From Forficula auricularia (taxonomy: Eukaryota; Arthropoda; Insecta; Dermaptera; Forficulidae): a stretch of DNA of 64,000 nt. Both the position numbers and the translations under genes were made by a program. Under the pieces are notes generated by a model. The model saw nothing but the letters and a program-made list of their open reading frames with translations, had not been told where the DNA came from and made no database searches. Below, one piece after another: positions 1 through 64,000 of this stretch (position 1 is its first letter; every line of letters starts with the position of its first letter). The stretch lies in the NCBI GenBank assembly GCA_024734495.1, contig JALMQS010000841.1, forward strand, positions 4,513,798-4,577,797, written 5' to 3'.

Positions 1-257
1 TGATCGCTTCTGATTGTATATTTGTGTATAAAATTATGTCGGATCAGGTGAAATGTACAGAGCTTGCTGGTCTCTTTCCTGTATATAGCCCTAATTATGT
101 ATTAAATAGTATAATGCCATTCTATCCAGAGATGCCTACTGGTAGACATTCTGAAAGAAATCCTGTCTTCAGATTCTGTCATTGTTACAATGAGTTAGCA
201 CAAAAATTGGGTAACCCTCAGGAATTTTCTTTGGAAATTAATAAGGTATCAGCTTAA
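1..257 (+). CDS. C-terminal end of an unidentified protein-coding gene, cut by the window edge
   Basis: The frame is open from base 3 to a TAA at 255-257, giving about 84 residues of what should be a last exon; the 5' part lies outside the window. I do not recognise the protein. The visible part has a hydrophobic start (IFVYKIM), a Pro/Tyr-rich middle (LFPVYSPNYV, then MPFYPEMPTG) and two closely spaced cysteines (FRFCHCYNEL). It has no transmembrane run and no low-complexity sequence. Coding status is supported by balanced amino-acid use in otherwise very AT-rich DNA and by polyadenylation signals about 125 bases after the stop. An acceptor-like CAG at about 45-47 could mean the true exon begins there. 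It is the only host-gene coding sequence I can support. It could still be a decayed pseudogene. Confidence 0.5.
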   Translation, partial: IASDCIFVYKIMSDQVKCTELAGLFPVYSPNYVLNSIMPFYPEMPTGRHSERNPVFRFCHCYNELAQKLGNPQEFSLEINKVSA

Positions 258-400
258 TTCAAGAACCTCACACTTATTTATGAATAATTAATGTAATGCT
301 GATGTATAATTATGTAATATATGATGTTGATGTATAATTTTATAATTTTGTAAATTGAGACTTTTAGCCGTTAAAAAAATGAATAAATAAATATTATCTA
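258..400 (+). terminator. 3' UTR with overlapping polyadenylation signals
   Basis: AT-rich sequence follows the stop. Two overlapping AATAAA hexamers lie at 382-387 and 386-391, the usual distance upstream of a cleavage site. The exact cleavage point cannot be read from sequence. Confidence 0.45.
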
Positions 401-1699
401 GAACTTGTTCACTTAGTATCGTTAATATTAACTATTCATTGAGCCAAAGAAATGTCTTAGAACCTGGATTTTAAAGAAGGGATTTTTCTGACTGTGTTTT
501 CATCTGTGGAGTGGGTCTACAATATTGCACAGTATCAGCACCAGTGTCGTAGAAGGCGACTAAAAGGTGTTTTACATAAGGTAAACAGCCTCATTCTGTA
601 AAAACTTCCCAGCTACGGAGCATCGCATAATCTCGGAATATTACCAGGAACAGAGCTAAACGATTCTAAAGCAGGCCATTGGAACCTCTAGAGTCAAGCA
701 ATGAAAATAAGGTAGTCTGTGTTTTAATCTGAATTTCGATACCCACCATAATTTAAAATCAGAAAATAATTAGTGAGTTATTCCTAAGTGCCAAAATATT
801 TGTATAGCCAAAACTAAGAACTGATAGTATTTAGAGTCCTCTAGCTTTAGAATGAAAAGATGAAAAATCAGAAAAAATAATTAAGTACCATGAACAATCG
901 AACGGTTTGTAGATATGCATTGAAATATGTCAAACAAATTTCTATTAAAAAACTATTCCACTGTTTTGATTTTCTACATCAAATCGTTCCTTGATAAAAA
1001 ATGGAAAAATATTTACATAGTATACCGAGTCTTTAGTATTCACTTTTGTTTCTCCATAAATTTAATCAATTTAATTAAATATACATATATTTATATTAAT
1101 TCAATTTTCTTATATTTAGCTTAAAAATAATGAATAATTTTTAAGATTTTTTTTGTCTTCATCACTTTGAATACCTATATCTATAGTCTACTCCTAAGTA
1201 TGTAGATATGGAATTTTATGTTGGGAAAATTCTTATTTTTTCGAATTACACAGTCAAAAATAAATATTCATGAATTATAAAATGCAAAAGAGGAACAAAA
1301 TTTATCTTGAAATTAAATTTTTGTTTTTCTTTTGATCTTTTTTTTAAAAAATCAATTACCTGCCCTAGAGCAAATTGAATATAGAATTTATTTAAATTTA
1401 ATAATACTATAAATGAACATAAAAATAAAAATATGAAGTAAATAAAGTTCAGGCTGTTAGAAAAACAAGCTAAAAAATAGCATATATTTTTTTTTAATCA
1501 AATGATGTTTCTAACTAGACAATCAAGGGCAGTTATCAATCGAATGTTATAATATACCAATAAATTAACAATTTATATTATTAATAATTATTAAGGCAGT
1601 TCTAGTGTACCTAGCCTTGAAAAAGTTTTCACTTTTTAATATTTAATCTGTTGGTGAGCGATCCTTTCATTAGAATATGATCAATGAAAATAATAATAA
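401..1699. other. Intergenic AT-rich DNA, nothing recognised
   Basis: No sustained ORF, inverted repeat or known element end was seen. Short ORFs here are what AT-rich random sequence gives. Confidence 0.5.
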
Positions 1700-1816
1700 C
1701 CCTAGTAGCACAATGTTTCAAACTATATAGTAACTATATTGTCTCTATATAGATTTTGAGAATCTATATAGGCACTATATAGTTACTATATAGTTTGAAA
1801 CATTGTGCTACTGGGG
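1700..1816. repeat. 117-bp near-perfect palindrome (MITE-like hairpin)
   Basis: The left arm, from about 1700 (AGTAGCACAATGTTTC onward), is repeated as its reverse complement up to 1816. The arms carry repeated CTATATAG blocks and leave almost no loop. No target-site duplication is obvious, so the family is unassigned. Confidence 0.7.
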
Positions 1817-2335
1817 AAAGGGCGCGGATACAATGATCTCCCTATTTTTATATTTAAGGTGAATTGCATGGATGGAAAATACAAGTTAAAACCTGTCCAA
1901 ATACAATCTCAGACCTGTTTCAGACTATTAGAGATTATCTTAATTTCTATTATTCTAGGAATGAACTTGTGCCCTCAGACCAAAATGATACTCGTTATAT
2001 AGAGAGAGAATATTCGGTTCAGACAAAAATGTACAAAAGAAATTACTTGTTGCGGATTTACTATCAAACGTAGCTTGACGTAGTTTTTACTTTTTCTTCT
2101 GTTTCTCTTTCTTTGTATTTTTAATCGCGTCGAGAAATCCATTAAAATTTAGTTTACAATTAACTTTGCCGTGGCAACACTTAATTTTTTTCAAATAACC
2201 GGGACAAAATGACAATCTGACCAGCACACCAAGTCATCTTCTCCATTGATAGTTTCCAAATGAACCAAATATTAACAATAATTGTGTTTTACCGCAACAC
2301 GATGAAAATAAATAATAAAAAATTATTAATAAATG
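1817..2335. other. Unassigned AT-rich DNA
   Basis: No element ends or gene-like ORF found. Two overlapping short ORFs (1805-2073) have no recognisable protein features. Confidence 0.4.
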
Positions 2336-2497
2336 AATTTATTTAAGGACCAATCATAGATTTTAGAGAAAATATTTTTACATTGCATAACTAGCGAGCC
2401 GTTAGCGCTTGCGTTCGATTCCTAATGGGACGAACCTCTCTGATATGCAATGTAAAAATATTTTCTCTAAAATCTATGATTGGTCCTTAAGTAAATT
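2336..2497. repeat. Foldback element with a tRNA-like loop
   Basis: Arms of about 54 bp (2336-2389 and 2442-2497) are nearly perfect inverted copies; both contain AAATATTTTTACATTGCAT or its complement. The loop of about 52 bp is GC-richer than its surroundings and holds CGTTCGATTCC at 2412-2422, one mismatch from the pol III B box (GGTTCRANNCC). It looks like a tRNA or SINE remnant trapped between inverted copies of AT-rich sequence. Confidence 0.65.
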
Positions 2498-3935
2498 ATT
2501 TATTAAAAGTATATGTCTGGGTTGATTTTTTAAAAAATTTCCATCATTTTTCAAAAAAGAAACGCAAAAAATGCTTAAATCTTTGCATTCATTATTTAAA
2601 AAAAAATTATTGTTTAAAAAACAAGCATAAAGACAAAAGTGTGTTTTTTAGTTTTTATAAACTATAATTTATTTTACTTTTAGTTTTAATAAAATATATT
2701 TTATTCCAATTATATTGGCTGGCAAAATGGGTGTGTGCCCGATGCCAATAAATAATATAAAAAAAAAATTTTATTCCAATAGTCTTATTAAGACTAAGAT
2801 CATGGGAACCCCTGCAGGGTAGGCTTCTGAAATCCACCAACGTCAATTCGATTGCGTATGTTACAGGATTTAATGGATAATTAAGAAATAATGAATTTCA
2901 AAAAAAGATTTTCTAATTTTGTTTTCATACAGACATAGTTAGTTTGTTAGTTACATACAAGTAAAGCTAATAATAAAAGCGTGTTAATAAGCCGGCCAAG
3001 TGCGAGTAGGTCTCACCGAGGTTTTCGCACCTTATATCTTCCAAAATACTTGAGATATCAAATTCTTTTTTATTTGTCATTAATAAAGAGAGAAAATTAA
3101 ATTTCTCCAATTTTTAAAATAATTTTAAGATAAATAGTCATTTTTAAACTGACAAATACAAAAGTCACCAAAGCTCTCTCACATAGTCATTTTGTATTAT
3201 ACCATAGATAAAAATATTATATATTATTATAGATATTCATAAAATAATAAAATTTTCATATAAAAATCGAAGAGAGCTGTTATTTCTAATAAAATAGTCT
3301 CATAATTAAAAGGAGTATTACTGTATTATTATTATTATTAATTACTAATTACTAATGGGCCAAAGATTAAGAAGGTCCTTTCTCTCCAGATGAGTCAAAA
3401 GAAGTGTAGTATCTAATATTTAATAAAATAAGTTAAAATACAAATGAAAAATAATAGAATTAAAAAATAAATAGTATGAAAGCCGTAAATGTTTGAAATA
3501 AAAACAATTATAAAAAATAATTAAATACAAGAGTTAGTTTGATTTATTCAAATCAGCTGATAATAACTCTTGTGTGATTTGGCAATACGTTGTATTACTA
3601 CTGTATATGTTTACATCCAAACATAGCATTTATGTGATTTTTAAAGTAAATATCTCAGTAAATTCGACGGTCAATGATATATTTTATTGCAAAAAAAGAA
3701 ACTTACATGTTTCAAAAAGCTAATTTTTAGTTTGTTTTTTTAACTTTATATAATCAACTAATAGTAGTATAATTCAAGAGAAAGTGTCAAGATCTTAATT
3801 TTCCATAAGACTAAGAAAATTTTACATTTTAAAATTTTTATTTTCAAAAATTTGCACGCTAATGTGTGATTGAAACTTCACCAAAGCATATATATAGACT
3901 TAAACTATTGTAAAAAATTAAGTTATAGTTATAAT
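2498..3935. other. Unassigned AT-rich DNA
   Basis: A GC-richer patch at about 2985-3045 resembles dispersed-repeat sequence but has no visible ends. The remainder holds simple A/T runs and ATT repeats near 3330. Confidence 0.35.
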
Positions 3936-4161
3936 CGAAGGGTGAACCGCGACCTAATATGCTGTACACCTTCTTCCACTTGTACTTCCAAATATTTCCA
4001 AGTACTTCCAAATGTTTCCAAGTACTTCCAAATATTTCCAAGTAATTCCAAAATTTTCCAAGTAATTCCAAATATTTCCAAGTACTTCCAAATATTTCCA
4101 AGTACTTCAAAAATACTTCCAAAGAGGTGTACACCTACTTCCAATCGCGAATCACCCCTCG
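3936..4161. mobile_element. hAT-like MITE with internal minisatellite, copy 1
   Basis: The element starts CGAAGGGTGAACCGCGAC and ends with the inverted counterpart CACCCCTCG. It is flanked by an exact 8-bp direct repeat GTTATAAT (3928-3935 and 4162-4169). An 8-bp duplication and a C(A/G)AGGGGTG-type end suggest the hAT superfamily; this is inference because no transposase is present. Inside are about six 20-bp units, each made of two 10-bp halves (TTCCAARTAY), plus a self-complementary GGTGTACACC near the right end. Confidence 0.75.
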
Positions 4162-4169
4162 GTTATAAT

Positions 4170-4795
4170 CTAATATTTTTTATTTTACATTGGCGGCGAA
4201 AGGACCTCCTTAAGTGGGGGGTTATTTCCTAAATAATTATTTTATTAAATATTTAATATAAGAGAGGGGCCATGTGCATGGTAAAGTCATGTGGATGGCC
4301 ATATCAGCTTATTTTCTTTTGAAATTATCCTCCTACAAAGGTCCATGCTCATAAACTCTCTATTACTATGCAAATTGTTTTTTTATTATGCACAGATATT
4401 TATTTGGACATACACCTTGATGATATTTAAAAGTCTTATGACTTTTTTGTATTTCTCTTATTAAAAGAATAAATAATTGAATAGAAGCCGACACAGAATA
4501 GAGACAAATGGGGCATTGGTCCATGTCAAAGGTGAACAGGCAATCTTTCGATCAGGATGGGGGATCGCTATTAGTTGTGCGCTGAAGAAATGTTGGGGAG
4601 CAATCGAGCGGAAGAGTCTCGTCAATTGTGACAAACGGACCGGAGCAAAATAAATAGACACCTACGCAACTAGCTATGCTTATTAAAAGGAAATTGAGAG
4701 GAAACAAGCGGAAAAAGATGCACGGTTAAAAAAGTTTTATTAGTTCCGATAAAATATTGCTAAATATTTTATTCTATAAAATAGACATTGCAATA
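4170..4795. other. Unassigned; GC-richer patch at about 4490-4680
   Basis: The patch stands out from its AT-rich setting, but it has no long ORF, no splice-site pair and no element ends I can see. Confidence 0.3.
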
Positions 4796-4799
4796 TTAA

Positions 4800-5385
4800 G
4801 GGAGTTCGAGACAGCTTATCTATCTGGTTGATCTACGAAAAAATCTTTTGTATTTCTGCAGAGTGACAACATCTGCCTATTAAATTAAAAAAGATTGTTA
4901 ATAATGAGGTTAATTTCGAATAAAAATCTTTCTTTTGATAATATTAATAAAAAGAATATTGAGATAATTTTTTTCTCATTATAAAAATATTTATTTAACA
5001 CAAAAACGGTTTCGAGAAATAGAGTTGGAATTCTACACTAGTGCTTTTGTTATATTCTGTTAACTTTTTATTTTTACATTTATGAATAACTAATTAACTA
5101 GACTGTCAAATCTATTGAAAAATATATCGTTCGATTTATAAAAGTTGAATTATTGATCTGTATAAATTTCTTGAAAATGGTATAATTTGTATAGAAGTTA
5201 TAGCTCTTTTAAAAGCTCGGTCCATTTACTTCCATGTTAAAAGGACAATTTTCAATCATTTATTTCTCGGTAATGAGACAGACGATCAACTTCAAATTTC
5301 AGGAATAAATATTTAATACATCAATGATTCGATGGTAAACATTTGAGAATTTTCTTATAAAAATGATAAACAGTCCCGAACCCCC
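4800..5385. mobile_element. TTAA-flanked non-autonomous DNA element, family D copy 1
   Basis: The element begins GGGAGTTCGAGAC and ends GTCCCGAACCCCC, imperfect inverted ends, with TTAA on both sides (4796-4799 and 5386-5389). TTAA duplication is typical of piggyBac and Kolobok; the GG start favours Kolobok, by inference. Two more copies lie at 46281-46849 and 54115-54716. There is no coding capacity. Confidence 0.65.
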
Positions 5386-5758
5386 TTAAAAGCAAGAGCG
5401 ATCTTAGCTATACAGGGTGTTTAGAAAATGGATTCCAAGACTTCAGGGCGTGATTCCCCACATCAAAATTAGATGAAAAGATCCAATATACATAAAAAAA
5501 CGTTTCGTTTTGTATCTTGAGAACGGATGTAGATATCTTTATGAAATTTGGTACACATGTATTTAACTACATTATCTACTATTTAATAAAATACCTAAAT
5601 TTTACCTTGAAAATTTTCAAAATGTCGGCCATTTAAAATTTTAATTGTGAATAACTTTTTAATCTTTCATTTTATTTCAATTAGTATTATTAGATATAAT
5701 TTTATCCTTTTTATTGTGATCAAAAGGACACCTTATTTTTCAAGATCCTATATTTATT

Positions 5759-5843
5759 TATTTTTTGACTTCTTCAGTGGCTCACTAAATGACTCAATTG
5801 TCTGATGTTATTGAGTTAGCCGTTGAAGAAGTCAAAAAATAAA
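5759..5843. repeat. Short foldback related to the hammerhead-like family
   Basis: Inverted arms carry GACTTCTTCAGTGGCTCA and its partner around an 8-base loop. The minus strand reads GCCA then CTGAAGA; the plus strand reads a decayed TTGAAGA, later followed by CGAAACGTTTGGC (5847-5860). The outer GCCA/TGGC can pair as in the copies at 19.5-19.7 kb. Just upstream, from about 5414, is a repeat end beginning ACAGGGTGTTTAGAA whose other end is not visible. Confidence 0.5.
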
Positions 5844-5860
5844 ACAACGAAACGTTTGGC

Positions 5861-7421
5861 ACATTAAAATTCGGTTTATAATAATTTAATTCTTACCCAA
5901 TTCCCTACGATTTCAATTAAAGAATTTTAAGTATGTATGCAATTAATGAAACATGTTTATATTTATTTTGTAGGGTGGTTGATAACAAGTAATCGATAAG
6001 GCAATCGATTCCTTAAAATTTTCAAATTTAGACATTTCTATTTTGCAATTATTTAATAAATCGTCTCGAATTCAGGTAAATGTCGTATTGCAAAGCCAGC
6101 GTTTCATTTGAAAGTTAATTAAGTTTGATATCGGTAATCCAGCATGAGCCCAGCACTAAGATGTGAAATAATAGAGGAGGCTTAACCTACAATGTGTTCT
6201 CTCGAGGACAATGGCCGCCTTGTACTCCAGAGTGGCAGGCGAGGGTGTAAACCCTTTATCGGTGCAAATACATATAACAGAGAACTAGAGGCCTCAAGGG
6301 CTCTCGCTCTTCCATCTATCTCTCTATAGCTGCGGATAAATATAAAATGACGATAGAATTTATGAACTGATAAAAGTGGCCAGCAAGCCCCTCGCAGAAG
6401 AATATTAAAAGTTATATATTCCGGAGAGGATAGATAAATATCGGATAGGCTTTGTTGTCCAGCTGTTTCTATTCGATATTTGAAATACAATCCAGTTAAT
6501 AATCTAAAACAAGTGAAATTATAGGGATAGGTATCGTGATTTATTTCTATCGAATTTATAAAATGATTTATTATTTAACATAGGGTACTATATACCAGAT
6601 ACGGGGATTAAATTAAATAGCAAATGAATTAAAGAGCTTAAGAAAATAAGACAATTATTAGTCTTAAAAAAGTCTTCGATTTTTAAAACTGTTGTCAAAA
6701 AAGTATTTTTCATTAAATTAAACAAATTAAAAAATCTAGTCCACATATCCTTATTTTGAGAAATTGAAGTTCAAAGTTTTCAGATCCATTGTTTTTAAAT
6801 CGACATAGTTCATTTATTACACTGAGTTTTAGAAGATACACAACTAAAAATACTATGGGACCAAGTGGACTTGGTTCATTTGTAAAAAGAAAGTCTTTTG
6901 TACATTAAAAGAGTTACAAATTTTTAAAAAATAGACTTGGTTCACTCCAATTCTCAGCCGACGAATATATAGGCCATTATACGAGTACATATAGGAGATT
7001 TATTTTATAAATAAAAAACCTAATTATAAAATTTACTTGAAAATAATTTTTTTGAAGTGAAAGTAAGTAGGTTTAAGAAAAAGGGCCCTTATCTCCACCT
7101 GGTCATAATTAAGCTAATGAAGCATCACCTGTTTCTAGAGAAACTACTTATCAAAACGCTTTTTGCCCCGTCAAAAAATTCAAAAAAATTGACTCAATTT
7201 TTGAATATTTAGAAGTAAAAAAGACTTAGTTTTGAGTATAGTTCCTTAAATTTTGACAACTTTTAAGCAGACGAAAATAAGGGATTTCTTCTATTTTTAC
7301 CCTCGCTATTATTCAATTCCGAATGAAAATTTACTGCTGAATTCAAATATGTAATCAAAAATTATACCCGCATTTAAATCATATTTTTGCCATTCCTGAA
7401 AAAACTGGTAGGTGAAGATAA
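5861..7421. other. Unassigned DNA with a GC-richer island at about 6180-6480
   Basis: The island contains a 102-codon minus-strand ORF (6182-6490) with no recognisable domain. Its base composition differs from the surroundings, so it may be a conserved regulatory block or an old element. Nothing firm can be said of the rest. Confidence 0.3.
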
Positions 7422-7801
7422 GGGGACGTCCATAAATTACGTCACACGAATTTCAAGATTTTTAGACCCTCCCCCCTATGTCACATTCTGTCCCATGTTC
7501 AATGAGCCCCCTTGTATTGTGACGTCACAATATCACTTTTATTATTTATTTGAAAAAAAATTAAGTGTTTTTATAAAAATTGCTTGCTTACAATTTTTCG
7601 TCTAGATTTATTTTACCAACATTTTTAGGTTGGAATAATATAATAATAACCTGAAATCTAAAAAATATATTTGAAAATTTTTAAAACTTTTTAATTTGAC
7701 TTTTGTGACATCACAATTTTTAAGATCCCCGGGTCCCATTTTGTCACAAATCTGAGATGCCCTCCCCCCTTACAGTGTTACGTAATTTATGGACGGCTCC
7801 T
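7422..7801. mobile_element. TIR element of the GGRRCCGTCCATAAATTACGT family, copy 1
   Basis: The left end GGGGACGTCCATAAATTACG matches in inverted form the right end (CGTAATTTATGGACGGCTCC). Internal TGACGTCAC and TTGTGACATCACAA segments form further inverted pairs, and C/T-rich runs sit near both ends. There is no ORF of note. The same family recurs at 22323-23701 and, inverted, at 25725-25895. Confidence 0.65.
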
Positions 7802-7892
7802 TAGGACACTTTTCCCTGACACTATTACATATATCTTTGAGTACGAAATAAATAATTCGTTCTATGATGTGTATGTATGTGATGTGTATGTA

Positions 7893-8481
7893 TGAGGATA
7901 AGTCAAAAATTACTTACACTTTTCGTTCTAGAACTTTATTAAACTAAGATAGGTGTACAACAGATACATTATTTTCCGATACAGTCTCCACCTTTAGCAA
8001 TGCACTTGGTCCAGTAAGCCACAAGCTTCCGGATGCCTTCCTGGTAGAAGGTTTTCGGTTGGTCATGAAGCCACTTTTGCACCGCATCCCGAACGTCCAT
8101 GTCCGAGGCAAATCGACGACCTCTCAAAGCTTCCTTGAGCGGTCCAAAGAGATGAAAGTCTGAAGGAGCGAGATCTGGGCTGTAGGGAGGGTGTTCCAGG
8201 GTCTCAAAGTTGACGGTCGCCCAGCTGCCTCTTTTTGTGTTACGCTCGTTCAGCCAGTTTTAAACCTCGTTTAAACCACTTTTTTACCTCGTTGCTCCTC
8301 TTTGGTGCAATCTGACATGCTTATGCTGTTGTAGCTAGACGACAACTGACGCGATCGTGATTAAATTCCGCACATGTGACCACAGACGCGCCAACTCAAC
8401 GCATACGCATGTGGCCGCCTCCTATCTTAATTTAATAAAGTTGTTGAACGAAAAGTGTAGGTAATTTTTGACTTATCCTCG
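7893..8481 (-). mobile_element. Internally deleted mariner element
   Basis: The ends are TGAGGATAAGTCAAAAATTA on the left and its near-perfect inverse at the right, flanked by TA (7891-7892 and 8482-8483) as expected for Tc1/mariner. At 589 bp it is less than half the usual 1.3 kb. Inside is the 3' part of a mariner transposase on the minus strand. It cannot move without a helper. Confidence 0.85.
7969..8318 (-). pseudogene. mariner transposase remnant
   Basis: On the minus strand a start-like ATG (8316-8318) opens a short N-terminal piece (MSDCTKEEQR) that soon hits a stop. After a large internal deletion the C-terminal part resumes: HPPYSPDLAPSDFHLFGPLK is the block that carries the last catalytic Asp of the mariner D,D34D triad, and the protein ends CIAKGGDCIGK then TAA (7969-7971). 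The first two catalytic Asp regions and the central part are missing, so this is non-functional. Identification rests on the very characteristic YSPDLAPSD block and the mariner-type ends. Confidence 0.85.
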
Positions 8482-8483
8482 TA

Positions 8484-9086
8484 TATTTGTATATATTTCC
8501 GCTCTAAGTTCACTCATTCAATCAGAAAATTATTATTTCATCTGATTATATTATTGGTTTTCGTATTTTTAAGATTCTATATTTGCTCTATAAATGGTTT
8601 TTAAAAACATATGTGAGGGTATATAGAAATAAATTGCGAACGATTTCCTTTCGTTGTTCTTGTCAATCGAGAATCCCTTTGGATTTCTCTTTTGGTTTCA
8701 ATTAATATTGATAAGCCCCCTGTGAACTTCTAGCCTTGATTGTCTTGACTTTTTATTTCCTGAGGAGCGTCGTTCAATTGGTTAATTTATTCGAGTTGAT
8801 TGCCTGGCCAGGAAGGACCTCAAAATAGAACAAGGACCATTTCTCATTTATCTTGCTGGTGGTCCCCCGAGAATAGGTCCCTCCTCTGCAACTCACCTGT
8901 ACATGGTTTATGCAGGAATTCCTTCTGCAAAATTAACCACTCACCTTTTTCAATCTATTTATTTATTTATTTATTCATGAAAACCCAATGCAATAAATTA
9001 TTTATTATTATTTAAATGCCATAAAACTAATAAGATAATTTTTCTTTAATATTTAAATATCTAAATATTTAAGAAGATGAAAATGA
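8484..9086. other. Unassigned DNA
   Basis: GC-richer at about 8790-8950 but without a convincing ORF or element ends. A run of TTTA repeats lies near 8960. Confidence 0.3.
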
Positions 9087-9150
9087 CTTTCCAATAAATT
9101 TATTTTATTCGGTATTTTTTCATTATCTTTGAGCTGCCTTCCATCAATTA
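9087..9150. repeat. Solo arm of a foldback element
   Basis: CCAATAAATTTATTTTATTC followed by TGAGCTGCCTTCCATCA matches the right arm of the foldback at 19051-19330 (and, at its outer end, those at 13.7 and 36.4 kb). No partner arm is present. Confidence 0.5.
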
Positions 9151-9223
9151 TCCACAAAATATCGATTCTTGCAATAATCTCTAAACACCCTCATCTTGAC
9201 TTTCAGTTAGAAAAAATATCTTA

Positions 9224-9429
9224 GGGTCAGTTGTATGTCGGTTGGTAAAGTCTTTGTAAAAGTTGACAAAGGGTAAAACCTTAGAATTCATATTGTGCCC
9301 GGCGGGATGGCCAGTCAGATGAAGTGCGTGTCATCTGATTGGCCATCCGGGCTGGCATAATGTGAATACTAAGGTTTTACCCTTTGTCAACTTTTACAAA
9401 GACTTTACTACCCGACATACAACTGGCCC
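9224..9429. mobile_element. Palindromic MITE, PIF/Harbinger-like
   Basis: The whole 206-bp element is two inverted arms of about 98 bp around an 8-base loop. It starts GGGTCAGTTGTATGTCGG and ends CCGACATACAACTGGCCC. Flanks are TTA (9221-9223) and ATA (9430-9432), compatible with a 3-bp TWA target. The superfamily is inferred from the GG(G/C) ends and 3-bp target only. Confidence 0.7.
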
Positions 9430-9522
9430 ATAGTAAATTATTATGTGGCCAAAAACTTCAGTTTAAAGATTCTTTTAGCTAATTGTGTGAATCTTTGAAT
9501 AGATTCCTCAGTTTTTTTCTTT

Positions 9523-9536
9523 ATTCATATAACTAA
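9523..9536 (+). repeat. Left target-site duplication of the RTE insertion
   Basis: ATTCATATAACTAA here matches ATTCATAAAACTAA at 11690-11703 in 13 of 14 bases. The pair brackets the retroelement. Confidence 0.75.
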
Positions 9537-11689
9537 TAAAAAACTAATAAAAAAGGGAGGGTCGCGAAAAAACTGGGATATATCTAAATTAAAAAATAAG
9601 GAAACCCAAAAACTTTTCGAAAACGTAATGAATAAGAAACTGGAAGAAAAAACACCCACAAATAATAAAGAAGAAGAAATCGAACAAGAATGGAATGCTA
9701 TGAAATCAAGCCTGACTGAAACAGCCAACGAAGTCCTTAAATCAAAGAAAAACGAAATTAAAAAGCCATGGGTAACAGACGAAATACTGCAACTGTTTGA
9801 CGAACGAAGAAAATTTAAGAACAGAAAAGACGAAGAAGGGAAAGAAACATATAAAAAATTAAGATGGAAAGTTATAAGAGAATGTAGAAAAGCAAAAGAA
9901 AAAATGATTCAAGAAAAATGTAAAGAAGTCAACGAAAATCTAGTATTGGGAAAAGTTGATGTAGCCTATAGGGCAATAAAAAGAAATTTTCAAGAAGACA
10001 AGCCAAAAAGCAAGAACATAAGAGATAAAGGAGGCCACATTATTCTAAACGAAAACGAACAGGCAAATAGATGGAAGGAACACCTAGAAGAACTCTATGG
10101 AGAAGAAAAAACAATGAACCCAATAGAAGAAGAAGAATCTGTGGACGAAAACGAATTAGGAGACCCCATACTCAGGTCAGAATTCGAGACAGCTTTGAAG
10201 GAACTAAAAAATAATAGAGCACCCGGAATAGACAATATACAAGCTGAAATCCTAAAGAACTCTGGGGAAAAGGCACTTGACAAACTCTTTGAACTAATTA
10301 GCAAAATCTATAAATTGGGAATCATCCCAAAAGATTTCCAAAAAAACAAAATAGTCACACTTCCCAAAAAGACAGGCGCGGATAAATGTGAAAATTTCAG
10401 GACCATTAGCCTAACCTCACATGCCTCCAAAATCCTAACCAAAATAATCCAGAGAAGAATAGAACAAAGAGTTGAAGAAAATCTGGGGGAAGACCAGTTC
10501 GGCTTTAGAAGAAACAGAGGCACCCGAGAAGCAATTCTCTCTCTTAGACTAATAATAGAAAGGGCTTTTATCAGGGAAGAATCTGTCTACATCGGATTCA
10601 TAGACCTAGAAAAAGCATTCGATAATGTCAATTGGGAAATTATGTTTAAAATATTAAAACAGGCGGGAATAAAATTCAGAGAGAGAAGACTAATCTACAA
10701 TCTATATCAAAACCAGACGGCAATTATAAATATTGGTGATGAACACAGAGAAGCCAAAATAAAAAAAGGTGTAAGACAAGGATGTGTGCTGTCACCCATG
10801 ATTTTCAACTTATACATAGAAGAAGCGATTAAAGAATTCAAAGACAAAATTGATACAGGTATAGAAATCCAAGGTCAAAAGATCGCTATGTTAAGATTTG
10901 CCGATGACATTGCCCTTCTAGGAAGCAATAAAAAAGAATTAGAGGACGCCTTGAATGGAATTAACCAAATCCTAATAGAAGAAATCAAAATGAAAATAAA
11001 CAAGAATAAAACCAAGGTCCTAGTATGTACAAAAAAAGAACAAACGAGACAGGAATGCATCAAAATTAACCAAGAAAACCTAGAAGGAGTTAAGGAATTC
11101 CGCTACCTAGGAAGTAAAATAACATGGGATGGGAGGAGCAAAAACGAAATTAAATCAAGAATTGCCCAAGCAAAAATGGGGTTTAATACAAAACAAAAAC
11201 TACTATGCTCCTCCTCAATCAGCTTAGCAAACAGGAAGTTGCTATTGAAGACATATGTATGGAGCATAGCCATGTACGGGTGTGAAACCTGGACAATTAG
11301 AGAAGAGGAGAGAAAGAGATTAGAGGCTTTCGAAATGTGGTGCTACAGAAGAATGATGAATATCAAATGGATGGATAAAATTACAAATGAAGAAGTTCTT
11401 GGAAGAATCGGAGAAAGAAGAACCTTGTGGAAGAGTCTGAAGAAGAGAAGAGGTCAGATGATGGGGCACACACTGAGACATGGGGGACTGCTTAGGGATA
11501 TCTTGGAGGGGGAGGTGGGAAAGAAAAGGGGAAGGGGAAGAACCAGATTAGAATATTTCAACCAAATAATTGGGGATATGGGATGCCAGACATTTAGAGA
11601 GGTTAAACAGCTGGCGGGGGACAGAGTCGAGTGGAGACGGATTGTTGCATCAAACCAGTCTTAGGACTGTATACTCAATGATGATGATG
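9537..11689 (+). mobile_element. 5'-truncated RTE/BovB-clade non-LTR retrotransposon
   Basis: Bounded by a 14-bp target-site duplication. It ends, after a 3' UTR of only about 15 bases, in an ATG/TGA trinucleotide microsatellite (11678-11689), a tail type usual for RTE elements, which lack long poly(A). The reading frame is open upstream of the first ATG to the truncation point, so the missing part is the 5' end with the AP endonuclease domain. The intact RT frame and nearly perfect duplication indicate a recent insertion. Confidence 0.85.
9628..11664 (+). CDS. Reverse transcriptase of RTE-clade retrotransposon (N-terminally truncated)
   Basis: RNA-dependent DNA polymerase that would copy the element's RNA at a nicked target site. 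The 678 codons from this ATG are uninterrupted, but the same frame is open upstream to about 9541, so the ATG is arbitrary. Seen in order: a Lys/Glu-rich linker with KKPWVTDEIL (about residue 45-55); RT entry ELKNNRAPGIDNIQAEILK (from about 190); FIDLEKAFDNVNW with a catalytic Asp (about 324); GVRQGCVLSPMIFNLYIEEA (about 381); the catalytic FADD box in LRFADDIALL (about 420); the RYLGSKITWDG block; and a C-terminal YGCETWT segment (about 548) with the DRVEWRR-type ending shared with BovB. The endonuclease domain is absent. Codons are strongly A-rich, unlike a host gene. It could act only on a supplied endonuclease-cut target. Confidence 0.93.
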   Translation: MNKKLEEKTPTNNKEEEIEQEWNAMKSSLTETANEVLKSKKNEIKKPWVTDEILQLFDERRKFKNRKDEEGKETYKKLRWKVIRECRKAKEKMIQEKCKEVNENLVLGKVDVAYRAIKRNFQEDKPKSKNIRDKGGHIILNENEQANRWKEHLEELYGEEKTMNPIEEEESVDENELGDPILRSEFETALKELKNNRAPGIDNIQAEILKNSGEKALDKLFELISKIYKLGIIPKDFQKNKIVTLPKKTGADKCENFRTISLTSHASKILTKIIQRRIEQRVEENLGEDQFGFRRNRGTREAILSLRLIIERAFIREESVYIGFIDLEKAFDNVNWEIMFKILKQAGIKFRERRLIYNLYQNQTAIINIGDEHREAKIKKGVRQGCVLSPMIFNLYIEEAIKEFKDKIDTGIEIQGQKIAMLRFADDIALLGSNKKELEDALNGINQILIEEIKMKINKNKTKVLVCTKKEQTRQECIKINQENLEGVKEFRYLGSKITWDGRSKNEIKSRIAQAKMGFNTKQKLLCSSSISLANRKLLLKTYVWSIAMYGCETWTIREEERKRLEAFEMWCYRRMMNIKWMDKITNEEVLGRIGERRTLWKSLKKRRGQMMGHTLRHGGLLRDILEGEVGKKRGRGRTRLEYFNQIIGDMGCQTFREVKQLAGDRVEWRRIVASNQS

Positions 11690-11703
11690 ATTCATAAAAC
11701 TAA
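11690..11703 (+). repeat. Right target-site duplication of the RTE insertion
   Basis: ATTCATAAAACTAA, 13 of 14 identical to 9523-9536, immediately after the trinucleotide tail. Confidence 0.75.
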
Positions 11704-12062
11704 AAATTCTTTAAAAATCACGATTTTCACGTAACATTTCACTGCTTTTCATATAAATTCTTGTCTTTTATATGTCTTTTTTATACTAAAAATTTCTTTT
11801 TAAAATGCATTTAAGTACAAAATAAACAATAGATTTGTATTGAGAACAAATAATATTAATTGAAATATCTTAATATAAATAAATAAATAAATTATTAAAG
11901 AATATCGAGAAGATTCATTTAATAATTTTAAAGCAATATCACAAAAAATCAAAAAAATCACTTAGATAATTTATCTGTCAAAAGATCATTAAAGTCTTAG
12001 TAATCTATGCTTAAAAATATAGGTATATTATAAAATTAAAATTAAAAAAACATAAGAATTTT
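11704..12062. other. AT-rich DNA, nothing recognised
   Basis: Only A/T runs and TAAA repeats are visible. Confidence 0.4.
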
Positions 12063-12165
12063 AAGATGATTTTTTTTAAAAGTAAAGAAAATTTTCAAAA
12101 GTTTCTAAAAAAATTTTCAAAATTTTCTTTACTTTATTTAATATGTTTCACAAAGAACCCACACC
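12063..12165. repeat. Collapsed copy of the AAAGTAAAGAAAATTTT foldback family
   Basis: AAAGTAAAGAAAATTTTCAA is followed closely by its inverse (TTGAAAATTTTCTTTACTTT-like), then by ATGTTTCACAAAGAACCCAC, the flank also seen at 28.69 and 51.53 kb. The centre that holds a hammerhead-like motif at 51.64 kb is missing here. Confidence 0.5.
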
Positions 12166-12173
12166 ACCTGTAT

Positions 12174-12339
12174 GGAAATAAATAGATTTTCGAAATATGT
12201 TTTTTATATATTTGAATGTGAGATAAATTTTATATATTTTATATATATATTTTTTATGTTTTATTTTTTATATATTCTTGTTATATATTTCCCAGAATAT
12301 AAACAAAACATATTTCAAAAATCTATTTATTTCCATGCG
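12174..12339. repeat. Palindrome, arms about 33 bp
   Basis: GGAAATAAATAGATTTTCGA at the left is inverted at the right end (TCTATTTATTTCC). The interior is nearly pure A/T. The 60-codon ORF across it is a by-product. Confidence 0.55.
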
Positions 12340-12450
12340 GGCATTCTCCCTTAACAAAATTTTTATTTTTTTGTCGGCCATTGTAGTTTAGTGAAGCTTT
12401 TATTTTTGTGATTAATTTTATTAAGAGTTGAAATTTTATTAACTCACACA

Positions 12451-12632
12451 AATTAATTATAATTATTTATTTAACATGAATAAATAATACAATAAAACTA
12501 CGACGTTTCGATAGACTTATTCTTCGATCGTTCTCAAATATGAGCACCCACTCCGATTTTAGGTTAAAAACGAAACGTCGTAGTTTTATTGTATTATTTA
12601 TTCGTGTTCAATAAATATTTATAATAATTAAT
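12451..12632. repeat. Foldback element, ACGACGTTTCG family copy 1
   Basis: Arms of about 75 bp beginning AATTAATTATAATTATTTAT are inverted copies; both contain a block with AAACTACGACGTTTCG or its complement, around a loop of about 40 bp. The minus strand carries a decayed GAAGA...CGAAACGTC motif. A second copy lies at 51185-51333. Confidence 0.6.
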
Positions 12633-12938
12633 TGTAGTTTAGTAATTTTATTGATTTATTCAAGTATAAATTTAGTAATATTATTTTAACTATAAACAAA
12701 AAAACGGTCAGAGGGCCGGATATTCAAGCATACAAATGCTGGAATAAATGCAACAATTTGATTGCTAGTTAATTTGGATTATTGCAATAGAAATAATCAT
12801 GAAAGTTTTTTTTTAATGCCTATGAATAATCGGTGAATTCTTTCCAAATTCTATACTTAGTTGCACTCTTGATTTAAAATAAGTTGAATCGTTAACGCCT
12901 TTCAGATTCTAATTAGATATGTTTCTGTTTGTTTTCAG

Positions 12939-13009
12939 GTAAGAGTTAATGGCGCTCCGGGTGGGCCCGGCCCCTTCTTGGTAGCTGAGTGAATCCCACT
13001 TAAGTGCTG
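12939..13009 (+). other. Possible short exon (GC-rich, between splice sites)
   Basis: A pyrimidine-rich tract ending TTTTCAG (12932-12938) precedes, and GTAAGA (13010-13015) follows, a 71-base stretch much richer in G and C than its surroundings. In the only open frame it reads VRVNGAPGGPGPFLVAE, then TGA at 12990-12992; the other two frames stop at once. It could be a terminal coding piece, a UTR or lncRNA exon, or chance. Transcript data would decide. Confidence 0.25.
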
Positions 13010-13714
13010 GTAAGATCGAAGGGCATTCTAATTGGAAATGCAACACAAAAAACATCTTTAAGTGATTCGAAATCGATAAACTTTACTATTAAGTGGATGT
13101 AACTTTTCCCTGTTGGGGCTGATACAGGGAAATAGGAATTTCAATCCAAGTATTTGGAAGCCATCTAAGGAGCTATTATACATTGGATACACCTCTTCTG
13201 CCAGGAATGTTATCGACATAATGAAATTTGATTAAATTCCTTGAATAGAAAACCTTCGGGCTAACAATGGAAAATAAAATTACTTTACAGTTTACTTGGG
13301 GGAGAGAAAAAACAAGTTTTATTAAATAAATAACACTTTAGGGATTGGATTAAATATTCAAAGACTTTAATGAGTAACAAGCAACAAAAATTAAACTTGA
13401 TTGCTGTAATTTTTTGTTTCAATTTAGTGAACTGGAAAAAATTTAAATTACTCAAATCATCGGTGGTTATAAAATGAAAATTCCTACTGAAATCATTATG
13501 ATTAGATTTTGATCTGAAAACAAACCATTTTGAACTCTTATTTTAGAATTGTCATTAATTTATCTACACTTTTTAGCAAAAACCCTAAGTTACAAGTAAA
13601 GTTTTGTCTATAGTCTTAGACGAAATAGTAGAAAGTTTGAGCTATTTATAAAATCTCTAAATGAAGCAATGGGAATTACCAAAGTCTGCCTCTTGATTGG
13701 AAATAAAACTTCGT
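13010..13714. other. Unassigned DNA
   Basis: No ORF, repeat end or inverted repeat was recognised. Confidence 0.4.
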
Positions 13715-13950
13715 AACTGAAAGTAATGGAAGGTAGCCCAGGGTTAGTGAGAAAAGAAAAAATTAACACATCCAAATAAGGTGTAATTTATTGGAACCCT
13801 TAGAAACCCTGAAGAAGGAAGGAAGAATCCTCTGAAACGTCCGGTTTGAAAGGAAAGGAGGAAGGATTCCAATAAATTACACCTTATTTGGATATGTGTT
13901 AATTTTTTCTTTCCACACTACCCCTGGGCTGCCTTCCATTACTTTCAGTT
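13715..13950. mobile_element. Foldback element, GGAAGGCAGCCCAGGG family copy 1
   Basis: Outer ends AACTGAAAGTAATGGAAGG and CCTTCCATTACTTTCAGTT are inverted; arms continue inward for about 80 bp each. The unpaired centre (about 13798-13865) carries one hammerhead-like motif. Related copies lie at 19051-19330 and 36413-36753, with a solo arm at 9087. Confidence 0.75.
13804..13847 (+). ncRNA. Hammerhead-ribozyme-like motif (decayed)
   Basis: AAACC then CTGAAGA (C3 at 13809), an AGGA/TCCT hairpin, GAAAC and GTC, then CGGTTT, which would pair with AAACC apart from one inserted C. The inserted base and the CT between stem II and GAAA make activity unlikely. It matters as part of the series. Confidence 0.25.
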
Positions 13951-14656
13951 AAAATTTCTACGAGTCAGTCTCTCTCCAGAGAAAATTTCGTGCAAATGAA
14001 ATAAAACTTCGTCTTTTGAAAGATCGTCCAAACTCTCTCAGTTCTTTGAAAACGTCACAATAGCCGTCAACTTTTTGTCCTTAGACATATATGGTCATCC
14101 CATACTCAGACAGACGTATGGAATCTAAGGTTCATACAGATAAACAAGTTGTAGCTTTGTTTAAACACAAAACATATGACATATCGTAATTTGTAAGGGT
14201 TTTTATCCAAAGTCTTATGAAAAAACTGAAAAAGTGAGTTGTCTAGTATGATTTTTTATGTTAGTCTTATCTGTGCAAGTTATTTTATAGTGAGAGACTA
14301 CAAATAACAGTTAGACCAGAATGCATTCTGATCTTTTTTTCCTCATTGTTGCAATAAAATGACTTTCCAAATACATCCTGACAAAATCAAAACTAGAAGT
14401 CAAAACATGTTTCCGAATAGGAATAGCTCTCTCATTAACAATATCTAATCTTGGTTCATGTTGTCGAAGTTCTCCCAATAAATATCCGTAATTTAAGTTT
14501 TACGAGTTTTTGCCAATATTTTTTCTGAGGAAAACTTTCTAACTTGGAATGGAAAAGAATAAATAAAGGGTGGATGTGGAATGGAGGGGAGGGGAGTGCT
14601 CTGAAAGATATTCTCCATTTATAGAAATATCGTTATTTATTATATAGCTAGAGTTT
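13951..14656. other. Unassigned DNA
   Basis: Mixed-composition sequence with no recognised feature. Confidence 0.35.
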
Positions 14657-14660
14657 TTAA

Positions 14661-15630
14661 CCGACTTCAAAAAAGGAGGAGGTTCTCAATTCGACTGAAT
14701 TTTTTTTTTGTCTATGTTACCTGATATCTTCGCCTATTGTGAACCGATTTTGATGATTTTTTTGCATTGGGTTCTGTATAGATTGATATAGATTGATCCC
14801 GTTTTTTTTTCATTGGTATTGGACCTTTTTTGTTGTTTGTTTACCCATAACATCTTTGTTTATGAACCGATTTTAATGATTCTTTCTGCGTTTGGATCAT
14901 TATAGCTCCAAGATGGTCAAGATACCTAACTATTTATTTATTTATTTATTTTATGTATGTTCAGCGAAATCTTTTAGCCACGTCGACCGATTTCGATGAT
15001 TCTTTTTTATTGGAAAGGGGGTACCTTAGGGGTGTTTCCATATTAATTTGGTCAAGTTCTGATGATATGATCAATGACGAAATAACGTAAATCTCCTATT
15101 CTTATGAGCAAATAATCGAAATTATAATAAATAAAATCTTTTATAAAAAATCTTAAAACATTCATTTAAAACCCGCAAACGTTTCGAGAGAATTTCTATA
15201 TTTATGAATTGAATTTTATTATCATTTTCTGATTCATTCTCCCGACGCTTTCTCTTACGAGATGTATGCAAGGTATTATATTAAGTCACTATTATAATAA
15301 TAACATCACTAAAAAGAGTAAAATAAAAATAATTTTTATAAAAAAATAAATAAAACCAACTTCAAAAAAATTAAATGCAACAAATAAAATAATAAGAACT
15401 CAAAAATCAGATAAAATGCACTAAAAGGTATAATTTAGTTACAACTAAACGACGAAATATTAACATGAAATCACTTTTTGAAGTCGGTGCTAAACTAACA
15501 ATATAAGCAAGCGTACCCGCCAAAAGTACTAAGTAAGTTCCGTCGAGTTCGTCGTTTAGTTATAACTAAATTAGATAATTATTTTATACCTTTTAGTGCA
15601 TTTTATCTGATTTTTGAAGTCTTATTATTT
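14661..15630. mobile_element. CCGACTTC modular family, copy 1 (truncated)
   Basis: Starts after TTAA with CCGACTTCAAAAAAGGAGGA. Module A contains repeated GAACCGATTTTGATGATT-like segments, and from about 15353 module B runs ACTTCAAAAA through to GAAGTCGGTGC. The inverted module B is shortened by a deletion that fuses GTCGAGTTCG directly to TCGTTTAGTT near 15552. It abuts copy 2. Confidence 0.65.
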
Positions 15631-15634
15631 TTAA

Positions 15635-16418
15635 CCGACTTCAAAAAAGGAGGAGGTTCTCTAATCGACTGAATTTTTTTTTTTTTCTGTGCCTATGTTA
15701 CCTCATATCTCCGCCAATTATCAACCGATTTTGAAATTTTTTTCGCATTGGGTCCAGTCTAGCTTCCGATTGGTCCCATTTTTTCGTCTTTTTTCATAGG
15801 TATTAGACCTTTTTATTTTCATAGGTATTAGACCTTTTTTATTAGGTTTGTTTAGACCTAACCTCTTTGTTTATGAACCGATTTCGATGGTTCTTTTTTT
15901 ATCCGAAAGGGGTGTCTTAGGGATGGTGTCATATTAATTTGGTCAAGTTCTGATGATATAATCACTATTAATAACATCACTAAAAAGAGAAAAATAAAAA
16001 TAGTTTTTAAGAAAAAATAAAAACCGACTTCAAAAAATTAAATGCAACAAATAAAATACACTAAAAGGTATAAAATAATTATTATCTTATTTAGTTACAA
16101 CTAAACGACGAAATATTAACATGAAATTACTTTTTGAAGTTGGTGCCAAACATATACCTTTTATGAATCGCACTCGACGGATCTTACTTAGTACGTTTGG
16201 CGGGTACGCTCGCTTATAGGTATAGTTTGTTTGGTACCGACTTCAAAAATTAATTTCATCTTAATATTTCGTCGTTTAGTTGTAACTAAATAAGATAATA
16301 ATTATTTTATACCTTTTAGTGTATTTTATTTGTTGCATTTAATTTTTTGAAGTCGGTTTTTATTTTTTTCTTAAAAATTATTTTTATATTTGCTGCATTT
16401 AATTTTTTTGATGTCGGT
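15635..16418. mobile_element. CCGACTTC modular family, copy 2
   Basis: Module A (short subtype, like the copy at 55 kb) is followed by B, a centre and inverted B, ending TTTTTTGAAGTCGG at 16356 with a further partial repeat to 16418. The outer inverted module A seen in the complete copy at 55025-56073 is absent. Confidence 0.65.
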
Positions 16419-17552
16419 TTTTTTTATTTTTTTTAAATTATTTTTTACTTAGAACTAGAAACATAATGCAATTCATCCGCAAAGACTAATTCTCGTAAAT
16501 ATATAAAACCAAAGGTATTTATTTAAATTCTTTTTTTCCATTCCAATCCAAGATTTTTCTGAGCTAATTTTTTGCTTCTACATTGTGATAAAGTTAGATC
16601 TGGTTTTCTTTATTGTGAATAAAAACTTTACAATGTTTCGAAGAGAGAAAGAAATTGATCTTTGTATAAATGACTATAAATTAAATCAAGAATAATTTCT
16701 TTGCTAATCTTTTAGTGATCAAATAATATAATAAGTATTTGGGGCTAAATTACCCATGGGGAAATTAAGAAAATATTTACAATTTTATTCTATTGTCACG
16801 ACGTTTATATCTCTGGAACTGTTTTCAATTCTTAATAAACGAAAAAAGAATCACTCAATTCTCTTAATATAGAGGCCTAAATTTTTTTCTATTTCGATCT
16901 CTCATGTGATTCTAGATTTTATCATAGCTTTAAGACGATTTCACAAGTAGGAGTCGAAACGTTGAGATACAAGTATAAAATTTAATAAATTTTATAATTT
17001 TACTATAGAAGGCAGAGTAAAACTCAGATCAGATATTTAAATCAAAATCCACGATAATTGTTAAAAAATATGTTTTAAAAATGTTGTATTATTCCAATAT
17101 TTTTATATTAATATCTACTTATGTTATTGAAAAAAAATTGATCTTTAAAAAAAAAAATAATAATAATAATAAATTGTCACCTTCTGATGTGGCCATCCAC
17201 TTGACTTTACCATACACTTCTGGTTGAGTTTGGTACAAGGGCCTAGATTTTAATTTTTGACCCCCCGCCCTCCATGTTGGATGGTTTGATTTTGCATTTT
17301 TACGTATTCTAGGGCCCCATTGATTATGCATACAAAATTTCGATGAGTTTGCTCAAATGGTCTAGATATTTATTTTTTGACCACCCACTCTAATTTTGGC
17401 GCCAGAAAAAAAATATTTTCAATAACTTTTAATGAGTTAGGTGTTGGTTCTAGATGAAACATTTTAATATAATAATAAAACTTGAGCAAGATGCGAGGTA
17501 GGTTTCACAAAAAAGAAATATTTTCGTTATTTTAGGTTCATTTTATAGTATA
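16419..17552. other. Unassigned AT-rich DNA with repeat fragments
   Basis: At 17420-17515, GGTGTTGGTTCTAGATGAAAC and GGTAGGTTTCACAAAAAA match flanks of the foldbacks at 28.5 and 51.5 kb. No gene is seen. The 70-codon minus ORF at 17119-17331 has no recognisable content. Confidence 0.35.
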
Positions 17553-17768
17553 CTAGCTGCTTCAGGCGAGCCTTTGGCACCTAGCGTCTCGAGACGGATA
17601 AAAGTTTTTTTAATATTTATTTAACGCATTGGCTAAGCACGAGACTATCTGACCAATCAGAATCGTTCTAATAATTTAACGCTTTGCCATTGGCTATGCA
17701 TTGGCCAATCAGATCGTTTGGATCATTCAAACATATATACAAACTTTTCCATTTTAAATATATATAGA
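17553..17768 (-). mobile_element. Short non-autonomous Helitron
   Basis: Read on the minus strand it begins TCTATATATATTTAAAAT and ends CTAG, preceded by a small hairpin (AGGCTCGCCT). It sits between A and T on that strand, as Helitrons do, with no target duplication. The interior matches the tandem copies at 28802-29303. Confidence 0.65.
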
Positions 17769-17869
17769 TTTCATTTTTCTTGTTTTTTTTTTGAAAATAT
17801 TATAATTTTAAATTTTAACCCCCCCCCCCCCTTAATTTATATAATTATATGCTCCAAAATCTAATCAGC
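17769..17869. other. C-rich homopolymer region
   Basis: T/A-rich sequence with a run of 14 C at about 17819-17832. Confidence 0.5.
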
Positions 17870-18205
17870 TCTTAATCTCAATGCACCAAAACTACGTGTG
17901 AAATTTGGTTTTGATATTCACACTAGTTTTGGAGCTAGATCTTCCACAAAATTTGGTAACTCACAGACTAACAGACTGACTAACAGAATAACAGGCTAAC
18001 GCACATTTTGACAAAACCGTTATTATCTCGAAAAATATAATTTTTTTTGATCTTCACTTATTCGAGCTTTTTGTAGACTAAAATGCCATGGTTTCGTCCA
18101 ATTTTTTTTATCAAAATAGTTTCAGCTGTTTTTGAGATATTTCAAAAAAAGAAGCAAAATAACCACTTTTTTCATCCACGATTGCAATACTTGACCATAT
18201 GGTAA
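17870..18205 (+). repeat. Dispersed repeat F, copy 1
   Basis: Contains AAATTTGGTTTTGATATTC, GGAGCTAGATCTTCCACAAA, CAGACTAACAGACTGACTAA and GCCATGGTTTCGTCCAATTT. The same blocks occur in reverse order and orientation at 51905-52205, and in fragments at 42893-42990 and 60830-60890. Class unknown. Confidence 0.6.
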
Positions 18206-18934
18206 AGTAAAAATCTGTATATATTCTAGTATGTATCTGATGGAGATTTTACCTAGTTAACAGCTTCTAGATCACTATTTAAATTCCAAAAAATAAACCT
18301 AGAAATTCTACTAATTATCTCGAATACGGTTCATATCTGTGGTCTCCAAGCATTCTCTTGCCACCCTGGATTCTATTCAGAAACACGCTATAGAACTAAA
18401 AAACGACCCAACCCTTATCGATTCGCTGCCTCGACTAACGTTTCAAGCTCAAGATAAAATAAAAATTTCAATTTTAACCTGGATCGACTAAAAAAAAGAT
18501 TCCACATCACGAAATTAAAAAAATATACTAATAAAAAATAATTCTGTTTATATTTAACATTTTTTTCGTCATAAGTAAACAGAGAAAGCATCAAATGAAA
18601 ATTTGTCATTATAACTACCTTGGCTCACAGTGCTTTGATTCTAAACGAGGGTATATATAATGGTAAAGCTTTTTAATTAAGATTTAACAAATATCTCTAT
18701 ATACAATACAAATATAAGAAGGGCTAAAAGGTTTCATGAGAAAATAAATTAAATTTATATTGTGCAAATCGAGTAAAATCCATTAGAAATTTAATTATAT
18801 GCTCATGGTATTAGAATATAAGAATATTTCTTCTTAATAACTCGATTAAAATAATGTGAAAGAGCGAAAGAATCTGACCCCTAATCCGTGATTTTCATCG
18901 AAATCGTTAGTGCCGTTTTCTAGAAACCGATTCT

Positions 18935-18967
<33 letters not shown>

Positions 18968-19050
18968 AATATATAGAATTCCTCATTTAATAGTATAAGA
19001 TTAATAATCGATTAGAAGAAATTTTCTCTTTGGAGAGAGATGGACTTTTT
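18206..19050. other. Unassigned DNA with an A/T dinucleotide palindrome
   Basis: At 18931-18977 a TATATA-rich stretch is bounded by ATTCTATATA and TATATAGAAT. No gene was recognised. Confidence 0.4.
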
Positions 19051-19330
19051 TGATTGATAAGTGATGGAAAGGCAGCCCAAGGATAGGGAAAAAGATTCTC
19101 TCGAATAAAATAGATTTATTGGATATGCATTTTTTTCTCATTCACAAACCAACGTTTCGGACGATTTTCCATCCTTCTTCAGGGTCACTATAAAAATAAA
19201 GATAAAATTCAATATACAACGGAGGCATCATTTTTTGAGTGATGAAAAAATGAATATCCAATAAATCTATTTTATTTGAAAGAATTTTTTCACTATTCTT
19301 GAGCTGCCTTTCCATCACTTTATCAATTAA
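19051..19330. mobile_element. Foldback element, GGAAGGCAGCCCAGGG family copy 2
   Basis: Outer arms TGATTGATAAGTGATGGAAA and the inverted TCCATCACTTTATCAATTA continue inward (CAATAAATCTATTTTATTtg and partner). The interior is asymmetric and carries one hammerhead-like motif on the minus strand. Confidence 0.7.
19147..19186 (-). ncRNA. Hammerhead-ribozyme-like motif
   Basis: On the minus strand: GACC, CTGAAGA (C3 at 19182), one extra A, stem II GGATG/CGTCC (with one U-G pair) around GAAAAT, then GAAACGTT and GGTT. GGTT can pair with GACC (three Watson-Crick pairs and one G-U). The extra A before stem II departs from the strict consensus. Confidence 0.35.
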
Positions 19331-19411
19331 CAATTGATTTTTATAAAAAAATTTATTTTTTAATTATTTAGAACCACTTTGGTATATATATATATATATA
19401 TATTATTATCA
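19331..19411. repeat. TA microsatellite
   Basis: (TA)n at about 19383-19402 within T-rich sequence. Confidence 0.7.
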
Positions 19412-19462
19412 TGAATAGTAAGGAATCGGGTAAATTAAGAACACAGAGTTTTTATTAAATAG

Positions 19463-19502
19463 ACCAGACGTTTCTTCAATTTATTTTGACTTCCTCAGTG
19501 GC
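19463..19502 (-). ncRNA. Hammerhead-like motif, weak stem II
   Basis: Minus strand: GCCA, CTGAGGA, AGTC, an AT-rich stretch, GAAACGTC, then TGGT. TGG pairs with CCA, so the first stem-I pair is U-A rather than the G-C of other families. No stable stem II is visible. Confidence 0.25.
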
Positions 19503-19678
19503 TCATTTTATCACTCTTTAACTATAAGACAAAACAATCTTGGAAACGACTTGTCTATAACAATTTTGTCGTTGTTTTTATGAGAAAAGACGAAAAATAT
19601 TAATTGTTAAAGAAAAGTCGTTTCCAAGATTGTTTTGTCTTATAGTAAAATTGTTTTTGACAAAGTGTGATAAAATGA

Positions 19679-19721
19679 GCCACTGAGGAAGGGAGAAAAA
19701 TAAATTGAGGAAACGTCTGGG
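19679..19721 (+). ncRNA. Hammerhead-like motif, weak stem II
   Basis: Plus-strand partner of the motif at 19463-19502: GCCA, CTGAGGA, a long AT-rich spacer, GGAAACGTC, TGG. Stem I keeps three pairs and stem II is not supported. Confidence 0.25.
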
Positions 19722-19979
19722 CCACTTAAAAAACTCTGTATTTTTAATTTATCCAAATCCCTACTATTCCTGTTATAAATTTACCATTAGATGTAACATT
19801 ATATTTTTTAATATGTCGATAAAATCTAACAACCGCCGTTGTCACAGTACTTAAAAAAAAATGGCATATTATTTCGAAACGTTATTAATTAGAGTATCAA
19901 GGAACTGATCAAAAATATAAAAAATAATGAGCTAATAGTCAATAAATTATATGTAAAAAAAAAACTAAAAAACACGCAT

Positions 19980-20109
19980 CTAAAAAGTACAAAATAATGT
20001 AATACTTAATCAAAAAGAATGGGGCGCAGAAACATGTATTTTTAATTGATTTCGACAAATTGCCCCACGCTTTTTGATTAAGTATTACAATATTTTGTAC
20101 TTTTTAAAA
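19980..20109. repeat. Palindrome with short loop
   Basis: Arms of about 40-50 bp: AAAGTACAAAATAATGTAAT and its inverse at the right, and AATCAAAAAGAATGGGGCG against TGCCCCACGCTTTTTGATT. No target duplication was identified. Confidence 0.65.
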
Positions 20110-20199
20110 TATAATTTATTTATTTTACTTTTTAGTCTTAATTATTTTTATAGAGAAAAGTTTGCGGAAGTTAACATAATGAAATGTATTTATTTTTAA

Positions 20200-21406
20200 C
20201 CGACTTCAAAAAAGGAGGAGGTTCTCAATTCGACTGATTTTTTTTTTGTGACTATGTTACCTGATATCTTCACCAATTATCAACCGATTTTGATGATTTT
20301 TTTTTTTTGCATTGGATTCAGTATAGTTTCCGATTGGTCCAGTTTTTTTCATTGGTATTGAACCTTTTTTGTTATGTTTGTTCAGGCATAACTTCTTTGT
20401 TTATGAACCGATTTTAATGATTATTTCTGGGTTTGGATCAGTATAGCTCCAAGATAGTTAAGATACCTAACTATTTATTTATTTTATGTATGTTCAGCGA
20501 GAACTTTTTGCCACGGGGACCGATTTCGATGATTCTTTTTTTATTGGAAAGCGGGTACCTTAGGGGTGGTCCCATATTAATTTGGTCAAGTTCTGATTAT
20601 ATGAATGACGAAATAACGTAAATCTCCAATTCTTATGAACAAATAATCGAAATTATAGTAAATAAAATCTTTTATAAAAAATCTTAAAACATTCATTTTT
20701 CATTTTCTGGGGATGGGATTAGATCATTGGATGGAATAATGGAATTGAAATAATTATCGGAAAAGAGGTTTTTTTTTATTTAATTAGTTTTTTCCTCTTA
20801 TTAAAAACAAGAACTAAAAGATGATCAAGGACAGTCGATGGTGGAGAAGTAATCTCCGGAGTCGAAGCTCAAAAACAATGTATGCATAAATTCATGTAAA
20901 ATAATTGGTTTAATAAATAATAAATTTATAATTTTCTGATTCATTCGCCCGTCGCTTTCTCTTACGAGATGCATGCAAGGTATTACTTTAAGTCACTATT
21001 AATAACATCACTAAAAAGGGAAAAATAAAAAAAAAATTTATAAAACCGACTTCAAAAAATTAAATGCAACAAATATAATAATAAGAACTCAAAAATCAAA
21101 TAAAATGCACTAAAAGGTATAATTTAGTTACAACTAAACGACGAAATATTAACATGAAATCATTTTTTGAAGTCGGTGCTAAACTAACTATATAAACAAG
21201 CGTGCCCGCCAAAAGTACTAAGTAAGATCCGTCGAGTTCGATTCATAAAATGTATATGTTTGGCACCGACTTCAAAAGATTTCATGTTAATATTTCGTCG
21301 TTTAGTTGTAACTAAATTAGATAATTATTTTATACATTTTAGTGCATTTTATTTGATTTTTGAGTTCTTATTATTTAATTTATTGCATTTAATTTTTTGA
21401 AGTCGG
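20200..21406. mobile_element. CCGACTTC modular family, copy 3
   Basis: Starts CCGACTTCAAAAAAGGAGGA after TTAA (20196-20199). It has long-subtype module A (with the GGATCAGTATAGCTCCAAGA segment), a non-homologous stretch at about 20695-20900, module B from 21047, the centre with AAGTACTAAGTAAGATCC and inverted B ending TGAAGTCGG at 21406. The outer inverted A is absent. Confidence 0.65.
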
Positions 21407-22094
21407 TTTTTTTTTTTTTTTATAATTATTATTATTTTTTTATTTAATTTCATTTAAATTGAGTAGGTAAACAATTATTTTTATAGAGAAATGTTTGCGG
21501 AATTTAACAGAACAAAAGTCACATTGATAGATAGATACATACATAGATAGATAAATATATAAATACATACAGGTGAAGCTAATATAAAGCGTGTGAAAAC
21601 AATACCTACGCGTACATAGCGCTTTTTAATGTTTTTTTTCGAGAGAAGCTTTATACATGGTTATATCAAAAGAACGAAATTAAATTTGTTTTTGTGTAAT
21701 CTTAGGAGATTAGATTTGTGCGCGAGTGGCAATGATAGCGATAGCGAAATAAATTCACGAGTCAAACAAAATCAAAGATAAAACGAATATATGTTCAAAG
21801 AGAGAAAAATCCTCCCCATCAGCCCCACTTTGAAGGGAACAAGGGTGGTAGATAGCAAGAGTATGGCTGCGTTTGTGTGAACGACGAGGGATGAAAAACT
21901 CGGCACGTACTTCTGACATGAGTAAATAAGAGAGGCTCGGCGCACGTGGCTTTTGCCACCCTCTCACATCGCTACAAGAAATAAACTACACACAATCGCT
22001 GGTCATATATCATTTGGTAGATCTCGGCATTAATATTTCAGAGACGTGCCAAATTCGCTATAAAAGAATTATTCCATTTAATTTAATGTTCGTT
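21407..22094. other. Unassigned DNA
   Basis: GATA-type simple repeats lie at about 21524-21570, then a moderately GC-rich stretch (about 21700-21970) whose 70-codon minus ORF has no recognisable features. Confidence 0.35.
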
Positions 22095-22810
22095 TTTTTC
22101 CCTCTGTAGATACGGGTTCATTTTATGCGTTATAATTAAATTATACTTTAATTAGACATCTTTGGCAATCATAATGAGTTATAATAAATATTAAATCATC
22201 GAGCTTAAATTCCGTCATATAATATTTACAGCCGGTTTTTCTACCTACGGTTGGTGGTCAATTTAGCTTTTCGAAATCGAAATTGAAAAAGCGAATCTTT
22301 TTCAAGACTCGGTACGCTATTTGGGGCCGTTTATAAATTACGTCACACGAATTTCAAGATTTTTAGACCGCTCCTTCCTGTCACATTTTCATTGAGTATT
22401 GTGACGTCACACTCACTTTTATACCCTTATTGCTTGCTTACAATTTTTTTTTTCTCTTTAGATACGGTTTCATTTTATGCGTTATAATTAAATTATACTT
22501 TAATTAAACATCTTTGGCAATCATAATGAGTTATAATAAATATTAAATCATCGAGCTTAACATTCAGTCATATAATATTTACAGCCGGTTTTTCTACCTA
22601 CGGTTGGTGAACAATTTAGCCTTTCGAAATCGAAATTGGAGAAAAAACGAGTCTTTTTCAAGACTCGGTATGCTATTTGGGACCGTCTATAAATTACGTC
22701 ACACGAATTTCAAGATTTATAGACCCCTCTTCCTTGTCACATTTTCATTGAGTATTGTGACGTCACACTCACTTCTATACCCTTATTGATTGCTTACAAT
22801 TTTTCGTCTA
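22095..22810 (+). repeat. Direct tandem duplication, period about 353 bp
   Basis: Two units (about 22095-22449 and 22450-22810) share long matching blocks, for example CAGCCGGTTTTTCTACCTAC at 22229 and 22582, and both include the start of the CCGTYTATAAATTACGTCAC element. They differ by scattered substitutions, so the duplication is not recent. Confidence 0.75.
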
Positions 22811-22849
22811 TATTTATTTTACCATTATTTTCAGGTTGGAATAATAATA

Positions 22850-23308
22850 CAGTCGACTCTCGATAATTCGAATTTTTCGATAATTCGAACTCTCTTCAGC
22901 TGTTAACTTCGCTAAATCGAAAAAATGCTGTGTATTTTGATAAACTCGATAACTCGAAATCCTTTTCGTAGCAAGAGGGGTAGAGAACATTCTTTAATTC
23001 GATCTAGGCCACTTCCCCTCTATAATTCGAATTTTTCCTAGTAATGTTCACTCCTCATTTTCCCAGCCAAGCCATATCGAAACAAAAACTATTCTTAATT
23101 TTTTTAATTACTTATGTTATTATTCTATTGCAATGTTAATACATATGTAATTTTTTTGTCGTTTTCATTATTTTTACTTTTTTACTTGAGGCTATATATA
23201 AAATTCATAAGGTCATACATATTTTCAAAAAATCTTACTAATTCGAAGTCTCGATAATTCGAATTTTTCTTGTAGTCTCTGGGATTTCGAATTATCGAGA
23301 GGAGACTG
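22850..23308. mobile_element. pogo/Tigger-like MITE
   Basis: Ends CAGTCGACTCTCGATAATTC and its near inverse (GAATTATCGAGAGGAGACTG), flanked by TA (22848-22849 and 23309-23310). The TCGATAATTCGAA repeats near both ends are usual for pogo-type elements. At 459 bp it has no transposase. Confidence 0.75.
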
Positions 23309-23427
23309 TACCTTCAAACTAAAAAATATTTTTGAAAATTTATTAATTTGGGTTCTGTGACATCACAATTTTTAAGATCCCAAGGCCCCCTGTCACATTT
23401 TCTCACAAATCTAAAATGCCCGCTCCC

Positions 23428-23662
23428 CCCCCTTTTTTTTTATTTTTTTTATTTATTTAATGTCACCGGGAACAAAGCCCATTTAGACAGCACATAAGTA
23501 AAGTGTTAGTAGGGTTAGTGGGGGAGCCGAGTTTTCAGCCGGTAGAAATTTTTATTCGCCAGCTAGGATCGAACCCCGGCCTCCCATTCCAACATCGTCA
23601 TAATCGATCGATGTCGAAACGAGGCCAGTGCGTTAGCCAACTGAGCCAACCCGGCTCCCCCG
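23428..23662 (-). mobile_element. tRNA-derived SINE, family B
   Basis: On the minus strand the head has a near-consensus pol III A box (TGGCTCAGTTGG, 23637-23648) and a B box (GGTTCGATCC, 23566-23575), then a body (GTGCTGTCTAAATGGGCTTT) and an A-rich 3' end that appears as T/A on the plus strand. A 5'-truncated relative lies at 34681-34830. Confidence 0.75.
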
Positions 23663-23701
23663 CTCCCCCTTTACTGTGTGACGTAATTTATGGACGGCCC
23701 C

Positions 23702-25700
23702 TTTGCAGTTTCGGTGAATTAATAATTTTCGTTTACCTAACCCATTTTTGACCAGATGTTCGATTTTTATAACGGCAGTCATAACTATTATCAATATTTT
23801 TGTTTCTTTGTATGATAACATTGGATTTCCATGAAACTTTTAGTTATTTGACTGTGAGACATTTTTTTTCATTCTTGCATCTGTACCTCTGTCTCAAGTG
23901 GGGAAATGGGGATAAAATAATCCCTTTTGTAGAGACTTTTTCAAATAAATGGTCTTTAAATATTTTATCCAAAATAAAATTACAAACTCACTGATCAGGT
24001 TATATTACCTAAGACTAGGCAACAATGTTTTTAATTAGTACTTCTGGATGTTAATTTCATTGTTCGAAAAAGTGTCCGTTGGCCACTATTTGGCATTATT
24101 TTTTTCACTTAGTTTGTTCAATGAAGAAAATATATTATTCTTAATTTCAATTTTTTTCTTCTATCCAGGCTCAATTATTTGAAACTTTCTTGTTTAGTTA
24201 CTTCATATATAGCCTCAAAAAATTATTGGGGTGCATTCAAATTATATGAAAAGATTTTTTGAATGAGAGAAGCAGTGTTGTTGATAACCTCTTTTGAGCC
24301 TTTTAAATTAGGATATATTAATCAGCCCATAATTAAAAAATAAGTATTTAATTGATTGGATGTATCTCTGATATTTAGACACCCTTAGAACTATACAAAT
24401 AGCCAAAGGTTTAGTTTTTCCTTGTTTTGAGGGATTCCCAATTTAATGCAAATGATATGTGCATTAGAAATATTTAAAAGGAACAAATAGTAATAGACAA
24501 CATGGGAAAGTTTACCAGGTTCACCAGACACGGGAATTATTGTCATAGTTTGTTAGGCTCATTAAATAGTGACTCAGGGCTTTAATTGAACTAAACCGAT
24601 TAATTTGACTCTAGTTTTCTAACTAGGGGTTGTTGAGGGCCGCGTATTCGAGAAGCTATTTAAAAAAAGTACAATTAAGAAGCTCACTAAAAGGTAAAAA
24701 ATTGTCAAGTTCTTATTTTTAAATACCAATCTTAATCCCGTATTTACATTTTCTAAAATATTAATTATTTTAGTAATTAAAATTTCTACAATAAAAGCTC
24801 CTATTTTGCACATTTATATATAGGTATTAATTATTTTGTCCCAATGTCTGTTAGTGAATGGGTGGTTGGCTAGTGTAGATTTTTAACTAATAATAGGTGG
24901 TCATAAAACTTGTAGTATTTGATTTATAGAGTTAATGCTGCAGCGCCATCTGTGGCTTGAATTGGTACCAACCATGACGCGTGATGCGTGATTCGTGATG
25001 GCTCAATCCCATTTACTGCCAAGTAAAATAAAAAGTGTGCAAGGCGCACCAAAAGAAGTTATCACTTCAAAAGATTCTAATAAATTTTTTAACATTTTTA
25101 ATTTTTAGAGATCAATATTATTAGTATGATGTTTCAATAGATTATTGAGAAATTAATAAGTGATTCCATTTTTTTTTCAATTCTCATGAAATCTGACGAA
25201 AGAAGTTGATAAATATTTATTGATGACTTGATAAAAACCCAAGATCGATATTCGATAATTAATAGATCCATAAAAGTAGATTAAATCAGCCGGGGGGCGT
25301 TGGCTTTAATCCAATATAAAAAGTTCAATAAATAAATAACAAATGCAGCGGCAAGTTATAACCGTGTCTGTCCTTAAGATGAACTACAGCCCTTCGAGAC
25401 TCGAGTAAATATTTGAGAAACATCGTCATATAATAAATCTAAAAAATTGTTTCGACGGATATAATTCAGATATAAGGAAACAACATTAATCCGATGGGCT
25501 GCAATAAATATCGATTAATGTTGACATTTAAATAAACTAGTGTGCATACAACATAAATTTCTCTTATTCTCTTTTAATAACAAACCACAAATCTATCAGA
25601 CTAATATCGTAGACGACCTGACTATTACCGTTCCTCTAGAATATTTTTAGTGTTGAGATTTCAATGCTTTTAACACAGTTTTATAAATGTAACAAATGTA
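23702..25700. other. Unassigned DNA
   Basis: No element ends were recognised. A GC-richer spot at about 24945-25015 with several CGTGATG repeats stands out. Short ORFs are not convincing. Confidence 0.35.
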
Positions 25701-25983
25701 TCGAATTATCGAGAGTCGACTGTATTATTATTCCAACCTGAAAATGATGGTAAAATAAATCTAGACGAAAAATTGTGAGCAAGCAATAAGGGTATAAAAG
25801 TGAGTGTGACGTCACAATCCTCATTGAAAATGTGACAGGGAGGAGCGGTCGAAAAATCTTGAAATTCGTGTGACGTAATTTATAGACGGCCCGAAATAGC
25901 GTACCGAGTCTTGAAAAAGATTCGCTTTTTCCTCCAATTTTGATTTTAAAAGCTAAAATGACCACCAACCGTAGGTAGAAAGG
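25701..25983 (-). repeat. Inverted partial copy of the 22.24-22.87 kb composite
   Basis: Reverse-complement of the earlier block, running from the first 24 bases of the pogo-like MITE (TCGAATTATCGAGAGTCGAC) through GACGTCAC and GACGTAATTTATAGACGG to CCACCAACCGTAGGTAGAA. Because the junction with the MITE is included, the composite was copied after the MITE had inserted. Confidence 0.7.
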
Positions 25984-26490
25984 TAACAATGTATAAGGAA
26001 ACAACTATTCTACAGTTTTGTATAAAAATTGACCATAATATTATTATAATTTTTAATCAATAGATCACAGAGAACTGAAGAAGATAAGAAGAATTGATAA
26101 TGGATCAAAAAGAAACATTTCAAATTAGATCCAAATCAACCAATTTCGCTTATCCCTATGACTCTTAAAGATTTAAACTCTCTTACTTTCATCATATATA
26201 TATATTCTCTATATTATCATGTTATGATAAAGGATATAATGTGAAGTATTGCGATCTCCTACCTGGGTCCTTACACTTTGAGAGCTTCTATCTCCAAGGT
26301 GAAAAAGTTAATTTCATTTTGTGACTTCTAGGAGTATGGATTCGATGCCCTTAATAGTTTGACACCGGATTTAAAACATAAAACCATATATTGTGGTCCC
26401 CAGAGGCCAAAAAGTGACCAAAAATCCATTGGTCAGTGCGTATGTATGTGCCCCCCTGCGTTCACCTTTCACCTATTCCTTTATTATATA
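25984..26490. other. Unassigned DNA
   Basis: AT-rich, becoming GC-richer near 26380-26460. No gene recognised. Confidence 0.35.
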
Positions 26491-27110
26491 CTAGCTTCAA
26501 GGTCCACCTTCGGTGGGCCTCTTGCCTGCCAAGAGGCTTCGTCCCCTGGACCCCCCCGTCACTTGAACACTCCCTCTCCTCCATCTCCAACCACTCTCCA
26601 TCTCACCGACCCTCTCCCCAACCCCGGAACTTCTCCCCCGCCTCTGATCACCCTCCAATCCAGTAAACCTACCCCACCCATGGACTCCGCATCGTTTGGA
26701 CCCCAACCCCACCCTTGCCCCCCGCCCCCACCTCTCAACCTCTGGGGGGGGGCATAGAAGCTATAGGTACATACAGAGACAGGCACAAATGCCTTTTAGT
26801 AGTATGTGATATAGGTACAGATACAGAGAGAAATGCCCTTTAGTATCCCTGGACCTCCATATCCCTGACTCCCTACGCCCTGGACCCCACCCCCACCCCC
26901 TGGGGCACGGACAAACATAGGTATATATACAGGCACAAACGTCCTATAGTAGCCCCCTGGATATAGGTACAGACACAGAAAGAAATACCCTTTAGTAGCT
27001 GGCAACCCCCACCCCTGGATCTCCCCCCCCTGTGGGGACGGACATAGGTATATAGGTACATACAGAGGTAGGTAGGCATAAATGCACTTTAGTAGTATAG
27101 GATTTTTAAC
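26491..27110 (-). mobile_element. GC-rich Helitron-like element with minisatellite
   Basis: Read on the minus strand it would end in CTAG (26491-26494) preceded by a CCACC/GGTGG hairpin (about 26503-26515). The adjacent GAGGCTTCGTCCCCTGGAC block matches the end of the Helitron at 37680-37809. To its right are C-rich stretches and degenerate units built on ATAGGTACATACAGA and CACAAATGCCTTTTAGTAG. The far end is uncertain. Several ORFs of 60-130 codons here (both strands) are by-products of the skewed composition. Confidence 0.45.
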
Positions 27111-27825
27111 CTTTGAAAATCAAACTCTAAAGTACCTTTGACTCTGATTCAACCCTATATAAATCGTATCTTTTTTCTAGAATGTAAATTAATATCTTGA
27201 CTTCTTGCATTCTTATAAAGGGAAAAAAATAAAGCAGGCAAGTTGCTTAACCTGGGTGTTAGCATGAGAACCGGTTAATTTATCAAGGGGTGGTCCCTTA
27301 AATTTAAATTAGATTTATTATAATGGAATTCATGGAAAGAAATTTCGAACAATTACCGAATAAAAGGCTTTTACGTAATCGAGAACCCATTGAAATATTC
27401 ATGGAATGATTATCAAGCTAAAAATGAAAGTAACACAAACCTTTTTATGAACCTGAACGTTAATAAACATATTCATAAACGTTAAAAGCATCTTGTCATT
27501 TCAATATTGTTATTTTAATTATCAAACGCGCATTATTTAGAGAGCTTTCGCTCTACATGTCGCCAGTAAGCTCTAACAGGATTTTGTTAGTTTTTAGTCT
27601 TTTATCATTAACATAGACTTTAAAAATATTTATCTATATATAGAGGAGTGTATTTTAATATCAAATGCTGAGAGGAATAATTTCCATTATAACCAGTCCA
27701 GGGAGTTCAATTAGGACTCTTCGGTCAACTTGTATAGTCAGGTGTCTGATAAATAATTTATCAGGAAATATTTTCATTGAAATTACCAAAGCCGCAACAT
27801 CAAGTTTTTTTAATAGAATTTTTAA
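27111..27825. other. Unassigned DNA
   Basis: No recognised features. The 93-codon ORF that starts at 27665 runs into a mobile-element end and is not credible as a gene. Confidence 0.35.
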
Positions 27826-28505
27826 CCGACTTCAAAAAAGGAGGAGGTTATCAATTCGATTGATTTTTTTTTTATCTATGTTAACTAATTTCTTCGCCAA
27901 TTGTGAACCGATTTTGATGATTTTTTTGCCATTGAATTCAGTATAGTTTCCGATTGGTACAAATATAAATTTCATGAGTATTAGACCTTTTTTGTTATGT
28001 ATGTTTGCGCATAACTTCTTTGTTTATCAACCAATTTTAATGATTCTTTCTGCGTTTGGATCAGTATAGCTCCAAGATAGTCAGGATACCTAACTATTTA
28101 TTTATTTTATATATGTTCAGCGAGAACTTTTTTACTCGTGGACCGATTTCGATGATTCTTTTTTTGGAAAGGGGGTACCTTATGGATGGTCCCACATTAA
28201 TTTGCTCAAGTTCTGATGATATGGTCAATGAGGAAATACCGTAAATCTCCAATTCGTATGAGCAAATAATCGAAATTATAATAAATAAAATCTTTTATAA
28301 AAAAATAATAATTTCTATAAAAAAAAATAAAACCGACTTCAAAAAAAATAAATGTAACATATAAAATAATAAGAACTCAAGAATAAAATAAAATGTACTA
28401 AAAGGTATAAAATAATTATCTAATTTAGTTACAACTAAACGACGAAATATTAACATGAAATCACTTTTAGAAGTCGGTGCCAAACCTATACATTTTATAC
28501 CTTTT
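27826..28505. mobile_element. CCGACTTC modular family, copy 4 (truncated)
   Basis: CCGACTTCAAAAAAGGAGGA follows TTAA (27822-27825). Long-subtype module A and module B are present up to GAAGTCGGTGCCAAACC; the inverted B arm is lost. Confidence 0.65.
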
Positions 28506-28514
28506 AGTTTTATC

Positions 28515-28700
28515 TATTTTCTTCTTTTAAATAAAGTAAAGAAAATTTAAAATTTCTAGGTAGGTTTGACAAAAATAAAAGACAAGATGCTTGTTAGAAT
28601 GACTCTCTATACCTATATAAACCTACCTAGAATTTTATTTTTTAAATTTTTAAAAAAAATTTTAAATTTTCTTTACTTTATTTAAATATGTTTCACCAAG
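28515..28700. repeat. AAAGTAAAGAAAATTT foldback, copy lacking its ribozyme-like centre
   Basis: Arms AAATAAAGTAAAGAAAATTT and TTTTCTTTACTTTATTTAAA surround a centre that matches the complement of the 51.64-kb copy (GACAAAAATAAAAGA, then GACTCTCTATA). The CTGAAGA part is deleted. Confidence 0.6.
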
Positions 28701-28801
28701 AACCTAAACCATTCCCAGTTAACAAAATTTCATCTTTTATTTCAAAATAATTTTAGAAATTGAGTTCCCCACTACCAAAATGTATAATATCTTTATATGT
28801 A

Positions 28802-29303
28802 TCTATATATATAAAATAGAAAAGTATGTGGATATGTATGTGGAAACGATCTGATTGGCCAGTGCATAGACAATGCCAAAGCGTTAAATTATTAGAACGA
28901 TTCTGATTGGTCAGATAGTGATCGTGCTTAGGCAATGTGTTAAATAAATCTTTCCTTATTCTTCCTTATTTTTGAATCAATTTCATTCAGCACATTCTTT
29001 CGATACTTACAGTAAGATTTTAAATTTCAATTATTAAATTGGTATGAACGAGACGCTCCCCGCCAGAGGCTAGGTGACGCTGGGCCGAAGGCCCGGTCGT
29101 CAGCTATGTATATATATAAAATGAAAAAGTATGTATATATGTTTGTATGATCCGGACGATCTGATTGGCCAGTGCATAGCCAATGGCAAAGCGTTAAATT
29201 ATTAGAACTATTCTGATTGGTCAGATAGCGATCATGCTTAGCCAATGTGTTAAATAAAGATTTCCTTATTGTTGAATCAACCGAAAGCCCGGTCGTCAGC
29301 TAG
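28802..29303 (+). mobile_element. Two Helitrons in tandem
   Basis: Copy one starts TCTATATATATAAAATAG and ends CAGCTAT near 29107 with a GGGCCGAAGGCCC hairpin (29082-29094) upstream. Copy two follows directly and ends CTAG at 29300-29303 before T. Both share AGCGTTAAATTATTAGAAC and CTGATTGGTCAGATAG. Hairpin plus CTRR end, TC start and lack of target duplication are Helitron hallmarks. Confidence 0.7.
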
Positions 29304-30752
29304 TTATGTATAAAAGTTTATTTGGCGAAATAAGTAGATTCTACTATCTTGGAAAACTCACGAAACTAACTTCTACTTTATCCGAGTTGTTATAGAAGAT
29401 TTTATTATAATCTATTTTAGAAAGATTTATATTCCACCCCTCGGGAATTGAACTCAGATATAGTAGAAAATATTATTATAATGCTGGACTTTAATTATGT
29501 TTTGTTAAAACATGATATTTAATTAAACAATAATAATAATAATTTATTTATTTAAAGATTTTAAAATTAAAATAACATTATTAGAAACGTCTGGAAAAGA
29601 TGAAGTCATTTATGATTATACTTGTGCAAAATTATGGTATATACCCATTGCGGACTATTTTATTCGAGTCCTCTTAGAAAAGGATCATTTACGAACAAGT
29701 GTAAAACGGTGACGTCACAAAAGATGAATTAGCCATTGATGTAGGTATGTAATAATTGTAATTTCAAAAAAAGTACGATAAGTACAAATTATTTTTAAGG
29801 ACATGTCCTAAAATAATATGGAAAAAATCTATTTATTTTTTAATTACTGATTAGACTAAAATAAATGTTCTGTATAAAATCCTATACCAAAAGTTAAGTT
29901 AAGAAGCTAAAATTTTCAGCGATTTAAGGATATGATTAAAGTAATTGCTTGTGGCTGAAAATTCAATTTATTAGACTTTTTAAACGTTCATAGGGGTAAG
30001 TTAACCATCAAATTAATTTTTTGAAAGTAAATCAATGTCGGCCATCAAAATTTCAATTCTAATCTGAAAAATAAAAATTTTCAACCCTTCTGGTTCAATT
30101 TAAATCAATTGAAAATATTAAATTCTAGCCTTTAACCCCTTTATTAAGTGTCACTACCTACCCTACTTAAAAAGGGGAAGATTTCTTCTTGTAACTAGAT
30201 CGATGTTTTCATTTCACCCTCTGTTAAGGATAACTATACTTGATTGAAATTGTTTTTTGATGACCACTAAATAACATTGGTTTTCGATAAAAAAATATTT
30301 ATGAAGGGAGAAAAGTTTTCAAATGTAAATACACCCGTATAAAGAAAAACTTTAACTTTCTCTAAAACAGCTAAAAATTTCAATTAACATTTAATAACCC
30401 TATAATTCATGGATCCACAAACTACACTACCGGATATTCGGAAGACCGGAAGTGGACATTTACATGAAAGATTTTTCGTTTTTTTTTTGATTTTCTCAAA
30501 AAAAAAACGAAATAAATGAAGGGGTGTAGATTAGTAGTGTCGCGCAAATAAATGAAAATGTGAAAGTCGTGTGTTCAACACAACAAATGTTTTTATTTCG
30601 AATAAACTCAAGAAATTTTCCCGAGATGAGAAAAAAAACCATGGTAAATCTATACATATGTGATCTAAGAATTTTGGAAAGGCTTAGGTCGGGCATGGTA
30701 CGAAAAAGATTTGGAAACACTGGTTTAAATAGTAATAATAATCCTATAGAAT
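29304..30752. other. Unassigned AT-rich DNA
   Basis: No elements or genes recognised. A poly(T)/poly(A) pair lies near 30475-30510. Confidence 0.4.
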
Positions 30753-30760
30753 GTTCAAAC

Positions 30761-31081
30761 CGAGGGGTGAACCGCGACCCAATATGCTGTACACCTACTT
30801 CCAAATATTTCCAAGTACTTCCAAATATTTCCAAGTACTTCCAAATATTTCCAAGTACTTCCAAATATTTCCAAGCACTTCCAAATATTTCCAAGCACTT
30901 CCAAATATTTCCAATCACTTCCAAATATTTCCAAGTACTTCCAAATATTTCCAAGTACAAAGCACTTCCAAATATTTCCAAGCACTTCCAAATATTTCCA
31001 AGTACTTCCAAATATTTCCAAGTAATTCCAAAATACTTCCAAAGAGGTGTACACCTACTTCCAATCGCGGATCACCCCTCT
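30761..31081. mobile_element. hAT-like MITE with internal minisatellite, copy 2
   Basis: Begins CGAGGGGTGAACCGCGAC and ends GATCACCCCTCT, flanked by an exact 8-bp duplication GTTCAAAC (30753-30760 and 31082-31089). The interior is eleven 20-bp units (ACTTCCAAATATTTCCAAGT) with one 7-base interruption after the eighth, then GGTGTACACC. Long ORFs on both strands across this array (up to 180 codons) merely repeat one 20-residue peptide and are not genes. Confidence 0.85.
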
Positions 31082-31123
31082 GTTCAAACCTTCGAATACT
31101 AATAACCCAAAGATTAGGAGAAA

Positions 31124-31232
31124 TAAGTGGATATCGATGAGGCAGTCCAAAAAAAAGAAGATAATTTACACTATCTTTTTATTCATAAAACCTTTTTTTG
31201 GACTGCCTCAACGATATCCACTTAATTCACTT
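31124..31232. repeat. Foldback, GATGAGGCAGTCCAA family, centre deleted
   Basis: AAGTGGATATCGATGAGGCAG is inverted at the right (CTGCCTCAACGATATCCACTT). Same arm as the element at 43190-43468, without its hammerhead-like motifs. Confidence 0.65.
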
Positions 31233-31239
31233 ATCAGTC

Positions 31240-31977
31240 CGTCTCCAAAATTACTCCAATCTTATTAGGAGAAATCTTTCTATTTTTATTTGAACAGCTT
31301 ACGAATTATTATTTTTAAAAATAAGGTTAAGCTATTCAAGTTTGATCGACTGTTCATTTTCCCACTTAGTTTAAATATACTCAGCTATTTTAAGTGGTCT
31401 AATTTCTATTAAACTTTACCTATTTTAAGCGAAACAAGACAAGGGTGGCAACGCTAGATTGGAATTTGAACTCGAGATTGTTTTTTTTAAAGACAAATTT
31501 CAAAGACAAAACTTCTATTTTTCCAATTATCTCCTCTTAAACAAATACCCACCGAGATCGAATACTATTTCGAGCTTTCAAGATTGACAGTCAAAAGGAA
31601 ACTAAACGTGTATCTAATCTTAGAACGAAATTAAAATAATTAATTGTGATCTTGATCGCGCGGCTGGTTGCCTATACGCCAGGCGGCGCTGCCATCGGTC
31701 TATTTTAAAAGCTGATTTAAAAGCACAGACTAGGCCATTGTACAACCTTTCAGATTTTGATTTAAAAATTGTGAATAAGACAGAGGTCGTCAACCTTTTT
31801 GAGGAGACGGTCATATTAAAATAATTATAATAAATTATATAAAAAAAATATATTTTATTTCAATTAAAAACTGTTTTTGAAGCCAATTTAGTTTAATTTT
31901 TGGTTGCCGCGTATTATAATTTATTCATTTTTGACTTATGATTAGTGACCTTAAAATTCATTTAGGCGACTCACATT
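31240..31977. other. Unassigned DNA
   Basis: A GC-rich spot at about 31645-31705 lies within a short minus ORF; no identity. Confidence 0.35.
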
Positions 31978-31981
31978 TTAA

Positions 31982-32663
31982 GGACGTTCCCTAATATAGC
32001 TCAAATGCAGTTCCCTCTTTCCCCTACTCTCACATGCTCAGAAAGGCAAAAATATTTTCACTGCATCGTTTTTCGGATCTGTCAACAGTGAGTTCTTATA
32101 AAGGCTAAAAGACAAAGAATAAAAAAAAAAAAAAAAAAAAGCACTTCATGAAACAGCTCAATGCGAAATTCCAGATGAGAACAGTATTGTAATAAGGCTG
32201 AGAGAATTAGCTAAAAATCCCAAATGCACCATCTGCAGAAGTTTATTAGATATGGAAAAATTGAGTGATTTTAGTGTGACGTTGCCAAGTCGCCATCTTT
32301 CACTTGCCATGCCATGAGAGAAAAAATGAAAACCATCAAAAGTACCTAACTTTTAACATTTTTCAGACAAAACGAATACCGCTTGATACAATTATTTTAA
32401 CAGAAAAATATTTGTTATAAATGATTCTCAGTTTTTCAAAATAATTTCAAGAAAGTTACGATTGTTATTTAATGAAACAGTGGATTTAACATCAATCGGA
32501 ATAGGGTTCCCGTGTTAAATATGCAAATTTCGCTGGCCAATATTGACAAATTTAGTCCCGCAAGAACTATTGAAAAAATGTCTATGTATAAAGGACACTT
32601 ATAAATATGTGTATTAAAAGTTTTAAAAGGATTTCAAGAAAATCAATTTATTAGGGAACGTCC
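31982..32663. mobile_element. TTAA-flanked element with GGACGTTCCCTAATA ends
   Basis: The left end GGACGTTCCCTAATA is exactly inverted at the right (TATTAGGGAACGTCC), with TTAA on both sides (31978-31981 and 32664-32667). At 682 bp it has no significant ORF and a run of 21 A near 32118-32138. piggyBac- or Kolobok-type by target preference only. Confidence 0.75.
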
Positions 32664-32667
32664 TTAA

Positions 32668-33496
32668 ATGCCAGAAACTGAACAAAGTGAAGAATTAGGA
32701 ATCCTCACTATACTATCCAAAATTAGAAAATCTAAAAGACAAATATAAAATAAATTTGCTACTATTTTGATTTGATTTTTATATTAAATAAATATTTAGA
32801 ACTATTTAGAAAAAGTATTAGGGGTGTTTTGTAATATGCGGCATTTGTTTACTTTTCTCTTTCTGTGCATGCCACCCTTAGCAAGCTTGTTCAAACAAGG
32901 GTTGGTTGGTCATAGCTCGGACAGATGAGGGGGTTTCCGGTCCGCTGCCATCTTTGCCACCATCTCGGGGCGTTCTTTGTCGGCGGAAATGCCAGATAAG
33001 GGATGATAAACGTTTATTCATGCCAAGGGAAGGTTTATTTTCTACAATTTTATTATAATAAATAATAGCTACATTGTTTTTTTGTTAAAGGCTCTAATTC
33101 GGAACATACAAAAGAGAGGGTTGCTTTTAAAAACCCACCCCTATTAGATATCCATTTACCAAGCATCACTTGAAATAATGAATTCAGTGAATAACGTTAT
33201 TCGCTTTCTAATTACTATTATACTAGAGAACGTTTCTTATCTAATCAAACAAAATCGTGTTTTCGGGTAGAATACTATAATCAGACAGAATTCTACGGAA
33301 ATAGAGGGTAGCGATTATTCTCCTTTAATTCTCACCCCTATAATATTGACTACATATTATAACCTTCAGTCTTTCAAGACTCGAATGCTCAGATAACTTC
33401 AACTCCGAAATCCCTGAAATGTTTTCATCTTTCCACAATATTAGGGTCGATCCCAAATCACAAATGTTATCTCTTTTTGATGCAACTTCTTTTTGT
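32668..33496. other. Unassigned DNA with GC-rich block at about 32870-33000
   Basis: The block has mixed composition and CGG-containing runs, but no ORF longer than chance and no element ends found. Confidence 0.3.
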
Positions 33497-33504
33497 ATTA
33501 TATC

Positions 33505-33669
33505 CGAGGGGTGAACAGCGATCTAATATCGTATACACCTACTTCCACTTCCACTTTCATTTCCAAGTAGAAGACAATAGATGAAGGGGCATTATCTAAT
33601 GAATTCCAAAATAATTCCACATAATTCCAAAGACGTGTACACCTAATTCCAATCGCGGTTCACCCCTCG
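33505..33669. mobile_element. hAT-like MITE, copy 3 (minisatellite lost)
   Basis: Starts CGAGGGGTGAACAGCGATC and ends GCGGTTCACCCCTCG. The 8-bp flanks ATTATATC (33497-33504) and ATTATATG (33670-33677) agree in seven of eight. Only a few TTCCAAAATAATTCC units remain in place of the array. Confidence 0.75.
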
Positions 33670-33677
33670 ATTATATG

Positions 33678-34318
33678 ATTACAAAAAAATAAAAATGAAA
33701 TAATAATAATAATATACATACTGCCAACCGGGATTTCATACACTATGGCCTTAAGTGGAGTTTTTTAAGCTTTAAAAACATAAATTTGCCCTAGATCGAA
33801 TAAAGGGTCTAACATTTTAGGTCACTGATTTTTATAGGATTCAAAGCGCGGTGTTGGATTATAGTGAGACTTTATACAAATTATATTAGGTTGGAGTTGG
33901 TGGTGTTTCACAAAGAGAAATAATTTTTATACCATTAATTCTACATATTCCTAGAGAGGTACTACGAAATTTAGCCCTGATCCAAAGAAGAGACAAAATT
34001 TTTAATTTTTTCCACTTTCTTCTCTCACTTTTGTGTAAAGGATATTTAGGTACACTAGTTAAATGCGAATTGTTTCGCCCAGGTCGGTTCCGGTTTGTCC
34101 CGGAAAATTTTAAGGAATAGATCGGAGGAGAAAGTTTTTTATGGATGAAAGTTTTATACCATAGGAAATACAGATGAGGGAATAGAGTTCCAGTTTCTAG
34201 AAGTCATGAGGATGAATGTCTTGAAAAAGGCATTTGTCTGGATCTAGACGAGAGATACCCAAACTTTTTTGTCTCATAGACTTATTTCCAAGTTTTTCTG
34301 TTTTGGGTAGACTCCCTT
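33678..34318. other. Unassigned DNA
   Basis: No recognised features. Confidence 0.35.
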
Positions 34319-35655
34319 ATGAAAATAAAATTTTGCTTTTCAAGGAATTTTAATTTATTCTAATAGTATATTCTATAGAGAGCTCGAATATAATATTTAT
34401 TTTTATATCTCTCCTAAAAATTAAATTTATTAACCCCGCCAAATATACTGAAGTGGTCCCCTCTTTACATCTCATTTTCGATTTCTTTAAGAAAATAAAG
34501 TTTTACTTTTCAAGAAATTTTAATTTATTCTAATATTATATTAAATACATAGCTCGAATATAATATTTATTTTTATATCTCTCCTAAAAATTAAATTTAT
34601 TAACCCCGCCAAATATATTGAAGTGATACAAAGGGTCCCCCCTTTACCTCTCATTTTCGGATTTTTTAAGAAAATAAAGTTTTTTTTTTATTTATTTATT
34701 ATCAGAGGGAACAAAGCCCATTTAGACAGCACATCAGTAAAGTGTTAGTAACCCTTAGTGAGGAGCCGAGTTTTAGCCGGTAGAAATTTTATATGCTAGC
34801 CAGGATCGAACCCGACCTCCCGCTTAAACAAAAATAAAGTACTTTTCAAGAAATTTCATTTTATTCTAATATTAAATTATATAGAGAGCTCTGAATATAA
34901 TATTTATTTTTATATCTCTCCTAAAAATTAAATTTATTAACCCTTCCAAATATACTGAAGTGATACAAAGGGTCCCCCCTTAACTCTCATTTTCGGATTT
35001 TTTTAAGAAAATAAAGTTTTACTTTTCAAGAAATTTTAATTTATTCTAATATTATATTAAATACAGAGCTCGAATATAATATTTATTTTTATATTTCTCC
35101 TAAAAATTAAATTTATGAACCCTTCCAAATATACTGAAGTGATACAAAGGGTCCCCCCTTAACTCTCATTTTCGGACTTTTTTAAGAAAATAAAGTTTTA
35201 TTCTTCAAGAAATTTTAATTTATTCTAATATTATATTATATACAGAGCTCGAATATAATATTTATTTTTATATCTCTCCTAAAAATTAAATTTATCATAC
35301 ACTCCAAAATTGCTGAAGTGATACAAAGGGTCCCTCTTACCTCTCATTTCCGGATTTTTTTTAAGAAAATAAAGTTTTACTTTTCAAGAAATTTTAATTT
35401 ATTTTAATATTATATTACGATATATACAGAGCCTAGAATATAATTATTTATTTTTATATCTCTCCTAAAAATTAAATTTATGAACCATTCCAAAAATCCT
35501 GAATAAAGGGTCCCCTTACCTCTCATTTTCAGATTTTTTTAACAAAATAAAGTTTTACTTTTCAAGAAATTTTATTTTATTCTAATATTATATTATATAC
35601 AGAGCTCGAATATAATATTTATATTTATATCTCTCCTAAAAATTAAAATTATGAA
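34319..35655 (+). repeat. Satellite array, seven units of about 170-184 bp
   Basis: Each unit holds GAAAATAAAGTTTTACTTTTC, AGCTCGAATATAATATTTAT, CTCTCCTAAAAATTAAATTT and AAAGGGTCCCCCCTTACCTC. The AGCTC anchor falls near 34381, 34551, 34888, 35068, 35246, 35430 and 35603. The larger second gap is explained by a SINE insertion. Units differ by substitutions and small indels. Confidence 0.85.
34681..34830 (-). mobile_element. 5'-truncated SINE family B inside the satellite
   Basis: Minus-strand copy of the 3' part of the SINE at 23428-23662, keeping the B box (34803-34812) but not the A box, with its A-rich tail at the left. Flanked by a 10-bp duplication AAAATAAAGT (34671-34680 and 34831-34840). 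Confidence 0.8.
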
Positions 35656-36412
35656 CCCCCTCCCCAAAAAAAAAAAAATTGGGAACTAATTGATTTGGAT
35701 GTGTGTCTGTGCTAGCAAAATCCCAATAAAAGATACATCCCAGAGAATAATCAGATTATTTTTTATGATTTTGCTCTTTTAATGTGTTCTTTTAACCAAC
35801 AATTTTGTTTTCTAACCTTTTCATATAAAACAAAGTACCTTTGTTCAAATAAAATAATAAACTATTTGTGCTTTGTGGATTTGAATGTTTTGTACTTTCA
35901 ATTCGAACAGCCGTTACAAGCCTTTTGTGACAAAGGGTTGGCCCTTAGGGCTTCACCTGTCAGTGAAGATCCAAGCAATATATATTTAACTAAAATTTTC
36001 ATCATTCAAAAGAAGTATATTTTCATATAAAGTTTGAATAATTAAATAATTGAAGAGAATTTGAAAAAGCGTGTGTGATTCATCATTGCCCTTGGGAATT
36101 TAAAATCTAAAAATCAATCCGTCTGAATCCAATAAATTGTTTGATGTAGATGTGTCGTTCGTTACTCCACCCTCCGAAAATCCCAACAATTAAAAAATTC
36201 AATCGAATTAAAAGTGAAATATAAAACAGAGAGTAAAAGTCACAAAAGGAATTTTCGAAAAATCTCTTGAGAGTTTGGATTCAAATCAATTTTTCCTTTT
36301 CACTTTTCAAATGAATTTCAAAGCAAAGATTTGAATTAAAAACATATAAATAAATTTTTTTGCAACGAAATTTTCTCTGGAGAGAGACGGACTGGTAGAA
36401 ATTTTAATTGAA
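35656..36412. other. Unassigned AT-rich DNA
   Basis: An 82-codon ORF (35782-36030) has no recognisable domain and AT-driven composition. Confidence 0.35.
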
Positions 36413-36499
36413 TGTAATGGAAGGCAGCCCAGAGATTGTGAGGAAAGAAAAATTAACACATATAAAATAAGGTGTAATTTATTGAATCCTTCCTCCTTC

Positions 36500-36549
36500 C
36501 TTTCAAACCGACGTTTCGGAGGATTTTCCCTCTCTTCAGGGTTTCAAAG
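36500..36549 (-). ncRNA. Hammerhead-ribozyme-like motif
   Basis: Minus strand: CTTTGAAACC, CTGAAGA (C3 at 36539), a GAGG/CCTC hairpin with one unpaired C, GAAACGTC, then GGTTTGAAAG. Stem I has five pairs, one G-G mismatch and four more pairs. Confidence 0.4.
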
Positions 36550-36629
36550 GGTCAATGAATGAAACAAATAAAATGTTTCCTTACTGTGGAGAAAAGAAGG
36601 AAACATTTTATTTGTTTCATTCATTGACC

Positions 36630-36681
36630 CTTTGAAACCCTGAAGAAGGAGGGAAAATCCTCCGAAACGTCGGTTTGAAAG
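36630..36681 (+). ncRNA. Hammerhead-ribozyme-like motif
   Basis: CTTTGAAACC (36630-36639), CTGAAGA (C3 at 36640), one extra A, stem II GGAGG/CCTCC (36648-36652 and 36659-36663), GAAA, a two-base stem III ACGT, then a cleavage-type C at 36671 and GGTTTGAAAG. Stem I pairs 9 of 10 positions. The only departures from the type I hammerhead core are the extra A at 36647 and the loop-less stem III, which could work only as a dimer. Confidence 0.45.
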
Positions 36682-36753
36682 GAAAGGAGGAAGGATTCCA
36701 ATAAATTACACCTTATTTTATATGTGTTAATTTTTTCTTTCCTCACTACTCCC

Positions 36754-37046
36754 GTAAATAATATAAATAAATATTTTTTCCTCATGTATCACGCTCATAA
36801 GCAGTCTCTTCTCTCTTCTGAGTAATCTCTTGAGAAATTGAAACTGGGTTGGTTTACCCCCTGAATTTACTGAAGCTACTATACTACCTGCAGCCTCTAC
36901 TTTGCATATTGTTGATTGGAGGGGGACTTGAACACGTGCTAGTCTAGCTAGTTATTTCATAAACCACAACTCTGATGTGCTTTTCACTCGACTTACTCTT
37001 ATCTCCTACTTTTTAATAATAAATTAACATTTTAAGAGATGAATAA
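36754..37046. other. Unassigned DNA
   Basis: No recognised features. Confidence 0.35.
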
Positions 37047-37205
37047 TTTAATTTTTAGGACAAAATCTAGGATTTTAGTAGAAATATATTTACATTGGGA
37101 TATCAGAGGGATTCATGGTAGTGGGGGTGCTGAGTGGGTTTCTGGGGGGGTGAGGTTCGAGAGGTGGGGTTCCAGGGGTTGTCATGGTTACTAATTTAAA
37201 TGAAA

Positions 37206-37258
<53 letters not shown>

Positions 37259-37855
37259 ATAATATATAAAATTAAGGATTTGTCTGTACATTGGGGTGGG
37301 GGCTGAGTGTGCTGAGTGGGCTTCAGGGCGGAGGACCAGGGGATGAGTCCCCTGGCTAGCAAGAGGGCCGCCGAAGGGGTTTTTAAAAGTATATTGGTTC
37401 TTGAAATGTAAAAAGATTGTTTCAAGGGGCAATGAAAAAATTTCCCGAAAAGGGTGCGGATAGAAGGTTTGAAGTCTCTGCCTGGTATATCTTCCAATTC
37501 AAACATATCAAAGACAAGTTCAGACAAGTTTTAGTAGAATACAAATTATTCTCGTTGAGGAACTATTAAAAGAGTAATAATACAAAAAAAGGAATAAATA
37601 AAGATGATTCGGGAATCTTTGGAGTGAGGTTCGCGAGGTGGGGGTCCAGGGGTCGTCATGGTTATTAATTTAAATGAAATCTATTATATATATATAAAAT
37701 TAAGGATTTGTCTGTACATTGGGGGGTGGGTGGGGGTGCTGAGTGGGCTACGGGATGGGGTCCAGGAGACGAGTCCCCTGGCTAGCAAGAGGGCCGCCGA
37801 AGCAGCTAGTATTTCTACTAAAATCCTAGATTTTGTCTTAAAAATTAAATTCTGA
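37047..37855. mobile_element. Foldback (AGGACAAAATCTAGGATTT) split by GC-rich Helitron material
   Basis: The left arm with TTAGGACAAAATCTAGGATT (37047-37110) and its inverse (37810-37855) match the arms of the element at 39872-40131. Between them are two direct copies, offset by about 473 bp, of a block that runs from GAGGTTCG through CATGGTTA and TTTAAATGAAATCTAT to GGATTTGTCTGTACATTGGG and TGGCTAGCAAGAGGGCCGCC. The first copy contains a (TA)n run at about 37209-37254. Confidence 0.55.
37680..37809 (+). mobile_element. Helitron end unit
   Basis: Starts TCTATTATATATATATAAAA between A and the next base and ends GAAGCAGCTAG before T. The GGGGACGAGTCCCC hairpin lies near the 3' end. It sits exactly at the boundary of the foldback's right arm. 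Confidence 0.5.
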
Positions 37856-38762
37856 TCCACAAGAAAAATAATTTAATTCATCCATGACTAAATAACTGCA
37901 TGGTTCTCCTTTACAATCACGTTGTTTTATTATATAAAATGAATATAATATAATAATTCGACAAATTAATTGTTTAATTTAGGGTCACTTTATATTTATG
38001 AGTCTCTTTTTCATGGGTGTCAAAACTTTCCCGGTAATGAACTATAAAAACTCGACAAGTTGGATTGAAATCGAAACCCATTTTATTTATTGCAGTCTAT
38101 CTATCCAAACACCTCCAGTCTAATGGCATTACCACACACACACACACACATTCAACGGACCAATATACAGGTTCGATGCTATTTTTATTCCAAATGAAGA
38201 TATTTCTCATGGTGAGTTTTTTGTTTGTTTCTTCACAAGATGGTACAGATAATTCTTGATTAATAAGTAATACCCTCCCTTCCACCAGTCAGAGAGATTG
38301 CATCTTTTAGACAAGAATGAGAAATGAGAAAAATTTGAAATATAATTTATTCAGGTAGAAATTAATAGTTCATTTGATCTTTTTTATACCTTTAGGACAT
38401 ATATACATATTTATATAATTAAATTATTAAACGTGGTGATTTAATTATGTAAATTCTATTACACAAAATTATATATTCGAAATTAATCAAAACGTTATCA
38501 TTAGATGAAAGGAATACAGTGAAACGAATGATTTAATGAGTTTTTTTTATTTCGTTCCGATTGAAGGATAATTTTTAAGAACCCCCTGTAGGAAAAATAG
38601 TTATTAAAAATTATCAACTTGAGGTAGATGTTGATGGTATTTAAATTTCATTCTTTGCTTAGACGTAGGTATTTTTGAAAAACAACATGTATTATTTGGC
38701 CCGTTTATTTTAAAAGTGGTCTAAGTTTATTTTTTTATTTCGAGGTATTTGTATTAATATTT
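37856..38762. other. Unassigned DNA with a CA microsatellite
   Basis: (CA)n at about 38132-38149. No gene recognised. Confidence 0.4.
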
Positions 38763-38766
38763 TTAA

Positions 38767-39584
38767 TCGACTTCAAAAAAGGAGAAGGTTCTCTATTCGA
38801 CTGATTTTTTTTTTGTGTCTATGTTACCTCATATCTCCGCCAATTGTGAACCGATTTTGAAAAAAAAATTGCATTGGGTCAGTCTAGCTTCCGATTGGTC
38901 CCGTTTTTTTCATTGGTATTAGACCTTTTTTGTTAGGTTTGTTCAGGCCTAACTTCTTTGTTTATGAACCGATTTAGATGATTCTTTTTTTATTGGAAAG
39001 GGGGTACCTTAGGGGAGGTCCGATATTAATTTGGTCAAGTTCTGATGATATGATCAACGACGAAATAACGTAAATCTCGAATTCTTATGAGCAAATAATC
39101 GAAATTATGATAAATAAAATCTTTTATAAAGGTATTAAATTAAGTAAATATTGATAACATCACTAAAAAGAGAAAAATAAAAATAATTCTTATAAAAAAA
39201 ATAAAACCGACTTCAAAATACTTAAATGCAACAAATAAAATAATAATAACTTAAAAATAAAATAAAATCCACTAAAAGGTATAAAATAATTATCTTATTT
39301 AGTTACAACTAAACGACGAAATATTAACATGAAATTACTTTTTGAAGTCGGTGCCAAACATATACATTTTATGAATCGCACTTGACGGATCTTACTTAGT
39401 ACGTTTGGCTTATATAGATATAGTTTGTTTGGCATCGACTTCAAAAATTAATTTCATGTTAATATTTCGACGTTTAGTTGTAACTAAATAAGATAATAAT
39501 TATTTTATAACTTTTAGTGGATTTTATTTTATTTTTGAGTTATTATTATTTTATTTGTTGCATTTAAGTTTTTTGGATTCAGTT
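38767..39584. mobile_element. CCGACTTC modular family, copy 5
   Basis: After TTAA the start is altered to TCGACTTCAAAAAAGGAGAA. Short-subtype module A, module B (CCGACTTCAAAATACTTAAA), the centre and inverted B follow, ending in a decayed GGATTCAG. No outer inverted A. Confidence 0.6.
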
Positions 39585-39871
39585 TTATTTTATTTTTTAT
39601 AAAACTTATTTTCATAAATACATTATATATATTTCGATACTTTTATTTTGACAAAGTCATGAGGATATTTTGAATAAAACTATTATAAACGAACATATAA
39701 CGATTCGTCTTGAATTCAGAGTATTATTTCTTAATTATTTAATATATACTCGTATAACTTCCAAAATTGATAAATTAAAATGTTAAAACTAAAGATTTGA
39801 GCATCTTTTTTTTGAAAATAGTTGGAATGTTTTTCAAAAAATCAACTCAGGTTAAAAACCATTGTATATTA
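39585..39871. other. Unassigned AT-rich DNA
   Basis: Nothing recognised. Confidence 0.35.
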
Positions 39872-40131
39872 AAAGAGAAAGATTTTAATTTTTAGGACAC
39901 AATTCTAGGATTTTTGTAGAAATATTTTTATATTGCGATATAAGAGGGGATTCATCCCCTCAGGAGTCGAACCCGAGCACTAACACCAGAGAGGTTTTTG
40001 TCTCTGCCCGGAGAGCATGTTTATTCTCGGGTTCGACTCCTGAGGGGATGAACCCCCTCTTATATCGCAATATAAAAATATTTCTACTAAAATCCTAGAA
40101 TTTGTCCTAATAATTAAATTATTTCTCTTTA
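39872..40131. mobile_element. Foldback with tRNA-type B boxes in both arms
   Basis: Arms of about 115 bp: TTAGGACACAATTCTAGGAT, TTTTTATATTGCGATATAAG and their inverses. Each inner arm end carries GGTTCGACTCC (39963-39973 on minus; 40030-40040 on plus), a full match to the pol III B box. A short GC-richer loop separates them. This looks like two inverted copies of a tRNA-headed unit. Confidence 0.65.
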
Positions 40132-40253
40132 AACTGTTTTAGTAGAGTATTTTAAAAAATTCAAATTGAAACAATTTAAAATATTTATGTGAATGTAATT
40201 TTTGTTTTTCAGAGGATGAGGAACAAAATAAGTGTTTGTTTATGACCTATCAA

Positions 40254-40294
40254 TTGCAACGTTTCGCCACTTTTATTGCAGCTTCTTCAGGCTC
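40254..40294 (-). ncRNA. Hammerhead-ribozyme-like motif, solitary
   Basis: Minus strand: AGAGC, CTGAAGA (C3 at 40290), one extra A, stem II GCTGC/GTGGC (with G-U pairs) around AATAAAA, GAAACGTT, GC. Stem I is only two pairs (GC/GC). No flanking palindrome was seen. Confidence 0.3.
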
Positions 40295-40299
40295 TACAA

Positions 40300-41820
40300 A
40301 GGAGCAAATACATACATCAAAAAACACATTCAAAAACAAAAATTCACTAAACTCAAAAAATTACATTTATAAATTATGGAACTGAATCCCAATGATGGGA
40401 TTTATGTGAATATTCAAAAAGTAAATGTCTCAAAAATTTGGAAATTTTCAACTAGCTAATTACTCAGGTCAAACCACAGGTTATAAGCTACCCAACACCC
40501 TCCAATACAGCCCTGCGTATTATTTTAGAAAATCTTAATTTTGCTCAAGGGATTAAAAAGTTTTACTAAATTGAACTATTTTTGTTGTCGTTATCATTTA
40601 ATAAAAGTGACTTTGTAGCAGCAAACGTTATTTTATATCCCCATTTCAACTTGAGAAGTTGGACTGTAAAAAGAGATTGAAATCAAGATATAAAATTAAA
40701 AGTGTTTGGTGGTGTTTCAAGTGGAAAAGAGCTCTGACAGTAAAACAGACATCCGAACTCTGAAGTAGGGGGATCTGCTGTTTGGTTTCCAAGTCTTGAG
40801 TTGAGTCTGTTTGACTAATGGACTAATGGGCGAGCACGTTTTAAGCCAGGATACCTAGCCCAGGATCACGGTGCTGAATATTCCAGGACGTGACGGCTAT
40901 AGATCCGTCTTCTTATGGAAGTTTCACTTCCAGCAGGCTTCAAACTATCCAAATGCGATCAATGGCTTATATTTAATATCAACATATACATATACACGAA
41001 TGTAAAGATGAAATAGCATAAAAAAATAAAACATTTACGAGTGAAATTCAGGCATATTAAATTATATATAGAGTGGCGGAATGGCAAATGTTTTCGAAAT
41101 TAAATCAAGTACGGTTTATTGTAAGGGGCCAGGAGTCTGTATATTTTTATTCAGTATTTTATGAAAATAATGGATATATTTTCAGCCAACCCCTTGAGAA
41201 TCTACTGCCTACTAGAAGTAAACACTGATGGACAAAATTGATTCGGACATAACATTTATTATGTTATAAACAAGGGAATTCTAGAGATACTACACAGGCT
41301 AAGCTCAATCAAAATGCTGAATTTACCAAAATTATCTTATTAGGTAACCAACAATAATTATGTATTAGTAAAATTTACGAGTATACCCTGGCAGATTGAA
41401 AACAAAACTTATTTTTAAAAATTTTATCATTGGACTGAATTAAAAAAAAAAAAGTTAAAATGGTCATACAGATGATTTTACCATACAGTCCTAATTATTT
41501 TTCTTTCTGATATCTAATCAAGTAACGGGATTCTTTTCCCTTTGCTTTGTTTTTCGCATTGAAATAAATTGATTTCATTTGGAGTCAAGCAGCCAGCGGG
41601 TCAAGTGCTTACTTAATATTGGTATTTTATAGGTGTTGCGTTTTGTGCATTTTTAATGACTACAGGATTTCGGATAATTGTTCAAACCTTTATCAAAGCC
41701 AAGGTAAACATGTAAATACAATTTTTATAATCTTTTGGAAAATTTAATGATTCGAAAAATAAAAAACACCTCATATTTAGACAAATTGATTTTTTAAATT
41801 GAAAGTTTCAATTATTTTTG
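40300..41820. other. Unassigned DNA
   Basis: A moderately GC-rich stretch at about 40735-40935 has no ORF or ends. Otherwise AT-rich and unrecognised. Confidence 0.35.
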
Positions 41821-42188
41821 TTAAGCAATTTGAACCGCGAAAGTTAAATAATATGATAAATATATATGAATCTATATATATATATATATATACTATATAT
41901 AAACAATTCCCTATGTTAATTCTACATTAAGAAAATTATTTTATTATTTTTTGATTTTATTTGAAAAGGAAAAATAAATAGACCATCCGACGGGTTTCGA
42001 ACCCGTGTCTCTCTCCTTTACGCGAAGAGCGGCTTAACCATATTTTTCCTTTTCAAATAAAATCAAAAAATAATAAAATAATTTTTTTAGTGTAGAATTA
42101 ACATAGGAAATTGTTTAAATATAGTATATATATATAGATTCATATATATTTATCATATTATTTAACTTTCGCAGTTCAAATTGCTTAA
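41821..42188. mobile_element. Foldback with a tRNA-derived loop keeping A and B boxes
   Basis: Arms of about 150 bp (from TTAAGCAATTTGAACCGCGA to GAAAAGGAAAAAT, and their inverse from 42041 to 42188) enclose a loop of about 65 bp. Read on the minus strand the loop has TGGTTAAGCCG (42030-42040), matching the A box, and GGTTCGAAACC (41993-42003), matching the B box, inside a five-pair T stem (ACGGG/CCCGT). There is no complete cloverleaf, so it is not a tRNA gene. Confidence 0.7.
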
Positions 42189-42444
42189 TCTCATATTTAC
42201 ATAATATGTATTAATTTATAATATATTTTATAAAATTAATTCGAATATGAATGGAAAGTATTTTAAAAACTCTCGCCTTGAAATTTCTGGTTTTGACAAA
42301 GAATTTTAAATTTACAAATAATAGAAATTTTAGTATATTTGGGATCAGACGGTCCTAGAGAATTGAAGTAATATATTTTATTTGAAATATCTAAAAAAAA
42401 AAAAAAAAAAAATTGTCGGAAAACTAAAAAATGAGAAGGCTATA
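42189..42444. other. Unassigned AT-rich DNA
   Basis: Contains an A run near 42391-42410. Confidence 0.4.
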
Positions 42445-42446
42445 TA

Positions 42447-42733
42447 CAGGGTGGTCCCGAATTCATGGTACAAACTTTAATGGTAGGTACAGGACATTGT
42501 AACAATGAATTATTGTATAGGAATGTATAGTGTAATAAGTATATGTAATATGTATATGTATGTATAGTGTAATAGTAATATAGTGTATAATGTATTTATA
42601 ATGTATAGCCGTTATTTCCCCTGTTTACTCCTCACCGCGTCACTTGCGACTATACATTCCTATACAATAACTCATTGTTACAATGTCCTGTACCTACCAT
42701 TAACGTTTGTACCATGAATTCGGGACCACCCTG
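42447..42733. mobile_element. Tc1/mariner-type palindromic MITE
   Basis: Starts CAGGGTGGTCCCGAATTCAT and ends with its inverse, flanked by TA (42445-42446 and 42734-42735). Arms of about 80 bp are almost identical. The centre is a TATAGTGTAATA-type simple repeat. Confidence 0.75.
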
Positions 42734-42735
42734 TA

Positions 42736-43189
42736 TAGCCTTGTGAAATTTCTGATTTTGACAAAAAATTTGAAATATCCAAATTATAGAAATTTTAGTA
42801 TACCTATACTATCCAAAATTTATTTTTATTTTATACGATAAAGCCACTTATAGTGAATATCTAAAAATTTATATTTTAGAAGATAGGTATTAATCAATTG
42901 GTCAAAATGTCTGTTAATGTTTGTGTTAGCAAATTTTGTGTACACTACAGCTCAAAAATCAATGAAGGTATCAAAACTAAATTTTATATTTATATCGACA
43001 ATATATAAAGCAGGGCTGTCCAACTATTTAGAAATATCAACAATATTAGTATATTTTGTCAGCGGCCCGAGAAATTTTTTTTCTTCAAATGTGGCCCGAA
43101 TAAGCCAAAATGTTCGACACTCCTGATTTAAGGGATATAAGTTATAAGATTGAAGTAGTTTTTGGAGACGGACTTATAAGTAAATTCAA
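42736..43189. other. Unassigned; repeat F fragment at 42893-42990
   Basis: The fragment shares TCAAAATGTCTGTTA and the AGCTCAAAAATC context with the repeat at 51.9-52.2 kb. No gene recognised. Confidence 0.35.
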
Positions 43190-43252
43190 ACGGGATTTTG
43201 ATGAGGCAGTCCAAAGTTAAAAAAGAGATAATTATAACTATCTTTATTATTT

Positions 43253-43299
43253 AAAAACCGACGTTTTGGAGGTTTATTCCCTCTTTCTTCAGGGTTTTG
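43253..43299 (-). ncRNA. Hammerhead-like motif with broken core
   Basis: AAAACC, CTGAAGA (C3 at 43292), GAGG/CCTC hairpin, then AAAAC where GAAAC is required, GTC and GGTTTT. Stem I has six pairs, but loss of the core G should abolish cleavage. Confidence 0.25.
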
Positions 43300-43359
43300 A
43301 AAGGTCTGCGAAGGAAATCCACTGTAATATTTCCCTAAGTCTCCTATCTGCCACTGTGA

Positions 43360-43403
43360 GACCCTGAAGAAGGAATGAATAAATCACCGAAAACGTCGGT
43401 TTT
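43360..43403 (+). ncRNA. Hammerhead-like motif, decayed stem II
   Basis: GACC, CTGAAGA (C3 at 43364), only a GG/CC closing of stem II, GAAAAC with one A too many, GTC and GGTT. Stem I pairs remain. Confidence 0.22.
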
Positions 43404-43469
43404 TTAAAAAAAATATTTATAATTATCTCTCTTTTTTGAACTTTGGACTACCTCATCAAAATCCACTTC

Positions 43470-44579
43470 GATATAAGCTATTAATATATAAACTATACTT
43501 TTCTAGTGTTCAATATAGGATTTTGTTTTACTATTCTTAGTTGTATGCGTACAAGGTAAAGATTAAATTTTCGACAGGGATATAATAAATTATATTATTC
43601 AACATCTCTCATTAATTTTAACTCTAAAGCTAAAAAAATAATTTTTTTTTCAACCCATAGGGGTTAAATTGCATTATAGTGTATATTTAAATTTTTTTTC
43701 TTTATCTCTTAAGCGTTTTTTGAAAATTATTTTTTGCTTATTCCTACTCATAAGTAATCTGTATAAAATATGAAAACCAACATGTCCGTACGTAAAGCTG
43801 AGTGAAAAGAAATTTGCATAAATATATATAAGAGTAAAGGCTGACTATAAATGCAAGTAATAAAACCGCATTTGATACATATCACGAAACTATTTCTAAT
43901 GACCTGAATGAATTAGATGGACATTCGAATATAATTAAAAACAGTAATAAAATAAATTTAGATTTATAGCGATTGTAACTTTAATCAAAACGTTTGCCAT
44001 TTAATTCAACCTAATGTCCATTTAATTCCTGCTACTGAATTAGAAAACTCGACCTGTGGGCGACTGGAATAAAAAAACCAAAATTACAACTCCCAAATTC
44101 AACTGATTAATTAGTAAGACATTCTCAACCCCGTCAGTCGAACTTATCATTAATCCTAGTATATTTTATTTCCATTACAAACAAAAACGAAGTTTTCTTT
44201 ATGAAATAAATAATGGAAATCTGTTTCCCGAACAAATTTAATGTTGAAATTTTACTGATCTTTACGTATCACTCCTGAGTACAAAAAAAGATTATAATAA
44301 AATTTAAATTTGCCAGGAAGTACCCAATTTATTCGATACTACTAATATAATAATTGTTTTCGTAGTCCTGAGCCCCTGGAGCAAGCTCTTATTGCCAGGC
44401 CCAATGATGTAGTCGTAGTAAATACGCATATCAAAGTTGAATATCTGAAAAGATTAATTTATTCCAAAACTGTAGATGGTACAAGTAATTTAATTAATTT
44501 ATAATAATTTAATTTATAAGAAAAATAATCCTTAAAATTCAATATATGATATATGAGATTTCCCTATAGACTGTCTTGA
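43470..44579. other. Unassigned AT-rich DNA
   Basis: No recognised features. Confidence 0.35.
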
Positions 44580-45080
44580 GACAAGCTTGGGTCTCAACAC
44601 CTCACCATAAAACTGCTGACCAAAAGAATTATAAATAATAAAGAAAACCATATTAGTTTATCGTTTTCATCTACTTGGAAGTTCACAGTACCTATCTAAT
44701 ATAATAAAATAGCATTTCAAGTAAAAATTTTGTGTTTTGATTGCAGTTTTATGAAAAGATACACTTACTTTCTTCTCATGGGCTGTGAATCGGCTAGAAA
44801 TGCCAAAAGATTAAATAAAACTTTTTCCTAATCACAAATTCAATTTTTCGTATCTATGGAATGTTTCCTTTAATCTTTTATATCAAATAGCTTTAGAAGG
44901 GTAGTTTATTTGAAGTCTAATTTGAAAAAACGCAAATTACAACTTTGAAATAATTTTTAAAAATATGTAATTAATAAATATTATAAAACAATCGATTATT
45001 AATAATTGTATTCAATTTTTAACGAAATTGATTGATTAGTCTTTAAGAAAATGGAAAAAAGCTAGAAAACCGGAACAAAT
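44580..45080 (+). repeat. Diverged direct copy of the neighbouring palindrome arm
   Basis: Blocks CACCTCACCATAAAA, AGAATTATAAATAATAAAG, TAGTTTATTTGAAGTCTAAT and TTGAAAAAACGCAAATTACA follow the same order as the arm at 45112-45640, in the same orientation, with many substitutions. Confidence 0.65.
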
Positions 45081-45111
45081 GACTCGCTAATTCCAGGCGA
45101 CTTGCGACCCA

Positions 45112-46230
45112 GCCTCTTGATAATATGGACTAAAAAAATTATAAATGAGAATTAAATGGATCTTATTTGATCGATTTCATCTATGCGAAGGTTCACAATA
45201 TGTCTATTATATAAGAAAATAGCATTTTGATTGAGAATTTTGTAGTTTAAAAGAAATTGTATGAAAAGATTCAATTTCTTCACTCCGGGAGCAAATCAAC
45301 TAGAAATGGCAAAAAGTTTTATTTTTTTTTCTCATTAGATATTTATCCAAATCTATTGAAATTTCATATCTGTGTGTTATTTTTATTTATATTTTATAGC
45401 AACTAATTATTATTAGGAAATTTGCATTTTAAAAGTGTAGTTTATTTGAAGTCCAATTTGAAAAAACGCTAATAACTCCGTTGAAATTTAAAAAAAAAAT
45501 GAAATTAATAGATATTATAAAACAATTTATACTTAATAATATACTTCAATTTTGAACGAAATCGATTCAGTACTTTTTGAGAAAATCGTCAAAAACTCTA
45601 AAACAGTCTATGAAAGGCCGTTTTTTGAAAGCACGAGATGCCTTTGAAAAAGTTGAAAAAGTCATATGAAACGAAACATTGACTTGTGACATGGAGAGGA
45701 TGTTTCTAAAATGGCCTTTCATAGACTGTTTTTGGTGTTTTTAACCATTTTCTCAAAAAGTACCTAATCGATTTCGTTCAAAATTGAATTAAATTATGAA
45801 TAATTAATTGTTTTATAATATCTATTAATTTCATATTTTTTTTAATTTTCAACGGAGTTATTAACCTTTTTTCAAATTGGACTTCAAATAAACTAGCCTT
45901 TAAAATGAAAATTTTCTAATAATAATTATTTGATCTAAAAGATAATTGGAAATAAGACAGAGATATGAAATTTCAATAGATTTGAATAATCTAATCTAAT
46001 CTAATGAGAAAAAAATAAAACTTTTTGTCATTTCTAGTTGCTGCTTACTGGAGAGAAGAAATTAAATCATTTCATACAATTTCTTTTAAACTACAAAATT
46101 CTCAATCCAAATGCTATTTTCTTATATAATAGACATACCGTGAACCTTCAGATAAATGAAATCGATAAAATAAGATCGTATTCATTCTCATTTATAATTC
46201 TTTTGGTGAGGTGTGACACAAACCTCTTGG
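45112..46230. repeat. 1.1-kb palindrome, arms about 530 bp
   Basis: Left (45112-45640) and right (45705-46230) arms are inverted copies sharing AGTCTATGAAAGGCCGTTTT-type inner ends and, outward, TTGAAAAAACGCTAATAACT, ATTATATAAGAAAATAGCAT and ATTATAAATGAGAATTAAAT. The asymmetric centre (about 45641-45704) includes ATGAAACGAAACATTGACTT. No target duplication or TIR superfamily was identified. The 65-codon ORF at 46038 is a by-product. Confidence 0.75.
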
Positions 46231-46280
46231 CATAAATAAAGATCCCGTCTCATCTGAAAATAAAACAATCAATAATTACT

Positions 46281-46849
46281 ACTGCTTAACTATCTTGTTG
46301 ATATCGAAAAAATCTTTTGTATTTCTCCAAAGTGACAACTTCTGAATACCAAATTTTTTAATAATGATGTTAATTTCGAATAAAAAGCTTTGTTTTGATA
46401 ATATTAATAAAAAGAATATTGAGATAAATTTTTTCTCATTATAAAAACATGTATTTAACCCAAAAACGATTTCAACAAATAGAGTTAGTAGTGCTTTTGT
46501 TATATTCTGTTGGCTGCAAACTACTTACTTTTTATTATTACATTTATGAATAACTAATTAACCAGTCTGTCAAATCTATTGAAAACTATATCATTTGATT
46601 CAAAAGAACTCTTTTATTGATCCATATAAATTTGTCGAAAATGGTATAATTTGTATAGAAGTTATAGCCCTTTTAAAAGCTCGGTCCATTGACTTTCATG
46701 TTACAAGGACAATTTTCAATAATTTATTTCTCGGTAATGAGACAGACGATCAACTTTAAATTTTGGTAATAAATGTTTAATACATCAATGATTCGATGAT
46801 AAAAAATTGATAATTTTCTTATAAAAATGATAAACAGTCCCGAACCTCC
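46281..46849. mobile_element. TTAA-flanked element family D, copy 2 (left end damaged)
   Basis: Homologous to 4800-5385 throughout, ending CAGTCCCGAACCTCC before TTAA. The first 12 or so bases of the left end are lost or changed. Confidence 0.65.
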
Positions 46850-46853
46850 TTAA

Positions 46854-47663
46854 CAGAGGATCATGCGAATAAGTCTTTAAAAAATTTTTTTAACGAGATA
46901 TCAATTACATTTCTCAGATAAAATAACTAAAAACATTTTATAAGAGTTTTATTACGTTATCTATTATAAATAATGTAAATTCGTCCCTGTTGGGAACCCC
47001 CTTTTTCAAATTTCTACCTGTCCCTCCCCATTTAATTACAATTCTATCAACACTTTTTATTTTTCTTTCTCTCGTGTGCCACATAACTTGAATCTTATCT
47101 TCTCTTTGACAATTGATTTAATTAGAGAATTCATTTGCCAGCGACGTTGCTGTCCTTTTGACAGGCTTTTCATTAATTAAAGTTTTTTTCCCATTTTTTT
47201 TTTACTATATACTCGGATTTTCTAACATCGTTATTGTTTAAACACTTTTCAACTCTTAAAAAAGTCGGGTTCTTTATTTAATTAAAGTTGAAAAAAGAGC
47301 TCTTTCGTATAACGATTTCATATTTAGGTTCATTAGCAGAGGAAGTCACTTAGCAGTCTAAAAATTTCTCTCAGACTAGGTTACCAGTTTTTCTACTAAT
47401 TGTAAATTCTTATTAAACCTCCCGGAGTTTTTAATTGAGGAATATATCGAGTTTTCGTTCAGTCATTATTAAGGTATGACGAAAATCCGATGGATTTTTT
47501 AATCTCAATTTTCCATTTGAAAATGCTTTTTTTTGGATTGGTATTATTCCCCTTTTTATTAGGCCTAAAAAATGCTTATTTTTTCTAATTTTAAAAAATG
47601 TTGATAAAATTTATTTCTATATTATTTGTTGTTGTAGGATGCTTTTTCACATTGTAATGACTT
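46854..47663. other. Unassigned AT-rich DNA
   Basis: Nothing recognised. Confidence 0.35.
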
Positions 47664-47676
47664 AACTTTAGTTTCG

Positions 47677-47869
47677 GGGGTCGGGTAGGCTAGTCGGTAG
47701 CATGTCAGCCAGCTAACCAAGAGGACCCGAGTTCGAATCCGGCTCCGAGGCATCCAGCTAAAATCTGACTCCCGAGGTAGAGACAAATTTAAAAAATAAA
47801 AATAAATAGTATCGTAAATGGCTTATGGCTACCATGGCCGAAAAGCCAAAAAAAAAAAAAAAAAAAAAA
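47677..47869 (+). mobile_element. tRNA-derived SINE, family A
   Basis: A 193-bp element with a tRNA-like head (GGCTAGTCGGTAGCATG as A-box region; AGTTCGAATCC at 47730-47740 as B box), a short body and a poly(A) tail (about 47848-47869). Bracketed by an exact 13-bp duplication AACTTTAGTTTCG (47664-47676 and 47870-47882). Confidence 0.85.
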
Positions 47870-47902
47870 AACTTTAGTTTCGAAAATTTATAACGATTAG
47901 TA

Positions 47903-48924
47903 CAGTGAAACTTTGATTAACCGCCAGAGTAGGGACTGAGACCAGCACGGTTAATCATATAGACGGATAACAGAAAATGTTGAATAGAACAGAAAATGTT
48001 GAATAACTACCTACTTCATGGCATATGCACGAATGATCAAAATACACGTTTATAAACTGGAAATACACTGTATTTTATTTTACAGAAACAAACAATAGAC
48101 AATTTGAAATAAAGTACATACATATTTACATTTTACATAATTATTGTTACATACATGAACTTTTAGGCTCTAGGCATCCGCTATATAATTATGTAGATTA
48201 GGGTGGTCCTTATTTTTGATATTTTCGAATTTTTATGCTCCCAGAGACTCATATGGTTCTAAATAATTAAAAAAAGTATCCCCCAAGTTTCAAATCTCTA
48301 TCTTAATTATAACCTTTTCCGAAAGCAGCATCCCAGCCACTCATCTAAATAACAGATTTTTTGGCAGTGAACGATCAGTTTTTTTATTAAGGCCAAAGTA
48401 ATAGTTCAAAAAATTTGAAACTTTGTATACTTTATACTTATAATAGTAGCTATCCTTCAGAATTTTTACAGATTTTTAGTTTCTATAATTTTGTAGTCTA
48501 TAACTAAGATATGGCAGTATTTTATCTAGCTGTAGCTCAAAAAATATAATAGCTAAAAATCCGTAAAAATTTGAAGTATAGTTGCTATTATAATGATAAA
48601 GTCTAAAGAGTTTCAATTTGTTTAATCATTGTTTTGTCCGGAATAAAATTCAATATTCGATATATTCAATATATAAAAATTCAATGCTAAAAACCCCATG
48701 TTATTTAAATGGGGAACTTGCATCGCTGTAAGGCACAGATTAACATTGAGAGACTTGAAACTTGGGAGATATTTATTTTTTATTTATTTCGAACCATATA
48801 AGCCCCTGGTACCATAAAAATTATAAAATACCCAAAATAAGGACCACCCTAATGTACATATTGTACATATTCAAATTTTACTATGATGGTTAACAGAAAC
48901 TGATGGTTAATCGAAGTCTCACTG
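47903..48924. mobile_element. pogo-like MITE split by a second MITE
   Basis: Ends CAGTGAAACTTTGATTAACC and GGTTAATCGAAGTCTCACTG are inverted, with TA on both sides (47901-47902 and 48925-48926). Without the nested 649-bp element it would be about 370 bp. Confidence 0.7.
48201..48849. mobile_element. GGGTGGTCC-ended MITE nested in the pogo-like MITE
   Basis: GGGTGGTCCTTATTTT at the left is inverted at the right (AAAATAAGGACCACCC), flanked by TA (48199-48200 and 48850-48851). Imperfect inverted similarity continues inward along both halves (CAAGTTTCAAATCTC against GAGACTTGAAACTTG). Confidence 0.75.
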
Positions 48925-48926
48925 TA

Positions 48927-50073
48927 GTAAACTCTTAAGGAAACTCTAAAAGTTTTTTTGGAGCTACAAACTTATTATCTTTCTGTTTTTGACATACGTA
49001 TCGCAATACAAACGGTTAGAAAAAATCACTTTTAATAAATATTTTTACCCTTTTTAAGAATCTTTCTATTACTCCTCATAAATATATCTTCTTCCCTTTT
49101 ATCATTTTTTATTGCAGGTAAATCGTGTAGTATAAACTCTACAGTATTCATTTCGCTTGTCTCTTTCCTTTGCAGTATATTTTCTAACTGATATCGTTTC
49201 CAATACAAAGGAATTATCTACGGATATACATCTTATATATCTATATAAAAGCCTCGAATAATTTAGACTTGGGACAAGCAAATAAAAGTGCACGAGCGAC
49301 CTGGCTTTATTAGTTTGTCGTTCCAAACAAAGTGTGATTTGACATTCAAATGAATTCGACATTCAAATCGAAATGGCAAAACTACCTACAGCTATCATTG
49401 CCAATCCTGAGCCACCTCACAAGAAGGTTCAGTTTGAACCCTTGTGAACTCAAGGACCACCAAACCCAACCGAGAAACACAAGCACAAACCATCTCGTTC
49501 TCCCCAGTACATTTCTTCTCTTTCTATCTCTCTCTGATGTGGATAACTAATTCCATTCATTGAGCTGACAGAGAGATATAAATTCACGAAACGTGATACT
49601 TGTGATAAGTATTTGGTTTGTTAAGTTAGATGATAAAATATCAAGTCGAAGGACTTCGAGATTTCGTCTTTTCTGAGATAATTTATTGAAGAATTAAACG
49701 GCTTTTTAATTTTTACATAATAGTGATTAAGTTGTTCAATTTTAATTAAGTAATTATTTAATTAGTTCTAAGACAACGGTACAATTCATTCATGGGTTTC
49801 AATTTTAAAGTATAGAATTAGTTATTTCGCGACAATACTAGCAAAAAGTTAATGCTAGATTATATACAACAGACAATAAGGATTCATAATTCAAAAGCCC
49901 AAGACTTTTTGCTGTTTATTTACCACTACTAGCCAATCCCGTGGTCGTTTGACAAATCTGGCAACATTGTCCGAGCTTGAATATTTTTATCATAGATGTT
50001 AGATATAGTAAATTATAAAGGGAGATTTATAAAACAAAAAGTTCTTAATAAACGATTAAAAGCTGTTGTGACA
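48927..50073. other. Unassigned DNA with a GC-richer block at about 49290-49540
   Basis: The block has a 66-codon ORF and a short one beginning MAKLPTAIIANPEPP, neither recognised. At 49940-49975 the AAATCTGGCAACATTGTCC sequence resembles promoter-proximal DNA of insect genes, which is weak evidence. Confidence 0.3.
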
Positions 50074-50166
50074 ATGGCTGAAGCGAAAAAACGTCAAAAA
50101 AGTACTAAAGCTAACCCACATTTTAGGTTAAATATCTTCATGGTTGCCAGCTTGTTTTTAGTGTAA
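50074..50166 (+). CDS. Candidate small ORF, basic N-terminus and hydrophobic tail
   Basis: The 30-codon ORF starts MAEAKKRQKSTK and ends LNIFMVASLFLV: a Lys/Arg-rich head and a short hydrophobic tail. Start context ACAATGG is favourable. A possible intron could begin at GTGTAAAT (50161) and end at TTTCAG (about 50199), which would replace the stop with about 11 further codons. I do not recognise it. The length is within what chance gives, so I hold this loosely; peptide or transcript data would be needed. Confidence 0.15.
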   Translation: MAEAKKRQKSTKANPHFRLNIFMVASLFLV

Positions 50167-51184
50167 ATTTTTAATTATTTATTCATTATTATTTCAGAAA
50201 CTGTGTTGTAACTATGAATTAAAGTTTTCTTAAAAAATGTATTTGTTATTGTTTAATGTTGGTTTAGTTTTTTATAACAATGGTAAGAAGAGTTTCTTAA
50301 TTATAATTAAATATGTATATTAACTTTCCAATATCTCATATAGTGCAATGTATAAGAGTCTGAAAAATTCTATTTTTGGAATTTAATATCTCCGGAACTA
50401 TGTTGTTCATAAATTTCAGATGCAGAAGTATTTAAATAATAATCTGACTAAATTTCAAAAAAATCCTAAGAAAAGTAATATTGGCGGAACAACTACCTTA
50501 ATGTAATTCTTTCACAAATGCAAAAATTCAAGACATGTAAACTTACAACTTACTTTACATGTTGAAACAACTACAATCCACTCTTATGATTTTCTAATAA
50601 TAATAATAATAAATTTTTCATCATTGTGTTAGTGAAATTCTTGTCTCTTTTTTAATTAATCTACAACCCTTCTATTCTAATATTTTAATACATCACAATA
50701 ATTAATCAATATTTTAGTCTAATTAGAAACATGAAATAGAATTACGAAAGAATTAGTTGCTTTGAATAGGAGACCCCTGTTCGTTTGGGGTTTGTGCCAC
50801 AGGCAGCTGCGCACCCTCAGAATGCACGTGGCCACCCCAGATGAAATATAATATTCGAATTAACCAAAGAATCTAGGAAGCCAACATCTGAAAGCCCTAG
50901 ATAAGCAGACTGACAGGGAAAAAAACCGAAATCCACAAATTTCTCCCCTATAAATAAATGAATGAATGGAAAGGGCTTCTTGCGAATACACCAACATAAA
51001 TGTTTTTTCTTTTATCTTAATTGATAGTCCTAAAATAGAATTAAGTGAAGATTGGATTATATAAAATAAGATCAGGGAAAGCTGAACCCTTCGGACTGTT
51101 TCTGCTAATATTTTTCATGAAAAAACACTTTTGATCACTATATACTTATATTAAAATTTGAAGTTTTAGTGAAATCACTCATAA
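50167..51184. other. Unassigned AT-rich DNA
   Basis: A slightly GC-rich part at about 50760-50960 has no ORF. Nothing else recognised. Confidence 0.35.
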
Positions 51185-51333
51185 AATAATTAATTATAAT
51201 ATATTTATTGAACACGAACAAATAATACAATACAACTACGACGTTTTGATCGACTTATTCTGCGATCGAAACCTCGTAGTTGTAGGTATTGTATTATTTG
51301 TTCGTGTTCAATAAATAATTATAATTAATTATG
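51185..51333. repeat. Foldback, ACGACGTTTCG family copy 2
   Basis: Arms of about 65 bp sharing TTGAACACGAACAAATAATA and inverse, as in 12451-12632, with a shorter centre (GATCGACTTATTCTGCGATC). Confidence 0.65.
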
Positions 51334-51394
51334 TGTGAAAAAAATTCAAATTTTAATCAGATTAATCACAAAAATAAAATAGTTTTTAAGGAAT

Positions 51395-51500
51395 TTGGTG
51401 TTGGTACTTGGTGAAACATTTTTTTAAATTATTGGATAATGTGAAACCTACCAAGTATTTTTTATCCAATAATTACAAAAATAAAATCTTCAACAGCTTC
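51395..51500. repeat. Small palindrome of the GGTGAAACATTT family
   Basis: ACTTGGTGAAACATTT then ATTATTGGATAA against TTATCCAATAATTAC. It shares its flank with the larger foldback just downstream. Confidence 0.5.
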
Positions 51501-51545
51501 ATTTTTTTTTGTTAAGGATGGTGTGGGTTCTTGGTGAAACATTTT

Positions 51546-51785
51546 AAATAAAGTAAAGAAAATTTTGAAAATTTTTAGAAACTTTTTAAAATTTAAAATA
51601 TATAATACTAGGTAGGTTTCACACTCACTCCTTTATGAACTCCTGAAGATGGGCTTATACCCAGAAATATATATAGAGTCGTGCTAAACAAGGAGCTGAT
51701 CTTTTATTTTTGTGAAACCTACCTAGTATTTTATATTTTAAATTTTAAAAAGTTTCTAAAATTTTTCAAAATTTTCTTTACTTTA
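51546..51785. mobile_element. AAAGTAAAGAAAATTTT foldback with intact hammerhead-like centre
   Basis: Arms of about 85 bp (AAATAAAGTAAAGAAAATTT to ACTAGGTAGGTTTCAC and inverse GTGAAACCTACCTAGTATTT to CTTTACTTT). The unpaired centre of about 80 bp carries the motif at 51639-51679. Related damaged copies are at 12063, 17420 and 28515. Confidence 0.75.
51639..51679 (+). ncRNA. Hammerhead ribozyme candidate, best match in the window
   Basis: Every core position of a type I hammerhead is met. Stem I ACUC (51639-51642) pairs with GAGU (51676-51679). The CUGAAGA box runs 51643-51649. Stem II UGGG/CCCA (51650-51653 with 51660-51663) closes a six-base loop and abuts the core without extra bases. GAA (51664-51666) is followed by stem III AU...AU (51667-51674), and the cleavage-type A17 is at 51675. 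Self-cleavage would fall between 51675 and 51676. Stem I is short and no tertiary loop contacts can be judged, so activity is unproven. Confidence 0.5.
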
Positions 51786-51904
51786 GCTTCATTATTATAG
51801 ATGTACTTATCAGTGGCGGTTGTTCAATCAGAGGGTGCTGTCTAAAAAAGTACCATTCATTCTTTTAAATTTTATTTTAATCTTTGTTTTTTTTTTACTT
51901 TACC

Positions 51905-52205
51905 ATAACATTGTAAGGTCAAGTATTGTAATCGTGGATGAAAAAGTGATTTTTTTGCTTCTTTTTTTCAAAATATCTCAAAAAGGCTAAAACTATTTTG
52001 ATTAAAAAAAATTGAGCGAAACCATGGCATTTTGATCTACAAAAAGTCCTAATAAGTGAACATGGAAAAAATAATATTTTTCGAGATAATAATTGTTTTG
52101 TCAAAATGTCTGTTAGACTTAGTATGTTACCAAATTTTTGTGGACGAGCTAGCTCAAAAACTAGTGTGAATATCAAAACCAAATTTCCCACGTAGTTTTG
52201 GTACA
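51905..52205 (-). repeat. Dispersed repeat F, copy 2 (inverted)
   Basis: Reverse-oriented relative of 17870-18205 with the same block order: GCAAAACC/GCGAAACCATGGCATTTT, GACGAGCTAGCTCAAAAACT, TGTGAATATCAAAACCAAAT, TTTCCCACGTAGTTTTGGT. Confidence 0.6.
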
Positions 52206-54110
52206 TTGATAAAATAAATAAATAAATTAAAAAGAAACATGCCAAATATAAATTAACAATGAACATTTTTCATTTATTTTATTATTAAATATTCTCATAT
52301 ACATAAATAGATGTAAAATTTCAAGTTAGAAAATAAACTTTTACTCAAAAAACACTAAAATATGTGTTTTGAAATCCGCACATTAAATCGAATTTAGTAG
52401 TCATATCTTATCTGGAATCTACTAGAGCAACTATACTGAAATTTACCTAAAAGTTATAATCCTTTATAACTGTCAATTTCCATAAAGCCATCATGCGAGA
52501 GCTGTACGTAAACCGATCGGAAGCGAGGCAGAATCTTGTATAGAATCGGTTATGTTTAATCAGTGAACACAGTTCGAACTAGAAAACTGAAACTTCGCAC
52601 AAAAATAGATCAATACAACTCAGCCAAATTTCACTAGTCATTCAAAATAACAATTCTACTTTTTTCTGATTCTCATCTAGATGTTCTTACACTACTCAGG
52701 CGAAAATCTTGTACTGTTTAGAAAATTCAGCAATGATCAATTTGCTCTTGATGGCAAAAATAAATAAAATAAAATGTTTGTTACTTAAAATAGTATAATT
52801 ATTTAATTCGGGTCTTGTGTTAGTGTATAACAATGCGATTAAACAAGCTTGGATTTTATTAATCAAATGAATTTATATAATTTAAGGTGAAAGAACAAAT
52901 AATGATATTATCGAAATAATATTTTATACTTCGAAAATTCGGCAAAGAGCCATTTCTCTGAATAAATAAAATTAAATATTTATTGATATTTAAAATATAA
53001 TATATAGAAAGAATTATTCTTGATTTCGTTGTTGAATACTTCGCAACAACAACGGCACTTAATCACACGAAACGATAAATAAATAATAATCCAACGATAA
53101 ACGATAAACGATAAAAAACAGCGAAAAAAACTGAGCAAGTCCACTAGTCACATCTTGCCACACTGCTTGTTAAAACTCCACGTCTTCATTACTCTCTTCC
53201 TTTCGACTCGAGAGCTCAAAGTCTTTCTCGAGACACTAGGCTCCCGGAACATAACCGCGCTAAATTTATTTTGTTTACAATCTAAAATTCTTGTATTTAC
53301 AATCACCATCTTTTCAACATCGGATCGAACTCTGCCTGATGTTTACGTTCTCTAGTACACACGAAATTTGTATGACTTACAGTGAATTGCCCCTCTTTTC
53401 AGGCATAAAAAGTAAAGAATGTTTTAAGTGATTTCAAAATACTGTGCCTCCCTATTCCCTATAATATGATTTAGAAACAATAAAAAAAGAACGTTGACTT
53501 GTGAAGAGTGGTCTAATAGAGATAAGTAGGAAAAAAGCATTTGATATAATTATATTAGATCGGGAAAAGAGCGAATCGAAGGAAAGTGGACCGTTGGCCG
53601 GCACAAAATAGGGGAGAACAAAGACCCTAAAGAATAAAGTTAAACACGCGAACCGGGGGAAGGCTGGTTTGATGAATGGCCTGCACCCCCAACATCCCTC
53701 CCACGTCACCGGTTAAGACAAAGAAATTTACTAGCGCTATATTGGAAGTTGTGATTTGGTTTTTTATTCATAGATTCTTAACAATGGATTTTTTTTTTGA
53801 ATTTGTTCATTGAATTTTCCGGACAAAGTTGGCTTAAGCTTAAAATCAAACAAATGAAATGATAAGAAAATGGCATAAAAAAATGTTGATTGGAAGTAAA
53901 AATCGATGACTCTTGAATCAAAAGAAGACAAAAGTAGGAGGCAAACTGCCTCAGAGCACTGTATAAGCTTTTAAATCTCTAAATAGAGATACATGATTAT
54001 ATAAATAAATAAAATAAATAAATAAAAGATTAATTATTCGTCCAAAAAGTCTGGTTGAATTATAAGGTTTTATGTTGTTGAATTTTGAAGAAATAGTGAA
54101 GTTTGGTGAC
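52206..54110. other. Unassigned; possible solo LTR on the minus strand at about 53030-53361
   Basis: The segment reads TGT...ACA in outline, is richer in GC, and on the minus strand is followed by AATAAA-like hexamers. No flanking duplication could be found, so the LTR reading is weak. A TATCG-type short repeat lies at about 53060-53115. The rest is unrecognised. Confidence 0.25.
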
Positions 54111-54114
54111 TTAA

Positions 54115-54716
54115 GGAGGTTCGGACAGCTTATCTATCTGGTTGATCTTCGAAAAATCTTTTGTTTTTCTCCAGAGTGACAACTTCTGCCTAATAAAATT
54201 TTTATTTTTAAAAAATATTAATAATGAGGTTAATTTTGAATACAAATCTTTTTTTTTGATAATATTAATAAAAAGAATATTGAGATAAATTATTTGTCAT
54301 TATAAAAACATTTATTTAACACAAATACGATTTCAAGAAATAGACTTGGAATTCTACACTAGTTCTTTTGTTATATTCTATTGGCTGCAAATAACTTTTT
54401 ATTTTTTTACATTTATGAATAACTTATTAACTAGACTGTCAAATCTATTGAAAAATGTATCATTCGATTCATAAAAGTTGAATTATTGATCTGTATAAAT
54501 TTGTTGAAAATGGTATAAATTGTATAGAAGTTATAGCCCTTTTAAAAGCTCGGTCCCTTTACTTCCATGTTAAAAGGACAATTTTCAATAATTTATTTCT
54601 CGGTAATGGGACAGACGATCAACTTCAAATTTCGGGAATAAATATTTAATGAATCAATGATTCAATGGTAAAAATTTAAGAAAATTCTTACAAAAATGAT
54701 AAACAGTCCCGAACCC
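54115..54716. mobile_element. TTAA-flanked element family D, copy 3
   Basis: GGAGGTTCGGACAGCTTATC at the left and CAGTCCCGAACCC at the right, TTAA before (54111-54114) and a changed TTGA after. Homologous throughout to 4800-5385. Confidence 0.7.
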
Positions 54717-54720
54717 TTGA

Positions 54721-55020
54721 TAGAGGAGAATTCAGACAAGAAGTCTTTAAATTCTAAAGTGTATATTGTACATATATATAATAACCATTAATGACACAGT
54801 GGTGAAAAATCTATGTTACAAACATTTTTAGAAAATCCTCCCGTGAATAATGTGTATTCGGAATAAGGCTTATTTGAATCCTAACAATGTTACTTCACTT
54901 ATCATGCAAAGATACCCCCAAATAAATAAATAATATTTATATTACGAGTAGGTATATGATTTTTCTCCATCATTTTGTAAATCTTAAATAAGAGTTCTTA
55001 TAAAGACTTGGATTTGGGGA
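54721..55020. other. Unassigned AT-rich DNA
   Basis: Nothing recognised. Confidence 0.4.
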
Positions 55021-55024
55021 TTAA

Positions 55025-56073
55025 CCGACTTCAAAAAAGGAGGAGGTTCTCTATTCAACTGAATTTTTTTTGTGCCTATGTTACCTCATATCTCCGCCAA
55101 TTGTCAACCGATTTTGAAAATTTTTTGCATTGGGTCCAGTCTAGCTTCCGATTGGTCCCATTTTTTTTCATAGGTATTAGACCTTTTTTATTAGGTTTGT
55201 TTTAGACCTAACCTCTTTGTTTATGAACCGATTTCGATGGTTCTTTTTTATCCGAAAGGGGTGTCTTAGGGATGGTGTCATATTAATTTGGTCAAGTTCT
55301 GATGATATGATCACTATTAATAACATCACTAAAAGAGAAAAATAAAAATAATTTTTAAGAAAAAATAAAAACCGACTTCAAAAAATTAAATGCAACAAAT
55401 AAAATACACTAAAAGATATAAAATAATTATTATCTTATTTAGTTACAACTAAACGACGAAATATTAACATGAAATTACTTTTTGAAGTCGGTGCCAAACA
55501 TATACCTATCATGAATCGCACTCGACGGATCTTACTTAGTATGTTTGGAGGGTACGCTCGCTTATAGGTATAGTTTGTTTGTTTGGTACCGACTTCAAAA
55601 AGTAATTTCATGTTAATATTTCGTCGTTTAGCTGTAACTAAATAAGATAATAATTATTTTATACCTTTTAGTGTATTTTTATTTGTTGCATTTAATTTTT
55701 TGAAGTCGGTTTTTATTTTTTCTTAAAAATTATTTTTATTTTTCTCTTTTAGTGATGTTATTAATAGTGATCATATCATCAGAACTTGACCAAATTAATA
55801 TGACACCATCCCTAAGACACCCCCTTTCGGATAAAAAAAGAACCATCGAAATCGGTTCATAAACAAAGAGGTTAGGTCTAAAACAAACCTAATAAAAAAG
55901 GTCTAATACCTATGAAAAAATGAAAAAATGGGACCAATCGGAAGCTAGACTGGACCCAATGCAAAAAAAATTTTCAAAATCGGTTGACAATTGGCGGAGA
56001 TATGAGGTAACATAGGCACAAAAAAAAAAAAAAATTCAGTCGAATAGAGAACCTCCTCCTTTTTTGAAGTCGG
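55025..56073. mobile_element. CCGACTTC modular family, copy 6: complete 1.05-kb palindrome
   Basis: The full A-B-centre-B'-A' structure: CCGACTTCAAAAAAGGAGGA at the left and its exact inverse at the right, with TTAA on both sides (55021-55024 and 56074-56077). Arms of about 500 bp are almost identical base for base. The internal CCGACTTCAAAAAATTAAAT and its inverse mark module borders. The centre lies near 55549 (ATGTTTGGAGGGTACGCTCG). It shows that the shorter copies elsewhere lack the A' arm. Confidence 0.85.
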
Positions 56074-56077
56074 TTAA

Positions 56078-56460
56078 AAAATCATAAACAACCATTTTTA
56101 TTATTGCTTTGAATTATTTAAATAATAATATTTGTATTAAACAAAAGATTCCTCCTTTAATTTCTTTATACTTTAAAAATTACTCCTACTCTTAGTTAGA
56201 TTTTTTACGTTTGATGATTGTGAGTATTTTTTCTCTTTTTATTTTAATTTTATTTACGTATAAAACTATAAATTGGAAAATTTGACATATTGAAAGAATC
56301 TAGTTCTCATTTTATTTGGGGTGGTAATTTCTGGATGATTGCTTTTGGCTTCATTTTAGTTACTTAAGCCCCTGTAACATTAAAAATCGATTGGATGTTG
56401 CTTTCCTCGATCTTCTTTAGAATTGTTACGAGAACCCCTTGAGAGTAGGCAATATCTTTG
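56078..56460. other. Unassigned AT-rich DNA
   Basis: Nothing recognised. Confidence 0.35.
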
Positions 56461-56830
56461 TCCGCCTCCGTGGTGTAATGGTCAGAATAACTGACTGGCA
56501 AGCCGGAGGTCTCGGGTTCGATTCCCGGCTATACCCAGAACATTTTTTCTGTAAGTATAGGGTCTGGTAATAAAAATTAAGTGGGAGATAAATTTAACCT
56601 AATTTATCGCGCGGAGAATTTACCACTGTTCGAAGCGCCTAAAACCTTAGTAAATTGGATATTGAATTGCATCTAAGTTTCTGAGATTGGCTCGTGATCC
56701 CGGCTTCTTTTCCTTCTACTCTGTTCTTTTCACGATGGAGGGGCCAGCCCATACTGGCCTTTAGGGGATCCACCTTCTGGTGTATCTCCTTCTCACATCA
56801 ATATCATTAAAAAAAAAAAAAAAAAAAAAT
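56461..56830 (+). mobile_element. tRNA-derived SINE, family C
   Basis: The tRNA-like head contains an A box (TGGTGTAATGG, 56471-56481) and a perfect B box (GGTTCGATTCC, 56515-56525). A body of about 270 bp follows, with GGCCAGCCCATACTGGCC and ACCTTCTGGTGTATCTCC near the 3' end, then ATATCATT and a poly(A) tail (about 56811-56829). The acceptor-stem partner of the 5' end is missing, so it is not a working tRNA gene. A 3' fragment in reverse lies at 62402-62494. Confidence 0.8.
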
Positions 56831-59101
56831 ATCGAAACAGGCTAAAGCGAGCGCAATAGGATCTTTACACTTATTTCATGTCAAATAATTCTATAAGTAT
56901 TCAAAATATAAAATTTTTGACAAATAATTAAAATTGCATGATTTTGTAACTTTGAAATAGTATTTGTAATTACTTCATTTTTTTTCATACAACTTTTACT
57001 TTTTTTTTATATAGCATATTATTCCAGATATTTTTTGTGTGCCGTCAACCAAAAAAGGTTAAGAAACACTGATATAGCGTATACCTTCTGCTAATTTTAC
57101 GACAACAGCACTTCCCCTTATTGAATAAATATTCCTTAAAACTTATTAAATACATTTTTATTAGTTATTATGAGTAGCCGATATTATTATTATGATATAT
57201 TATTATTTTATTAAAACTAATTTTTACTCACTACAGTTCAGAATTTTAGAGCAAATCCAACATATTTTGTATTGTAAAGTCCACTAGGTGTATTTTTTCA
57301 ATTTAAGATACATTTTCCATTTTTAATAATATAGTCTTTAATTGTATACATTTATTGTTCTCTCATAAATTTTTTAAAGCCGATTTTACTTAATTTCATA
57401 TTTTTTCAATTCAAATAATCTACAAAAAATCAATTCCGTCCCCTGACCAATTTGATTGTTTAAATTTTCAAGCCCGTGTATTTACTTGAAAAATGTTCAG
57501 ATATGACTGAATAAAATATCACCTAAATAAAAAAAAGATGAATAAAGTCTATATATAAAAGATATTAATTTGCCGATGGTAATAGATACAAATTTACAAG
57601 AAAATCATAAGTTGGTGTCACTCGAGTTCGATTCCAGAGGGGGTGAAAAACAACCCCCTCTGACATATAATTAAAAAGTCTATATAATTTTAAAAAGTTT
57701 TTTTGGTTATTAAAATTTTGTTAGAAAAAATTATTAAAATTGTCCAAAGGCAGAGTGTCAATTCCGACCCCAACATAGTTTTAGTATTTAACTTGACTCA
57801 TGCAGTGGTCAAGAGAGAAACTATTGTCAGTTGCTGAATTGGTTTGTTAATGGCAACGAGTGGTGTTAATTTTATTTATATGATAACACAAAAAATGACT
57901 TCATAAAGGTAAACGATAATTATGTCGTTCATTAGTGTCATTTACGCCACTGTGATAAATTCATATAAAAATATATATTTAAAAAACCTTTCTAGTTTTG
58001 TTCTACTTTTTAGTGAATTGTAACCAAAATTGTAACGTTCTATATTTATAAGCCAGTCTCTGCCTACATTACCAAATCAAAATACGTAATGTCAATTCCG
58101 TCCACTTGATTGTCACACCTGAAATGGAAAAATCATAAAAAATTGAAAAATATTTTTTAATTCATGACCATTATTAGAAATTGGTTTATAGATAGTTGAG
58201 CCACAAAACTATATTATTATTGATTGGGCTGTTATATTTTCAAAATTTTAAGTAAAAAAATGCAAAATAAGTTGGATTTACTCTTTAGTGAATCATTGTA
58301 CAATAGCAAAACAATCATCAATGAATTTTTTAAGTTATTCATTATAATTAATTTTTAGCTCACTTAATAATATATCGAAGGCGAAATCAATATAATTTAT
58401 TCCGTTTTAGGACTGTTTCTCAGAGGAGGAGGTACTATTCACAGGGAATAAAAGTAAACATTCTCTGGAGGGACGACTCTTTTATTAATCGTCATTGGCA
58501 AATATCGTAAATTCGAAGACTTCCATTGACTGAGAGTTGAGAGTAAATCTTTATTTTGCCCCTAAAACAGACAAAATGGCTCCTCGGCTGTACCGACCAC
58601 CCCCCGTTTTTTTGCTTTCTTGTCTCTTTTGTGAGAAACGCTCTTCTAAAAGTATCCAGATCTGTCATTGCTCGTTTTATTTCTTGTTTGCTTTTGTTTT
58701 GTCGTCCCCTCTATCTTTTCCTCTGACTGTGCAATAATACAGCCAATCAATTAAACCCCATTGACTTTATACATATATATCAGTATTTATTTATGTTGGT
58801 TTACTCGCTTCTCTCCACATTCATTAATAATTATTAAATAACGGTTTCCCACTTTATATGATTTCTACTTGTTCTGTAATAATACAGCAGTTCAATTAAA
58901 AGTTCCAAAATCATCAACAAATTAGACCTTCGGAAATTAATAAGTAACCTCTTTTAAATAACATTTGTAATAATATATTGACCAAAAAAACAATTTAATT
59001 CATATTTAAAAACAATCGAAAATTTTTTTTAATTTATTATAAATTCAAAACGTTTCCCGAGAAATTCTTCCTTTATTAATTTGAAAATATTAAATATATT
59101 T
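56831..59101. other. Unassigned DNA with a foldback fragment at about 57600-57670
   Basis: The fragment holds AGTTCGATTCC (57625-57635, B-box-like), then CCAGAGGGGGTG and its inverse, like the inner arm of the element at 39872-40131. A 66-codon ORF at 58537 is unrecognised. The rest is AT-rich. Confidence 0.35.
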
Positions 59102-59105
59102 TTAA

Positions 59106-60059
59106 CCAACTTCAAAAGAGGAGGAGGTTCTCAATTCGACTGATTTTTTTGTGTGTCTATGTTACCTGATATCTTCGCCAATTGTGAACCGATTTTGATG
59201 ATTCTTTTTGCATTGGGTTCAGTCTAGTCTCCGATTGGTAAAAATATAAATTTCATTGGTATTAGACTTTTTTGCTATGTTTGTTCAAGCGAAACTTCTT
59301 TGTTTATGAACAGATTTTAATGATTATTTCTGCGTTTGGATCAGTATAGCTCCAGGATAATCAAGATACCTTATTATTTATTTATTTTATGTATGTTCAG
59401 CGATAACTTTTTGCCTCGTAGACCGATTTTGATTATTCTTTTTTTATTGGAAAGGTGGTTAACTTAGGGGTGGTCCCATATTAATTTGGTCAAGTTGTGT
59501 TGATATGATCAATGATGAAATAACGTAAATCTCCAATTCTCATGAGCAAACAATCGAAATTATAATAAATAAAATCTTTTATAAAAAAATCTTAAAACAT
59601 TCATTTAAAAACCCGCTAACGTTTCGAGAGAATTTGTCTATTCATGAATTGAATTTTATTATCATTTTCTGATTCATTCGCCCAACACTTTCTCTTACGA
59701 GATGCATGCAAGGTATTATATTAAGTCACTATTAATAACATCTCTTTAAAGGTATAAAATAATTATCTAATTTAGTTACAACTAAACGATGAAATATTTC
59801 ACATGAAATCACTTTTTGAAGTCGGTGCTAAACCAACTATATAAGCAAGCGTACCCGCCAAAAGTACTAAGTAAGATCCGTCGAGTTCGATTCATAAAAT
59901 ATATATGTTTGGCACCGACTTCAAAAAGTGATTTAATGTTAATATTTCGTCGTTTAGTTGTAACTAAATTACATAATTATTTTATAGCTTTATATTGCAT
60001 TTATTTGATTTTTGAGTTCTTATTATTTTATTTGTTGCATTTAGTTTCTTTGAAGTCGG
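59106..60059. mobile_element. CCGACTTC modular family, copy 7
   Basis: After TTAA (59102-59105) the start is CCAACTTCAAAAGAGGAGGA. Long-subtype A is present, a shortened left B (its first part deleted), the centre (AAGTACTAAGTAAGATCC) and inverted B ending TGAAGTCGG at 60059. No outer inverted A. Confidence 0.65.
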
Positions 60060-60280
60060 TTTTATTTTTTTTTATAAAAATTATTATTCTTTATTAATTC
60101 TTTCTTAAAGCAACTAACTGGAAAGTGTTTTTACGAAGTGGGCCACTAGCTTCACATCCAAACCCTTTCTCATTCTACGACAATCAAGGGACCTGACCTA
60201 TTGGGGGAATTTAATTTAAAATACTTTTCAAACTATAATTAGAAAAAAAATTAACAATACTTTCTTTTTGTTTGTTTCAG

Positions 60281-60377
60281 GTAAACGGCATTTCTTTTAT
60301 ACACTACCATTAATAAAAAGTGAAGTATCCACAGCCCATTGAATAAGAAACGTCCTTCTAGAAATTTGGCTTACAGG
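60281..60377 (+). other. Possible non-coding exon
   Basis: TTTGTTTGTTTCAG (ending 60280) is a good acceptor and GTAAGT (60378-60383) a strong donor, 97 bases apart. All three frames contain stops, so if real it is a UTR or lncRNA exon. The acceptor resembles that at 12938. Confidence 0.25.
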
Positions 60378-60619
60378 GTAAGTTTATGTCATAAAGACAA
60401 TAATTACATGAATTAATTTTGCTTAATCGTATAAAACAATATGATTGCCATTTCTGAAACTTTAAACAACTTTTTACAAGTAATGAAGCTGTTAAAGTCT
60501 TTAAAATCTTTAAAAGTCTCTATCTCGGTAAATAATGGTCTGAGAGTCTTAAAACAATCGAATATATAGTATTTCAAAAAATTTCAGGAAAATATTTTTG
60601 TCTAATTATATCTGTATTA

Positions 60620-60775
60620 TAATACTAATTTGAAAGTTTATAATTGGAAAATAAGGACAAGTTTTTTGAAGCCCTGAAGAAGTCGGCAAAGTCGACGAAA
60701 CGTTGGCTGATAAATAAAAAAGTCACACATGAAAACTAGTCCTTATTTTCCTATTATAAACTTTCAAATTAATAC
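60620..60775. repeat. Foldback inside the left arm of the giant repeat
   Basis: ACTAATTTGAAAGTTTATAA and AAAATAAGGAC at the left are inverted at the right (GTCCTTATTTTCC, TTATAAACTTTCAAATTAAT). The centre carries the motif at 60670-60708. A decayed counterpart sits at about 63690-63830 in the right arm. Confidence 0.65.
60670..60708 (+). ncRNA. Hammerhead-ribozyme-like motif
   Basis: AGCC (60670-60673), CTGAAGA (C3 at 60674), one extra A, stem II GTCG/CGAC (60682-60685 with 60693-60696), GAAACGTT, then GGCT (60705-60708). Stem I is AGCC/GGCU: the third pair is G-C where the 36.6-kb family has A-U. The extra A and loop-less stem III are the departures from the consensus. Confidence 0.42.
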
Positions 60776-62307
60776 AAATTATGGACGGACATGATAATAA
60801 TAATAGTTAGTTAGTACATTAACAAACTTTGTATACGCTCTAGCTCAAATACTAGTGTAAGTGTCAAAACGAAATTTTACATGTATTTTTTTCATATTGA
60901 GACTAAGGGCTGATTATAGTCGGAGAGCCCATGACCCATTTTTCATGAAGTGTTGTTTTTATTTAAAAAAAAGTGATTGATTCACGCTGACATTTTAATA
61001 GCGTCTTAATTATATGTTTTTAATAATACTTGCAAAAAGCCAGACACTTTTGCCGGGCTTTAACAATTGCCAGACGTCGAAATATCTTCTACGGATAGAT
61101 CCAGTCAAATTGTGCTCAAATGGAGAAAGTTTTGGGGTAGTTCTGATTTTTTGGATATATATATGTTTTTTGTGGCGCTGAATTCAACTCTGAGGTACCA
61201 CAGCCAAATTTCGTGACGCAACTTTGTAGAAAATGCAAAAAAAAGGTGAAATTTTCCATTTTTTGGCCGTTTTTGGCTTATAACTTGAAAACTATCAACT
61301 TTTTCTAAATAACCTTTCTATTCAAAATGAAAGGTCATAAAATTTCCTTCAAACTTTATTGTTTAGATTTTTTCTCCCGACCAACCGTTCGGGCTCAATC
61401 GACCCCAAAATTAAAGAAAATTTGAGCAAAACCATGATTTTGAATTTCACGAATGCATGATTTTTATTACAACAAATAGGAAAAATCCTATTTATTGTAC
61501 TCTAATGAGAAAAAAATAAGTTGTATACGATTTCCCCTTTCTTTTTCCAAATTCAGTCACCAAGTTCTAATCGTGTTTAACAGACCTGTCTGATGCACGG
61601 GGTTGGTTTCCTAGCCCAGGGTGTCCCAAGGGGTCTCAAAAACCTCCCTCAACATTAGTTCAACTCACAAAAGTTCAACCCTCTCAACCTGCCCCTCTCT
61701 TTTTCCGGCGGAATTGTCTTCCGATCCGAAAGGTCTTTCCGTTCAGTCAGCTCGGTTTATTGTACAACCCCAACCCCCTTAAGACCACCCTCTTCCGCCA
61801 GTTCGACTCTTTCGCCTTCTCTCCTCAATCATCCCCTGAGTGTCACCCTTTCAACGGTAATTCGGGACTTGAGTTGATTGTTTCTTCAAAGACTCTCTTT
61901 CGAATTGTTACTAATGCACTCAGCTGCCCTGCAAGGAAAAGAACTACTCGGCGCTAATTAAAATCTATCAGAACAATCGAATTAAATAAAAAAATCATTG
62001 TTCGATTAGGCATTGATATATATGGTAGAAGTAATTAAAAAGAAATTGAAAAGAAGTCTTCAAATGTATAAAAAAGTGAACCTCACAAGGAATGATTGCT
62101 TTGGTACATTAATAACTTATTTTTTAACGAATTCTCATTTTGAGGTCCTTATTTTTATTTAAAATCTATATTTAATTGAAAAGTATTTATTTTGCCGAGA
62201 GAAGCAGAGTTGTTGATTCATAAAGAGAAACAAAGAGGTTGTCCTCTGCTTGATGCAAATAAACATACACACATATACATATATATATTATTTATTCATT
62301 TGAGGCT

Positions 62308-62340
62308 AATAGTTTCGGAGGCTTGGCCTCCATCATCAGT
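62308..62340 (-). ncRNA. CTGATGA hairpin related to the hammerhead-like series
   Basis: Minus strand: ACTGATGATGGAGGCCAAGC then CTCCGAAAC. It has the CUGAUGA box, a six-pair GGAGGC/GCCUCC stem and GAAAC, but no pairing strand for stem I, so it is only a partial match. Confidence 0.2.
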
Positions 62341-62401
62341 CTTTTTTAATTATAATTATTATTTTTCATTGGGTCAGTTCGCGTGGATATTTTTTTCTTT
62401 T

Positions 62402-62494
62402 TTTTTTTTTTTTTTTAATGATATTAAAGTGAGAAGGAGATACACCAGAAGGTGCATCCCTAAAGGCCTGTATGGGATGGCCTCTTCATCATGA
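62402..62494 (-). mobile_element. 3' fragment of SINE family C at the palindrome centre
   Basis: Complement of the last 80 or so bases of the SINE at 56461-56830 (AATGATATTAAAGTGAGAAG, GGAGATACACCAGAAGGTGC) with its A tail seen as T on the plus strand. It is bracketed by GTGGATATTTTTTTC and its inverse. Confidence 0.7.
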
Positions 62495-64000
62495 AAAAAA
62501 AAAGAAAAAAATATCCACGCCATGATAAGCCCTTAGCTAACTCAAATGAGTAAGCAATATATATATATATATATTGACCAATGTTTATTAGTAAATTTGT
62601 TTCTCTTTAACGAATCACTAACTCTATATATAGAAGCAAAAATAAATACTTTCAATTAAATATAGATTTTAAAAACAAGGACCTCAAAATGAAGAATTCG
62701 TTAAAAAATAAGTTATTGTCTTTGCCGAAACAATGTTCACTTGTGAGGTTCACTTTTACTACATTTAATTATTATTTTTAATTACTTCTACCATATATAT
62801 GTGCCTAATCAGATAATGATTTTTATTTAATTCGATTGTTCTGATAGGTACAATGTCTTCCTTGCAGGGCAGCTGAGTGCATTAATAACAATTCTAACTG
62901 AGCCGATCAACTCAAGTCCCAGGCAGTGACACTCGAGGATGATGAAGAAGACAGCAGGCAACTTGGAAGAATGATGCTAGGGTAGACAACTATTCAACGG
63001 AAAGATCAATCCAGGGGTACAGGACGGACCAGAGCACCTAATGAGGAGATTTCTAGACCTGCACATCAGACAGATCTCGATAGGCGATTAACACAGGCTA
63101 TTTGGAAAAGGAATTATACCACAACATTTTTCTCATTGGAGGCCACTAACCAACAACAAAAATCATCATTCATTAATTCAAGATAAACAGAGTTTTGCTA
63201 GGCCTAACAGTACGGGGTCATTAATTCAGGAAAAAAATCAAACAATGAGACACGAGAGAAACACATGACCTTTCATTTGAACTCAGAAGGTTGATGGTTT
63301 TCAAGTTATAAACCAAAAACGGCACCCAACATGAAGTTGAACGCCACAAGCTATAACAACCCTCAAAAATCAGAACTACCCAAACTTATAAATTTTGAGC
63401 TATTTATTCCTCCGGCAAAATCTCGACATCTGGCAATTATTAAAGCACGGCAAGAAGCACAATGATGCATTAAAACATATAATTAGACATATTAAAATGT
63501 CAGCGTGAATCAATCATACCAAATAAAAATGACACATGAAGAAATGGGTCTCTTCTCCGACCAATCAACCCTTGATCTCAATATGAAAAATTACGTGGCA
63601 AAACTCGTTTTTATTACCACTAATGACTGAGCTAGGTACCAGCAAAGTTTGTTAATATACAACTAATATTAATGATATCATGTCCGTCCATACCTTGTTA
63701 ATTTGAAAGTTTATAATGGGAAGAATGGATGGTTTCGTAGTGTGACATTTATCAGCCAACGTTTCATCATTTCTCGACTTTGAAACTCAAAAAACTTGTC
63801 ATAGATTAATGATATAATACAGATATAATTAGACAAAGAATATTTTCCTGAAAATTTTTGAGTACCATATTCGATTGTTTAAAGATCTCAGTTTAGAAGA
63901 CAACACGCTTCGTGCTGTAAGGGTGTTCAAAGTGGCAATCATGTGTTTATACGATTAGGCAAATTCATGTGATTGTTATCTTTATGATCATAAACTTACC

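Follow-up and report, generated by a model that had tools for sequence, protein, structure and literature searches.

Variant hammerhead-like motifs in Penelope-like elements and palindromic foldbacks of Forficula auricularia

Results

Motif sites within the window

The stretch of DNA analysed (the window; 64,000 nt of Forficula auricularia contig JALMQS010000841.1) carries a recurrent hammerhead-like motif, in foldbacks and in truncated or eroded copies of Penelope-like elements (PLEs) (Table 1). The exact pattern CTGANGA-N{6,30}-GAAAC matched the window ten times, relative to a mean of 0.62 and a maximum of 2 matches in 100 dinucleotide shuffles of the window. These ten matches included eight of the eleven sites listed in the initial annotation, along with 26075, whose overlong stem makes it probably a chance match, and 62312, an eroded PLE-type copy absent from that list. 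The remaining three listed sites were found to have altered boxes (43261, minus strand, AAAAC; 43364, plus strand, GAAAAC; 51643, plus strand, GAAAT class). A covariance model built from ten motif families (R1) gave 12 window matches at E<=1 and 11 of these at E<1e-3, three of the 11 having themselves been included in R1; the 11 comprised ten of the eleven listed sites and 5815-5864, with site 51635 at E=0.53. Recurrence of the motif, as claimed initially, was thus borne out by both searches.

A strict descriptor (three contiguous pairs per stem) was passed by five window sites, with one inserted base in three of them, none in 51643 and two in the damaged 36513 copy (minus strand). Damage was seen as a short stem II in this last copy, poor stem II pairing at 19683 (plus strand) and an extra C at stem I at 13809 (plus strand).

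Table 1. Motif copies and associated features in the window, with the searches that detected them.
Feature	Position	Strand	Detected by
Eroded motif copy, core starting with T	5815..5864	+	R1
F1 element, motif at 13809-13838; flanking 15-bp direct repeats at 13700-13714 / 13998-14012	13715..13993	+	exact pattern, R1
F5 motif	19154..19182	-	exact pattern, R1
F6 motif, head-to-head with 19683	19470..19498	-	exact pattern, R1
F6-type motif, weak stem II	19683..19714	+	exact pattern, R1
F1 foldback 3' tail (CAGTCCGTCT ... GAGAAAATTTCG), on this arm only	36366..36394	-	
F1 motif, antisense partner in foldback, stem II shortened	36513..36539	-	exact pattern, descriptor, R1
F1 motif, intact, opposite arm of the foldback holding 36513	36640..36670	+	exact pattern, descriptor, R1
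Truncated PLE-B copy: motif at 40261-40290, short inverted piece, 12-bp duplication ATTCACATAAAT	40192..40397	-	
F2-type motif, G of GAAAC altered	43261..43292	-	R1
F2-type motif, extra A in GAAAC box, head-to-head with 43261	43364..43396	+	R1
Second-class motif (GAAATATATA), between inverted arms 51549-51623 and 51711-51785	51643..51686	+	descriptor
F8 motif	60674..60701	+	exact pattern, descriptor, R1
Eroded PLE-A type motif copy	62312..62339	-	exact pattern

Core boxes, stems and the inserted base

In its boxes (CTGANGA, GAAAC and GTY) the motif agrees with type I hammerheads; across ten families the CUGANGA and GAAA core boxes are invariant, N7 excepted, and the cleavage triplet NUH between stems III and I is GUC or GUU. 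Both stems, I and II, follow the type I order and covary across these families as the initial annotation had proposed, with 93.3% of cells paired and two-sided changes in eight of nine stem pairs. Beyond 20 nt from the motif the families are about 30% identical (0.30-0.32). The already disfavoured reading that the copies stem from heavy amplification of a single repeat whose likeness to a hammerhead is accidental is scarcely credible: most of the genome matches listed for one sub-pattern do fall into a small number of related GGAGG families, but ten families of such low identity retain the core and covary. Stem III in the main class consists of AC/GU only, is loopless and is too short for a test. 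With R1 the PLE-A motif reached a score of only 13 bits (E 0.18), so its membership in the motif family rests on its boxes and stem II.

The extra base raised initially as a caveat proved to be real and systematic: all 11 representatives have a single extra base, A or T, after CTGANGA, and the strict type I layout, in which stem II adjoins CUGANGA with no base left unpaired, does not hold. One or two bases are allowed at this place according to the accessible part of one source (PMC10085705), and the available text of another describes some hammerhead core insertions as reducing activity (PMC3088659). Rfam hammerhead models matched nothing, whether the cut-off was the gathering score or an E value as high as 5-10. 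Of the two model searches that the initial annotation had suggested, that with a custom covariance model gave matches in the window; of its type I assignment, the boxes, stem order and covariation stand, the Rfam models give no support and activity is predicted.

The motif could instead be a conserved structure for binding or starting the reverse transcriptase (RT), derived from a hammerhead and no longer cutting, which we consider unlikely. The extra core base, the lack of an Rfam match and the masking of the motif within a hairpin all fit such a structure, as do anole PLE inserts made without ribozyme activity (PMC11167929), but ten families preserve all the core positions that hammerheads require, GTY included, despite their changing stems, and a pure binding hairpin need not retain GAAAC-GTY and stem I.

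Abundance in the genome

One exact motif sub-pattern gave 23,191 matches in the genome and its reverse gave 23; copies of the motif number many thousands, in PLEs and in short hairpin-shaped elements. The no-insertion pattern matched 309 times across the whole genome, with many of the listed examples carrying G in the inserted place. Loci L001-L008 were fetched by a pattern requiring CTGAAGAAGG, and L029-L048 were picked by eye from the matches listed for the CTGAAGAAGG pattern with close pairs preferred; because of this selection, the one-base insertion in 49 of 52 descriptor matches (loci biased toward CTGAAGAAGG) and the counts of head-to-head pairs are inflated. The window, the GIY-YIG loci, families outside the CTGAAGAAGG pattern and the genome-wide no-insertion pattern are less biased samples. 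Neighbouring copies were mostly inverted and head-to-head, with only one short tandem array seen (L042), and a reading as animal retrozymes, which are tandem repeats of 150-450 bp with a canonical type I hammerhead, is therefore not supported.

Penelope-like elements carrying the motif

At locus L049 the motif lies between tandem ORFs of 858 aa, each with RVT_1 and GIY-YIG domains, in tandem units with pseudo-LTRs and a period of 2,909 bp. An RT plus GIY-YIG ORF, as in PLEs, was also found at L019, where RVT_1 was slightly under the cut-off, and the motif occurred within 1.5 kb of 16 of the 20 fetched GIY-YIG matches. The PLE-B copies in the window and at L026 each have a 12-bp duplication, one tailed end and one tail-less end. 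The Penelope link suggested initially is thereby supported, and Penelope RTs accompanied by the motif, for which a search had been advised, were found in the tandem ORFs of L049.

Ends and centres of F1 foldbacks

The commonest foldback, F1, holds one sense and one antisense motif in nine of 12 units. Duplications of 10-19 bp flank nine of the 12 units, where swapped-flank controls gave duplications of 10 or more in 3.8% of cases; the other three units showed none reaching 10. The F1 3' tail is present on one arm only, as in PLEs, and by eye one arm was tailed and the other tail-less in 17 of 20 head-to-head pairs. F1 foldbacks thus show PLE-type ends and a PLE-like duplication length, which supports the Penelope-like half of the earlier proposal that the foldbacks are non-autonomous Penelope-like or retrozyme-like elements; the retrozyme-like half is not supported, most neighbouring copies being inverted. 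An autonomous PLE with the F1 tail was not found among the fetched loci.

Foldback DNA elements and MITEs are likewise long inverted repeats in many copies, and the long inverted arms and high copy number seen here would suit DNA transposons carrying the motif as a passenger. This origin is very improbable and was rejected, as the duplications vary in length, the ends are asymmetric with an A-rich tail at one end only, and the relatives are retroelements. Copying of the foldbacks by a LINE-type enzyme, with PLEs sharing the motif by descent only, is distinctly unlikely. A-rich 3' ends and duplications of 10-19 bp fit LINE copying equally and a long LINE-type RT ORF is present in the window, but the tailed and tail-less ends with 12-bp duplications match the PLE-B copies, and the ends match the two start sites of an anole PLE (PMC11167929).

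The palindrome centre TAATTAAGAA was exact in three of ten F1 pairs (L035, L036 and L044) and carried one change in L038, with similar centres in L034 and L040; the other four pairs (window 36511, L032, L033 and L037) are shorter and without TAATTAAGAA. The common centre weakens the idea of a separate double insertion for each foldback, and F1 units are therefore at least partly inherited as palindromes, although their origin may have been a double insertion; in form, F1 resembles a retroposed palindrome. The full hairpin has an MFE of -431.5 kcal/mol, with the motif buried.

Searches beyond this genome

The core pattern matched 21 viral contigs, most of them chance in look by a stem check. 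On these contigs and L071, R1 returned 16 matches at E<=1, of which five fell below 0.03 and the best reached 26.2 bits; the viral contigs are a biased control for R1 because they had been selected for the boxes. A PLE alignment search found no relative in viral contigs and, among genome contigs, one contaminant contig without the motif. A translated trace of the motif in the N-termini of 120 PLE proteins gave nothing usable, and a literature search with motif strings returned unrelated matches only.

Discussion

We consider it fairly probable that the motifs are variants of minimal type I hammerheads, with putative catalysis, in PLEs and their palindromic non-autonomous relatives. The variant layout would comprise an open stem I, a loopless two-pair stem III (main class) and a single base inserted ahead of stem II. 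Autonomous PLEs would carry it between tandem ORFs, and short palindromic non-autonomous elements, presumably moving through RNA, in both arms. From the ends and duplications we infer that a PLE-type enzyme would cut the two strands of AT-rich DNA at an offset of about 12 nt and begin reverse transcription at either of two internal sites of the RNA, lying 68 and about 99 nt after GAAAC in PLE-B and about 110 and 150 nt after GAAAC in F1, so that some ends would bear a tail of about 30-45 nt and others none. Head-to-head double insertions may lie at the origin of the palindromes, which would then, at least in part, have spread as fixed units. RNA cleavage would most likely occur as dimers via the self-complementary ACGU, or with protein assistance, on RNA not locked in the full hairpin.

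A broader and rather doubtful extension is that several otherwise unrelated retroelement lineages of this genome share a hammerhead core with an obligatory extra base after A9, and that retroposed hairpin RNAs with a sense and an antisense ribozyme are its most successful carriers. The hairpin would mask cleavage so that only dimers, tandem arrays or enzyme-bound RNAs are cut; such a carrier would be a self-gated ribozyme element and a novel type of non-autonomous PLE.

Minimal type I hammerheads of PLEs were reportedly described by Cervera and de la Pena in 2014 and by Lunse in 2017. In the accessible part of a later account they have type I order, a minimal stem III and a pseudo-LTR location and are dispersed in thousands in animal genomes (PMC7761336). 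The motif studied here has these four features in common with them but, compared with the descriptions available in citing papers, differs in that every representative has a base inserted ahead of stem II. The same partial source describes the role of these hammerheads as still mysterious (PMC7761336), a question that this genome, with its more than 20,000 copies, its many families, its tandem PLEs and its clean insertion ends, makes testable. The extra base would widen the accepted hammerhead core and may help to account for the lack of Rfam matches here, and the palindromic units would tie the two start sites of the enzyme to a visible genomic footprint.

The Poseidon PLE of the green anole carries a hammerhead, and its enzyme cuts and extends both strands, with two internal start sites defining an optional tail of 30-40 bp; in vitro the ribozyme was dispensable for insertion and none of the reads terminated at the cut site (PMC11167929). 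The elements described here share with it an RT plus GIY-YIG ORF, tandem units, a hammerhead close to the ORF and a putative pair of start sites on the RNA with an optional 30-40 bp tail (PMC11167929), whereas most copies seen here are short ORF-less palindromes. Animal non-LTR retrozymes, as far as the available text describes them, are also small and non-autonomous, with type I hammerheads and PLEs as proposed helpers, but occur as tandem repeats, in contrast to the inverted pairs that predominate here and the one array with 111-125 nt spacing (PMC7229834). The newt satellite hammerhead, which acts as a dimer, is alike in its very short stem III, suiting double-hammerhead cleavage, in the part of the source consulted (PMC6155905); here, by contrast, the main-class stem III is loopless and the motif lies within hairpins.

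Hammerhead-type motif in the window and genome

The initial annotation had described a recurrent hammerhead-like motif at 11 sites of the AT-rich window, and exact matches to CTGANGA-N{6,30}-GAAAC were indeed found at 10 positions (0.62 expected), with 8 of the 11 sites among them and the remaining 3 carrying altered boxes. We ran a custom covariance model (R1, trained on one representative of each of ten families, F1-F10, three of them window copies) and obtained 11 window matches at E<1e-3, comprising 10 of the 11 sites and 5815-5864, with 51635 at E=0.53. Across the whole genome (1.06 Gb, 845 contigs), CTGAAGAAGG-N{6,20}-GAAAC gave 11,730 + 11,461 matches and the backwards-read pattern 14 + 9.

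Mean identity among F1-F10 was 0.30 at 21-60 nt upstream of the motif and 0.32 at 21-60 nt downstream, with CTGA.GA, the first stem II base and GAAACGT invariant. At the hammerhead register, 36 of the 40 stem I cells were paired (6-21 when slid), and stem II was paired in 38 of 40 with one inserted base, compared to 14 with none, 19 with two and 17 with three. Covariation of both stems between families, as originally claimed, was evident, with two-sided changes in 8 of 9 stem pairs, 93.3% of 90 cells paired (62.7% when shuffled) and a covariation score of 0.854 (0.221 shuffled, at most 0.178 slid). When 82 copies were separately clustered, permutation p values over the resulting 15 groups, some of them mutated relatives of one another, were 5e-5 for stem I and 1e-4 for stem II. 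The isolated F1 motif was predicted to fold in the two-stem form; stem III is AC/GU and loopless and, since ACGU is self-complementary, would suit a dimer.

The caution that one extra base precedes stem II also held, this base being A or T in 11/11 representatives, including a Penelope-like element (PLE) at L049, a further region of the same genome. In 341,365 bases scanned with a descriptor there were 52 hits (0 in reversed sequence), of which 49 had one inserted base, 2 none and 1 two, a ratio that is biased because most of the scanned DNA was chosen by a pattern containing the extra A. The no-insertion pattern had 309 matches genome-wide, many of those listed having G at the inserted position. 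The Rfam hammerhead models, suggested as a check, gave no match at gathering score, and relaxing the E limit to 5 or 10 produced none either. Some core insertions are reported to reduce hammerhead activity (PMC3088659), and among open-licence papers none was found that describes a base inserted uniformly as here.

The DNA examined also held 12 copies of a second hammerhead-like class, CTGANGA-N-stem-GAAATATATAT, which lies in palindromes with other outer arms. One unpaired base was usual in this class too (with GAAATATATA), and 51643 fits with none.

Foldback orientation and ends

Foldbacks are short palindromic elements with head-to-head arms. Neighbours within 1.2 kb among the genomic matches listed were scored by eye as 16 head-to-head, 2 convergent and 3 direct; the window and 20 regions, partly picked for pairs (58 motifs), gave 20, 3 and 5 respectively. 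By eye, 17 of these 20 head-to-head pairs carried a 3' tail (CAGTCCGTCT or a variant) on one arm and none on the other, one had its tail-less arm cut short, two had no visible tail and 0/20 were two-tailed. Among 12 delimitable units of F1, the commonest foldback, 9 had direct repeats of 10-19 bp (3.8% of swapped flanks had at least 10) and 9 held one sense and one antisense motif. An exact palindrome centre was common to 3 of 10 F1 pairs, with a single change in 1 more.

GG(A/G)CTGCC and CAGTCC(GTCT) recurred in F1-F4 tails of several families (for example 36385-36430, minus strand) and could form a stem near presumed RNA start sites. The short tandem array in L042 could suit dimer cleavage.

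Association with Penelope-like elements

Type I hammerheads of minimal form are known both within PLEs and scattered through animal genomes, and it has been proposed that PLEs mobilise retrozymes (PMC7761336, PMC7229834); among open-licence papers, no report was found of palindromic retroposed units carrying the motif. The genome held 3,423 GIY-YIG candidates, 150 of which were scored and reported. The association with Penelope elements anticipated by the initial annotation was supported by the motif in 16 of 20 fetched GIY-YIG loci (1.5-kb flanks), by tandem ORFs at L049 and by a copy in the window of a second PLE type (PLE-B). Six of the 16 resembled the window motif at 40261, 9 had CTGATGATGAAGAC-like or GAGGGC stems and 1 (L027) had its first base changed. 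The pattern search found no motif in L009, L010, L013 or L014, though L009 was matched by R1 at E=1.3e-5. The L049-type motif scored only 13 bits under R1 (E 0.18), and it is therefore the boxes and stem II that argue for its kinship. L049 contains two full-length 858-aa ORFs and an incomplete third one (RVT_1 and GIY-YIG), spaced 2,909 bp apart, and 215 relatives of the protein were found, with Diabrotica among those named. An ATG lies 77 nt after GAAAC in L012, L023, L025 and L026, and is at most a candidate ORF start because only 21-32 codons are open.

In both the window PLE-B copy and L026 (flanks ATAGTGAAGAAA, by eye), one end lies 68 nt beyond GAAAC and the second about 99 nt beyond it. 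The anole PLE encodes an enzyme that cleaves both DNA strands and extends them, starting at two sites inside its RNA, with the interval between these sites forming the optional tail; the ribozyme of this PLE required protein for cleavage and was dispensable for insertion in vitro (PMC11167929). The foldbacks and PLE-B share this footprint of two ends and an optional tail, which supports copying of the foldbacks by a PLE-type enzyme; since no autonomous PLE was seen to carry the F1 tail, such copying is an inference. In the predicted fold of the full hairpin (-431.5 kcal/mol) the motif is buried, and any cleavage would therefore be expected on isolated arms, on dimers, on RNA bound by the enzyme or on tandem arrays like that of L042.

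No motif was found in L071 (JAGLBD010000131.1), a contig of a bacterial MAG that carries part of a PLE reverse transcriptase, presumably through eukaryotic contamination. The window also contains an open reverse transcriptase ORF with RVT_1, of LINE type and not PLE, whose nearest solved structures include LINE-1 ORF2.

Table. Positions of elements and repeats (window coordinates unless a region is named)
Feature	Position	Details
F1 copy	13715-13993	15-bp repeat
Motif-less foldback	31111-31244	F2-like arms (GGACTGCC), CAGTCCGTCT tail on one side, as if centre lost
PLE-B copy	40192-40397	94% identity to PLE-B over 184 bp; 42-nt inverted piece; flanks ATTCACATAAAT
Second-class sites	51549-51785; L030, L032, L036, L041, L044, L047	
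F1 tandem array	L042:4594-5100	five direct motif copies, spacing 111-125 nt
LINE-type ORF	9628-11664 (+)	678 aa
Minisatellites	3982-4122 and 30796-31042	distant; near-identical 20-bp unit (TACTTCCAAATATTTCCAA)
Tandem duplication	22093-25981	356 bp; inverted 281-nt arm ~2.8 kb off
Tandem array	34840-35762	period 179/357 bp
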